A DNA stretch of 64,000 nt from Rusavskia elegans (Eukaryota > Ascomycota > Lecanoromycetes > Teloschistales > Teloschistaceae). Below, piece by piece: positions 1 to 64,000 of this stretch. The notes below the pieces were generated by a model, which saw only the letters and a program-made list of their open reading frames with translations, ran no database searches and was not told the origin of the DNA. The position numbers and the translations under genes are program-made. Every line of letters begins with the position of its first letter. Position 1 is the first letter of the stretch. Where the stretch lies: the NCBI GenBank assembly GCA_011316305.1, contig SAUG01000033.1, forward strand, positions 124,001 to 188,000, in the 5' to 3' direction.

Positions 1-1
1 C

Positions 2-547
2 CTTTACGCCGCACTTCACGCTGGTGGCCCCCAACGTTCCATAACCTACAACGTCCCGAATATAATAGTCCGTATAACCTTCACCAGATTCTTCGGCTGC
101 TATATTGTACCTGCCTCCGTAGTCCCCTTCTTTAGCAACGCCCTTGCCTCCCTATTGCACGCCGCTTCGGTTGAGGGTGGCCCTACCGCCCCTCTAGGAC
201 CCTATACGGATTTAATTACGTATATCAACCATGGACTCAGCATAAAATTCAACGACGTCACTTTCCACCATCCTGGTGTCGGAGGCGGCAGCACATGATT
301 CGAGGAAGTACGGGCCATCTATAACGGTATCCGGGACGTGATCCAGCGGTTTGGGTACGAGAGATGCCAGATTGATTCATGAAGGATACTGAACGGTAGG
401 AGCCAAAAGTTCAAGGTGCAACTTCTCATGAGTAGCTATTTCGTCAATGCTCACAGCGTGGCGGGGAAGGTGTTGAGTCTGAGGCCCAAAGAAACTGCGG
501 CGGACAAGCGTGAGACGGTGGCCGGGGGAGGAGTTTCGACCAGTTAG
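2..547 (+). pseudogene. RIP-damaged gene remnant, unknown function
   Basis: From base 2 a protein-like frame (starting LYAALHAGGP) runs about 180 codons to a TAG near 547, broken by two TGA codons at about 287 and 380. Both TGAs sit where Trp would fit (GGGST-stop-FEEV and QIDS-stop-RILN), so TGG to TGA is the simplest explanation. That is a G-to-A change as RIP makes. The left end lies outside the window, so start and full length are unknown. Residue composition is ordinary (PFFSNALASLLHAASVEGGP, YINHGLSIKFNDVTFHHPGV) and unlike retrotransposon pol. I do not recognise the family. It could be a host gene or a repeat-borne gene caught by RIP leaking from the adjacent island. Confidence 0.5.
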
Positions 548-996
548 CGATAGGTGGGGCTTGTTGCAACCCTTCGCGGACCAAGCGAAAGAAAGGTCCG
601 ACCTCTACCACTGCTACAAGGCTCCCGAGGCATGCACCAATCACTCACCTCTCGTAGCCATAAGAACGAACTCGCAAGATCCCTGCTCCACGCCTGTTCT
701 ATAAGTGAGCAGTATACAAACTTTAAGATTCACCGAGGACTAACCTCACAGCTTAGTCCCTCAGCTCAATCCTAGTCTGTCCAAGGGCCTCAATTTCCGC
801 CAAGATCACCAGACGTCGACTCTTCGCCGCATAGCACTTTACTCTGTATTCTTCGTGCATCAGAGCTCCCTTGAAAGTATTCGGCGCACTGCTTGGCTTT
901 CTCTGCCTTGATACCGTGGACATCCTCCTCGACGCGTATGCCTTTTGCGGCCCGGCCGAAAGCTGCAAGCGGCAGGGATTTATCTCGGCGGGTGGG
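548..996. other. No supported gene
   Basis: Moderate-GC sequence with only short overlapping frames on both strands. No domain, intron structure or RNA gene was recognised. Confidence 0.5.
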
Positions 997-1440
997 TCAA
1001 GCATCCAGAGTGTGGGGGGCGATATTCGAAGAGCCATGGCCCATGGTGAAAAGGAGCCGTTGGACGAGTGGTGATTGATCACGAACGAGTAATCCTTGGC
1101 TCTGGACTTTCTTCTTCAGGCTGCACTCGTCTTGGAGAAAGTAGTAGATACTCTCCATCTCTTCCAACCCCCATTTCGTAAGGTAGCCCATGAACTCTTC
1201 AGTGTCGTATGCTGATAGTCTGTTGCCAGCACGTCGCTGTGTTCTTCTAGGACACGGGAGTTGGCATAGCAGCCACAATCGCCAGATGGCGCGATGGATG
1301 CGATGGAGCTCCGAGGGAGTAACGGGCTCTTCTTTATGAACTGCGCGCTCCTGATTGACAACTGGAATGACCGGTCTGACACATCGCGACTGTACAAGTG
1401 CACTTATCCCACGTCGCGATGTCTTTCTGGATGATGGCGA
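997..1440 (-). pseudogene. Fragment of a fungal hypothetical protein gene
   Basis: On the minus strand a frame stays open from about 1440 down to the TGA at 997 without an obvious start. It includes TPSELHRIHRAIWRLWLLCQL, then YDTEEFMGYLTKWGLEEMES and IYYFLQDEC. The pattern of an 'SELHRIHRAIWRLWLLC' helix followed by an 'FMGYLTKWGLEEMESIYYFL' helix resembles uncharacterised, often F-box-associated, proteins common in ascomycetes; this comparison is from memory. Upstream a second frame (NPLVALRDLAIIQKDIATWD, about 1380-1455) looks like the same protein shifted by one base, so a frameshift or unrecognised intron separates them. Probably a decayed gene. Confidence 0.35.
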
Positions 1441-2858
1441 GATCTCTCAAAGCGACGAGGGGGTTGAATAAAGTTCTGATTCACGAGGTATATCACTCTC
1501 TTCGAGCGTATCACAGAAGGCGCCGTCGAAACCGTTCGGACCATTTCTGGTAGGGCCATAGCACAGGGAAAGTATTAGTGAAGCGATTGGCTGGAATTGT
1601 AATGGCAATGAACTCTGCATTGCGCTGAGGAGTAGCACTTTGTATCGCTTCACAAACAAAACCTGTTGGCGACGTTGAACTAGTGCACACAGAGACTGGA
1701 AACCTGAATGAGACTGGATGTTGTAGTGAATCTTATCCGGTAAGCCTTCCCAATGCTAATTCATTTTTGTGATGACCATTAAATTGAGCGAATGGTGGAT
1801 ATTCTGTCTTCTGGACAAAGGTAGTAAAGGTGATTCAAAACAAGATCCATCAATAACACATAGAACCAACAGATGTGTGAGATGGGAACGAGAGATGAAT
1901 ATAGAAAATGGGGTCGAAGACGATAAATGTAACCTGCAGCTACATAAATTTTTAGTACATTTTAAACTCGTTTTTTTTAATGGCAAAGTGCGTCGATGAG
2001 TTTTGAGCCCTGCAATTCATTTAATCATGCACTTATAGATGCTCGTTGCGCCCAATACGTGCTCGGTGGGTCATAGTCCCAGTCAGTATTATCGATGTGA
2101 GCCTGCGTATGCAGGCAGAATCTGTATATTCTAATAAAAAGTCACGTGTATAGCCTAATTAGGCTTAGTGTATTCCTTAGCGTATATATCTTGTAAATTA
2201 GCTTCTCTATAGATTTCTGCACTTTATCACATCATCATCAATGCCTCCTTTTTCTAAAAGCTTTCAATCGATGTAGCTTTGACGAGGAAACGCTCTCGGC
2301 GATTGGATACTGAATCATTGACAAGATATATATAGCATCGAGTAGCTTGCAAAATATATTACCTCTAAACGAAAGGTTTTGATCCCCGACTATCTTTCCG
2401 TATACGAAAATAAATAGGATTAGCTCTACTATACTATTTCTAGAATTTTTTTTAAAATTTTTTTTTTAACTATATATTCTAATTATATACTATATTTTGA
2501 CGATATAAAATTTAAAGCCGAAATTTTTAGATCTTTTAACTCTATTATTATATTATTAGTTTTTAAAAAATCTATTACACGCGACTTGAATTAAATAAAT
2601 AATATTTTTTTAACATCGTTTACTTCGATTATTGTTAGATAGATATATCTCTAGGGGAGTGTACGATTGTAAACCAGACGAAAGATATATTATAGAACTA
2701 ACTTATACTTTAGAAAAACTGAGATATAGCCTAGTAATAAGAGAAGAGAAAAAGCGGGGAAGGATCGAAATCCGATACGCTAGCGACGCTCTGGCGACTA
2801 GGCGGCGAGTCTCGTTTCCAAACGTTCCAATTATATCTCCAGAGCCTATATGACGCGG
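1441..2858. other. Transition into the AT-rich island; no intact gene
   Basis: GC falls steadily from about 2000 onward. A T-rich tract lies near 2447-2470. A 73-codon open frame (2632-2853) with RIP-like composition contains ERYIIELTYTLEKLRYSLVI and a basic stretch. If element C is removed it reads on into 19957 with occasional TAA/TAG, so it may be a RIP-mutated gene that C interrupted. No product can be named. Confidence 0.4.
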
Positions 2859-3248
2859 TGTTACGTCCACGATTCCACGGAGAAACTTTAGAAAATTAAC
2901 CAATTAAACGAGACTAATTATCTATAGTCGTCTATAGCTATTATAGCCGACCTTTATAATAAAAATTTTTAACGGATAATTATCTATCGGTACTATCGGC
3001 TACTTTTATTATATATTTTTCTTACTATTTCTATTAAATAGCTTCTTTTATTAGTCGTTAATATGATTATTAAATATTTTCAGTTATTTTCTTTTTAATT
3101 ACTTCTATAACGAAAATACTTTTATAGCTATATAGAATTAGTTATAATAATCTATATTAGAATTCTTTTACTATTTAATAGTTCGGATAATATTTATAGC
3201 TATAGCTAGATTTAAATATAACGTTTTCTAATATATAGAAATATTATA
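2859..3248 (+). repeat. 5' LTR of element C
   Basis: Begins TGTTACGTCC and ends with a degraded form of GGGACGTTACA. It is about 20 bp shorter than the 3' copy. The motif TATCGGTACTATCGGCTAC is shared with the LTRs of element B, marking one LTR subtype. Confidence 0.75.
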
Positions 3249-3721
3249 TTTTAAAAACTCCGGAAAATAAATAAAAATCGAATTTTTATTTAACAAATGT
3301 TACTCGGATAATCTATAGATATACTAGTTAATTCGGAAATTTCGAAAAATATTATATCGAAAAACTATATAAAAAGATTTGATATTTCTTTAATTAAAAA
3401 AACGGAATTTTATTTTATAGAAACTATTAATAAAATAGATTTTATTAAAATCTAGTTTTAGACTAATCTTTTTTAGATATAAAATAATAGATATAAAAGA
3501 AAAATTATTTTTAATATTATAAAAATATAAAGAAAATTATATTTAGAAATTCTATAATTTATAAAATAGAATCTAAAAATTAAATAGATATCGATATAAA
3601 TCAAAATAGAAAGCTATCTATTTAATATATCTAAAAGGTTAGTCGGAATATAAAGAATTTATAATATTTTTATCCGGAAATAGTAGACTAAAAAGAAATT
3701 AGCTACTATAAATAAACTTCT
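3249..3721 (+). pseudogene. Retropepsin part of pol, element C
   Basis: RIP-mutated 5' portion of pol, collinear with the minus-strand start of A2 pol (11893 downward). In the A2 copy the frame reads EALVD followed by a decayed active-site region and then KTEPYFIGTINKIGYIRVKY, as in Ty3/Gypsy retropepsins. Many TAA/TAG codons stand for Gln or Trp. It is interrupted at 3722 by X1 and resumes at 16862. Confidence 0.6.
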
Positions 3722-4147
3722 ATTTAATTATTTGTTTTGGTTTTGATATCCGGTAAATCAATGGTTCGGTAAACAAATCAAGCGTTAGTATACCAGTATT
3801 AAATATACGGTAATAGAATTTATATTCTAGTTTAAATAACGTAAATAACGGTTCTATAGAATTTTAATTTAAATTTACTTAGTAATATAATATATTTTTC
3901 TACCGATAATTTAACGTAGAAATTTTTATAAATAAATATACCTCGCAGTTATCGTTTCTTCTTCTTTTACTAGTAATATAAACCTTTCGTAAGTACTATA
4001 ATTTACTAAAATCTTTTACGTACGTATATATTCTCGTAATAGCTATACCGCAGCTAAACTAGACAATAGTATCTTTATCTATACTAATTATGTCTACTTA
4101 TACGGTCGTCGACTATTTTATTATAACTAGAGTAACCTATTCCGACT

Positions 4148-4557
4148 TATAACGTCCCTGTATATTAGAAGGCGTTACGTTCGAGTCTAGCTATAGCCGT
4201 AGACGTAGTCCGAGCTATTAAATAGTAAGGAAGTTCTAGTATAGATTATTATAACTAATCCTATATACCCGTAGAGGTACGGTTATAATATTATAAGATA
4301 TCTTTATTATATAGTAATTAAAAAGAGAATAGTAGAAATATATTTAATAATTATATTAATAACTAATAAAAGAAACTATCTATAGAAGTAATAAATAATA
4401 TATATAGTAAAAATAGCTATAAAAGCCGATAGGTAGCTATCTACTAAAAGTTCCGTTTAAAAAAGCGGCTATATCGACTATAGATAGCTATAGATAATTA
4501 GGTTCGTTTATTTAACTAATCTTTTTATAGAATTTTTATAGAGTCGCGGATATAATA
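4148..4557 (-). repeat. LTR of A1 (3' in sense)
   Basis: 410 bp. Starts TATAACGTCCCTG (consensus TGTAACGTCCCTG with RIP change) and ends GGATATAATA. The ends are an inverted repeat TGTAACGTCC/GGACGTAACA in less mutated copies. Confidence 0.8.
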
Positions 4558-7077
4558 TAGCTCCTTTTATATTATTTTTTACCTAGCGTATAATCTTTCT
4601 ATAAGGTATAAAAAAGAGTATTTTTTTTTTTTTTCTATTCTATTTTTCGATATCTTTATTATACGTTTTTAGCGAGGAAACCGGTTAAAATCCTTTTATT
4701 ATATTTAATTAAAAGAAATTATAATACCTTTTTTTTATTTTTTATATACCTATAATCTTTTAAAAGAATATAAAGTCGAGATTAGTAGTAATATTTATAG
4801 TAAATATACTCGGGTTTAGAAATTATATAATTTTCTAATATCTAATACTACCTATATATTAATTCTTTATTTTTTTTACTTTATTAACTTTTATAGGAAA
4901 ACGTTTTAAAAATAAAAAGAATAAATTCCGTTCTAATATTACTAATATTTTTAATAAATATTCTAAGGCTTATTATTATATCGAGTTTTTCTTTAATTTT
5001 AAAAAAGAAATTCGTAATAAATATTTAGCCTAAAAGTCGGATTTTCGCCGGCTTTTTAGTAAATAAAAGTATTTTATTATTTATTATCGCGCTTTAAATA
5101 AATATAAAAGTAATTTTATCTTTTAGGAATAATATATATTATTTCGGCTTAATAAATTTAATAATCCGGTTATATTTTACTTTTTTATTAGTTTTATACT
5201 AGCCGCGTAAAAGGCTTTTATTAAGTTAATATCTAGTTTTAATTCGGATAATTTAGATTAATTTTTAAAAGATTTTAATTTCTTTTAATCTATAGAAAGT
5301 ATAGGTATTTAAAGAAAGTCTAGTTAAAAGTTTCTTTATCTTTACTTTTATAACTAGTTTATATATCTATATTATAAGTTATTTTCGGTTTTTTTAATAG
5401 TTTTACTAAATTTTATTTTTTAGTAACTATTTTATTCTATAATAATAAGGACGGATACTAATCGAACTCTTTATTTCTAGATTATATACTAAATACTAGG
5501 TCTAGTATTTCTTTATTCTAGTTTATTTAGTTTAGTTTATAGTATTTAATTCTATCTATAGCTTTAATTATATTCTAGTATATTTTCTTAATATAGTTTA
5601 TCTAAAGCTATTAAATTATTTTTCTACTTTTATTATATTTTTTAGTAAATTATTAGAGGAGATAGTAATACTCTTTCTAAATCTTTATATTCTAGATTTC
5701 TCCGCCTTTTTTAAAGCTTTTATCTAATTTTATAATATTATCGTAATTTATTACTAAAACGGCGTCTATTTCTTTATATAAAAGATTTTTATAGACTAAT
5801 AAATAAATTATTTATAGTTCTATTTTCTTACCTATAGTACTTTTTTCTATTAGTTTTTCTAAAATCGATATTTTCTATTTATTTCCTAGGATAATATAAT
5901 TCCTTTAACTTTTAATAATAGTAAAACTTATCGTTCTAATTAATCTATTTTTTTATTTAACTTTAATATCGAGGATTCTATTATCTTTTATTATTTATTT
6001 ATAAAGATATCCTTTAATTTTATTATAGAATCCTTTTATAACTTTATTATCTTCCTTTCTATTAACTAGAGCTATTATTAGTTAACTTCCGATTTTAATT
6101 TTAAGTACTATTATAAGAGGTTTCTCGGTTTTATATAGTTTAAAATCGATTATTAGTTTTATTCTCTATACTTTTTTTAGTTTTTTAAAATAATATCCTA
6201 TTTCTACTTTATTTAATAGGTAGATAGAATAAGTATTATTATAGTAGACTAACTAGCTTTTTACTATATATTTATAGAGTAATTCTTTTATTACTTTAAA
6301 AAGGTTTTTAGTTATTTTAATTATTTTTTTAATTAGGTAATTTCTTTTAAGGTATCCTATTTTTTTATATAAATAATAAGCTTTAATTTTTAATCCTTTA
6401 GTTTTAGTAGTATTAAGCTCTATCGGATTTCCTTTAGACTTTCTTTTAGCGGGTCCTATTTTACTAAACGCCTGTTTATTTAAATATATTTTATACTACC
6501 TAGTATCGATCTTTATTATAAGTTTAATAAAATCTATTAATAAATCTAGTTTTTTAATTACTATTATAGCTTTTTTAACTTTTATTTAAAATTTTTTATA
6601 GAAGTAGACTTTTAGAGCTAAGTCTTCCTAGTCTATTTTATAAGCTAATATTCTAAATTAAATAGCGTAGGTAACTATCGATTTCTATTATTTTAGAACT
6701 ATTAATCTCTTTTCTATTATTCTATTCTTATTATTATCTCCGAAGGCTTTTTTTATAGCTATAATAAAATTACCGAAGGTATAGAAAATCTATAATATTT
6801 TATTTTCTTTCTATCCTTTTAGATTATTAAGATAATCTTCTATTCGAAGCTATACTTAATTAAAGGTAGCTCTTTCTAGATATAATATTATAAATAGAAT
6901 CTTAACTACTTTATTTAGAAACTAGTTTATATATAATACGAAGTAGATACTTATCTAAATAATTTATAACTTTAAAGATTCTTTATTTTCTTTATAGATA
7001 TTTAGTATTACTGCTTTAATAGTATCGCTTTAATCTATAGATCGGGATAATAAAATTAATATAATTAATTATTAAAA
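4558..7077 (-). pseudogene. gag region of A1, RIP-mutated
   Basis: Minus-strand gag collinear with 24234-26746. Stops are frequent and mostly at former CAA/CAG/TGG codons. The plus strand also keeps moderately open stretches near 4880-5280, whose meaning is unclear. Confidence 0.55.
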
Positions 7078-7487
7078 TATAATATCCCTATATATTAGAA
7101 GGTATTATATTTAAACCTAGCTATAGCCGTAAACGTAGTCCGAGCTATTAAATAGTAAGAAAGTTCTAGTATAAATTATCGTAACTAATTTTATATACCC
7201 GTAGAGGTATAGTTATAATATTATAAAGTATCTTTATTATATAATAATTAAAAAGAGAATAATAGAAATATATTTAATAATTATATTAATAACTAACGAA
7301 AGAAACTATCTATAGAAATAATAAGCGATATATATAGTAAAAGTAGCTATAAAAGCCGATAGATAGCTATCTACTAAAAGTCCAGTCTAAAAGGATAGCT
7401 ATATCGACTATAGGCGGCTATAGATAATTAGGCTCGTTTATTTAACTAATCTCTCTATAGAACCTCTGTGGAATCGCGGACGTAATA
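7078..7487 (-). repeat. LTR of A1 (5' in sense)
   Basis: 410 bp, same length as its partner. Ends GGACGTAATA at 7487, followed by TSD CGACT. Confidence 0.8.
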
Positions 7488-7570
7488 CGACTTTTATAAA
7501 GATTTCCTTTTTACCGCTTTTAAAACGCGCTATCCGATCTTTTTATCTCTTTTTAATCTAATCGACCGGG

Positions 7571-7983
7571 TGTAACGTCCCTGTATATCAAAGGGTGTTA
7601 CGTTCGAGCCTAGCTATAGCCGTAGGCGTAGTCCGAACTATTAAATAGTAAAGGAGTCCTAATATAGTATATCGCGACTAATCCTATATAGCCGTAAAGG
7701 TACGGTTAAAATATTACGAGGTATTTTCGTTATATAGATAATTATAAAGAGAATATATAAGAGTATTTAATAATTATATTAATAACTAACGAAAAAAGCT
7801 ATCTAATAGAAATAAAGGAACGATATATATAATAAAGATAGCCGATAGTACCGATAGATAACCGTTCCGTTAAAACTCTATTAAAAGGGTCGGCTATAGC
7901 GGCTATAGGCGGCTATAGATAATTAGCGTCGTTTAGCTAACTAATTTTTTAGAATATATCTATAGAATCGTAGATACAATATA
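7571..7983 (-). repeat. LTR of element B (3' in sense)
   Basis: Begins TGTAACGTCC with intact termini and ends GATACAATA. It pairs with 14926-15336. Confidence 0.75.
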
Positions 7984-8333
7984 GTTTTCTCTATATCGTT
8001 TTTTATCTAGCGTTTTCTATATATAAGATTTATAAAACCTATCTTTCCTTTTTTCTATTTTCTTTTTTTAATATTTTTATTATACGTTCTCGAAGAGGTA
8101 ATTAATTAAAATCTTTCTATCGGATTTAATTAAAAGATATTATTAGATCTTTTTTTTATAGCCTTTATATTTATAATATTTTAAAAAAATATAAAATTAA
8201 AGTAGGTAGTAATATTTATAGCGAGTATATTTATTTTATTTATACGATTATTTCTATTTAGAAATTTTATAATCTTTTAATTTCTAATATTATTTATAAA
8301 GTCGTTTCTATTTTTATATTTTCTCTAAATACT

Positions 8334-8743
8334 TGTAACGTCCCTGTATATTAGAAGGCGTTACGTTCGAGCCTAGCTACAGCCGTAGACGTAGTCCGAG
8401 CTACTAAATAGTAAGGGAATCCTAGTATAAATTATTATAACTAATCCTATATACCCGCAGAAGTATAGTTATAATATTATAAGGTATTTTCGTTATAAAG
8501 TAATTAAGAAGAGAATAGTAGAGACGTATTTAATAATTATATTAATAACTAATAAAAGAAACTATTTATAGGAGTAACGAGCGATATATATAATAAAAAT
8601 AGCTATAAAGGCCGACAGGTAACCGTCTATTAAAAGTCCTATTAGAAAGGATAGCTATATCGGCTATAGGCGGCTATAAATAATTAGGCTTATTTATCTA
8701 ACTAATTTTTCTATAGAATCTCTATAGAGTCGCGGACGTAATA
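8334..8743 (-). repeat. LTR of A2 (3' in sense)
   Basis: 410 bp. Starts TGTAACGTCC at 8334 and ends GGACGTAATA at 8743. Less mutated than most copies. Confidence 0.8.
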
Positions 8744-11700
8744 TAGCCCCCTTTATATCGCTTTTCTAAAGTTTTTTAAGGCTTCCTAGATATATTTAAA
8801 GTACTTTCTAGGTTCCTAGGTATTTTTTTTATCGGGGAACCCTTTCTATTTTACTAGGAATTCGTTAGTTTCCTTTCTTTCGTTTAAAATTTTCTTAACT
8901 TCGTATTTTTCTCGCTTTTAATAGTACTAATATTTTATTAACGGAATACGATCCGGTACTTTTTTTAGTAATCTAATATAAAATTTAGAGAAAATTCCTA
9001 TTATAGAAGGTTTTAGATATACTATTATCTTTCGAATATCCTAAACTTTAAAAGCTCCTATATATAGCTTATCCAGTTTTCTGTCTATTAAGTTTTTTAT
9101 TATAAGTAAAATCTTATCCTTTTTATTAATATTATAATATTTTCTTATTTTATCTAACCTTTATTTAACTCTTTCTTTTACTATTTAAATCCTTATTTTT
9201 ACTTTATTCTAGTTATTTTTTATCCTATTAATAAAAGATTATACTGCTAGGTTCTTTATATTTAAATATATTTCTCTTCGAATACTCTTACTATAGAGTA
9301 ATTTATTAGGCGTTATTCGGATATCTTCGTTATATAAAGAGTTAATTACTATCTAGGCTATCGGAAAAAGTTAAACCTAATTTTCTCTTTTATCTAAATA
9401 ATAGATCTTTAGGTAAATTTCTAGTATTTAATTTATTCTTTCCGTTTATCTATTAGTCTATAGGTAGAAAGATATTAATATTATTTATTCCGCTCCTACT
9501 ACTTATATTAAGCCTTTTATAAAGTTTAAAATAAATAGCTTATCTCTATCTAAGATAATCTTTTCCGCGATTCTATTTTCGTAGAATACTGTCTATAGTA
9601 ATAGAAAAGCTAACTGCTCTACTATTATAGTTATTTTATATAGTATAAATCTTACGTATTTCGTAAATCCGTTAATAATTATTACTATTATACTATATAG
9701 GATTTATATATACGAGTCGACTAATTCTAGTAACCCTGTAATAAAGTCTAATACGATCTATTAGTACGGTATATCTGGCGTCTACGTCGGTTAATATTTT
9801 TCTACCGGCCCTTAATAGCTTTTCTTTACTATTATATAATCTAGGTAATTTCGAATAAATTCTTCGATATATTTTTTAAATACTGGTATATTAGTATTTT
9901 CTTAAATTCTTTTTAGTATTTTAATAATATTCTAATATCCAGCCGTCTTCGGATCGTACGCTTATCTAATTATATCGTTAATTTCTTTTAAAACTTCTAT
10001 CCTTTTAAATATATTTCCGACTTTTTTTAGTAGGAATCTAGATATTTTTTTAGCAGCTTCGTAATCTGCTCTTCGGCTTAATATATCTATAACTATATTA
10101 TCTATATCTTTAATATACCTGATTTCGAAATTATAATAGGTTATTTCTTCTACCTATTTTATTTATCGTTAGTTTAATTCTTTATCTACTAATAGTAATA
10201 GTAGGTTCTTATAGTCTATATATACTACTACTTTATAATTAGTTCCGCTTATATAAATTTTCTAGTATACGAGGTTTACTATAATTACTAGTATTTCCTT
10301 ATCTATAGTTATATAGTTAACCTCTGCCGGAGTTAATTTCCTTAAATAGTATCTAAATAGTTTCCCGTTCTAGGAAATATATAACCCTATTACTCTATCC
10401 AAAGCGTCTATATAAAAGATAATCTATTTTTTTAGGTCGAAAATCGCCAGAGCTTCTTTAGATATAAAATTCTACTTAAATTTTTTAAATATTTCGTTCT
10501 AGATACGTATCTACTAGAAAGGTACGTTATTTTATAATAAATCAGTAAATAGAATAGTTTTTTTTATATAGCCTCCTATTATATTCTAATAGAAACCTAT
10601 AAATCCTAAAAAGTTTTAAATATCTTTTTTATTTTTTAGGACTGGCTATTTTTATATTATCTATAGTTTATTCGCCTCTATAATAATACTTTCTGGTTTT
10701 ATTACGTATCCGAAAAACGTAACTTCTTATTTATAGAATTCTAATTTTTCTTTTTTAATTTTAAAGTTATATTTTCTAAACCTTTATAATATTTAATAAA
10801 TATACTATATATATTCTTCTTTTATTTCTAAAAAGATTAGTATATCGTCTATATAGACTATAATAAAGATATTAAGATAGTTATATAATACTTTATTAAC
10901 TGCGCGTTATAGGATCGCCGGTACGTTTATTAATCTAAAGGATATAACCAGGTATTCGAAAAATCTATATTTAGTTTTAAACGCGGTTTTCTATTTATTT
11001 CTATATTTAATCTATAATAGGTTAAATATATCTTTTAAATTAAGTTTTATAAAAAACTTAGCTCTTCCGATTTTATTTTTTAGGTCTATAAGAAGCGGAA
11101 GTAAATATTTATCTTTTTAAATTACTATATTAAGTCTTCTAAAATCGATATAAAGTTAAAGATTACTATTTTTCTTCGGGATAAATATAACCGGTTATCT
11201 TATTTTTAATTTAGAGTATTATATATATTTTCTTTTAAAATTATAATCGATATATTATTTTAATACTTTCGATTATTTATTATTTAATCTATAGATTAGC
11301 CTAGCTTTTAATTTTTCCGGCTCTATTATAATAATTTTATAGTCTTCCTAGATATAAGCCGGTAAAGGTAGTTTTCTTTCCGGTTCCTTTAATATATCCT
11401 AGAATTTTTTAAAAAGTTATAGAATTTTATTTATAGTAGTTAATTTTCCTTTAGTCTACTATATCCGAATAAAGGTTTTATATACTTTTTATATCTCGGC
11501 TATCCTTTTAGGTATATTAAAAAAATAGTTTCTTATTTTTATTTATATCGTTTTTTAAACGATTTCTAAATTCTATAATATAAACTATAGAATACCTAGA
11601 TAAATATCCCTTTATATTTTTATAATATCGAAAATAATCCTTTTTTTATATCTATTATTTTATATCTATAGGGGTTTAATCTAATATTTAACTCTAATAT

Positions 11701-11893
11701 ACCCTATTTTATTAATAGTTCCTATAAAGTAAGGTTCTGTTTTCCTAATTAAAGGGACGCTAAACCTTTTTATATAATCTTTTAATATAATATTCTAAAT
11801 AGCTTTTAAATCGACTAAGGCTTCTATAGATTATCTAAATAATATTAGTTAGATAAAAATCCGATTTTTATCTATTTTCCGGAGTCGTTAAAA
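8744..11893 (-). pseudogene. pol (protease-RT-RNase H-integrase) of A2, RIP-mutated
   Basis: A Ty3/Gypsy-type pol can be read on the minus strand. A retropepsin-like start lies near 11893 (EALVD, then VPL and KTEPYFIGTINKIGYIRVKY). Reverse transcriptase spans about 11250-10780 with the catalytic motif YIDD (VYIDDILIF). RNase H and integrase should follow toward 8744, although I could not read their catalytic residues with certainty through the stops. The frame is interrupted by TAA/TAG/TGA, mostly at former Gln and Trp codons. Non-functional as it stands. Confidence 0.65.
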
Positions 11894-12303
11894 TATAACG
11901 TCCCTATATATTAGAAGGCGTTATACTCGAGTCTAGCTATAGCTATAGATATAGTCCGAGCTACTAAATAGTAAAAGAATCCTAGTATAAATTATTATAA
12001 CTAATCCTATATACCCGTAGAGGTACGGTTATAATATTATAAGGTATCTTTATTACGAAGTAATTAAGAAGAGAATAGTAGAAATATATTTAATAATTAT
12101 ATTAATAACTAACGAGAGAAACTATCTATAGGAATAATAAGCGATATATATAGTAAAAGTAGCTATAAAAGCTAATAGATAGATATCTACTAAAAGTCCT
12201 ATTAGAAAGGGCGGCTATATCGGCTATAGGCGGCTATAGATAATTAGGCTCGCTTACCTGACTAATCCCTCTATAGAACCTCTATAGAGTCGCGGACGTA
12301 ATA
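11894..12303 (-). repeat. LTR of A2 (5' in sense)
   Basis: 410 bp, identical in length to its partner and followed by TSD ATACT. Confidence 0.8.
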
Positions 12304-14925
12304 ATACTAATATCTGCAGAAAAGTATTTTAAAAATAAATAAAATAAGTTCCGGTCTAATATTAGGAATGTCTTTAATAAGTATATTAAAATACGACGCT
12401 GTATCGAATCTTTTCTCGATTCTAAAAAGGAAATTCGCAATAAACGCTTTACTTAAAAATCGAATCTTCGTCGATTTTTTAGGAAGTAAAAGTATTTTAT
12501 TACTTATTATCGCGCTTTAGATAAATATAAAAGTAATTTTATTATTTAGAAGCAGCGCGTATTATTTCGTTTTAATAAATTTAATAATCTAGTTATATTC
12601 TACTCTTCTATAGGTTCTACGCTAGCTATATAAAAGGTATTTATTAAATCTATTCCGGTTTTTAATTTAATTAATTTAGATTAATTCCTAAAGAATTTTA
12701 ATTTCTTTTAACCTTTAGATCTAGAAAGCGTATAAAAGAATATCTAGTTAAAGATTCCTTTATAGTATATTTATCTATTCTAATTTTAAGTATTAATATT
12801 ATAAATTACGTCCGGGTTTTCGGAAATTTCCGCTAACTTTTATTTTTTAACGATTATTTTATTTTAAAAGGATAAAGTTAGAAACTATTCGTCCTTTAAT
12901 TATATATTAAATATAGGGTCCGGTATATTATTATTTAAATATTTTTCTAGTTCGGGTATAGAATTATAGTTAACCTTTTCTATTTTTTTAATAACGTTTC
13001 GATAGATTTTCTTAACATCTTCTATCTATAGTTTTTTAATTAACTTCTATATTTTATTATATTTAAAAGCTAATTATATTAGTAGGTAGTAGTATTCTTT
13101 CCAGATTTTTATTTTCCAGACTTCGTCTTTTTATTTAAAAAGGATATTAACTTTTTCAATTTATTCGTAGTTTATATTTAATCCGATATTTAATTCTTTA
13201 TATAAAAGGTTTTTTTATATAAGAGAATATATTATTTATAGTTCTAGTTTTCTTCTAACCGTACTTTCTTATACTAGTATTTCTAAAATTGATTTTTTCT
13301 ATTCTTTTCCTAGGATAATATACTATCTAGAGCTTTTAATTACTATAAAGTTAGAAACTCTAATAAATCTATTTTTTATTTTAACTTTAATATTTATAAT
13401 TCTACTATTTTACTAAAGGTATTTCTAAATATATCCTTTAATCTAATTATATAATCTTTTTATAATTTTATTTTCCTCTTTTCTATTTATAAAAGCTATT
13501 ATCTTATAACTTCAGATTTTAATTTTAAAAGTTATTATAAAAAGTTTTTCCGTTTTATATAGTTTAAATTCTACTACTAGTTTTTTCCCGCTTTTCTAGA
13601 TTTTATAGAGTATTATTCTAACCCCTTTTTATCTAATAGATAAATAAGGTATTTATTATTATAGCAGGCTATCTAACTTTTAGTTATATATTTTTTAGTT
13701 TTTTTTTCTAGATAATTTCTCTATTATCTTAAACTAGTATTTAGTTATTTCTATTATCTTTTTAATTAGATAATTTTTTTTAAAGTATTCTATCTTTCCG
13801 TATAAATAATAAACTTTAGTTCGCGATCCTTTAGTCTCGGTAGTATCGAGCTCTATTAAATTTCTGTTACGTTCGAGACTCTACAGGAATTCTATAGAAG
13901 GATTAGTCAGGCAAGCGAGCCTAATTATCTATAGCCGCCTATAGCCGATATAGCCGCCCTTCCGGATAGGACTCTTAGTAGACGGCTACCTATCGGCCTT
14001 TATAGCTACTTTTACTATATATATCGCTCTCTACTCCTATAGATAGTTTCTCTCGTTAGTCGTTAATATAATTATTAAATATATCTCTATTATTCGCTTC
14101 TTAATTACCTTATAATAAAGATACCTTATAATATCGTAACCGTACTTCTATAGGTATATAGGATTAGTTACGATAACCTACGCTAGGATTCCTTTACTAT
14201 TTAGTAGCTCGGACTACGTCCACGGCTATAGTTAGGCTCGAGCGTAACGCCCTCTGATATACAGAGACGTTACAATTTCCTTTAGGCTATCTTTTAAAAT
14301 ATTCTATTTTACTAAACTCCTATTTATTAATATATTATATATACTATCTAGTATTAATTTTTATCGCTAGTTTAATTAGATCTACTAGCGAGTCGGGTTT
14401 TTTAATTAATACTATAGTTTTTTTAATTCTACTACTAAATTCTTTAAAAAAATAGGCTTTTAAAACTAAATCCTTCTAGTCTATCTTATAAGCTAATATT
14501 TTAAACTAAATAATATAGATAGCTACCGACTTCTACTATCTTAGAACTATTAGTTTTTTTATTATTATTCTATTTTTATTATTATTTCCGAAGGTTTTTT
14601 TAATAGCTATAATTAAATTATCGAAATAATAAAATATTTAAAATATTTCTTTTTTTCTTTATCTTTTAGAATTATAGAAATAGTCTTCTATATAGGACTA
14701 GACCTAATTAAAGATTATTCCTTCTAAATAGGTTATTATAAATAAAATCCTAACTATTTTATTTAGAAACTGGTTTATATATAATATAAAGTAGATATTT
14801 ATTTAAATAAACTAGAGTTTTAAAAATCCTCTATCTCTTTTATAGATATTTAATATTACTATTTTAATAGTATCGTTTCGTTCTATAGAATAGGATAACG
14901 AGACCGATATAGTAAATTATTAAAA
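12304..14925 (-). pseudogene. gag region of element B, RIP-mutated and interrupted
   Basis: Collinear with A1 and A3 interiors, for example TTTTAATAATTTACTATATC next to the LTR on the minus strand. It is cut by the solo LTR 13865-14274 and by A2; the remaining ~350 bp of the interior lies at 7984-8333. No pol motif was seen. Confidence 0.5.
13865..14274 (+). repeat. Solo LTR S1
   Basis: A single 410 bp LTR (TGTTACG...GACGTTACA) with perfect TSD ATTTC (13860-13864 and 14275-14279). The equivalent place in A1 (near 6427) is the uninterrupted GATTTCCTTTAGAC, confirming the empty site. Internal sequence was lost by LTR-LTR recombination. Confidence 0.85.
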
Positions 14926-15336
14926 TATAACGTCCCTATATATTAAAGAGCGTTATATTTAATTCTAGCTATAGCTATAAATATAGTCCGAACTATTAAA
15001 TAGTAAAAAAATTCTAATATAGGTTATCGTAACTAATTCTATATAGCTATAAAAGTATAGTCGTAATATTATGAAATATCTTCGTTATATAGGTAGTTAA
15101 AAAGAGAATATATAAAGATATTTAATAATCCTATTAATAATTAACGAAAGAAGTTATCTAATAGAAATAAAGGAGTAATATATATAATAAAAGTAGCCGA
15201 TAGTACCGATAGATAGCTATTCTACTAAGATTTTATTAGAAAGATCGGCTATAGCGGCTATAGGCGGCTATAGATAATTAGCGTCGTTTAGTCAATCAAT
15301 CTTCCAGAGTACTTCTGTAGAATCGTAGACGTAATA
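14926..15336 (-). repeat. LTR of element B (5' in sense)
   Basis: 411 bp. Ends AGACGTAATA and is followed by TCGGG, the RIP-altered TSD. Confidence 0.75.
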
Positions 15337-15639
15337 TCGGGTAAAGCTTCTGGCTGTAGTAGCTAGCGTACTAGCAGGCGATCCTATAACTAGCGACCTT
15401 TTTAAAGCTACGCGGGCTAAAAAGTATTTTAACAATTTAGTAGAACGTTTAGATACGGGTTATACGATAAATATAGCCGAAGCGACGGACGTAAATAATT
15501 ACTTCGTAATATAGCAGATGGATATAGCGGAAATATTAGAAGCTGATAATTATATATAACGTCGAGGAAGAAATATATAGTATTTAAATTGGAACGAAGA
15601 CTGCGAGTAACGGAGTTATATTTATATAGTAGAGGATTC

Positions 15640-16647
15640 CCCCTTATAGGGCCTGTGTCCGGGGTTATAATTAAGTTATTATATATATACGTTTTATCAC
15701 CGTAGTTTTTATACGGTAACAACAGTTATTGCTTGTACAGCAAAGAATTTTCGCAGTCAAAAGTTAACTAAGGTTTACAGCGGTAATTGATCGTTTTTAT
15801 TTCATTATATCCTCTATTTGATTACTATTCCTCTCCTATCCAGGATTCCCTTATACCATTTCGAAATACGTACGATTATAAGCTACTAATATAGCCTCCA
15901 GGACTACCTACTAGGCGGTAATACTATCTTTTATCTTTATTATTTTATCCTCGTCTACGGTCGTATCCGAATCTAGATAGCCTGCTAACCTATCTAGATA
16001 TTCGATAACTGCTAGTTTAACTACTAGTTTAATAGCTAGCTTAGATTCCTACTTAAATTCTAGTAGGATAAAGGTTCCTACTAGAAATCTAATATAGTTA
16101 CTAAAGCTATATAGCTCCGGCGGATTCGGAATACGAGGCTTTAATATTATATTTAGAACTACCGGATTTTAGGATTCGAAGTCCGTTATAGTAGACGGAC
16201 TAATAAAGACTCGGTCGACGTAATCGAATAGCTCGAATTCGGCGGTTTTAAGCTCTATTTCTTTAAATTAGAAAGATATAATCGTGGTTATAGTATTAGT
16301 AGAGGTTCTATATATATCAGCCTGCAGCCTAGACTATTACGGAAGATACGTACGTTAGATACGATAGTAGATACTAGTAAAAAAAGACGAAGAAGAAGCG
16401 ACTGTAAGGTATATATATATACGAAAATTCTGCTACGTTATATTTTAAGTAAACTATAGAAGTTTATATTATAAATATATTACGGAATAGATTAGAATTA
16501 ATTTTATATAATTTTTTAATTTAAATTAATTAGACTGGAATACTAGTTTTTATACCGTATATCTAACGCTAGCGTACTAATACTGAAGTAAATTACTTAC
16601 GGAACCGACGGTTAACCGGATACCAAAAAAACAAATAAAACAATAAA
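15640..16647 (+). mobile_element. Y1: ~1 kb retroposon-like unit
   Basis: Flanked by a perfect 14 bp direct repeat ATAGTAGAGGATTC (15626-15639 and 16648-16661). Starts CCCCTTATAGGGCC, which contains a short hairpin, and ends in an A-rich tail (ACCAAAAAAACAAATAAAAC). A long A-rich-tailed TSD unit suggests target-primed insertion (LINE/SINE-like). Against that, the best reading frame lies on the minus strand, with FKEIELKTAEFELFDYVDRV and NPVVLNIILKPRIPNP conserved in Y2 apart from RIP stops. The product is not recognised. Confidence 0.55.
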
Positions 16648-16861
16648 ATAGTAGAGGATTCGTAATCGAATAAAAAAAGAAATAGTCAAATAGAAGTAAT
16701 TAACTGCGCTATAAACTTTACCTGACGAATATACCTTTAGCTATGAAAATTTCTTTATACGTAAAATATAACAATCGTTGCCGTATATAACGTTGATAGA
16801 ATATATATATATATATATATAAAAACTCAATATAATTTTAAATAGAAGCTTTTCAAAAAGG

Positions 16862-19545
16862 AAATAAAATTCTATAACTATTTTAGAAATTTTAAAACGT
16901 ATTAAAAAAACCGGAAAAAAGATTATCTTTATTAATTTATATCTAGAAAAACTATAAAATTATTAGAATAAATTCGAAAAAGTTAAAATCTAGGCTAATT
17001 TAAAGATTAAAAAATAATTAGTTAAGAATATTATAATAATATATCGACTATAACTTTAAAAAAATATATACGATATTTTAAATTTAAAATAAAATAATCG
17101 GTAATATTTATTCTAAAAAAAAATAGAAATTTTAGATTTTATATCGATTTTAGACGGATTAAATACTATAATATAGAAAGATAAATATTTTTTACCCCTT
17201 TTAATAGATTTGAAAAATAGGATAGAAAAAGCTAAATTTTTTACGAAATTAAATTTAAAGGATACCTTTAATCTATTAAAAAAAAAATAAAAAAAAAATA
17301 GAAAATAGTATTTAAAATAAATTATAAACTATTAAAATTTTTAGTAATATCTTTCGGATTAATAAATACGCCTACGATTTTATAACGCGTAGTTAATAAA
17401 GTATTATACGACTACTTTAATATTATTATTATAATCTATATAGATAACGTATTAATATAATCCGAAATAAATAACTAATATAAATAATATATTTACTAAA
17501 TATTATAAAAGTTCCGGGAATATAATTTTAAAGTTAAAAACAAAAATAGAATTTTTTAAAAAAGATATTATATTTTTAAAATATATAATTAATCTAGTAA
17601 ATACTATTATAAAAATAATAAAGCTATAAAAAATACGAGAATAACCGGTATCTAAAAATAAAAAAGATATATAAAATTTTCTAGAAATTATAGAATTTTA
17701 CTAAAATATAATAGAAAGATATATAAAGAAAACTATTTCTTTAATAAATATATTATAAAACGATACTATATTTTAATAAATAAAAACCGAAAATAAAGTA
17801 TTTAAATAACTTAAATAAAATTTTATAAATAATAACATTTTAGAAATTTTCGATTTAAATAAATAGATAATATTTTATATAAATATATCGAATAGAACTT
17901 TAGATTTTTATATAATATAAAAAGGTAAGCTTTTAGAATACTATTCTAGAAAATTAATACTATCGAAAATTAATTATATAATAACGGATAAAAAAATATT
18001 AGTAATCGTTATAAATTTTATATACTAGAAGATATATATAAACGGGATATTTAAAAAAAATAATAGTCTATATAGACTATAAAAATCTTTTATCGCTATT
18101 AATTGATAAAGAATTTAACTAAAGATATATAAAATAGACTAAAAAAATTACTTACTACAACTTTGAAATACGATATAATAAAGAAATAGATAATATAGTT
18201 ACCGATATTCTAAATCGAAAAGCAGATTACGAAACTATAGAAAAAATAAATCGACTACTATTAAAAAGAAATAGAGTAGTTCTAGAAAAGATAGAAATAT
18301 TAGAAAAAATTAATAATATAATTCGATTGATATATAATCTAAAAACGGCAGACTATTAAAATATTTAAACGAATTTAGAAAAAAACTAATATACCGGTTT
18401 TTAAAAAATATATTAAAGAGTATGTAAAAAATTACTCTAAATACGCTCTATTAAAAAAAAATAAATAGAAACCGATTAGTAAATTATATCCGTTCTAGAA
18501 ACCAGAATATTAATACTAGTAAATTATAATAGACTTTATAATAGAGTTACTAGAATCGTCGGAATCGATCGATTTATATATATAAATATTATATAATACA
18601 ATAGTAATAGTAGTAGATAGATTTATAAAATATATCAGGTTTTTATTTTATAAAATGATAATAATAGTAGAACAGTTTAGCTTTTTATTATTAAAGATAG
18701 TTTTCTACGAGAATAGTATTATAGAAAAAACTATATTAGATAGAGATAGAATTTTCGTCTCTAACTTTATAAAAAGATTAATCTAGATAGTTAGAATAAA
18801 ATAAATTATATTAATTTTATTCTATTTATAGACGGATAGATAAAGAGAAAGAATAAATTAAATATTAGAATTTTACTTTAGAATCTACTATTCCGAGGAA
18901 AAAGAAAACTAGATTAAACTTTTCTAAATAATATAAATAGCTATTAATTTATTATATAATAAAGATATTCGGATAATATCCGATAAACTTTTATATAGTA
19001 AAACTTTTAGATAAGAAATTATTATAGATATAAAAAATCCAGCGGTATAAACGTTTATTAATAAAATAAAAAATAATTAAAATAAAGCCAAGACGAAAAT
19101 ATAGTAAACGAAAGCTAAAGTTTAAAAAAAAGTAAATAAATCTAGAAGATAGTATAATATTTCGAAATAAAATAAAATACTATTATCGATAAAAAATCTA
19201 ATAGATAGAAAACTTAATAAACTATATATCAAAACCTTCGAGATATAGAATATTAAAGATATAATAGTATCGCTACAGTTGCTAGTAATAGAAATTTTCC
19301 CGAGATTCTATATTACTTTTCTAAAGAAAACGCCTGATAGTATACTATTCGCGAAAGACTAGTATTATTAAAAGCGAGAAAAATACGAAATTAAATATAT
19401 TATTAATAAAAATAAAGAAATAGACGAGTTTTTAATTAAATAGAAAGGGTTTCCAGACAAGAAAAAAACGTAGAAATTAAGAAAATATTTAAAGAATATC
19501 TAAAAGGCTATACGAAAATTTAGAAAATCGCTATAAAAAGAACTA
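16862..19545 (+). pseudogene. RT to integrase part of pol, element C
   Basis: Continues the pol begun at 3249. Reverse transcriptase is seen around 17000-17470 (VISFGLINTPTIL, then VIYIDNVLI, with N where the second D of YIDD is expected, a G-to-A change). Integrase-like sequence extends to about 19500, and the 3' LTR follows after ATCGCTATAAAAAGAACTA. RIP is severe. Confidence 0.65.
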
Positions 19546-19956
19546 TATTATATCTATAATTCTATAGAAGAATTCTAAAAAGTTAGTTAGTTAAACAAAA
19601 CTAATTATCTATAGCCGTCTATAGCCGCTATAACCGATTTTTATAATAGAATCTTTTAGTAGATAGCTATCTATCGGTACTATCGGCTACTTTTACTATA
19701 TATATTATTTACTAATTTTATTAAATAGCTTTTTTTATTCGTTATTAATATAATTATTAAATATCTTTAGTTATTTTCTTTTTAATTACTTCTATAATAA
19801 AGATATCTCGTAATATAGTAACTTTATTTTTATAGCTATACGAGACTAGTTATAATAATCTACGCTAGAATTCCTTTACTATTTAGTAGCTCGGATTACG
19901 TCTACGGCTGTAACTAGACTCGAACGTAACGCCTTCTGATATATAGGGACGTTACA
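19546..19956 (+). repeat. 3' LTR of element C
   Basis: 411 bp. Starts as a RIP-altered TGTTACG and ends GGGACGTTACA, followed by TSD CGCGG. Confidence 0.8.
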
Positions 19957-20467
19957 CGCGGTTGGCGCTTTATAATTATAGAAAATTTTTAACGATTAAA
20001 AGTCGCTAGAAATATTTTATAAATAGAAGTAGCTTTATATAAACTCTATATTAAATTTCGTACTATAGAATCTTTTCGTTTCTCTAATATCTATATTTTT
20101 ACTCGTTTTATCTACGTTTTAATCAATATATTTATTCAGTTTTACTATATTTAGTTTAAATTTATATTAATTAGATTACGCGAAAGCGTTTTAGATAAAT
20201 AACGTCTAACGTCTAATATAATTCTTTTCTATTATTTACTTCTATTATATTTTTAGAATTTTTAAAATTTTATTATCAGTTTCGGCGAGCTATATATCGA
20301 ATAATAATTATTTATTACGAAGTCTTTTTTCTTCTAACTTCTATTATCTGCGAGCGCGTCTAGTAATAACGATCTATATTTTATTTAATAAAGAGAAAAA
20401 TATCTATAGAAATAATATTATATTTTTCCATTTTAAAAAAAATAATAACTTTTAATAAATATCTTTT
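19957..20467. other. RIP-mutated flank, no gene
   Basis: AT-rich sequence that continues the frame interrupted at 2858. No recognisable protein or RNA. Confidence 0.5.
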
Positions 20468-21555
20468 CTTTTATAGGACCCCTGTCCGGAGTTATAATTG
20501 AGTTATTATATATATACGTTTTATTACCGTAGTTTTTATACGGCAATAATAGTTGTTATTTATATAGTAAAGAATTTTCGCAGTCAAAAGTTAACTAAAG
20601 TTTATAGCGTTGATTGTTTTTATTCTATTATATCCTCCATTTGATTACTATTCCTCCTCTATACTCCAGGAATAAATATCGCTCTATATATACGGAAGAG
20701 CGAGCGATCTTCTAGTACGTAGCTTTATCGATTCCCTTATACTACTTCGAAATACATACGATTATAAACTATTAATATAGCTTCTAGAACTACCTACTAG
20801 GCGGTAATACTATCTTTTATCTTTATTATTTTATCCTCGTCTATAGTCGTATCCGAATCTAGACGGTCTACTAATTTATTTAGATATTCGACGACTATTA
20901 GTTTATCTATTAGTTTAACGGCTAGCTTAGATTCCTGCTCGAATTCTAGTAGGATAAGAGCTCCTACTAGAAATCTAATACAGTCGCTAAAACTATATAG
21001 TTCCGGTAGATTTAGAATATAAAGCTTTAGTATCGTATTTAGGACTACCGGATCCTAGAATTCGAAATCCGTTATAGTAGACGGACTAGCGAGAACTCGG
21101 TCGACGTAATCGAATAGCTCGAATTCGGCGGTTTTAAATTCTATTTCTTTAAATTAGAAAGATATAATCGTAGTTTATTAGTAGAAGTTCTATATATATT
21201 AGACTACAGCCTGGACTATTACGGAAAATACGTACGTTAGATATAATAGTATAAATTAAGTCAGTCCGTAGTTGTTACAGGTACTAGTAAAAGAAGATAA
21301 AAAAGAAGCGACTATAAGGTATATATATATACGAAAATTCTACTACGTTATATTTACTAAATAAACTATAGGAATTTATACTATAAACGTATTACGGAAT
21401 AGATTAGAGTTAATTTTATATAGTTTTTTAGTTTAAATTAATTAGACTAGGGTACTAGTTCTTATACCGTATATCTAACGCTAGCGTACTAATATTAAAG
21501 TAAATTGCTTACGGAACCGACGGTTAATCGGGTACCAAAAAAACAAATAAAATAA
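20468..21555 (+). mobile_element. Y2: second copy of the Y unit
   Basis: Flanked by a perfect 15 bp direct repeat TAATAAATATCTTTT (20453-20467 and 21556-21570). Aligns with Y1 along its length, with a ~60 bp segment near 20665-20730 and a ~25 bp segment near 21255 absent from Y1. The same A-rich end (CCAAAAAAACAAATAAAATAA) and the same minus-strand reading frame are present. Confidence 0.6.
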
Positions 21556-21884
21556 TAATAAATATCTTTTTTTTAATATCCGTTTAGAATTTTCTATTTT
21601 CATTTTCGCTTTTATAGTCTTTTTATCTATTTTTTAATAGTTTCTAGAATTTCGTATTCTTTTTTACGTTTTTATTTATCGTTTGATTATAATATCTTTT
21701 ATCGAATTTAAAATTTTAGTTTTAAATCTTTTATATAATTTTCGATACCTTTTTAAATTTTATACAGCGCTGCTAGAATTAGCGCTACTACTAAAGTTAG
21801 CGCTACTATTAGAAAAAAATATTATTCGAAAGATAAAATTTTAAAATATATATATTATTATCTTTAAAATATATAAAATAGTAC
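21556..21884. other. AT-rich flank between Y2 and E
   Basis: RIP-like DNA that would join directly to 33132 if element E were removed. Nothing further is recognised. Confidence 0.5.
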
Positions 21885-22131
21885 TAGTATTATTATAAAT
21901 CATTTGAGCTGCCTGGAATTTATATAGAGTTCAGTGGATATAGAAGCACTGGCCGATAGTACCGGCTGACTAATACGCTGACTAAGCCCCGTTAACCGCG
22001 GCTTATTAACCCTGCGGGAATTATTACCTAATTAGGCCTAACGTTCAGCTTTATTCGCTTATTTATAGAGGAGCTTTCTACCTATATATAAATATTAAGC
22101 TATTATTATTATCTTAAATCGATCTATAATA
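21885..22131 (+). repeat. 5' LTR of element E
   Basis: About 247 bp. Contains TGACTAATACGCTGACTAAG and CCTAATTAGGCCTAACG. The exact left edge is inferred from similarity to 32879-33126. Confidence 0.7.
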
Positions 22132-22949
22132 ATTAGTAGTAATAAAAGATTTATTTATACGTACTATATAATATATATATAGCGTTTATAAATACTAATT
22201 CCCGTTTATAAATATTAATAGAACTAGTAATATTATCCGTATTTTTAGAGATACTAACTATTTTAATTAAGTATATTTTATTAGCAGTATTTACTAAATA
22301 ACTATCGTTCCTTACTAGTTATACTTTATATATTTAGATACGATAGGAATAAACCGGCTTATTAATTAGACTTTAATTAATTATAATAGCGATAGACGAG
22401 CTACCTCTATTTTTCGATAATAGTACTATCTTTTTCGGGTACCAGCTCGTCGAATTTATAGATAGAACCGGCTTTAGATATACTACTAATTAGTACTAGA
22501 ATATACTAGATTCTTTAAACTTCGTATATAATAATTATAATAATTTTAGGCCTCCTAGAACCGAAGCAGATAACGCTATAGGCGCTAAAATAAAATTATC
22601 CTTCCGGCTATCCCGATCGCCTAGATAGCCCGATAAATAGTTAGATAGCGGGGCTACAGCGTAAACTGCTATTAAATATTTTAAAGAAAGTACTATAAAG
22701 TTCCGGAACGACCCTATATATATATAAGCTATTATAAATTATTAAATCTCTATTAAAAGTAAAAAAAAGGAAGATATAGTCGATAAAGCCCTAGCGGACC
22801 TTTTTACTTTATCTAAATCGGATATAATCCGGAAACTAAATATAACGCGAAGCTATAGTTCTAATCCTATAGTAATATAATTCCTCGAGAAATTAGAGAA
22901 ATAGAATATTATAATCTAGATAGAGCTTATAGAATTTCGCTAATAAAGC

Positions 22950-23823
22950 TAATAGAGAAAGAAGATATTTTTACTACTATCTAAACTTCCTGCGTTTTTT
23001 ACTAGAACTAATAAATATAAGAAATTCGTCGTAGGCGATATTAGCTACTTCGATTCCTTCTATAATAATAAATCCGCCGAGACCGGGCCTTATATCGAAT
23101 ATATAGATAAGAATATCTATTTCCGCGACGTCTATATCTTTACCGAACGAGTTAAAAACGTCGCTAGATTAAATAGTAAAGTTAAAAAGAACCTGTAGAT
23201 ATATTTTTATAGTAAAGCTCTATAATAATATTCTAATAAACTCTCGGATATAAAAAAGAAATATCTAATAAAAGACTTCGATATATAGATTAGCGCCTTA
23301 ATTACTCGCTTTAAACTACCGATAGAAAAAGGAATACGTATCCTAAATTAAAAAAAGTATACTATTAAAGATATAAGCCGCTATCGCGAACCTCGCGAAT
23401 ATAGCTAGGCTAGACTTCGAGCTATAAAGATCGCCGAAATAACTAATACTCGGTAAATTATTATATAGATATAAATAGATCTCGCTATTCCTTTTCGTAC
23501 TATCTTTATTTCTAAACCGACGGAAAAGACTACTATTAATATATTCTTTCGATTAATAGATAATTATAAGCTCGAAATCTAGACTATAGGAAAAGACTGC
23601 TTTCGGTAATTTCGGGAAATACTTTCTAATAATTTAAGCCGTTAATAAATAGGGAATCCGTTTCTATTCCGGTCCTAACCGGTACTAGAAAATCTAATAT
23701 ACTAATCGATATTTAGTTCCGATTTTTCCGGATATAAATATTAGCGTTCTATAGTTTAGTAAACTCTTTAGCCTTTCTAGAAATATTAGTTTCCTTTTAT
23801 TAAAAGAGATCTACTAGGAGCGT
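22950..23823 (+). pseudogene. gag of element E (RIP-mutated)
   Basis: Reads ARTNKYKKFVVGDISYFD, FRDVYIFTERVKNVARLNSK and FDIQISALITRFKLPIEKG apart from RIP stops. The GDISYFDSFY...GPY...VYIFTERVKN pattern is the capsid region of common fungal Gypsy Gag proteins. It is cut at 23824 by A3. Confidence 0.6.
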
Positions 23824-24233
23824 TATTACGTCCGCGATTCTATAAAGGTTCTATAGAAAGATTAGTTAAGTAAACGAGCCTAATTATCTATAGCCGCCTA
23901 TAGCCGATATAGCCGCCTTTTTAGACAGGATTTTTAATAGATAGCTATCTATCGGCTTTTACGGCTATTTTTACTATATATATCGCTTATTACTTCTATA
24001 GATAATTTCTCTTATTAGTTATTAATATAATTATTAAATATATTTCTACTATTTTCTTTTTAATTATTTTATAATAAAGATACTTCGTAATATTATAACC
24101 GTACCTTTACGGATATATAGGATTAATTATAATAACCTATACTAGGATTCTTTTACTATTTAATAGCTCGGACTATATCTATAGCTATAGCTAGGCTTAA
24201 ATATAATACCTTCTAATATATAGAGATATTATA
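23824..24233 (+). repeat. 5' LTR of A3
   Basis: 410 bp. Starts TATTACGTCCGCG and ends GAGATATTATA. Confidence 0.8.
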
Positions 24234-26746
24234 TTTTAATAACTTACTATATTAGTTTTATTATTCCTACCTATAGATCGAAGCGATACTATTAAAGTAG
24301 TAATATTAAATATCTATAAAGGAAATAAAGAATCTTTAAAACTATAAATTATTTAGATAAATATCTACTTTATATTATATATAAACTAGTTTTTAAATAA
24401 AGTAGTTAAAGTTTTATTTATAATATTATATCTAGGAGAGGCTGCTTTTAATTAAATATAGCCTCGAATAGAAAATTATCTCGATAACCTAGAAAGATAG
24501 AAAGAAAATAAAATATTATAAATCTTTTATACCTTCGGTAATTTTATTATAGCTATAAAAGAAGCCTTCGGAAATAATAATAAAAATAGAGTAATAAAAA
24601 GGAAACTAATAGTTCTAAAATAGTAAAAATCGGTAGTTACTTATATTATTTAATTTAGAATATTAGCTTATAAAATAGACTAGGAAGATTTAGTCTTAAA
24701 AATCTATTTCTATAAAAGATTCTAGATAAAAGTTAAAGAAATTATAATAGTAATTAAAAAACTAGACTTATTAGTAGATCTTATTAAACTTATAATAAGA
24801 ATTAATACCAGGTAGTATAAAATATACTTAGATAAATAGATATTTAGTAAAATAGAACCTATTAAAAGAAAGTCTAAAAAAGACCCGATAGAATTCGATA
24901 TTACTAAAATTAAAAGATCGAAAATTAAAGTTTATTATTTATATAGAAAAATAGGATACTTTAAAAGAGATTATCTAATTAAAGAAATAACTAAAATAAT
25001 TAAAAACTTTTTTAAAATAATAAAAAAACTATTCTATAAATATATAGTAAGAAGCTGGTTAGCCTACTATAATAATATTTACTCTATTTACCTATCGGAT
25101 AAAATAGGGATAGGATATTATTTTAAAGAACTAAAAAAAGTATAGGAAATAAAGCTAATAATCGATTTTAAACTATATAAAACTAAGAAACCCTTTATAA
25201 TAGCGCTTAAAATTAAAATCGGAAGTTAACTAAAAATAGCTCTAGTTAATAGAAAGGAAGATAATAAAATTATAAAAGGATTCTATAATAAAATTAAAGG
25301 ATATTTCTATAGATAAATAATAAAAAATAATAGAATTTTTAATATCGAAGTTAAAATAAAAAATAGATTAATTAGAATAATAAGTTTTACTATTATTAAA
25401 AGTTAAAAGAGTTATATTATTCTAGAAAATAAATAGAAAATATTAATTTTAGAAAAACTAATAGAAAAAAGTACTATAAGTAAGAAAATAGAACTATAAA
25501 TAATTTACTTATTAGCCTATAAAAACTTTTTATATAAAGAAATAGACGCTGTTTTAATAATAAATTATAACGATATTATAGAATTAGATAAAAGCTTTAA
25601 AAAAAGTAAAAAAGTCTAGAATATAAAGATTTAAAAAGAATATTACTATTTTTTCTAATAACTTGTTAAAAAATATAATAAAAGTAGAAAAATAATTTAA
25701 TAGCTTTAAATAAATTATATTAAAAAAATATACTAGAATATAATTAAAACTATAAATAGAATCGAATACTATAAACTAAATCAAGTAAACTAGAATAAAG
25801 AAATACTAAACCTAGTATTTAGTATATAATCTAGGAATAAAGAATTCGATTAGTATCTATCTTTATTATTATAGAATAAAATAGTTACTAAAAAATAAAA
25901 TTTAGTAAAGCTATTAAAAAAACCTGAGATAATTTATAATATAAATATATAAACTAGTTATAAAGGTAAAAATAAAAAAGTTTTTAACTAGACTTTTTTT
26001 AGATACCTACACTTTCTATAGGTTAAAAGAAGTTAAAATCTTTTAAAAATTAATCTAAATTATCTAAACTAAAACTAGATATTAATTTAATAAAAGCCTT
26101 TTATACGGCTAGCGTAAAACTAATAAAAGAATAAAACGCGACCGGATTATTAAATTTATTAAACCGAAATAATATATATTATTCCTAAATAATAAAATTA
26201 CTTTTATATTTATCTAAAGCGCGATAATAAATAATAAAATATTTTTATTTACTAAAATACCGGCGAAGATCCGATTTCTAGGCTAAATATTTATTATAAA
26301 TTTCTTTTTTAGAATTAAAAAAGAATTTAATATAATAATAAACCTCGGAATATTTATTAAAAATACTAGTAATATTAGAATAGAATTTATTTTTTTTATT
26401 TTTAAAACGCTTTCCTATAAAAGTTAGTAAAGTAAAAGGAATAGAGAATTAATATATAGATAGTATTAGATATTAGAAAATCGTATAATTTCTAAGCCTA
26501 AATATATTTATTATAAATATTACTACTAACTTTAACTTTATATTCTTTTAAAGGATTATAAATATATAAAAAATAAAAAAAAAATATTATAACTTTTCTT
26601 AACTAAATATAATAAAAGGATTTTAACCGGTTTTTTTACCGAAAATATATAGTAAAGATATCGAAAGATAGAATAAAAAAAAAATACTTTTTTTATACCC
26701 CGTAGAGAAATTATATACTAGGTAAAAAGCGATATAGGAAGGGCTA
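24234..26746 (+). pseudogene. gag of A3 with decayed zinc knuckle
   Basis: With RIP stops skipped, the plus frame reads a Gag-like protein: FGNNNKNRVIKR about 24555-24600, IDWEDLVLKIYFYKRF, then VYYLYRKIGYFKRDYLIKE at about 24930-24985. The last stretch fits C-x2-C-x4-H-x4-C with the Cys and His codons turned to Tyr (TGC/TGT to TAC/TAT, CAC to TAC), all RIP-type changes. The remaining ~1.7 kb is an acidic, low-similarity C-terminal extension. No pol domain follows. Confidence 0.6.
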
Positions 26747-27156
26747 TATTATATCCGCGACTCTATAGAAGTTCTATAGAAAGATTAGTTAAATAAATAA
26801 ATCTAATTATCTATAGCTATCTATAGCCGATATAGCTATTTTTCTAAATAAAACTTTTAGTAAATAGCTACCTATCGGCTTTTACGGCTATTTTTACTAT
26901 ATATATCGCTTATTATTCCTATAGATAGTTTCTCTCGTTAGTTATTAATATAATTATTAAATACGTCTCTATTATTCTCTTTTTAATTATTTTATAATAA
27001 AGATACTTCGTAATATTATAACCGTACCTCTATAGGTATATAGAATTAATTATAATAACCTATACTAGGACTTCCTTACTATTTAATAGCTCGGACTACG
27101 TCTACGGCTATAGCTAGGCTCGAACGTAACGCCTTCTGATATACAGGGACGTTACA
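26747..27156 (+). repeat. 3' LTR of A3
   Basis: 410 bp. Ends GGGACGTTACA at 27156. Confidence 0.8.
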
Positions 27157-27161
27157 AGCGC

Positions 27162-30100
27162 TTCCTATCTAAAACGGCGCGAATTTCTTTCGTTTTATAT
27201 TCGTACGTAGATTAGGAAATCTATAAAGGAATTCTTTTCTAATATAGTAGAACTCTGCGCTAGCGTATAGTAACAGACCTTAGAGACTTTATAATAACTA
27301 GTTTTAAAGAAGATTTTATTTCGGCCTAAATTTCTAATATTTAGCGCCGCTAGCTCCGCCTTAACGAGCCTATTAAACAGAAGTTTATAAAGACGTATAT
27401 AGCGAGGATTATCCTACTATAAAAGAAGCTTATACCTAATATACTAAATAGGATCCCGTCTATAGATATTATAATAATAGATCCGCCGAACTTTATAACG
27501 AAAAAGTCGAATACTATAATAGAGCTTATAAAAAATTAGAATATAAAAAAGTTAGCCAGAATTTTATTAATACTAGGCCGAAGATTTTATATTTATATTA
27601 AAAGTATAACGCCTTATTCGAATTACGTAATAAATTATTTAAGTATCTTAAAACCGTTTACTAAAATACGGAAAGTAACGTAGCCGAAACGTAAATATTT
27701 ATCGCCGATAAATAATTCTCTAGTAAAGAAGATACTTCTATATCTCGCGTAATCGCTTTAAATAATAAATAGGTTATAGGAACTAGTTTAGCCTTTAAAC
27801 GCTTAGTTTTATTACGCCGTTCTTCTATTAACTTTCCGTTCGGATATATCTAATACTAAAGACGTATATACTAATTTAGAATATATAATATTAATAGTCG
27901 ATAGAAAATTTATTCTAGAAGGTATTAAAATTAAAAAACTATCGAAAAAGATTCCTATTTATAGTATAGACGAATAAATCTATCGAACCGATAAATTCGC
28001 TATTTTTATTTTCTATCTAAAAAGCGATTTAGCTATTATAGAATTTATAAAGGAAATCTATATTATTAAAGATCTATAAACTAATCTACTACTAGATATA
28101 GATATTTTAACTCCGGAAGAAATAATTCTAGATTATTAAAAATAGTAAATTATTATCGGTAGTTATAAAAACTTTAAAGTTAATTTTAACTCCTATATAT
28201 ATAAGGAACCTAATTTTAGGCGTACTATTAGAGTTTAAGGTAATATTATTTTAAAATCTAATAGAGTTATACGAGTCCTAGTATAATATCGAAGCGATAT
28301 TTCCGGAAACTATAATTTCTTTTTCGAGTTTAAATTAAAATTAATTCCGAAAATAAATTTTAGCTCTAATAGTAGCGCTTTTATTTATATAGTCGACGCT
28401 TTATTTAGCTTTATAAATATCTATAATATAAGCTACTCGCCGGTAGTTTTATCTAAACGAATTCGGTTTAGAAAAATTATTAAAAATCGGTATAAAGAAT
28501 ACTATACCGCCGCCCCTAACCTAATTCCGCTTACGGCAGAATTAATATAAAGTACTATTGAATATACTATTAAAGAATTAGTAAAGAAAACAGCTATTAG
28601 AGCTATAGTAATACTCGCTGCCGCTATAGTTATATATAATAGGACTGTATATCGTCTAGAATTATCTAATATAGTTAGTACGCGGAATATTCTAATAAAT
28701 TAAAACGCCTTCTATCCGGCTAATAAAGCAAATTTTAGTAAAAGTTTAGCGAGACTTAGCGCGAATCTAGCTAAAAATATCGAATTTACTAAATTAGCCT
28801 TTTTTACTATACCTATTAATTCTAAATTAGAGTACCGCCTATTTAATAGTATTACGGCTTATAGTAAACTACTAGAAGTATAATAACTAGCCGCTGTTAC
28901 TAAAAAATACTAAGATATATTTATCAATTAGAGAGCTATAATAGATATTCCTAAAAAGGAATAGATACTAATACCTTTAAAGGAAGAAATAAAGCCTATA
29001 TCTTTAAAGATTTATAATCTAAACTATACGGACCGTATTAAATTTAATAAAACCTTTAATAAACTTTATAAATAAAGTAAAATAAAATATTCCGAATAGC
29101 TAATACCTTTTATATACTCTGTTTTTATAGTATAGAGAACTCTTCTAGATAGTACGAAAAAGAGACAAGTAGTAGTTAATATCCGAAGCCTTAATACTAT
29201 TATAGAAACGGATAGTTATCTCTTTCTACTATAAGCGGATATTATCGCCTTAATATTAGAATACCTTTATATTTCTATTATTAACGCTGTAGGATAGTTT
29301 TATTAGTTCAGAATCTAACGCCGTAATTATTATAAGTTTACTATAGTTTTTTATCGCGGATAGAAATAAGCTTTAGTAATGTTTATAGGATATAAAGGCT
29401 TACCGCCGTATATATAGCGCTAGACTAATAAATTACTTCGCCCGTTTAAAGATTTTACTAAAATCTATATAGATAATATTATAATCTTTTTATATAGCTT
29501 AGAAAAGTATTTAAAGTACCTAGATTAAGTTTTCGCTCTATTCTAGGAAAAACAAATAAACTTTATACCCTCTAAATTATTTATAGGGTATTTCTTAGTT
29601 CGTTTACTTAGATAACGCGTTAATATACTAGGAATAACTACTTTAGAAAATAAGATTAAAGTTATTTCGGAAAAGACTTTTCCTAAATATCTATAGAATC
29701 TAGAAATCTATTTCGGAATAACTAACTAGCTGCGTTATATAATCGCAGGATATATATAGCTCGCCGAACCTCTATAGAAAAAAAAGACTCTATTTATAAA
29801 AGGACTCGGATAAGACTTTAAGAGATTTAAATATAAATTCTAATTAACGAAGTTAAAATATAATTCTACTTTAGAGAAAAAGGAATTATTTCGGATACTA
29901 TAAATAGTATTTAAACTACTAACCTTCCTCTATTATTTCGACTCTATAAGGAAGCTCTACGTCGACCTGAATATATTAAAATAATTCGGTTTTATAGTAA
30001 TTATCTACTATATTAAAAGAGACCCCGATAAAAATTTCCTATCTATAAAGGTACAGCTAATAATATTTCTAAATAAATACTTTAATAGCGCCGAATAGAA

Positions 30101-32340
30101 TTATTAGCCTACCGAATTAAAAGTCGCTAGAATTATCTAAGTAGTAAAAAAGGCTCGCTATCGTATCGATTTATTATTAAAGCTACTAGTAATTATATAT
30201 ACTAATTATTCGGCGGCGGTTTTAATTTTAAAATAGACTTTATTTAAAATAATAAGTACTAATAAACTAAATCTAAAACTCGTTCGTATATTATAGTACC
30301 TTTCGGCTTTTAATATTAAATTATACTATAAAGTAGGCAAGATTAATATCGTTTCTAATATCTTATTATAATTCGAGACGAAGGTTCCCTATACGGCGGT
30401 TAAAAATAAAAAAGGTATCCTAAATATACTATATAGAAATACTAAGTTTAATAATAAAAAAAATATCCTATAATATATCCTGGATACTATTATACTAATA
30501 TACTATATAACGCTCGTCGAAATAGTAGACGAGTTTAAATAGCGTATTAAGGAAGACTACGCTAATAATAAACGATAGACTAAGATTATTATAATACTAT
30601 AAACCTAGAAACTAAATTCTAATATTAAAAATAATAAATATCGTATACCAGATATTAATTTCCGAATATATAATAAACTTTTCTACTACGTTTCTAGAAA
30701 TAGCCGAGATTAATTCTATATTTCGGATAAATTTATAAGCGAAATTATCGGCGAAATTTATAACCGGTATTATTAAAAGTATTATCGTATATATAAAGAA
30801 TTCTATCTATCGATTTTTATTTATAATATATATAAAAAGATTAAGGAATATATAGAATACTATTAATAATACTAGTTAAATTAAATAAAGCGGTATAGGC
30901 TTTATAGTTCCCTTAATCTAATTTCTCCGAAGATACTATTTTATATAATTACGATAGACTTTATATTTATATTATCTACGAAGTTTTCTATAAAAGATTA
31001 TATACTGATAATTATATATAAATATACTAAAAAGGTTCTATTAATTTCTAGATAGATTATTTATTCTGCAGTTAATTAGGCGAACCCCGTTATTACGGCT
31101 TTATTCGAATATAACTAGAAAATCCTATTAGCTATTATTAGTAATAGGGATCGTAAATTTATATTATCTTTCTAGCGCTAGATCTTCTAGATGTTACGTC
31201 CGCGACTCCACAGAGGTTCTATAGAGGGATTAGTTAAGTAAGCGAGCCTAATTATCTATAGCCGCCTATAGCCGATATAGCCGTCCCTTCTAATAGGACT
31301 TTTAGTAGATAGCTACCTATCGGCTTTTACGGCTATTTTTACTATATAAATCGCTTATTACTTCTATAGATAGTTTCTTTTATTAGTTATTAATATAATT
31401 ATTAAATACGTCTCTACTATTCTTTTTTTAATTACTTTATAATAAAGATACTTTATAATATTATAACTATACCTTTACAGGTATATAGAATTAGTTATAA
31501 TAACCTATATTAAGATTCCCTTACTATTTAATAGCTCGGACTACGTCTACGGCTGTAGCTAGGCTCGAACGTAACGCCCTTTAATATACAGGGACGTTAT
31601 ACTAGAAGCTAGAAACGAAAATCCTAGTATCTATAGTATATTATTTCTAAATCGATAGATAATCGGAACGAACTAATTAAATAGTAGAAATTAGTTTCCG
31701 CTTCTAGTTTATAGAATATCCGGATAAAAATTAAACTAAAACTATTCTATTTCTATAATTCGCGTTTAATAATATAACCAGCTTCGCTACTAGTACGGCC
31801 TTTAATAAACTAGTACTAGGCTTTCGATCTAAAAATACGGTTAGTATTTTATCGGACCTATCGCCGGAAGATATAGAATATTTAAAACCTATTAAACGCG
31901 TAGAAATAGAAAATATAATAGCTTTTAGTACCGCTCTTTCTAAAGTCTGTTATAATAATCTATATAAAGCCAGGTTTTTTAAACCAGATAATAAAATTTT
32001 TCTAAAGCTTTATTACAGATATACGCTACTAGATATTACTAATCGAAAGCTTTCGTATTAATAAGCTAGTCCGTTTAAAAAAATTTATAAAATTAAGTAC
32101 CTCGTATACGAATTAGAACTTTCTACTACTATAAAGTTCTATCCTATTATTTCTATAATCTAATTAAAACCAGCGCCTATCGGTAATAATAAATCTCCTA
32201 CCGTCGAAATAGAATTCCCGGAAAAAGATCCTAACTAGTTCGAAGTAGAACGAATTATAGATCGGCGAAAGATACGCTAGCGCTTCTAGTATCTAGTTAA
32301 ATAGAAAAGCTATAGGCCGTAATATAATAACTAGTATAGA
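27162..32340 (+). pseudogene. gag-pol remainder of element E: protease, RT, RNase H, integrase, chromodomain
   Basis: Reverse transcriptase is read at about 29330-29680: LVMFIGYKGLPPYI, then LLRPFKDFTKIYIDNIIIFL (YIDN for the YVDD box, G-to-A) and FIPSKLFIGYFLVRLL. The integrase core is at about 30950-31190 (TIDFIFILSTKF, ISNRDRKFILSFWR) and is interrupted by solo LTR S2. After it the Gypsy C-terminus (KIFLKLYYRYTLLDITNRKL, LKPAPIGNN) leads to a chromodomain at about 32235-32330 (FEVERIIDRRKIR, then LVKWKSYRP). This order defines a chromovirus. The RIP stops make it non-coding today. Confidence 0.75.
31192..31601 (+). repeat. Solo LTR S2
   Basis: A 410 bp LTR of the A family with perfect TSD CTAGA (31187-31191 and 31602-31606), inserted in the integrase of element E. 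Confidence 0.85.
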
Positions 32341-32878
32341 TTATAAGATTTAATATACTATATAGATCTTATTAACGAATATAATAAATATTTCCCTCTT
32401 TTATCTAGATTTCGTTATTAGTAATAATCTAATTATATTCTAGCAGTATTATAATAACCGGAGCTTTAAATATCCGCGCTACTAGCAGATTTTCTACGCC
32501 GTTCCGGACTAAAGTTAAAGCGTTTATAAGTTATTATATCTCGCCGGCGCTTTATACGTTCGACCTAGTATAATTATATTTCTTTTTATATTTAGTAAAG
32601 TACTACTACTATCTATTAGGTTCTAATTCGAAGATTTTATTACTAGACGCTATAATATAGTAGTAATACGTACCGCTTCTATTTAAGCGATAAAGAAATT
32701 AGCTCGGCCGCTTTATTAGCCGCTCTTTATCGTTTAGGGGCTCTAGTATAGCCCGGGTTCGATTTCTAATAATACTATTTTCTTTTTAACCTTTTAGCGC
32801 CTTTATTTTTAATATTTTTAAAGTTTTTAAATATTTAATACGAGCGTATCGAAGGCGATACTATTTTTTTTTATTTTA

Positions 32879-33126
32879 TAGTATTTATTATAAGCTATTT
32901 AAACTGCCTAGAACTTATATAGAATTTAGTAGATATAGAAGTACTGGCCGATAGTACCGGCTGACTAATACGCTGACTAAGTCCCGTTAACCGCGGTTTA
33001 TTAGCTCTACGGGATTCGTTGCCTAATTAGGCCTAGCGTTTAGCCTTGTTCGCTTATTTATAGAGAAGCTTTCCACCTATATAGAAACATCAAGCTATTA
33101 TTATCATCTTAAATCGATCTATAACA
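32879..33126 (+). repeat. 3' LTR of element E
   Basis: About 248 bp. Aligns throughout with 21885-22131 and ends CTATAACA before AATAT. Confidence 0.75.
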
Positions 33127-33608
33127 AATATAATTCAGAAATAAATCTATCTATTAAAAAAATTTTCGCGATAGAATTTACTTCTATCTATATCTTTTTT
33201 CTATATTTTTATTTAGTTTTTTTAAAATCTTTCCGTCGAGTTTTTTCTACTAGTTTATAAAAAGCTTCTATTATATTCGATTTTTCTATTATTATCGCCT
33301 TTTTTTTTCTATTACCGTTTTCTTTTTTTTTTTTTTTACTATAGTTTTCTTTTTCGTTTTCTATTTCGCTTTCATTTTTATAGCTAAAGCCTTTATATTC
33401 TATATAGTTTTTCGCTAGGAATTTTTTTCTGATATCAACCGGTAATTGAAATCAATTGCTGTCCGTTCGATAGACTACGAATTGTTACGTCTATTGATTG
33501 TCGCAATATATCCGCACTCGCTTTCGACTCCTATATAGAATCCATTCAAGCGTCAAAACGCTAGTATAAACGATGACTGAAAGAGAAAATCGCTTTTTCA
33601 AATATTTT
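33127..33608. other. T-rich flank, no gene
   Basis: Strong T-rich runs (33300-33345), encoding Lys-rich runs on the minus strand. From about 33430 composition becomes more balanced. No product is assigned. Confidence 0.5.
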
Positions 33609-34637
33609 ATTTAGTTAATTTGGTTTTGGTTTTAGTGTCCGGTAAATCAATGGTTCGATAAATAAATTAAATATTAGTATATCAGTATTAAATATACGGT
33701 AAATAGATTTATATTCTAATTTAGTTAACGTAAATAACGGTTCTTTTTATAGAATTTTAATTTAAAATTGTTTAGTAATTTAACGTATCTTTCTATCGAT
33801 AATTTAACTAACGTAAAAACTTCTATAGATAAATATACTTCGTAGTTATCGCTTTCTTTCCTTTTACTACTAATACAAGCTATATCTTCGTAAATATTAT
33901 AATTTACTAAAATCTTTTACGTACGTATATATTTCCGTAATAGCTATACTATAGCTAAATTAAACGATAGTACTTTTATCTATAATAACTATATCTATCT
34001 TTAAAAACGTCGATTACTTCGTTATAGCTAGAATAATCTATTTTAACTTCGATAAAAATCTCTTTTTTACCGCTTTTAAAATATACTATCCGATTTCCCT
34101 ACCGTCTTTTAATCTAATCGACCGGATAAGTTTAGCTTCTAGCGGTCTAGCCGTAGTAGCCAGCGTACTAGCTAGCGACTCTATAGTTAGCGACCGTTTT
34201 AAAGTTATACGGGCTAAAAAGTACTTTAATAGTTTAATAGAACGTTTAGATACAGACAATATAATAAGTATAGACGAAGCTATAACTATTCGTAAATACT
34301 TCGTATTATAGCAGGTAGATATAGCGGAAATATTAGATATTTATAATTATTTATAACGTCAAGGATAGATAGACCGAGGACTGCGAGTAACGAAGTTATA
34401 CTTATATAGTAGAGGATTCGTGACTTACATAGTGGAGGATTCGTGATCGCGAATAAAGAAGGAAATAGTCAAATAGAAGTGATTGACTGCGCTGTAAATC
34501 TTGCCTGACGAACTTTGGCTGTGAAAATTCTTTGCACATGAATACAACAATCGTTGCCGCACATGACGTTGATGAAACACACATGTATGTATAAAAACTC
34601 AATATGACCCCAGACAGGAGCCCCCCAGGGGGGCTCC
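33609..34637 (-). mobile_element. X2: second, uninterrupted copy of the X unit
   Basis: Aligns collinearly with the four separated parts of X1, giving the empty sites for A1, B and Y1. The plus-strand frame reads LAVVASVLASDSIVSDRFK and RAKKYFNSLIERLDTDN with rare RIP stops. The right 250 bp (34400-34637) is hardly mutated while the left is, so the RIP edge runs through this copy. It ends in a GC-rich palindrome. No convincing TSD was seen. Strand follows the A-rich-tail convention and is uncertain. Confidence 0.55.
34617..34637. repeat. 21 bp GC palindrome at the end of X2
   Basis: Two perfect 10 bp arms (GGAGCCCCCC and its complement) around a single A. The X1 counterpart, AAGCTTTTCAAAAAGG, is the same sequence after C-to-T and G-to-A changes. 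Confidence 0.8.
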
Positions 34638-36469
34638 AAGTATAGAGCCAGCGACAAGCGGGGAAAAGTAATGGCGGGACGTACTCTAGCAGCTCCGCTG
34701 TCAGTCGTCTATTATGACCAAAGGATCGAGATATACTGTGGGATTCAGACTGCCCTTCATCAAAGAGGGTTAAAACGACGGCTGAGAATGCTATGTGTTT
34801 CTCTCCTGAGAGCCTGCATAGGGGTTATCATGATGGAGATGCAATTTGGTCAGATGCACATTGACCAATGGGGTTGGATTACTAATCACGGGAAGCCCCT
34901 GATTATGCCTATATAGGCTTAGCGTGGTCTTGGCGAATCCTACTTTTCCTTCACCGATCCTCTCCATAGAACTCTTCTCCATAGCTACAATCATCCACCT
35001 ACATGCTGCTGCCTACATGCTCACATCTCCGGTAGCTAGCGGTGCATGGTAAAGCTTGACACGTTGATGCTAGTAGTCTCATCATCCATGGAAGGCGGCT
35101 CAAATGTCAGCGAGTTACAGGACCAAGAGCAAGAACAGCCGACATGTGGGGTTAGCCTAGTGAGGCCACGTTGGGGATACATATCTGGGGAGCACGTTGT
35201 ATGACGACAGAGCCGACCATCTCGAGAAATGAGACTCTTGAGCGCTCGCAAAGAGCCCTGTGCCTGTACGCGCCTAATGACGGATTGGTCTGATGGACAG
35301 CTGGACAGCTGGTCGGGAGCTTGGTATACCGCGGTGAACTGAACTTAACTTGAATAGATGCGAGGTGGAGGACAAGATGATAGTAGTTCCCTTTGATGAT
35401 TACCTTAGACCTCCTCAGCCATGTTGCAGCCACGTGCTTCTCCACTTGGTAGGACAGGAAAGTTGGGAGCAGTATCAAGTCGTCGTGCTGTCTCACAAAA
35501 TGACTGGAACGCGAAAGGACACTGCATGATATCCGCGAGCTTCGCTAATCATCGACAATAATATAGCACAGTCCGCCTGGTTGTCTATGCGCAACAGCCG
35601 CTGCGATTTCCATTCCCTAGCAATTTTCATTTCTCTATGGTACAATAAAGGAAAAGTCCTACGGAGCCTTACTGTGGCAAATGTCCGGTTGGTTTAACTA
35701 GGGGTTAGCCTCATTGTTATGACCAAGGAAAAAATGCCTGGGCCAGTTACGGGGTGGCTTCTGTAGGGTTTGTCGCTCCTTCGTTGCATAATTCAAGAAT
35801 ATTATACCAAAAGTGGAACAGGTCATCGATAGGAGGGAAATGGTATGATGCCAGCGCAGTCGAGATGACAGCGTTGGTGCACTAATGCGGCCCTACTCCA
35901 CGTCGTCTGTTTGCCCTTCCAACTGTCGAACGGCACAAATTCAAGCATCGCAGACCGAGCGGGAAAGCTAGTACTGTGACAGGCGAGATTCCGATTGGCC
36001 TAGTACCTCCTACTTGTACTATCTTTTAGCCTAGCAAATGGCAGGGCATCGAAGGAACAATGGGGAAGCAATGGCTAGGGGTTTTGGAACAAAGATAAAT
36101 ATGTAGAGAAAACTACAGAGGGTCAAAGACAGAAAGTCGCTGGCTTGGACGAAACAGCGATTCGAGGTTCTCTTGGAGCAGCGCCGGCAGCTTCACACCA
36201 AGAACCTACCTAGCTGACAGTATAGCGTAAGCGGCTCCTACCAATCCATCTCCGGGTGAATTTTACCAAGGAAGAGTTCTTTCTCGAGGTCGTAGAGCCA
36301 TATACTGAAACCCCTCCACCCTAGGCAGCCACCTATGGTAGGTTGTGGGCCGTGACTTCTGTCGCTGACCCTCGTACAGCGCTGAAAGACCGTATAGCGA
36401 GAGGACAGGCATGAAAACCTGATTACCACGAGTCGTCCTTCTGCATCGACCAAACGTCTACCTTTCTGA
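34638..36469. other. Intergenic, no supported gene
   Basis: Normal-GC DNA. Frames at 35152-35496 (-) and 36238-36453 (-) lack recognisable domains. The latter ends beside the arsM stop and may be 3' UTR. A dispersed repeat copy lies at 34813-35026. Confidence 0.5.
34813..35026 (+). repeat. Dispersed direct repeat, copy 1
   Basis: About 200 bp, similar to 38018-38203. Shared blocks are CCTGCATAGGGGT, GGCTTAGCGTGGTCTTGGC, TTTTCCTTCACC, CACCTACATGC and GCTCACATC. It resembles the R-U5 part of an LTR or another non-coding repeat. It flanks the arsM gene on one side. Confidence 0.6.
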
Positions 36470-37665
36470 CTAGGCCGGGTTAGAGCCGTTCTTGAGGGCG
36501 AAGACCTTGAAAGACCCTACGTGCCAGAATGTCAGACAATATATTCAGCGTCATGGACCACGCGGTCCCTCACCTATCCATTCGTTCAAGTCGTAGTCTG
36601 CGAGGCAAGGTTGCAGGCCAGGTGAGGTACTCTTTTTTCCCACAGGTAAGCTCCCACAGCATCCCTGATCGGCTGATTTATCGTTAGGTTTGTCGCTTTT
36701 CTCATTCTTGTATCTGTTTGTATCTTGTTTCGTGTCGACAATCACAACCTCTGTGTTCCGCAGTCAGCTCTGGAATAATGCATAGTTTTGCCACGCACCG
36801 TCAAATCCAGCTTTACGAAGCCAATGTTCGTACTCAGACACCTGGGCTGCGCCTGCAATGCAGCCAACGTAAGCTGTCATATCATTTCGTATCTCGTCTG
36901 GCAGCTTTTTGCGAGCCAGCAAATCGCTCAAGGCGACCCGTCCCCCGTTCCGTAGCAGACGGAACATCTCAGTGAAGACGAGATGCTTTTTAGAGTGAGG
37001 AACAAGGTTGATCACACAATTGCTGATAATACAATCTGCGACTTTCGGTTCCAGTGGGATTGAAGTGATGGCAGCCTTAACAAACTCGACGTTATTGGAG
37101 CCTATCTTCTGAGCGTTTCGGCGAGCAAGATCGAGCATTTGCTGGATTGGATAGCAATCCCGTGTCAGCTCTATCCAAAGTTCAGCGCAGCAGGTATGAC
37201 AAACATCGGTCATATCCACCCCAATAGCGCGGCCATGCTTTCCAATCTTCTGCGCTGCGACGAAGACGTCGAAGCCGCCACCACATCCAAGGTCAATCAC
37301 GACCTCGCCCTAACAGCCCAGTAAGCATTTGCTGCTTACATGCTCGCAGAGAATAATGCGCTCGCCTGTCGGAGATTCGACAGCGCTATGGGATTTCCAC
37401 AGCTGAGGCCTAGATTTGCACCGTCAGGAACCGACTGAAGGTCTTCCTCGGTGTAGCCGAAGGCAGTGGCGATGTTGTGATAGAGACTTGCTCCACCTTG
37501 GCACCCTGGGGCATTGGTAGCCACAATGCCATAACCGTCAATGACGGACTTGACAATCGCTTCGTCAATACTCTCATGCGGCATATCTGAACTCGCGGTG
37601 TCTGGCATGCTGGGGGGTATAGATTCAACAACTCTGGGGTCCTTCGGGTGCTGTGTGGCTCGCAT
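36470..37665 (-). CDS. arsM: Arsenite methyltransferase (ArsM type), five exons
   Basis: S-adenosylmethionine-dependent methylation of arsenite in the cytosol, giving methylated arsenicals. Exons by my reading: 37665-37366, 37309-37205, 37141-36799, 36750-36574, 36516-36470, coding 323 residues. SAM motif I is DLGCGGG (106-112). GLSCGNP (Cys89), [10 protein letters not shown] (Cys229) and GCC (280-281) match the conserved arsenic-binding cysteines of ArsM; Cys55 may be the fourth. The protein ends [15 protein letters not shown], as fungal ArsM does. Introns are 56, 63, 48 and 57 nt. Intron 1 is GC-AG (CAG/GCGAGC, branch GCTTAC). Intron 2 is in frame and stop-free, so retention would add 21 residues. 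The start at 37665 is the first ATG; Met20 is an alternative. It diverges from a broken arsenate-reductase gene 730 bp away, which fits an arsenic detoxification locus. Confidence 0.88.
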
Positions 37666-38394
37666 TGGAGACGATATTGGATAGTAAGTGGATTTAACTA
37701 TTTCCAGCAGCGGCTATTACTTTCTGCCATTGCTTTGATACCAAGTGTATGCAGCAGGTGACCCCGCACTCAGTCACAGGCAGGCGATGATTGGCCACCA
37801 AGACCCAAAACCCAGTCTGGAAATATCATTTCCACGGCATTGCAATACGAAGGGGGCAGCCAGTGATGCACGTTACTGAGTTTATGCAGCACCCGCTTCT
37901 CAGCCAATCATGTGTCTCGGGTGACACAGCCAAGACCCTCGTGGCGATTATTCGTCTGTAGTTGAGTACCTCCTTGGATCGCTTCTTAACTCCATTGTAA
38001 TTGTGTCACGGTAGCCACCTGCATAGGGGTCATGAGGACGGGGATACAATTTGGACAAGGAGGATAGATCACGTGGATCTACACCCGATTAGGTTTAGCG
38101 TGGTCTTGGCCCATTTAACTTTTCCTTCACCATCTTCTCCATAGAATGCTGCTCTATAGCTATAATCAATCACCTACATGCCTACTGCTTGCCAGCTCAC
38201 ATCATTGGTAGGCAACATCCGGAGGTCCCTAACTCGTCCCACCCCTTAGCTAGCTCGGCGGTATTGCACCCCAACCACCAGCAGTTCTGTCAATTATTGC
38301 AGAATTCTCCGTAGCGCTTCTTTACGTGAGATCATAAATTAACTCTGTACCTACTTAGATCGAACAAGGGCTGCCAGATGCAAAATGGATTCTC
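37666..38394. promoter_or_regulatory. Divergent intergenic region between arsM and the acr2-like pseudogene
   Basis: 729 bp between two divergent starts, containing a repeat copy at 38018-38203. No specific operator was identified. Confidence 0.4.
38018..38203 (+). repeat. Dispersed direct repeat, copy 2
   Basis: Partner of 34813-35026 in the same orientation, so arsM lies between two direct copies ~3 kb apart. Shared end GCTCACATC. Confidence 0.6.
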
Positions 38395-38966
38395 ATCCAC
38401 CGGCTCCTCCGTGGTACGCGAAATTTCCTCGGCCGTGGTATAAGAACCCATTGCAGTATCTCTCCCGCCCAACTGCTACAGAAATACAAATCCGGTGAAG
38501 AGGCCGGCGTTGATCTCCTTCTCGTCGATCTGCGACGAACGGACCACGAGGTAAATCAACATGCATTGCGACTATCTATCTCGCAAAACCCTTCATGGTG
38601 GCGAAACATCCTGACCGACTCAAGGGTGGGACAATTCGCGGTTCATTGAATCTGCCCGCTCAGACCTTGTACGATTCACTTCCTACAGTTTACAAGTTGT
38701 GCATGGCAGCCGAGATCAACGCGTCATCTGGTACTGTGGTCAGTTGCCCGATGTGATCCAGTTGGCCCTCCACATGCTACGTTTTTGACGTGTGTCATAT
38801 AGGATCATCACGGGGACGGGGTACAAGGGCTGCCAACTGATTCGATGACTTGCTTAAGGATCGGGGCGATACGAGTATCGAGAGTTTCATCTTGTTCGAG
38901 GGGTTCAAAGGCTTATATGGACGGGTATCACGAGGATGCACCGAACTCGTGAATGAGCATCGGTAG
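38395..38966 (+). pseudogene. Acr2/Arr-like arsenate reductase (rhodanese/Cdc25 fold), broken
   Basis: Intact members reduce arsenate to arsenite, the substrate side of the ArsM pathway. Exon 1 (38395-38550) starts MDSHPPAPPWYAKFPRPWYK and, after a one-base frameshift near 38484, continues LLQKYKSGEEAG and LLLVDLRRTDHE. Intron 38551-38624. Exon 2 (38625-38738) reads GGTIRGSLNLPAQTLYDSLP, then a second one-base loss near 38718 before RVIWYCG. Intron 38739-38802. Exon 3 (38803-38966) completes the active-site loop YCGSSRGRG (C-x5-R), reads TRAAN, then a TGA where Trp is expected, then FDDLLKDRGDTSIESFILFE. Two frameshifts and a G-to-A nonsense change make it non-functional. The frame pattern is certain; whether the substrate was arsenate rather than another phosphate is inferred from the neighbour. 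Confidence 0.75.
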
Positions 38967-39318
38967 AACAATGATTGTCAACAGCTGGTTTTCTATCATC
39001 AATCACCTCTCTGGATGTTGATAGAGCTAGGCTGGCATATGATTTGTGTAAGCTTTTAAGGAATCCCGACGATCTTGCTAGTTGCTGTATTTTGCAATAT
39101 CCTGGATAAAGGAGTCTGCAGAAAGCCGATTTGACTGAAGCATAGTGCGCCAACAAGAGATGTAAGTCACAAGAATAATACATTTACATCAGTGAGGTCT
39201 TGTCATCATTGATTTTTTTGTTCTGTTATGCTAAAAGCACAATCCTAGCATCACACCCCTATAACAATTCTAACCACTACCCACTCCTGCCATTACCAAA
39301 CCGTGCCTGCATCCATCG
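38967..39318. other. Intergenic, no gene
   Basis: Nothing recognisable. Only short frames on the minus strand. Confidence 0.5.
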
Positions 39319-39510
39319 TTAAAAATCCACGTCTTCATGCTTTGCGTACTCGAAAGCATTATCCAGCTACGCTGGTTTCCCACTCTCATCTTCCCATCCC
39401 TGAGAAAGCTTGATCCTACCATGCATCTTCGTCAAACTCAGCATCGGTGTCTCCATCCTCAGCACGTCTCCTTCCGCAACAGATATCCATGTGCCTCATA
39501 GCTGCACGGC
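39319..39510 (-). pseudogene. C-terminal remnant of an unknown protein
   Basis: The minus strand reads GTWISVAEGDVLRMETPML, then TKMHGRIKLSQGWEDESGKP, an internal TAG, and LDNAFEYAKHEDVDF before TAA at 39319. The TAG and an upstream TGA could both be Trp codons lost by G-to-A change. Family not recognised. Possibly continues upstream to about 39800. Confidence 0.35.
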
Positions 39511-40371
39511 ACAACCCGCAGCATACCCCCTTCCCTACCGAAAAGCAAGACCACACTTGATGGCATGCTCGCGCTGAAGACATGTACATGCATAGTAGGC
39601 CTGTATCTATAACGGTGAACCATCGATGCCCCCTAGGCAGTTTGGGTGCGTTGGCAAGATCGGGGTCTTCGGTCCAAGCGGGCGGACCCCCAGACGCTCA
39701 CGGTCGCTGCGGGAGGAGCTGAGGCCGGATGATGGGGCGTAGGTGAGACGGTCCATGTAGTTACCGAACGAGGTCCGTTCGATCTGGCGCATCTAGAGCA
39801 CGCACTCGAAGCCAATGAACCATGGGGTAGCCCCCCAGATTTTGCCGCTATGCAGGCACAGCTTTTATCTTTCAGAACCAGGGCCAGGACTTGTTTGATA
39901 TTGTGGGCAAGCTTGGGCTCAGCCTTGGACTGTCGTGTCAATTATCAAGAACAACATCTTCAGATCCGTACAAACTCCTTAATCAAAATAGAGGCCTGCG
40001 AAGCCAAGGTAAACAGATCTTTGGCATGGTATCGAAGCCTCTTAATACTTTGCTTACCAGCCTTACACTATGATGGCTTCCATGAGGTGTAAGGTTCAAT
40101 GCAGATTCAATCATTCCAATAATAGATGATGTTTTACTTTCATAATCGCAAATCGCATATCGCAAATGGTGGAATCGATGCGCCTAATTATGTTTCACGG
40201 CGTTGCCAATATTAGTCTGGATCTTTCGGTTCTGAAATCGGCAATCGCGAATCGGTGCAAAGCCACGCGATCACTTTTTCCGCCATGATAAGATACTTCC
40301 CATCTATAGATTGGAAGCCTACTGCACCATTGCATATTCTCCACCCCAAAATTCACGGCCGAGCAATAGCT
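39511..40371. other. Intergenic, no supported gene
   Basis: Short antiparallel frames only. The repeated motif AATCGCAAATCGCATATCGC occurs near 40143-40163. Confidence 0.45.
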
Positions 40372-41039
40372 ATGTTTTGGCTTCAGATAATTCGATGTCT
40401 ACTTTTTCATCTTCTTGCTGGAGGTTATGTCTACGTTAACGCTGCTGGCCCTGTGGCCAAGCCCTTTGGAAATCCCAGTCTACCTACGATACTGACACCA
40501 TGGCTTCCACCCGATTCACCTGAGCGGTAAGTAGACCGAAGAGGACCGATATCTATAGTCCTTCTTGTATTACTGATACCTGCAGACCGTGGAACGACTA
40601 TATTTGCCGCAATTCTCTTGCTCCTGATGTCCACCTTACATTCGAATACGGCGATCCGCTCCCGCCAGGACGTTTACATAGCCTCATGAGCAAGGCTAGG
40701 ACGCAGTTCCAAGAAGAAATCGACTTTGGCTATTCCGCCATAAGACGCATGGAAGTGGTATTCGTTCCCGATGAGCCCCAATACGGTGATCTGCTTCTTG
40801 CAGTAACTCCAAATGATCGACTGCTTAGTATATATGAATTCAAATTCACCGATGTCATAAAGGCGGTAGACCTTATCGAACGGTGTAGCGTTGCGACCCA
40901 ACGCTATAAGGGGATGTATGCTTATGTTTTTGTGCGACAAAGACATGTGGGCTATATGTGGACACAAAGATATGCAGAGGCACCATCGAGTCTAGAGTTA
41001 CAAAACACAACAACCGATTCAGAGCCTGTGTCTCCATAA
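40372..41039 (+). CDS. Putative small secreted protein, two exons
   Basis: Exon 1 40372-40526 and exon 2 40586-41039 encode 202 residues. The 59 nt intron has GTAAGT, a TACTGATA branch and TGCAG, and joins SPER to PWNDYICRNS in frame. The chosen start (MFWLQIIRCLLFHLLAGGYV) gives a hydrophobic signal peptide likely cut near NAAG. The in-frame ATG at 40285 would bury it. The mature part has two Cys and no transmembrane segment or known domain; notable motifs are FEYGDPLPPGRL and YKGMYAYVFVRQRHVGYMW. Isolated in gene-poor DNA. A secreted protein of unknown role (effector-like context, inference only). Confidence 0.6.
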
Positions 41040-42200
41040 GAAGCCTATCGAGACCAAGGGATTTGACGTTGAGCGTGCAAGAACGGGTCCAAGGGGCTTT
41101 TGACCCAAGGTACCTCTGAGGTTGGAACCTTGAGGAGTTCCAACACTTTCTATAGGATACATCATGAGATTAGTGGGATATAGTTTTAACCCACGTTTTC
41201 TACTCTGTTCTATTCTAATACTATTTTAATCAGAACTTCTATGTTTATACCGCCTATTTCTTAGATACTAGAGCCTCTCTCGATTATTTTAACAGATACT
41301 CTAGTATCTCTACTACCTGTTTCTTTTTCCTAATCGTAGCGCCTACAACCGCCTTTAAATCTTTTAACTAAAACGTGTTTACTATAGGAATATTCAGAAC
41401 GCTTTGAAACCGTGGGAGAGGTCCTTGGAGTCGTCCATGTCAGAAATGTCCACCAGTGTTTTCGTGAACATGATGAAGCTGGAGGCTTCTTTTGCACGGT
41501 CCACTTGGCTCCACTGTGTACAAGAAGAAGGAAGCAAAACATGTTATTGTGGCGATCAATGCGGGCTCTTCATTGTAAAGAAATTTCAGGGGCAAAAAAA
41601 GAAGAAAGAGAACCCTTGGTTGGACATAGTATTTGACGGGGACCAACAGAGACGCAGCTGAGGATTACCAAGGACGTTGTTAGCGCTGGCAATGTGCGCC
41701 TCTATATGCACCCACGGAGGCAACAGGACGTGAAGGATTGCATCATCGATACCTCGATTGCCATACCGCTGACTCACTTGCCTTGCCATTCCCCTCTAGG
41801 TACATGTGAAACTGTATCGGGAAAGGTTTATGACTGTTCTTGACAATCGCCCTATCGAGTGGCGGGCACTTGATACCAGGGGTATAAATAGTATAAGTGA
41901 AATGCTACATTTGTTGCTAATGGTCAACCTACAGTGTCCTTGGTAAATATATGCAAGAGCGCTCGGTTCAGGGGTTAGAGGTTGAGCTAGGCCCTTTTAG
42001 GTTGCCCCTGAGCCCCTGAATTGGATGCCCATGGTAGGAAACTCACGAAAAAGTTCGAATGGAAAGCCAAGACCTTAGGTAGCGGCTCCAGGAACGAAAT
42101 ATACAAAGCTCTTGTATTTATTGTCTTGTGGCTGTATATACGATGGCCACTGGCAAGAGCTGCGTTCCATAAGCCTTGAGCCATATCATTCTGATACCGA
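41040..42200. other. Intergenic with a short RIP-like patch
   Basis: Bases ~41160-41395 are AT-rich with few CA/TG, an isolated RIP patch. Frames at 41404-41661 overlap in two phases (VVHVRNVHQCFREHDEAGG is the more protein-like) but no family is recognised. Confidence 0.45.
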
Positions 42201-43296
42201 TGCTTCGAGAACCATATATATACTCGCTTCTTTAACGACGGTTAAAGTAATACTTATATTACTCAAGTAACCGAATTAATTTATAATCGACCTATCGATT
42301 GCTGCTAGTCGCAGCGAGGGCGTTATATAATAATCTCTAAATTTATAAAATCGCAGTCGTAATAGCGACCTCGAATAGTATCTGAAAGTTTATCTGTTTA
42401 ACTCGTATAATAATAATTTTAAATACGATTATAGATAATTATAGTATTAATTACTATAATAAATAATAATAGTAGATTAATTTTCGAGAACGGCTTTTAT
42501 ACTAGGCTATATCTTTTCGTTATATATTCGTCTAAATAATATATCTAATAAAATCGAAATAAAAACTTTAAAATATAAATATTAATAATAGAAGAAACCG
42601 ATAATTAAAGATAGTTAATATAAGAGGTAGTACTATTACTAGCGGATAAAAATATTTTACGTATTCTTTTTTCCTTTCTATCTATTTATAGAATTTTGTA
42701 AATTTTTTCTCGCGAAATTCAGATTATATATCAATTATCGGCTCAGATGTTTTACAGATATAGTAGAAGAGAAAATAAATTCGAAATATAGAAATTAACG
42801 GAAATTATTAATAAAGTAAATAAAAGGTATTATTCGTTATTACATCAGCGAATTCTCAAAATTTTTTTCAGATTAGACCGGCTGACAGCCATTTTAATCT
42901 AAATAATCTAAAAATCCAAATAATCTAAAAATTTAAAAAGTAGATTAGCGATAGATTAGAACTCTAATAGTATCTATAGTACGAATATTTACTTAAAAAA
43001 TAGTCTAAAATAGAATCTATATATAAACTAAAAATAAGTCTATATAATCTAATTCGAAAATAAAGTTTAGCAGCCGCCGCTAAAAGCGAAAATAACGGAA
43101 ATCGAATATCTATTTAATAAACTACGCTAGATCTAATCTAGTTAGATTCTAGTAAAAAAATCTAATATTTTCGATCTAGATAAAGATAGCCTAGCGTTAT
43201 ATATAGGCGTATATAGGCCTACTAATTACTAATAAGGATTTAAACGAGTTTAAAATCGAATCTTTAAATTTTCTTAGCCGTTTTAGCCGCTTAGCC

Positions 43297-43386
43297 GTCT
43301 TAGCTATCTTAGCCGCGCAGCTACGCAGCTTCGGGTATACCCGAGACCGGCTAAGAACCGGCTGAGACGGCTAAGATAGCTAAGAC
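43297..43386. repeat. Long GC-containing hairpin
   Basis: A perfect 19 bp inverted repeat (43297-43315 against 43368-43386, right arm CGGCTAAGATAGCTAAGAC) encloses a 12 bp palindrome CGGGTATACCCG (43332-43343). Further GCCG/CGGC pairs surround it. Stands out as GC-bearing DNA within AT-rich surroundings. Confidence 0.8.
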
Positions 43387-43610
43387 CGGCTTCAAGCCGG
43401 TTTTAGAAAATGCTGATATATTTTTAAAATATTATCTAGTTTATCCGTCTCTAGTTTATATAAATAGTTTATTAAATCTATATATAAGTCTGCAGCCAAG
43501 TTCGTCCTTTAATCTAAATAATTAAAAAGTATTTAATACTTTTAAAACGTATTCGGAATTATATTTTACCTTATATTTTAATATAAAATACTAAAAGATA
43601 ATAAAAAATA

Positions 43611-44084
43611 TAAATAGAGACTAAAATAATAAAGAAAGAGGTAGAAAGAGAAAAAAAAAAGAAGAAAAAGGAAGTAAATAGACGAAAAGATAGAAAATAA
43701 AAAAAAGGATAAAGTTAGAAAAAGGAGAAAAAAGTAATAAGAAAGGAAAAATACAGGATTTAAAGAAAGAAAAAAAGAAAAAAGAGATAAAATTAGAAAA
43801 GAAAGGAGTAGAATTAGAAGAGAAGAAAGATAGAAAAAGAAGGAAAGTAAAAAAAGGAAATAGCGAAGAAAAAAAAAGAAAAAAGGAAAAGGAAGGCGGA
43901 AAAAGGAAAAAGAAAGAAAAAAATAAAAAAATAAAGAGAAGAGGAGGAAAGAGAAAAAGAAAAAGAAAGAAAAAAAAGGAAGAAAGATAGAAAAAAAGAA
44001 AGGAAAAGGTAGAGGAAAAAGAAAAAAGAAAAAAGCGAAAGTAAAAAGAAAAAAAAGTAGGAAAAATAGCAAAAGACTCTAAAA
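43611..44084 (+). repeat. Purine-rich (GA/AAG) low-complexity tract
   Basis: About 470 bp of almost pure A/G on the plus strand with rare TA steps. The long minus-strand Phe/Leu frame here is a composition artefact. Confidence 0.85.
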
Positions 44085-44110
44085 GACAAAGAAATAAATA
44101 GAAATACGAG

Positions 44111-47100
44111 GTTTTCGGCTGTCAGACTTTTTTCTAGAGCGCCGATTATAGGCATGGAACGAATCAGACTGCAGACGTAGAACTTATACATCGTAGTCTG
44201 TTTATTATCAGGCTGTATTAACTGTCTTCCCATCACAATTAGCTTAACAGATCTCGGTCGTGAGACCGTCCTTATTGTCCTCTACACTCTGTTTTCGTAA
44301 TAAGTAGTGTGTCCCTTCGAGCTATAATGAACTCTGTGTACAATGATGAACGATTACCAGGAGTATGTTATCAATATATCTCTGACACGTCGCTCTTGCT
44401 CGTCTTTCGTGGATCGAAAAAAAGAATTGCGATTTCAAAAGGTGTTCATATAGACCGCTGAGCTGGAAGTAGAAAAAGGAAATCTGAAAATATACCCCCT
44501 GAATGCGATTGTGTTGTCGTTTCCAGCGAACGAAAAGCTTCAAAAGTCTTTTTGAACTCATGAAATGGTTTGAAAAGAGGCGACAGCAACGTTACCACCA
44601 AAGATGCTGTGACTAGCCACGAAGGTAAGGTCTCGGACAAGCTAGGCATGTAGACCTAGGAGGAATCTCACAGGACATATGAGTCATGAACAGCAGCCAT
44701 GTGTTGATAGATAGGGCCACCGCGCTGGTGGCGCGCAAAAGCAGGAGACCCCCTTTGCATCAAGCCTGCCTAAGGTGTCATCATCACCAGTGCGCCGTAT
44801 TAATCACCTCTCTGCACTCATTGGTGAGCAGTGGAGCCGTGATTCGTTTCGAAATCAGCCGACCACACGTACCTACCCAGCGACCATGAGGAAAACAAAA
44901 ACATCTCCTCATCTTCGTCCACCTGAATCATTCCTTCTTGTAAATCGCGCCGTTGGTAAGAGTCGCCAACCTTCTTCAAACATGGCTTCGGGTTGCTCGA
45001 GGATGATCATCCGACGCCCATAGTTAAGCAGGGAAGATAGCCAAAGCTGATGCTTTCACGCCCGCACCACGAACACGAACTCAATGTAGCCGAGCTGAAA
45101 AAACATGAGACAACGTCGAGGACCATTCATGCCAGGAATTCGGAGTCGCAATATCGTGCGACTCGTTGCTCATGTCGTGGGTCTGCCTGTGACATTGATG
45201 CTCCAATTGTTTCCGCCCGTTGTCGGCCACTCCAAGATTCTCATAACGAATAGCCGAATAGAGCCCGCGACCCGGTCTTTCTATGAGCCATGGTGAGTTT
45301 TGTCGTACGGTTTCAGCTCTCGATCGTGTGGCTTGTGCAGTACAGGCTGATTTGCTGGCTGGATCGATGCCAACTCCAGATGCAATGAAAGGTATTGGTG
45401 ATGAAACGATGGTGGTATGTAAGTTTTGGAGAGAATAGTGCAGGAATCCAGAGGTGGGTCGAGATGGGGCAGTGTCGTTGTACTGGGGAGTACCTGCACA
45501 TTGATTAGCCTAAAAAAATTAGGAAAGGGGAAGACTGAACCGGATCCCTACCGGATGAATGTGACAGTCAGAGCGTCCAGCTGCCCGCAACGATGATTGC
45601 TCATGCCAGTCGAACTCTCAAAAGAAGTTCCAGAGGTAAGCGTAGAGGGATGAAAGGCTCATGCAGACCAAGCGCACCCTCTTGGCCCGGCTTTCGCAAA
45701 CGTACATCTGCATGCCCCAATAATTTACCATCTGACAGCCGTCCTCGGCGGGCGTCTAGGCAAGATCGACAACTCGGCATGAATGAATGTTGTGAAAGAA
45801 CTGATTTCGATCCCATGAAATTGTGAGCAGTAGCAGCCAGTCTTGCCGCCAGAAACCGGGCTTCGTGGTTGTGTGAAGCTAGGAATTTCTGCGTCCGGCA
45901 GGCCAAGCTGTGGCAATTTGCGAAGTAGTGCAGTGTCCTTTGTGTATTTAGGACTTGTGCCCCGTAGTTTCGCGAAATGATCTGGTGTGCCTTTTGCGCT
46001 CGCTGCATCGATGGGTGTCACTGAGGCCCAACACAGTCGTTAGCAACGATGTCTTTGATCCTCCATTTGGTGCAAGAGTACCTTGGAGGTGGGTAACGTC
46101 TGCCACCTAGCGGTGGGTAGTATCATCTACTGGAAATAGAGTACCTCAATATTCAGCCCCCCAGAGGTTCATGTCTCCCTGGGCATTTTCAGGAAATTAT
46201 GATCATTGCGCGTTACTGGTACCTCCTACAAGACCCGTCTCTCAGGAGAAGCATTGTGACTCGTGCTGAGTTGCGGAGTGATAGACAAAGGGGCGCGCCC
46301 GAGGATGTGTACTCTTGATCTGAGATCACGTCCATGCGGTTGATTGCAGACAATACTTGGTTGGCTCGTTATTTGTTTGCTCGAAGAGTGTAGTACTGCG
46401 GTGTGAAGCGTATTTAGCAGAGGTGGCATGCTTAATCTGAAGATCTGTAAGGAGCTTGTGAAAGGGGGATGAGCTGCGGACTTCGAGGTGGTTCGAGGCA
46501 CGCGTGATGTACGAGTTGGCATCCATGTATCGATACCTGTTGAACGTGTCATCGATACCTCGATTACAATACTGCCAACGCCTAGGCTCGACATTAATCG
46601 CAATATATATTTTTTTAAATTAGCATCCGTATTCTATAGTAACCGATTTTTACTTTAACTGACTGTAAAATACTAATACAACTATTGGTAATATAGTCTA
46701 CCGTTCGAACAGAGCTTCCAGTTGACTTCGCAGAAACTTGTACGGCTCGAACGCGTTCCTCCAAATTCTTTTTCGGCCACGACAATCCAAGCTGATCCTA
46801 AGCCTATCTTCCTGGCGGCAATGGGATCAAAAGAGAGTGGCGGTGATAGATATGAGGAACGAGGACGCCGAAGCAAGGGAAAGACGATGTTCAAAAAGGA
46901 TGGATGGAAGACGAGGACGAAGAGGCTCTGGGGATGAGCGAGGCAGGTCCAAAAAGGGAATGGAATGCCCAGAAGAGATTGAGACGGTAGAAGCATCGCA
47001 GCTTGACGGCAGGATGGGAATCGACGGACTGGAAAGGCAAGAGGCGGCGATCTGGCTACAGGTGGACTCTTGAATGGACCAGTCATGGTGAAATGTTGAA

Positions 47101-48340
47101 ATCATGGCGACAAGGAGAGATTGTTGGTACCTGGGCAGCAATTTTATGGATCCGAGTGTTCTGTTGATCAACCCCGAGGAAGCTTCTCTGGCTTCGGGAT
47201 GTTTGATTCACATATCACTTCACAGACACGCATGATTCCGTTGTGATCACCCCAGATGACGGTCTGGGACTGCGGCATTGCATGTCTCGTGCCGCACCAC
47301 AACCGACCATTTCACCTCCGTCCGGTATCGCCCCAGCAGATTTCTTGCAAAAGCCGGTGCTTGACTTGACACCATTCGGAGATACATCCTTTAGCATGCG
47401 TCCCTGATGTCGATCATCCATTCAGAGCGGTAGATGCCGAGCGACAGTTAATCGACGGCTACAGACCCTCGCATTAACTGCAGCAGACCGCCACACTAAT
47501 ACAATCATTCCGACGCGCCATAGGACTTGGTGAAGTGTCTGTGAGTCCGTCAGTTAATGGGCTCCCGCTGAAAAAAGGTCGGGGATTTATTTCGGGTCCC
47601 TAGCTCTATGAACGACATCCAGGGGCAGACCAACGGGGCGGAACAACACAAAGCATTCTGAAGCCAGAAGAAGCGTAGGCATGTACGGAAAATGTGGTAA
47701 AGGAGAAAAATAAGCAGTGAGTGATGCAGGACCATAGTGCAGCTTCAATGATTTGCAGACGGCAGGGAACGCAGGGCATGACAGTCCACACTGCATGGCG
47801 ATGAGGCTTGACGGAGGAAAAATGCGGAACACGAATTCCTTAATGAGAGAAGTCATTCATTTCGAAGTGCCAAAGCGAGCTTTTAATCATAGGAATCATC
47901 GATGTGGTCATCAAAGCAGTCTTTGTCCTTGTATCTGCTCTTCTCAGTCAGCCACGCTTCCGGGGCCCTGATTCTGTTCTCCCTCACAACCTTTACCCAC
48001 TGCTTCAGTCAACCCACTAGCAAGTCGTGATTATTGCCTATGAATGGTCTCTTCCCCTCGTTATCTCGTTGTACATGCCCGAGTAAGCGAGTGATCTGTA
48101 GACGAGCGGATTGGATCTCACATACCAATGATGGTTTCAGCTTCCTCCCACGTGTACCATGATGTCCTCGAATCTCCTTGTAGTCGATTGCAAGCAAGTA
48201 CCCAATTGTAAGTCCCAATGGGGTCATGCCACAACTCAGCTGAGTGCAAGAAACTGATCCACAGCGGTCACAGAAAGCGTACATGGAGACCCTTGATGTA
48301 CCCTCAAGCCAACAGCCCTCATGACAAGTGCAAATGCACA
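44111..48340. other. 4.2 kb without a defensible gene
   Basis: Normal-GC DNA with many short overlapping frames. The frame 45725-46021 (-) begins MTPIDAASAKGTPDHFAKLR and is the most protein-like, but has no recognised domain or codon support. A small AT-rich patch lies at 46600-46690. No tRNA or 5S rRNA was seen. Confidence 0.45.
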
Positions 48341-48349
48341 TCCCTCAGT

Positions 48350-48453
48350 ATGCCCTCGTGCCCTCATGCCCTCGTGCCCTCATGCCTTCATGGCTTCATA
48401 TCCTCATGCCCTCGTGCCCTCATGCCTTCATGGCTTCATATCCTCATGCCCTC
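48350..48453 (+). repeat. 40 bp minisatellite
   Basis: About 2.6 copies of a 40 bp unit containing CATGCCTTCATGGCTTCATA, itself built from CCCTCATG/CCCTCGTG octamers. It is translated as Pro-Ser-Cys-rich repeats in a short plus frame that is probably not a gene. Confidence 0.8.
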
Positions 48454-48668
48454 TGCAGTCATTGCTAGCAGAGTATCCCTTCAAATGGCGAGGTGGGCAT
48501 CCGATACCTTGACCACCAGCCAAGTTGGATGCCCTGCCCCACCAGTGAGTGCATGAGATACTCGATGCTGCGGATGAACTGTTTGATTCGTTGGCCGACG
48601 AGAGCATTTGACAGCTCTTGTCTCATCCCTGGTACCGCGCAAAGGTGAATCAACACCAGGGTCCAACA

Positions 48669-48880
48669 CTCTGCCCGTTTCCCGGCAGAGGCTGGCTTCA
48701 GCCTCTATACCCGTTTTACCCGGTAAGAGTTGGCATCGACGTTTACCCGTTTTACCCGGTATCAGTCGGCGTGAACCTGTATGCCCGTTTTACCCGGCGT
48801 AGGTTGCTCAAAACCTCTTTGCCCGTTTTACCCGGCAAAGGTCGGTATGAGCTTCTTTACCCGTTTTACCCGGTAAAGGC
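48669..48880. repeat. Tandem array of six 36-38 bp units with covarying hairpin arms
   Basis: Core CCGTTTTACCCGG repeats at 36-38 bp spacing; the first copy is CCGTTTCCCGG. The bases flanking each core change together and keep pairing: CTCTGCC/GGCAGAG, TTTGCC/GGCAAA, TTTACC/GGTAAA. The first spacer is also a perfect 8 bp hairpin (AGAGGCTG-GCTT-CAGCCTCT). It lies 42 bp beyond the stop of the minus-strand gene at 48922, so it could be in that gene's 3' UTR. Confidence 0.8.
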
Positions 48881-48921
48881 TAATGTCTTATGACTTTGAC
48901 TTGAGTGTCGTCTGACCTTTC

Positions 48922-50985
48922 TCATTTGTTGACTGGCTTAGTGGTCGGTGCAGCTAAGCCGCCTGCCTTTCTGAGCTTAGGTTTTTCTTGACGAGGTAAG
49001 CTCAGCAGATTCGTTGGTGTTCTGGAACAAGGCCTGCACTCATGGCGTTGCCGCAGAGGTTCGTTCAAGATGTCACCCACAGGAGCGTACCACTCCTTGG
49101 TACTTGTAAAGTACCGTTTACAGCCAGGACATGTAGCGGGACCCTTCGGCTTCTTGAATGTCTTCAATATTGCCGCTCTGTTCCCAAGATGTCTGCCAGT
49201 TCCCAACTTATCGGTCGTCCTATGGGCACAATTGTCGCACTCGTAACGTTGCCGCAGAGGCTCCTTCAACGAGTCACCCAAAGGAGGCTTCCAGTATCTG
49301 GTGCTAGCGAAGAATGTATTACAACCAGGGCATGTAGCATTAGCCGCCGGCTTCGTCAACAATTTCATCGCCGCCTTTCTGTCCCAAATGCTCTGATCAC
49401 GCTTGACGAGCCTGTCAGTCGAGCGGCGAGAGCACGTATGACACTCCCATCGGAGCCTCCCGGGCTCCTCCTTCCAAGGGCCACCACTTGGAAGTACCCA
49501 TCCGGGGACAGGGCGTGTGCAGCCAGGACAACGTTCACCTATGGCTGGTGGTTTGCCCAAGAACGCATGATGGAGCCGGTGTTCTTCCAAGTAAAGTGGA
49601 CGTTCACAACGGTTATACCATCTGAAGCTATAACATGGAAGGCAGATCAGATCGCTGAAAGGCACGCCGGGGTTAAAAGAGAACCATTTCGTGCTGTCCT
49701 TTCTTTTACAATGTTTACAGATCATATTGCCAGGCTTGTGCTTATGCCATAGACCTTGTAGACATTGTGCCGCTCGGTTGAGGCCTCCATGGGAGGGAAG
49801 AGGCACATCGTCAGGCGTAGCTCGCTTGATAATGTCCAATACGGAAGGATTGAGCCAATTGCCGGGTCGTAATGAGAAGCTTTGCAGCAGAATCGATGAA
49901 CAGAACTCCATAAGCAAAGGATATGGCAGCGTTACCATGTACTTGTTGAAGTAGGCGAAAAGGCGAAAGTTCTTATCAACATCACTGCGACCCACCATCT
50001 TGCAGTGGTCACCTGGATCAAGTTTCTTGAGACCTTTCATCATGGCATCGTATCCGCCGAGTCGTGGCCATGCACCTTTTTTGTCGCAGGCGGAACCAAC
50101 GTATCGATACTTTGAGTCATCCCCATTGTCTCGCAAGATATCCGTGTAGACTCCCCAGAAGTTGGCATCGCGCCATCTGTCGGGAAGCAAGAGAAGTTCC
50201 TCGAACGACAAGGGACCACCTAGGATGACCTTGACACGATTCGAGAGAGATGCCATCAAGATGGCCAGAATCTTGTTCACGGCTATTGTGACGAAGAACA
50301 CCCACCACTTAAAGGTGAAGGGAAGATCTTTCTGCATGTCCCAATCGTCGAAATCTGATTTCGGGATCGAGTGTGCGGTCATCACCAAGACTGAGAGAAT
50401 GAAGCTGAAACGAAACTCGCAGTTCTCGATCCGTGCAAGTCGCTCCGCAGCAGGGAGTGATTTCAAACGATCATTCTCCTCATCGTCTTCCATCCATTGG
50501 CGCATCTGTTGCTGACACACAGCAGCCTTGGTATCATCAATGGCCTCTTCGTGCTCAACTTCTTGACCCTCGGCGCCCTCCGAAGGTTCCTCGTTGACCA
50601 CGTCGTAAGGCAGATGACAACGATCTGCCGCAGGGATCTCGAGATCCTCGTCGATGATGACATCCTCGGCTGACTCGAAGTCGTCGTCGGCATCGCTACC
50701 ATCCGAATCTTCGTGACCGTCGTCCGGCACGAAAGCCTCGTCAACATCGCTGTCGTCCGGGCCGATATTTTCTTTGTCGACGTCGTCGTCGACGTGACTC
50801 AAGCTGGGCTTGCTTTTGCCCTGCTTGACCTTGGTCCCAGCCACAGGGGGTGAGCCCGTGGTTAGCTTACTCCGCTTGGGCAGGGACTCGGGAGTACTTT
50901 TACCTGATTGTCCACCAGGTCGTTTCCCGAGTACTTGGGTCTTGCGACCCTTGCCTGCTGCCTCAGCCTTTTGAGTAGGGGTCAT
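48922..50985 (-). CDS. Zinc-module protein with GIY-YIG-like segment, 687 aa, single exon
   Basis: Basic N-terminus (1-60), an Asp/Glu-rich segment (66-118) and a mixed middle region. GVY (278-280) followed 15 residues later by YVGSA (295-299), Arg308 and Glu360 are spaced like the GIY-YIG nuclease motif, GxY then YxG, Arg and Glu. This is an inference from spacing and may mark only a divergent relative. Four CxxC pairs-of-pairs follow: C423/C426 with C448/C451 (faintly GATA-like, KHCKRKDSTKWF), then three tandem ~67-residue repeats with C486/489-C515/518, C552/555-C583/586 and C619/622-C650/653, each ending RxRxEC..C. These are likely zinc ribbons. It probably acts in the nucleus on nucleic acid (inference). 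No signal peptide. Start is the first ATG, next to an A/T-rich leader. Resembles lineage-specific fungal families, not a named gene. Confidence 0.75.
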   Translation of the reverse strand: MTPTQKAEAAGKGRKTQVLGKRPGGQSGKSTPESLPKRSKLTTGSPPVAGTKVKQGKSKPSLSHVDDDVDKENIGPDDSDVDEAFVPDDGHEDSDGSDADDDFESAEDVIIDEDLEIPAADRCHLPYDVVNEEPSEGAEGQEVEHEEAIDDTKAAVCQQQMRQWMEDDEENDRLKSLPAAERLARIENCEFRFSFILSVLVMTAHSIPKSDFDDWDMQKDLPFTFKWWVFFVTIAVNKILAILMASLSNRVKVILGGPLSFEELLLLPDRWRDANFWGVYTDILRDNGDDSKYRYVGSACDKKGAWPRLGGYDAMMKGLKKLDPGDHCKMVGRSDVDKNFRLFAYFNKYMVTLPYPLLMEFCSSILLQSFSLRPGNWLNPSVLDIIKRATPDDVPLPSHGGLNRAAQCLQGLWHKHKPGNMICKHCKRKDSTKWFSFNPGVPFSDLICLPCYSFRWYNRCERPLYLEEHRLHHAFLGKPPAIGERCPGCTRPVPGWVLPSGGPWKEEPGRLRWECHTCSRRSTDRLVKRDQSIWDRKAAMKLLTKPAANATCPGCNTFFASTRYWKPPLGDSLKEPLRQRYECDNCAHRTTDKLGTGRHLGNRAAILKTFKKPKGPATCPGCKRYFTSTKEWYAPVGDILNEPLRQRHECRPCSRTPTNLLSLPRQEKPKLRKAGGLAAPTTKPVNK

Positions 50986-53900
50986 TGCTTACCTTCGCAC
51001 AGATAGTTATCGAAAGAGTACTTATAGATTTGCTTTCGAATTAGCGGTAGCTTTGAGAGAGATTGTCAATCAAATGTAGTGCTACCAGCTTGATACTTGC
51101 GAACACGAAGGAGAGAAAGAGGTTTTTCGGTGGGATTCGCTAATATGAGGGTCTCCGGCGCGGCGTCCATTGCCGCTCACCGCAGTGTTCCCGAAACGGC
51201 AGTCACGTAATGCTAAATGCAGCACCCCGCCGCCTTCGACCTCGACCTCTATGTTCTGCATGATGAGGTATACTTTCTGGAGAAGCGATCAGGCCGTTGA
51301 GGGGTGTGACAGAGCTCCAATGTATCATAGGATTGTAAGATTGGATGATGGGTTTGCAGTTTAGCCTTGCATACTGCACAGACAAAAATTCAGACAGGTT
51401 CAGGGAGCTGTGAGAGTGAGAGCGATTGCAATGAGATTGTGAGAGATAAGACCGTAATGCATCGATGGTCATGGAAGACAACAATTTCATAGTTAAAGTA
51501 GAGATGGAAGGAAGGTCTGATCAGGATGGGAGTCGGGCGACTTCATGTGAGAGGATTGGTCAAATAAATCATCCGTATATATGCAAAGAGGAGTCATTGT
51601 CGGCTTCAGTTGGGAGATGCAGCCTGGTCATCCGATAGTAGAAGAATGATGCAGTTGATGAAAGTGGAAAGGGGCGCAAATTAGGAAATATATACCTAAC
51701 AGCAACGCGCAGCCTTGTAAAGCTGCTGGCTTGTTCGATCAGACAACCTTTTGTCAGCAGCGTTCGAGGTCAATGAGTAGTTGAAGAAGTTCCCAGGCTT
51801 TACATTGCATCCAGTTCGAAACCATGACACTGCTCGGAGTCCGACAGCCTTGAGAGATCTTGTCCACGATTGCGATTTTGTTGATTTCAAAAATCGATGC
51901 TCTTTCATCCGGCCACATCCTCCTTTGGGACTCTGGATCCGGTTCTTCGCGCGTCAAATGTTTGGCCCCCTGCGGACGACACTGCAATTCACATCACTGA
52001 AGACCCATGGTATGCAAGTGGCGCAAAGGAGAATGAATGGATCTTGCCATGGTCCGTAAATGATCCAAATGTTGTCGCCACCAGGTTGGCTGCAACCCTT
52101 TCTTCTGCCGTCGCGCCTAAATCTCCATACATGTGCTGGATCATTCCATTTCGCTCGTGGGTCGGATTTGGAGCCTGGATTGCGATGCGAATTTCAGATC
52201 CAATTGTAAGAACATAGCCTCACAAGGGACGAGCAGTGAACAGAAGTGAAGTTGTTGTTCGAAGCCAAGAAGCTGGAGGAAGTTGAATTAAGATTTCTCG
52301 GGCGGAGCCTTCGGGAGCAGCCGAGCCAGAGAAGGTTTCCGAGAGAACGTTTCCATAGCAACAGCCGGGTCGGCGTGGGCTGCTGCCGCTGAGCAAGGCA
52401 AAGACTTGGCGGCTCGGTCAGTCGTCCTGTTCTGCTCGGACCTCTTGAAGCGGTCGTGGAGAAATATCCATCAACATAGGCGTCGGGTCGTTGCTAGGCA
52501 GGAGACCGAGGTCAGTCAACTCCTCAGAGACGTCGAATATCCAGTGAGAAAGGCTCAGAGCGGTACGTATCGACAAAGAAGAAGGCGGACGGTAATGTGG
52601 GGGTGGGAGGAATCTGGAGAAGCGCGTCTCCGCTGCTAATCATGTGATCGAAGGTTGATCTGTCCAATAGCCGCTCAAACCTGCTCACATCAACGTCAGC
52701 ACATCCACATCCTCCCGGGTGTTTGAGACTCGCCCATAGAACCATGCGTGGTCGGAGAGCGCTCCTTCCACTTCTAAAAATCTCCCTCGATCAATACCCA
52801 TTCGATCATCACCAGCGTATCCATGTTCATCGTACTCGTCGCTGTATGTTGATCCCTTCTTCTACCCCTCTCTCACGTGCCGCTGCTTCTTCAACTGTGT
52901 GACGCCAAAGACAGAAAGCTGGTCCAGAAGTCTCCCGTCTATCCGACATCGAAGACCACGCAGTGCGATCGAGCTAAAGCAAGAGCCAAGTTGTTCGTAT
53001 CTGAGCGCAGACGAACTCTCGCTAGATCAACAGGAATAAGCAACAATTAGCAAGAAGACGCATGAAGGGAGATAACGATGGAAGAAGCAGCGCCTGCAGC
53101 ACACCTTGCGTAGAATCGAGAGCGGCTTGGATCAGCCTCAACGCCGCAGAACAGATGCTGGCCGGTTAACCGGTATAAGAGGTACAAGTAGCGACAGAAC
53201 GTGGAGTATATTGAAGGGTGATCTCCGCCCTTCGCCCTGGGTCGCATAATACCCTCACAGATGAACTGCAAGCCTGGTGCATGTCAAGGCGGTTAGCCAC
53301 GAAATTGCATCTGCCTTGTGGTCACTTACACACATCAAGTCTCTTCTCATTCTGAAGTCTCCATGAGAAACGCGAAGATGCGGAAGAACGTGGGCAATGG
53401 AGGCCTAAGGTAATCCTGATAGAAGCTGCGAAGGAAAAGCTTGGCAGAATCAAGGCTAGCCTTTCACGTCATTACGGTAGGCAAGATAACGTGAAAGTAA
53501 ATGCCCGATGACAATCTGCGGTGTCAACTTTTGAAGGAGTGAGGAAGCCTTCCACCTCCCCTAGTTCAGGAATTGTCTGTGGTATGAGTATTGCGGCTGG
53601 TCAGCATTCATAAGGTCATGTGAAGATCCAAGCAACGTGTGAAATAAGGTATGGGAGTTGGAAACCCGTGCCGGCCACCGTGAAACAACCACACAAAGCT
53701 AATGTAAGAGGTCATAGTGCCTGATCGCCTGTCGAATGTCTTCGGATGTCCTCGAATATCAGCAGACAAACTTGCAGCACTCCGTGTTACCCAGACGCTA
53801 GGACAGAAGCCCCAGAACTCCACCAGGGGGACCTGGAGCAGACTTCGGAACACCTCAGCAGTATTTGCAAGGAGAGGCCGAGTTCTACACATCGAATCCC

Positions 53901-54820
53901 GCAGATCGGTCGTGGCACGTTTGATCAAGAGCGAGAAATACCCAAGGTATAACGTGTCTGGTACAAAGATCATCTCTTCGAGGCCGAAAACGAAAGCCAA
54001 CATTGTCTTCAATTGCGAAGTTGCAAATGGTCAAAGTCCTACGAACAAAGATCCGGGACACGTTACGACAAGCAATAATTCAAAAGCGCCTCGACCATCC
54101 ACAGCATCCAGTGAAGACCAACATTTGACCGGAAGATGAAGAGATCATTGTGACGGATCGAGTCCGGCTCACAAGCGACTCAAAATGACTTGGACGAGTT
54201 CTGCACGATGAGCTGCAGCACGGATGCTGATCATCACAAGGTTTTGCATCTTATGGCCGTGAAAAGAGCGGATCAGCATGGCCTTCATCAGACCTGGAGC
54301 CATTCAGCAAGGCCATGGTTTTGAATGACGGTATATCATTGCTGTCAAGTCGAGCTGGAGGCCCCTAAGTGGAGGGGACCGATTTGTTCAAGTGCAACAG
54401 CCTCCAACTGGCAACACTGATTAAGTGCATATCATGCACTTCAGTGTGAGGTGGATCCCGTTCAATGCGAATCTCATACAGTTGGTGGTTGCGTACCAAT
54501 CGATCGCGACCAATTGGACGTTCTTGCTTGGAGCTACTTTGACGGGGCTTTCATAGCATCAATCAGCTTCAGATTACAAGGGTCTGGGGCTGGAATCTCC
54601 CTACTTGGTCCACAATGTCACAGATCAATTCGCATACGGCCTAGGAAGTAGTACAAGGCATAGAGTGTTTGAAAGACCGCCAGACTTGGTGTAAGCTCAA
54701 CTATGGGGACCCTCACAGAGCGGCGATATCGGCCATGAGACTAGCTCACCGCCTCGATTACTTATAATTAGTCTATCCCCAAGTTTTTCAATTTTTCTCC
54801 AACCATCTCTCCATGCCCCA
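50986..54820. other. 3.8 kb without a defensible gene
   Basis: Normal-GC sequence. The best frames are 51897-52217 (+, contains YASGAKENEWILPWSVND) and 53608-54139, where both strands are open, which argues against confident calling. Possibly decayed genes or untranslated DNA. No repeats of note. Confidence 0.4.
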
Positions 54821-55942
54821 ATGCCTGCACAGAACGTTTTTACCTCTGGTGCCTTCGCCGCTGGGGCTGTAGTCAACATCGTAAGTCTTATTACACTTCT
54901 CTAAGCTCACAGGCTTTCTGCGTTATCTGGGGTCACCTTTTCGCATGCGTGTCCTCTGCAGCATGCTCCTTGGTCACCTCGTTATTGTACTTGGTCTTGC
55001 TGTCCATTCTCTGATCGTATCGCATCGATATACATCCTCTCTGCACTACCACAGGTCATCATCACTGTCACGATGTCAGGTTCATCGGTGTCCTTTGCAG
55101 CTTACTGCTTGGTCACCTCTCCATTGTACCCGCACTTGCTGTCCCTTCTCCGACATTGCATCGATGCACATCCTCTCTCACTGTCACAGCTGGCAATCGC
55201 GGTCACGATGTCAGATCCATCGATGTCGATGACAATTGGCTGCTTCACAGACTGCTCAAGCATCTCTTTGCCATACGTTCTATGTTGTCATTCGCCAGTC
55301 CATATTTATACGTTTATCATACAATTGTCGCGCTATATGCACGCTGACCAGTGAGTGCCACAGAACACCGCCGCCGCCAACCGCCCCGCCCCGAACGCCT
55401 CCCAACAACGCCGGGGCCGCTCCGGCAAACCCCCCGGATCCCGCAAGCGCTCCGCCTCCCCCCGCAAGCGCTCTGCCTCCCCCCGCCGCCGGTCCGCCGA
55501 CGCCGACGCCGCCGCAGCCGCCAAACGCCAGGCGGATTCCGACCGCCAACGCGCGGCTCAAGACCTCCCCCCCAAGCCCCTAGAGGAGGTGGGGAGGAAG
55601 AAGAGGGAGAAGAGGGAGAGGGAGAAGAGGGAGGAGAGGTTGAAGGAGATTGGGGAGGAGTTGGAGAAGGTGGAGAAGAGGAAGGAGGAGTTGGAGAAGG
55701 AGAGGGAGGAGTTGGAGAAGGAGAAGGAGGCGGAGAAGAAGAAGAAGAAGGAGGAGAAGAAGAAGAAGGAAGAGGAGAAGAAGAAGAAAGAGGAGGAGAA
55801 GAAGAAAGAGAAGAAGGATGGGGAAGGGGATGGGAAGGGGAAGGGGAAGGCTGGGGGCGTTGTCCCCATGGATGTGAGTTAGATATGTAGTGTGCTTTAT
55901 GATGAATCTTATGCTGACGGACTACAGGGTGTTGAGAAGTAA
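54821..55942 (+). CDS. Lys/Glu-rich coiled-coil protein, three exons (model tentative)
   Basis: Exon 2 (55364-55873) encodes NTAAANRPAPNASQQRRGRS, an SR-like repeat (KRSASPRKRSASPRRRSA) and then ~95 residues of almost pure Lys/Glu/Arg heptads (EELEKVEKRKEELEKEREEL), a long charged alpha-helix or coiled coil. A 54 nt intron (GTGAGT, GCTGAC, CTACAG) leads to exon 3 (55928-55942, GVEK and stop). Exon 1 is proposed at 54821-54880 (MPAQNVFTSGAFAAGAVVNI), joined in phase across a 483 nt intron that is long for this genome and contains a 139 bp tandem duplication. The acceptor CCACAG follows GCTGACC. Without exon 1 there is no ATG start. Total 194 residues. Function unknown; a nuclear or RNA-associated role would be guesswork. 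Confidence 0.5.
54949..55226. repeat. Diverged 139 bp tandem duplication
   Basis: Copy 1 54949-55087 and copy 2 55088-55226. Both start GTGTCCTYTGCAGC and share CTTGGTCACCTC, GCATCGAT, ACATCCTCTC and TCACGATGTCAG. It lies in the proposed intron. Confidence 0.7.
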
Positions 55943-55982
55943 GTTGTTCGATTTCCTTTATTTTGCAGTCCCAATCCGTGCC

Positions 55983-56330
55983 CTTGCCATCGCCGTCCGA
56001 TGCGTTGGCAAGGCATTCGGCCTGTATGTCAGTCTGGGTACCGGATGCATGCCTCATCGCCGGTTGCGGCTGCCTACCTCACTGGCGCGCCTTTTGTCTC
56101 GCATGCTCCTTTGTTTCGACATGTCCTTGCCATCACTGTCCGATGCATAGGCAGGCATTCGACCTGTATGACAGTCTAGGGACCGGATGCCTACCTCGTC
56201 GCCAGTGTTGGCTACCAAGCTCACCGGCGGTCGTTTAATATTGGATTCCTCTTCGATGCGGCATATCATTCCGATCACGCTCCGGTGCACTGACTGGGCA
56301 TTTGGCCTGTTCGACACTCGACGTATCGAC
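55983..56330. repeat. Diverged ~143 bp tandem repeat
   Basis: Copies start at 55983 and 56126, sharing CTTGCCATC, GTCCGATGC, GGCATTCG, CCTGTATG and CCGGATGC. A weaker third copy begins near 56270 (TGGGCATTTGGCCTGTTCGA). Confidence 0.65.
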
Positions 56331-56714
56331 TACTGATCTTATCGCCGTCGTCGGTTGGCCACCTCATCGGAGCCTACCTCGCCAGCGCCGGGGATACCCC
56401 TGACTAGCCATTGCTGTGGCGCAAGCGTGGCTTGGCGGCTTGGCGGCTTGGCGATTTCTCCCGCTCGGTCGACGTCACTAGGCGATTCCAGCAGTTTCTC
56501 TTGGCATCCATCACTGACCCACCATTGACATAAATTTTTTCATTTCTCACACTAAATTTCTCATCTCACTACAATTTTCACCTTACTGATTATTGCAGTA
56601 CAAACACAATCCCAAACTCCTTCAAAGATCTTCCCCAAAATCCACAGTTTCCACCGTCTAAATCCTCACCCAAAATCGGAACCGATTCTGACGAGATCGA
56701 CATTCCACCTTAAA
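56331..56714 (+). promoter_or_regulatory. HSP70 upstream region
   Basis: A short GGCTTGGC tandem lies near 56427-56452. CGACGTCAC (56471 region) resembles a CRE half site. TTCCAGCAGTTTC is only a weak heat-shock-element match. CA/CT-rich leader before the ATG. Confidence 0.35.
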
Positions 56715-58938
56715 ATGGGTCCAGCAATTGGCATTGACCTGGGTACTACCTATTCGTGCGTGGGAATCTTCCGTGATGACCGTATCGAAAGTAAGTGCCC
56801 TTTTCCCACTCACATTGCAGTGATGCTGATGGTGTGATGTAGTCATCGCCAATGACCAAGGGAACCGCACGACACCTTCATGTATGTTTTCCCTCATTCC
56901 CTCCACCACTGCCCTGGCTGATCCGTAAAAAGTTGTCGCGTTTACAGACTCTGAAAGATTGCTCGGAGATGCAGCGAAGAACCAAGTCGCTGTGAGTGTT
57001 TCCCAGCATTCCTCAGACCCGGAAGCATGCTAACTGCCCTCACGATGAACCCCACTTGCACCGTTTTTGACGCCAAACGCCTGATCGGGCGAAAATTCGC
57101 AGACGCCGAAGTGCAAGCCGACATGAAGCACTTCCCCTTCAAGGTGGTCGAAAAGGCGGGCAAGCCAGTGGTCGAAGTCGAATTCAAGGGCGAGACCAAG
57201 CATTTCACACCAGAAGAAATTTCGTCCATGATCCTCACAAAAATGCGCGAGACGGCGGAATCATACCTCGGAGGAACGGTCAACAACGCTGTGGTGACAG
57301 TCCCAGCATACTTCAACGACTCGCAGCGTCAAGCAACGAAAGATGCCGGTCTGATTGCTGGCTTGAACGTCCTCCGCATCATCAACGAGCCCACCGCAGC
57401 GGCCATTGCATACGGCCTCGACAAGAAGACTGAGGGCGAGCGGAATGTCCTGATTTTTGATCTTGGAGGCGGAACTTTTGATGTCTCTCTTTTGACCATC
57501 GAGGAGGGCATTTTCGAAGTCAAATCAACCGCTGGTGACACACATTTGGGTGGAGAAGATTTTGACAACCGCCTGGTCAACCACTTCGTCAACGAGTTCA
57601 AGAGAAAGCACAAGAAGGTAGGTCTTCTCAAGACTTTTTTCCACCGGCATTTACATGAAGAGACTAACTTACCATCATTAGGACCTTTCATCAAACGCCC
57701 GTGCTCTACGTCGTCTCCGAACTGCTTGCGAACGAGCCAAGCGAACGCTGTCTTCATCTGCGCAAACCTCCATTGAGATCGATTCTCTGTACGAGGGTAT
57801 CGACTTTTACACCTCCATCACCCGAGCTCGTTTCGAAGAGCTTTGCCAGGACCTTTTCCGCTCGACCATGGAGCCAGTCGAGCGCGTGCTCCGCGATGCA
57901 AAGATCGACAAATCATCGGTTCACGAGATCGTCCTCGTTGGTGGCTCTACCCGTATCCCCAAGATTCAGAAACTCGTCTCCGACTTCTTCAACGGCAAGG
58001 AGCCCAACAAATCCATCAACCCTGACGAGGCTGTTGCCTACGGAGCTGCTGTCCAGGCTGCTATCCTGTCCGGCGACACATCCTCCAAATCGACCAACGA
58101 AATCCTTCTACTCGACGTTGCCCCATTGTCCATTGGTATCGAGACGGCTGGTGGTGTCATGACCGCACTCATCAAGCGCAACACTACCATCCCCACCAAG
58201 AAATCCGAGGTCTTCTCAACGTTCTCGGACAACCAGCCTGGTGTGCTCATTCAGGTCTTCGAGGGTGAGCGTGCCCGTACCAAGGACAACAACTTACTCG
58301 GCAAATTCGAGCTCTCCGGTATCCCCCCTGCGCCTCGTGGTGTCCCACAGATTGAAGTCACATTCGACGTTGATGCCAACGGTATCATCAACGTTTCCGC
58401 TCTCGAGAAGGGCACCGGCAAGACTAACAAGATCGTCATCACTAACGACAAGGGTCGTCTATCAAAAGAAGAAATTGAGCGCATGTTGTCAGAAGCCGAG
58501 AAGTACAAGGCCGAGGACGAGGCCGAGGCTGCCCGCATTGGCGCCAAGAACGGTCTCGAGTCATATGCGTACTCACTCCGAAACACACTCTCAGACGACA
58601 AGGTCTCCGAGAAGCTCTCAGCCGAAGACAAGGAGAAGTTGAAGTCCGAGACTGACACCGTGGTCGCATGGCTCGACGACAACCAGACCGCCACCACCGA
58701 GGAATACCAAGACAAGCAGAAGGAACTCGAGGGCGTTGCTAACCCCATCATGGTCAAGATGTACGGTGGAGGTGAAGGTGGCGGCATGCCCGGAGGTATG
58801 GGCGGTATGCCTGGTGGAATGGGCGGCATGCCCGGTGGAATGGGCGGCATGCCCGGCGGAATGGGAGGCGGTATGCCCGGTGGACCTGGCGGAGCTCCTC
58901 ATCAAGATGAGGGCCCAAGTGTCGAGGAGGTTGACTAA
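56715..58938 (+). CDS. Cytosolic HSP70 (Ssa type)
   Basis: ATP-dependent chaperone. Exons 56715-56790, 56843-56881, 56933-56991, 57045-57617 and 57682-58938, coding ~667 residues. Signatures present are GIDLGTTYS (N-terminus), [30 protein letters not shown], a Gly/Met repeat tail (GGMPGGMGG x4) and C-terminal EEVD, which recruits TPR co-chaperones and marks the cytosolic class. Introns 1, 2 and 4 are canonical (52, 51, 64 nt). Intron 3 (56992-57044) has GTGAGT and the branch GCTAACT, but its end reads CTCACG instead of CAG before ATGAACCCC. No other AG there restores the frame, and retention gives TAA. So either one base is missing from the sequence, a non-AG acceptor is used, or this copy is disabled. 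The protein sequence is otherwise intact and highly conserved. Confidence 0.88.
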
Positions 58939-59445
58939 ATGGCGTCCTCCCATGTACCCTTTTCTCATGGCTTGAACCACACGGCGGATGGTATTTGCAC
59001 ATTTGTCCACACAGATAGCACGCTTGTTACGATCAATGAGTTGCATGGCGAAGGCAAAAGCTTAGGCGTCAGGAAGATACTACAATAGCTCAGATGGAGC
59101 TCGGAATAATGCAAAGGAAATAATTTCATTCTCCATACTGCTGTTTGAATCATGCCTCGTGTTCAGATACTCTTGTACAATCGCACTGAGATACACAGCA
59201 GTCGATACTCCGATGTAGGAATCCGCTCTGACGAGTGTCTAGACAAGACTGCAGTGGTGCTTGGGACGTATGGTTAGTAGAAGATAGGCAGTGGTAGTAA
59301 ATGGCACGGTATCTGATTTTAGGGCGATTGATCGTTACAGATTGCGCGGAGTACCACTCTGAAAGACATCGCCAACGGCCGACGACATAAAGTGTCCTTG
59401 GATAGAGACATCACTACATTGTAGCAACAACGTATAACACAAGTA
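58939..59445. other. Intergenic between HSP70 and EMI1 (convergent 3' ends)
   Basis: No gene. Contains both 3' untranslated regions. No strong terminator hairpin was seen. Confidence 0.5.
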
Positions 59446-60075
59446 TCATGACCTCTGCTCCAGCCGCTGCTCCCTCTCCACCCTTTCATCCTCCTCCAAA
59501 CTCCTCTCGAAAGCCCCCTGCACCATCCTGGTCCTAGGCTTCCAAACATCCTCACTACTCGGCCCAACCCTATACTTCATCTCCCTCAGCTTGTAATGCT
59601 CCCGCACCCTCTTCTCCCGTTCCTCGTCACCCAGAAACCCCCGATTCGTCTTCATGCAGAACCAGAATTGCTTCCATTGCTCACGACAGTCGCGGAGGGT
59701 GCCGTAACGGTAGACATTGTTGAATTGGCCACCGAGTGATTGGCAGTAGAATGCGGAGTCGAAGGCGGATTGGCAGGAGATTGTGGACGGTAGGAGGGTG
59801 GAGGGCGTTATGAGGTCGTCGGAGGGGGATGGGGTGGGCGATGATGAGTCTTTATCTGGGATGGATCTTTGCGGAGAGTCGTTGGGTCTGGGGGCTGTCT
59901 CTATGGAGGAGAGAAAGGCTTGCAGCTCAGCGTCGGAGCTGTCATTCTGAGGGGGTTGTCTGACTGGAGAGGTGTTTGGAGGTGGTGCTGGGGCGGAGTC
60001 TGTAGGAGCTTCGTTGCTCAATGTCGAGGGAGTCGGAGCTTCACCGGCTTTCTTGGAGCTTGAAAGCCATCCCAT
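59446..60075 (-). CDS. Emi1-like (DUF3128) twin CX9C protein, 209 aa
   Basis: Family of yeast Early meiotic induction protein 1, needed for sporulation and respiratory growth in yeast. Its twin CX9C fold is typical of small mitochondrial intermembrane-space proteins. The Pro/Ser-rich N-terminal 100 residues (no hydrophobic signal) precede C101-x9-C111 and C130-x9-C140 (CQSAFDSAFYC and CREQWKQFWFC), followed by FLGDEEREKRVREHYKLREM and a charged C-terminus. A single exon. Start at 60075 (MGWLSSSKKAGEA) is the first ATG. Head to head with YME2 across 162 bp. Confidence 0.85.
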   Translation of the reverse strand: MGWLSSSKKAGEAPTPSTLSNEAPTDSAPAPPPNTSPVRQPPQNDSSDAELQAFLSSIETAPRPNDSPQRSIPDKDSSSPTPSPSDDLITPSTLLPSTISCQSAFDSAFYCQSLGGQFNNVYRYGTLRDCREQWKQFWFCMKTNRGFLGDEEREKRVREHYKLREMKYRVGPSSEDVWKPRTRMVQGAFERSLEEDERVEREQRLEQRS

Positions 60076-60237
60076 TGCTCAAGGACCACTGATGAGCAAA
60101 ATCAGCGAAATCTTTCAAGCTTCGGAGGATGTGTGACGTCATAGCATCAATCTTACCTCTGCACAATTTGCAGCAGTCACAACTTCGATCTCCTACAGTG
60201 TGTTGCCAGAATGACGATACGGCGATGACAACGCGAG
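60076..60237. promoter_or_regulatory. Bidirectional promoter between EMI1 and YME2
   Basis: Only 162 bp separate two divergent ATGs of mitochondrial genes, so transcription signals must be shared. TGACGTCA occurs at about 60135-60142, a perfect CRE/ATF palindrome. Confidence 0.55.
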
Positions 60238-62908
60238 ATGTTTGGAGTAAAGACTGTATTCGGTAGAGCTACTGCGAGCCAGAGGCAGCATGCACGCCGA
60301 ACGCTGAATAGAACCTTGCACACCGCGAAACTTCACAATCCTCCCCAAGCCTACCCTAGGGCAGCACGATTCAAAAGCACGGCACCTGCAGTCCCCAAGT
60401 CTGGCCATATCGAAGAAGGCCCGAACGAGAGCCTCTTGTTCATCGACAGTACGTGCCTCGCGATGGACAAATGCTTTCAAGATCCTGACTGATGCAGACA
60501 TCTTCCCTCTAAGACTCAGCTTCCTCCTTTGTCTGACCAACCTTCCCTTCTTCACCGATCCCGAGAAGATATTGCAGAAACTACTCAAGCAGCTTCATGA
60601 CGACCAAAGAATACCAGCAGCAGATCCCATCAACATCGCAGAAAGAGCCCTCCCAGACTCGATCTCTCTGTCAGTGAAGCAGATACTTCCACGGCTGAAG
60701 GAGGGTGGAGCATATGCAAAGCTGCTGCACGATCCGAAGGTCTCTCCACCCGACATCGAAGCTGCGCTGCAAGAGTATCTGGAAAAGACTTCGCCCAAGC
60801 CATGGTTCAATCCATTCAGGTCTGTAGGCTCGCATTTGGTACGGGGAAGACCATGGCTGGAGGATCTCCAACGATACCCAAGCCAAAAGTTGAGAGTTGA
60901 ATTCCTGCCGACAGGTCCTAGCGCAGAGGCCGCAGAGCTCCCCGAAGAGACTTTATACACCTTGTTCCGCACATATGGTAAGCTTGGGGATATCAAACCG
61001 CAGCCAACAGGCTCCAAAGACCTGCCAAAGTATGCAACGCTGTTCTACGGTAACATCAGGGATGCCATCATGGCTAAGAACTGCATGCACGGCTTTGTCC
61101 TGCCGGAGTCCGAGGGTGGAGGGAAGAATGGGACAGTGCTCAAGATGGTATATGAAAAAAGAGCTAAAGCCCGCTTCTTGAGAGATTGGATCATGAACCA
61201 TCCCAGAATAGTCATACCGATTGTCGCTGCCATCGTGGCGAGTGTCACTGTTGCTGTATTCGATCCGTGAGCCATCACTCGCCACCCCCCTACTCAAGTT
61301 CCCAGCCCATCGTGCTAACAGATCCGTGTCAGTGTCCGCACATTCTTCATCAAAAGCCACGTCACTCACACCTTCCACCTTAATGAAAGCAAAGTGTACA
61401 GCTGGTTCCGGTCACAACTGATTCGAGCTAATGAGATTCTTTTATTCAAACGTCATGACGGGGAAAATGCCGGCATGCGCGTTGTTTGGGACGATCGACG
61501 TGGCGACATTGAGCAGATCCGCACGTGGTTGATGGAAACTGCCGATACCTTCATTGTTGTGCAAGGTCCAAGAGGCTCCGGTAAGAAGGAACTCGTCATG
61601 GATGAAGCCCTGAAAGGAAGACGAAATACTCTACACATCGATTGCAAGCCCATCCAGGAAGCGAGGGGTGACAGCAGCACTATATCCGCGGCAGCACGTG
61701 AAGTTGGCTACAGACCTATCTTCTCATGGATGAACACGTTCAGCAGCATGATTGATCTGGCAGCCCAAGGCACGATTGGCACAAAGACCGGTTTTTCCGA
61801 AACATTGGACTCGCAGCTCCAGAAGATCTGGCAAAACACCACGAACGCCTTGAAGGAGCTAGCACTGGAAGGCCGCAACAAGGACGACAAAGACTCGGAG
61901 CTGGGAGACGATGAATACCTGGAGGCCCATCCGGAAAGGCGACCTGTGGTTGTTATCGACAATTTCCTTCACAAAAGCCAAGAGAGCAGTATTGTTTACG
62001 ATAAGATCTCGGAATGGGCGGCAGGTTTGACCACTGGCAATGTCGCTCACGTCATCTTCCTCACAAACGACGTCTCGTTCTCGAAGTCTTTGAGTAAAGC
62101 TCTTCCGGACCGGGTCTTCCGCCAAGTATCGCTGGGAGATTGCTCACCAGAAGTCGCCAAACGCTTCGTCGTCAATCACCTCAACGCTGATGCGGACGAA
62201 GGATCGAAAGGCGAAAAGAAATCGCTCCCTTCCGAAACCCGCGAAGACCTGGACGAGCTAGATGGCTGTATTGACATCCTTGGTGGCCGCCTGACCGATC
62301 TCGAGTTCCTAGCCCGCCGCATCAAGACGGGCGAAACCCCAAACAAAGCCGTCCAGCAGATCATCGACCAGTCCGCCTCGGAGATCCTCAAAATGTACAT
62401 CCTAGATATCGGCACCGCCTCGAGCAACGGCGCAACCCGGTCATGGACGCCGGAACAAGCATGGTTGCTAGTCAAATCCCTGGCAACAACCCCTAGCCTT
62501 CGCTATAACGAACTCCTCCTATCCGACACGTTCAAATCCTCCGACGGGGCACTCCTCGCCCTCGAGCAATTCGAACTCATCACCATCGTCAGCCAGAACG
62601 GTCGACCCCACAGTATCAAGCCAGGAAAGCCCGTCTATCAAGCGGCCTTCAAACAATTGGTCGCGGATCGCGTACTCAAAGCACGACTCGACCTGGCGGT
62701 TCTGACTCAACTCATTGGCATTGAAACCAAAGCGATTGATAAAGCGGAAGCCGAACTGGCGCTCTTAGGTGGATTGCCGGGGCAGCCAAGGGAGGTGAAG
62801 AGCAGGGTGATGTGGTTGCTAGCGAAGATGCAGGCGAGTCAGGGGAAGGTCGAGGGCTGGGAGAAGGAGGGTAAGGCATTGAAGGAGGTGCTGGCGAAAG
62901 AGTATTAG
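60238..62908 (+). CDS. YME2: Mitochondrial escape protein 2 (Yme2), three exons
   Basis: Inner-membrane protein of mitochondria involved in nucleoid and mitochondrial genome maintenance. Exons 60238-60448, 60498-61266 and 61333-62908 encode 851 residues, normal for the family. The N-terminus (MFGVKTVFGRATASQRQHAR) is a basic, acid-free mitochondrial presequence. A matrix-side RRM lies at ~200-285 (KLRVEFLP, YATLFYGNIRDAIMAKNCMH). A transmembrane helix follows at ~308-326 (IVIPIVAAIVASVTVAVF). The C-terminal AAA-like domain has Walker A GPRGSGKK (~405-412) and a Walker B-like VVVIDNF. Introns of 49 and 66 nt carry CTGAC/GCTAAC branch points and split codons cleanly (ID|NIFPLR, FDP|VRTFF). Confidence 0.92.
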
Positions 62909-63517
62909 GGGCTGGGAGGTGGATGGATGGTATGGGTCAGAAAGGCCGTGTGTCTGTCGACCACTCTCGGTACCGCAATTGGATTGACCTCGTGACGGCG
63001 CTGGCGTTTTGGGAGGCAAAGATACCACTCTGCATTGCTAATTCATACATATGTAACACCAAGGATATATATCAGATCTGACGAGCTTCGGAAAGCCTCT
63101 CACCTCAGCTCATCATGTATATGTTTCGAAAAAGTCATCCATTCGCCACCAGCCCAATGTCTCTCAAGACATCTCGATCCCTCTCTTCCCACTCCCTCCA
63201 CATTTCGATAAATCGATACCTCGATATGTTTCGGAACGGACAGACCATCAATCTCCGGCGGGGTGTTGTCATCGTGGACCGGATGGTGTTTCCGCTTAGC
63301 TTAGCTCTCCCACTTTCTGTGTTCTGGTTTTTCCTTCCCTTTTGTTGTACCGTCGACAGCTGTCATCATCGGGACTGTGGGTGTCTGTCGGAGTGTTCTG
63401 TTTGTGTGCGATCGGTTGTTGTCGTCACTGGATCTGTGATTGGCTGGTCTTTCGGTCAAGTGAAGCTCTTTCAACTCACGTTGGGTGGTGGTCACTGCTT
63501 GTTGCTGTCTGGTCAAG
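62909..63517. other. Intergenic and likely 5' UTR of the next gene
   Basis: CT-rich stretches upstream of 63518. The frame 63115-63588 overlaps the real start in another phase and is treated as untranslated leader. Confidence 0.5.
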
Positions 63518-64000
63518 ATGGGTGCCTGGGGGTATCAACTGTTCAACTCCGACAACGAGTTCGACGTCGTGATCTCGGACATCGATGAGCAGGCAAGCAT
63601 ATTGGCCAAAGACCCCAAGCTTACCCTGTACGAGCCCAAGAACAAAAAGCGAGTGGTCAAGAAGCTCAATGACGGACTCTTTCACGAATTACTGCAATTG
63701 TTCATCAGAAAGGAATGGAAACACGGTGTCAGTACTTCTCCCTGGCTATCCATCTTTCCAGAATCATGTCTTCATTGCAAGGATGATGAGATGCTAATGT
63801 ACTTTGACTGACATATCAGGTGATCTATCTTGCCGTTCTCAGTATGAGATTGGGAGCCACAATTCCGGCCACGGACCTGGCCTACGTCGGTCAGACTCTC
63901 AAAGATACGCCGATGTATCAGGAAGCGAAGACCCAAGTGCAAAAAGGCCTTGAAGGGTACAAGAACAATGGGGAACCATGGGACTTTGAGAGCAAGGACA
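63518..64000 (+). CDS. Conserved fungal protein of the MGAWGY type, 3' truncated by the window
   Basis: Exon 1 63518-63727 (70 codons) starts MGAWGYQLFNSDNEFDVVIS. A 92 nt intron (63728-63819; donor GTCAGT, branch TGACTGAC, acceptor ATATCAG) joins KEWKHG to VIYLAVLSMRLGATIPATDL in phase. Exon 2 runs past 64000 and reads GLEGYKNNGEPWDFESKD at the edge. The MGAWGYxLF start with an acidic 'D..FD' stretch and the 'YLAVLSMRLGA' and 'YKN.G.PWDF' motifs are shared by many ascomycete hypothetical proteins (from memory). Molecular function is unknown to me. No signal peptide or membrane segment. Confidence 0.75.

What the first reader, a model, noticed from the sequence alone, without database searches (positions are those of the whole stretch)
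2859..27156. A bipartite LTR retrotransposon family: gag-only and pol-only elements sharing one LTR and polypurine context
Three elements (A1 4148-7487, B 7571-15336, A3 23824-27156) have ~2.5 kb interiors with gag and no visible pol. Two others (C 2859-19956 and A2 8334-12303) have ~3.15 kb interiors that begin at the 5' LTR with a retropepsin-like segment and carry pol but no gag. All five have ~410 bp LTRs of the same family (TGTTACGTCCGCG...GGGACGTTACA) and the same purine-rich end before the 3' LTR (consensus near GATATAAAGGGGGCTA). C and A2 share the same interior start (TTTTAA..ACTCCGGAAAA), and the gag elements share theirs (TTTTAATAA). Each class occurs at different sites with different TSDs, so each has moved as a unit. 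This fits obligate trans-complementation between two half-genomes. Non-autonomous gag-only elements are known in plants (TR-GAG); a matched pol-only partner would be unusual.
Basis: partly seen in the sequence, partly recalled or inferred. Interest (0 to 1): 0.88.

Follow-up and report, generated by a model that had tools for sequence, protein, structure and literature searches.

The report
Retrotransposon split into two partner halves
In this fungus-like genome one family of jumping genes is split into two kinds of element, one carrying the particle gene (gag) and one the enzyme genes (pol), which share the same end sequences and seem to have needed each other to move, much like a virus with a divided genome.

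Summary
Confirmed, and genome-wide. The window's gag-only (A1, B, A3) and pol-only (A2, C) elements belong to two classes with one LTR family. Of 77 copies examined (39 gag, 38 pol), 75 have their class's start directly behind an LTR; 65 have matching target-site duplications, 46 exactly. Patterns count 439 LTR-gag and 177 LTR-pol junctions. The 100 pol starts listed, of 173, all follow an LTR directly. No gag-pol copy was seen. LTR differences that RIP mutation cannot make follow age, not class: young gag and young pol LTRs differ by 1.1%, young and old gag LTRs by 6.1%. Interiors diverged in step (10.6% and 9.8% transversions); both frames show third-position bias. Best reading: a two-part Ty3/chromovirus-type retrotransposon whose RNAs were co-packaged and exchanged LTRs. 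The interiors read are RIP-mutated relics, so mechanism is inferred. An extinct or unseen full-length helper, or Gag from another family, is not excluded. The relatives I found described are one-sided: Quinta/Cereba, Sabrina/WHAM/Wilma, Tos17, Athila.

The parts
2859..19956 (+). Element C: old-stratum pol-only element; LTRs 2859-3248 and 19546-19956; interior in two pieces, 3249-3723 (pol nt 1-475) and 16862-19545 (pol nt 462-3150), split by element X, which itself holds A1, B and a 1-kb repeat; TSD CGCGG
3249..3723 (+). 5' part of the RIP-mutated pol frame of C (leader, start-codon site, retropepsin part)
16862..19545 (+). rest of the RIP-mutated pol frame of C (RT, RNase H, integrase, chromodomain part)
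4148..7487 (-). Element A1: young gag-only element; LTRs 4148-4557 and 7078-7487; interior 4558-7077; TSD AGTCG
7571..15336 (-). Element B: old-stratum gag-only element; LTRs 7571-7981 and 14926-15336; interior pieces 7982-8328, 12304-13864 and 14275-14925; holds A2 and a solo LTR; TSD CCCGA/CCCGG
8334..12303 (-). Element A2: young pol-only element nested in B; LTRs 8334-8743 and 11894-12303; interior 8744-11893; TSD AGTAT
8759..11875 (-). RIP-mutated pol frame of A2 (PR-RT-RH-IN-chromodomain), beginning at the ATA codon 18 nt behind the 5' LTR where relatives have M
13865..14274 (+). solo LTR of the family inside B, flanks ATTTC/ATTTC
23824..27156 (+). Element A3: young gag-only element; LTRs 23824-24233 and 26747-27156; interior 24234-26746; TSD AGCGT/AGCGC
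31192..31601 (+). solo LTR of the family, flanks CTAGA on both sides

Best explanation
This is a two-part (bipartite) Ty3/Gypsy, chromovirus-type LTR retrotransposon. One element class carries gag and no pol (about 2.5 kb interior); the other carries pol and no gag (PR-RT-RH-IN-chromodomain, about 3.15 kb interior, probably with its own start codon 18 nt behind the 5' LTR). Both keep the same cis signals: the LTR, an 11-nt leader that can pair with the LTR motif AGTCGTTAA (a possible self-priming site of the Tf1 type), and about 20 nt with the polypurine tract before the 3' LTR. Shown: exclusive interiors and recurrent boundaries in the copies examined, separate insertions with target-site duplications, LTR variants shared across classes, parallel interior divergence, third-codon-position bias in both frames. 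Inferred: Gag from one class built the particle, Pol from the other acted in trans on both RNAs, mixed RNA pairs were co-packaged, and strand transfer between them kept swapping LTRs between classes. RIP then mutated the copies.
For: Structure: 39 of 39 gag copies and 36 of 38 pol copies have their class's leader and start directly behind an LTR; exact TSD in 23 of 39 and 23 of 38, a further 12 and 7 agree in purine/pyrimidine code. Counts: 439 LTR-gag and 177 LTR-pol junctions (up to 3 mismatches), 173 pol starts with no LTR in the pattern (up to 2), reversed-pattern controls 0; 100 of 100 listed pol starts are LTR-adjacent (80 by pattern, 5 read, 15). LTR sharing, only elements with matching TSD: the five commonest purine/pyrimidine haplotypes occur in both classes (gag/pol LTRs 17/13, 14/10, 6/13, 4/6, 2/4); 15 of 63 5' LTRs and 23 of 63 3' LTRs are identical in this code to one of the other class; nearest neighbours are of the other class in 0.49 and 0.45 of cases against 0.50 and 0.51 for shuffled labels; mean distances young gag-young pol 0.0109, young gag-old gag 0.0612, young pol-old pol 0.0499, old gag-old pol 0.0443. 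One intermediate LTR lineage is carried by 6 gag and 14 pol elements. B and C share 9 states that set them apart from young LTRs. Co-divergence: gag A1-B 0.1055, pol A2-C 0.0980 transversions per site. Selection: transversions by codon position gag nt 1-1410 32/25/64 (p 2e-5), pol 70/39/180 (p 1.5e-25). Relatives: P0042 (1040 aa, 11-kb contig) aligns from its M1 at interior nt 19 to nt ~3135 of 3150; 8 of 16 close database relatives start MNK(N/S)RIF at this site, the other 8 start further inside pol.
Against: No working copy was read, so packaging, trans action and strand transfer are untested. 73 of 173 pol starts were not checked one by one, and each DNA search scores only 40 candidates. 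On the tree of all 202 LTRs the class label changes 38 times against 55.8 (sd 4.5, minimum 43) for shuffled labels, so the classes are not fully mixed; that tree still holds a few LTRs that probably belong to inserted elements. 15 of 21 haplotypes are seen in one class only, mostly rare ones. B has 9 and C 3 further states of their own. 19 of the 36 best-scoring degenerate RVT_1 hits are not tied to a listed pol start; at least two of them are this family (the lists are cut at 100), but other RT families seem to exist and could have supplied Gag. Codon-position bias is absent in parts (gag nt 451-900 p 0.95, pol nt 301-600 p 0.85), and the test rests on one old-young pair per class. The relatives' contigs could not be read, so their LTRs and lack of gag are not shown.
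Confidence: 0.78

Rival explanations
1. Both classes are internal-deletion derivatives of one autonomous gag-pol element with this LTR; that helper moved both and is now extinct, unassembled or beyond the candidate limits.
For: A gag-only family moved by an autonomous partner is described in wheat (PMC11302176, passages). The DNA searches score only 40 candidates each, and 73 of 173 pol starts were not checked one by one.
Against: 100 of 100 checked pol starts are LTR-adjacent; 75 of 77 copies show their class's own start behind the LTR and the other two are explained by an inserted gag element; pol starts (173) do not exceed LTR-pol junctions (177). Both frames show third-position bias between two strata that are already split, and relatives start pol at the same place.
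Confidence: 0.13
2. The two classes are not partners: each borrows what it lacks from unrelated autonomous Ty3 families, and the shared LTR is only common descent.
For: Other RT families seem to exist in the genome. Tos17 of rice is a gag-less element whose helper is unknown (PMC3977881, passages).
Against: Common descent without exchange predicts two LTR clades; instead young gag LTRs are over five times closer to young pol LTRs than to old gag LTRs, and an intermediate lineage is also shared.
Confidence: 0.06
3. Shared LTR variants arose by gene conversion between inserted copies, so they say nothing about co-packaging.
For: Conversion between dispersed repeats is possible; 12 of 77 elements (5 of 65 with matching TSD) have 5' and 3' LTRs of different haplotype.
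Against: 60 of 65 elements with matching TSD keep the same 5' and 3' haplotype, as expected if both LTRs are made together at reverse transcription. This rival would not explain the exclusive interiors and leaves the bipartite reading intact.
Confidence: 0.1

Closest known systems
RLG_Quinta / RLG_Cereba of wheat (PMC11302176; abstract and passages seen)
   Same: A gag-only Gypsy family and a pol-bearing partner share PBS, LTR termini and PPT and are held to be complementary.
   Different: Cereba is described as autonomous, with all proteins needed, so the dependence is one-sided; parts of the LTRs are conserved. Here the pol partner has no gag and the LTRs behave as one pool.
RLG_Sabrina / RLG_WHAM / RLG_Wilma of wheat (PMC9744471; section 2.7 and passages seen)
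   Same: Elements with GAG and protease but no RT and INT, co-evolving with a pol-bearing partner.
   Different: Wilma is held to be autonomous, sequence homology between the families is minimal, and protease is on the gag side. Here protease begins the pol-only element.
Tos17 of rice (PMC3977881; abstract and passages seen)
   Same: Pol-bearing element with gag removed, able to move by using Gag in trans.
   Different: Copia superfamily; two copies in the reference genome; the helper is unknown and no matched gag-only partner is named in what I saw.
BARE-2 of barley (recalled; only its title was seen, in reference lists)
   Same: Gag-defective element dependent on another element's Gag.
   Different: Its helper BARE-1 is a complete gag-pol element (recalled).
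TR-GAG elements of plants (recalled; papers with the term were only listed)
   Same: Gag-only elements between terminal repeats.
   Different: I know of no matched pol-only class with the same LTR (recalled).
Athila families of Arabidopsis (PMC2410132; abstract and passages seen)
   Same: Pol-less families with gag under purifying selection, held to be moved in trans; recombination among families.
   Different: Four of eleven gag-defined families contain pol, so complete partners exist; no complementary gag-less class is named in what I saw.
Multipartite viruses (recalled)
   Same: Genome divided over separate nucleic acids that complement each other.
   Different: These are integrated genomic elements copied through RNA, with the same terminal repeats.

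Membership tests
LTR retrotransposon | two LTRs with TG..CA ends and target-site duplication | tested here: met
   TGTTAC..GTTACA ends, often mutated to TA..TA; 46 of 77 exact 5-bp TSDs, 19 more in purine/pyrimidine code, 12 without
Ty3/Gypsy | pol order PR-RT-RH-IN | tested here: met
   pieces of A2 match RVT_1, RNaseH, then H2C2 (below cut-off) in this order; PR only in relatives P0001 (below cut-off) and P0046
Chromovirus | chromodomain at the C-terminus of integrase | tested here: met
   A2 Chromo 23.5 bits, below the cut-off of 25.1; relative P0042 36.1 bits, above it
Autonomous LTR retrotransposon | gag and pol in one element | tested here: not met
   not seen in 77 copies, in the 24 of 30 older copies with a clear 5' LTR or at the 100 of 173 pol starts listed
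TR-GAG type gag-only element | LTRs with gag and no pol | tested here: met
   A1, A3, B: gag match, no pol match
Quinta/Cereba-type pair | the partner of the gag-only element is autonomous | tested here: not met
   no gag between LTR and pol in the copies checked
Tf1-type self-priming | PBS complementary to the 5' end of the transcript | tested here: inconclusive
   leader TTAACGACT is complementary to LTR AGTCGTTAA; RIP-tolerant motif in 152 of 153 young and 49 of 54 older LTRs near nt 193, but also in 153 of 2000 shuffles; exact in 73 of 154 LTRs against 7 of 5000 shuffles; transcript start unknown; Tf1 comparison recalled
Obligately bipartite element | neither class moves without the other | not testable with these tools
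   the interiors read are mutated; needs living relatives

The most novel reading that the evidence does not exclude
A reciprocally obligate, two-segment LTR retrotransposon: gag-only and pol-only half-genomes that replicate only together in mixed particles, shuffle LTRs by strand transfer between heterodimeric RNAs, set the Gag:Pol ratio by copy number (439:177 junctions) rather than by frameshift or readthrough, and have persisted as a pair through at least three LTR lineages here and in other fungi.
Probability: 0.5. Interest if true: 0.93.

Novelty: new variant of a known kind. Interest (0 to 1): 0.86.

Why it matters
The non-autonomous LTR elements I found described lean on a complete element, as parasites or at best helpers. 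Here no complete element was seen and both halves look selected, which would make this a divided genome in a retrotransposon. It would make testable how long a split element can persist, whether heterodimer packaging and strand transfer hold it together, and whether copy number replaces frameshifting in setting the Gag:Pol ratio. It also warns that repeat annotation may file such halves as two unrelated defective families.

Tried and rejected
Pfam, PHROGs, PDB and the large protein search missed the gag part (one Pfam hit to DUF5493 at E 0.037, below cut-off, was taken as chance); it was recovered only by comparison with Fusarium gag-pol proteins found through pol. A PDB search with the retropepsin piece found nothing. 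Retrotrans_gag (PF03732) in the genome rang nowhere, nor in the controls, so it says nothing. Two scans of viral contigs found no relatives of P0001 or P0002. A second ORF in the 3' kilobase of the gag element was not identified (six frames of A1, 0 families). Considered and rejected: composite elements sharing an LTR (65 of 77 copies have their own TSD); deletion debris with varied breakpoints; simple 5' truncation of pol (LTR and leader present at the starts checked). Ten paper searches showed me no described reciprocal gag-only/pol-only pair in the listings; most papers of subscription journals are not held.

Correction on checking: my first count took all 38 pol copies as having pol directly behind their own LTR; L028 and L033 do not, and the 3' LTR of L023 is probably not its own.

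Rows dropped: one search left seven LTRs out of the young comparison (both of B, both of C, three damaged); one search left out three damaged LTRs and older LTR ends scoring under 550; one search used 65 of 77 and 17 of 30 elements. Older pol copies: 20 of 46 rows were chosen (rows already skipped) and 10 of these fetched; older gag: 20 of 41 rows.
Full report
Observation. The window lies on contig C148 of a 44.16-Mb genome. From about 2 to 34 kb it is AT-rich (14-34% GC per kilobase) and mutated in the manner of RIP: in 30 pol loci (CA+TG)/(AC+GT) is 0.02-0.16 and the best frame on either strand holds 49 or more stops. Twelve LTRs of one family are present. Element C (pol) was split by a ~1-kb element X (segments 3686-4148, 7490-7569, 15349-15639 and 16648-16833 match 33575-34605). 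X was entered by A1 (gag), B (gag) and a 1-kb repeat; B was entered by A2 (pol) and a solo LTR. The nesting gives an order: C before B before A2, and A1 after X.

Domain content. A2 in pieces matches RT and RNase H above, and H2C2 and chromodomain below, Pfam's cut-offs. Relatives (P0001, P0042, P0046) support PR-RT-RH-IN-chromodomain. The gag part was found by homology to Fusarium gag-pol proteins. Cross-probing was exclusive, with A3 passing but not.

Genome-wide structure. A2's interior gave 44 rows, 34 spanning the whole query; A3's interior gave 53 rows, 38 spanning it. In all 30 pol loci an LTR lies directly before the matched pol piece; in 28 this is the start of pol or within 14 nt of it, in two (L028, L033) it is the LTR of a gag element lodged at pol nt 410 or 551. 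Of 77 copies, 39 of 39 gag and 36 of 38 pol show leader and start behind an LTR. Exact 5-bp duplications: 23 of 39 gag and 23 of 38 pol; 12 and 7 more agree when transitions are allowed; 4 and 8 do not. Older copies, found with C and B as queries, have the same boundaries: of 10 pol and 20 gag pairs of ends, 7 and 17 have a clear 5' LTR; 8 of 30 have exact and 9 purine/pyrimidine duplications. Pattern counts are 173 pol starts (up to 2 mismatches), 177 LTR-pol and 439 LTR-gag junctions (up to 3), controls 0. Of the 100 pol starts listed, 80 are in the listed junctions, 5 were read and 15 (LTR-end scores 99-128 against shuffled maxima of 28-37).

LTR history. RIP makes only transitions, so purine/pyrimidine code was used. 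The five commonest haplotypes occur in both classes, in all 77 elements and in the 65 with matching TSD. Nearest neighbours are of the other class in 0.46 of cases against 0.51 (sd 0.04) for shuffled labels, 67 of 500 shuffles at or below; with matching TSD only, 0.49 (176 of 500) for 5' and 0.45 (56 of 500) for 3' LTRs. Against full mixing: on a tree of 202 LTRs from 107 elements the label changes 38 times, shuffles 55.8 (sd 4.5, minimum 43). Distances follow age: young gag-young pol 0.0109, young gag-old gag 0.0612, young pol-old pol 0.0499, old gag-old pol 0.0443 (nearly the same). B and C share nine states that set them apart from young LTRs; nine more are B's alone and three C's alone. 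An intermediate lineage is in 6 gag and 14 pol elements, the latter mostly with interiors about 80% like A2. Two classes that parted before the old stratum and never exchanged LTRs should not look like this (inference).

Interiors. Transversions per site are 0.1055 (gag A1-B, 1535 sites) and 0.0980 (pol A2-C, 2673 sites). They fall on third codon positions in pol (70/39/180) and in gag nt 1-1410 (32/25/64), weakly in gag nt 1500-2513 (22/30/43, p 0.028); some windows show none, such as gag nt 451-900. As both strata are already split, selection seems to have acted on gag in pol-less and on pol in gag-less elements, unless a hidden full-length master existed.

Cis signals. Both classes share 11 nt after the 5' LTR and about 20 nt with the purine tract before the 3' LTR. 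The leader can pair with AGTCGTTAA inside the LTR; self-priming of the Tf1 kind is a suggestion only (Tf1 recalled). The codon 18 nt behind the LTR reads ATA in 36 of 36 pol copies, where relatives read M, so the pol class probably had its own start codon, lost to RIP.

Relatives elsewhere. P0042 spans almost exactly the pol-only interior, and 8 of 16 close database relatives begin at the same site. This suggests, without proving, that pol-only elements are not private to this genome.

Literature. What I saw describes one-sided pairs: Quinta/Cereba (PMC11302176, passages), Sabrina/WHAM/Wilma (PMC9744471, section 2.7 and passages), Tos17 (PMC3977881, passages), Athila (PMC2410132, passages). 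A survey of fungal LTR elements (PMC3248453, passages) says that gag is hard to identify with profiles. I saw no reciprocal pair in the listings of ten searches.

Verdict. The strongest remaining doubt is a vanished or unseen full-length helper.

Noticed in passing
33575-34605, and in pieces at 3686-4148, 7490-7569, 15349-15639, 16648-16833: A ~1-kb element X, inserted in C with pol nt 462-475 doubled (about 14 bp), a possible target-site duplication; type not determined.
   Followed up: partly
15644-16646 and 20471-21558: A ~1-kb repeat, 80% alike, one copy inside X; type not determined.
   Followed up: no
21885-22158 and 32879-33154: A ~275-bp direct repeat, about 85% alike.
   Followed up: no
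interior nt 1800-2100 of the gag-only element (A3 against B): Few transversions (11 in 300 nt) and a bias at another codon position than in gag; a further short ORF or a conserved RNA signal is possible.
   Followed up: partly
genome-wide: Other degenerate RT matches not tied to this family, and one RVT_1 match with an intact 847-aa frame (C209:918969-919742).
   Followed up: no
genome-wide: LTR-gag junctions outnumber LTR-pol junctions about 2.5 to 1, in the direction of the excess of Gag that a particle needs.
   Followed up: partly
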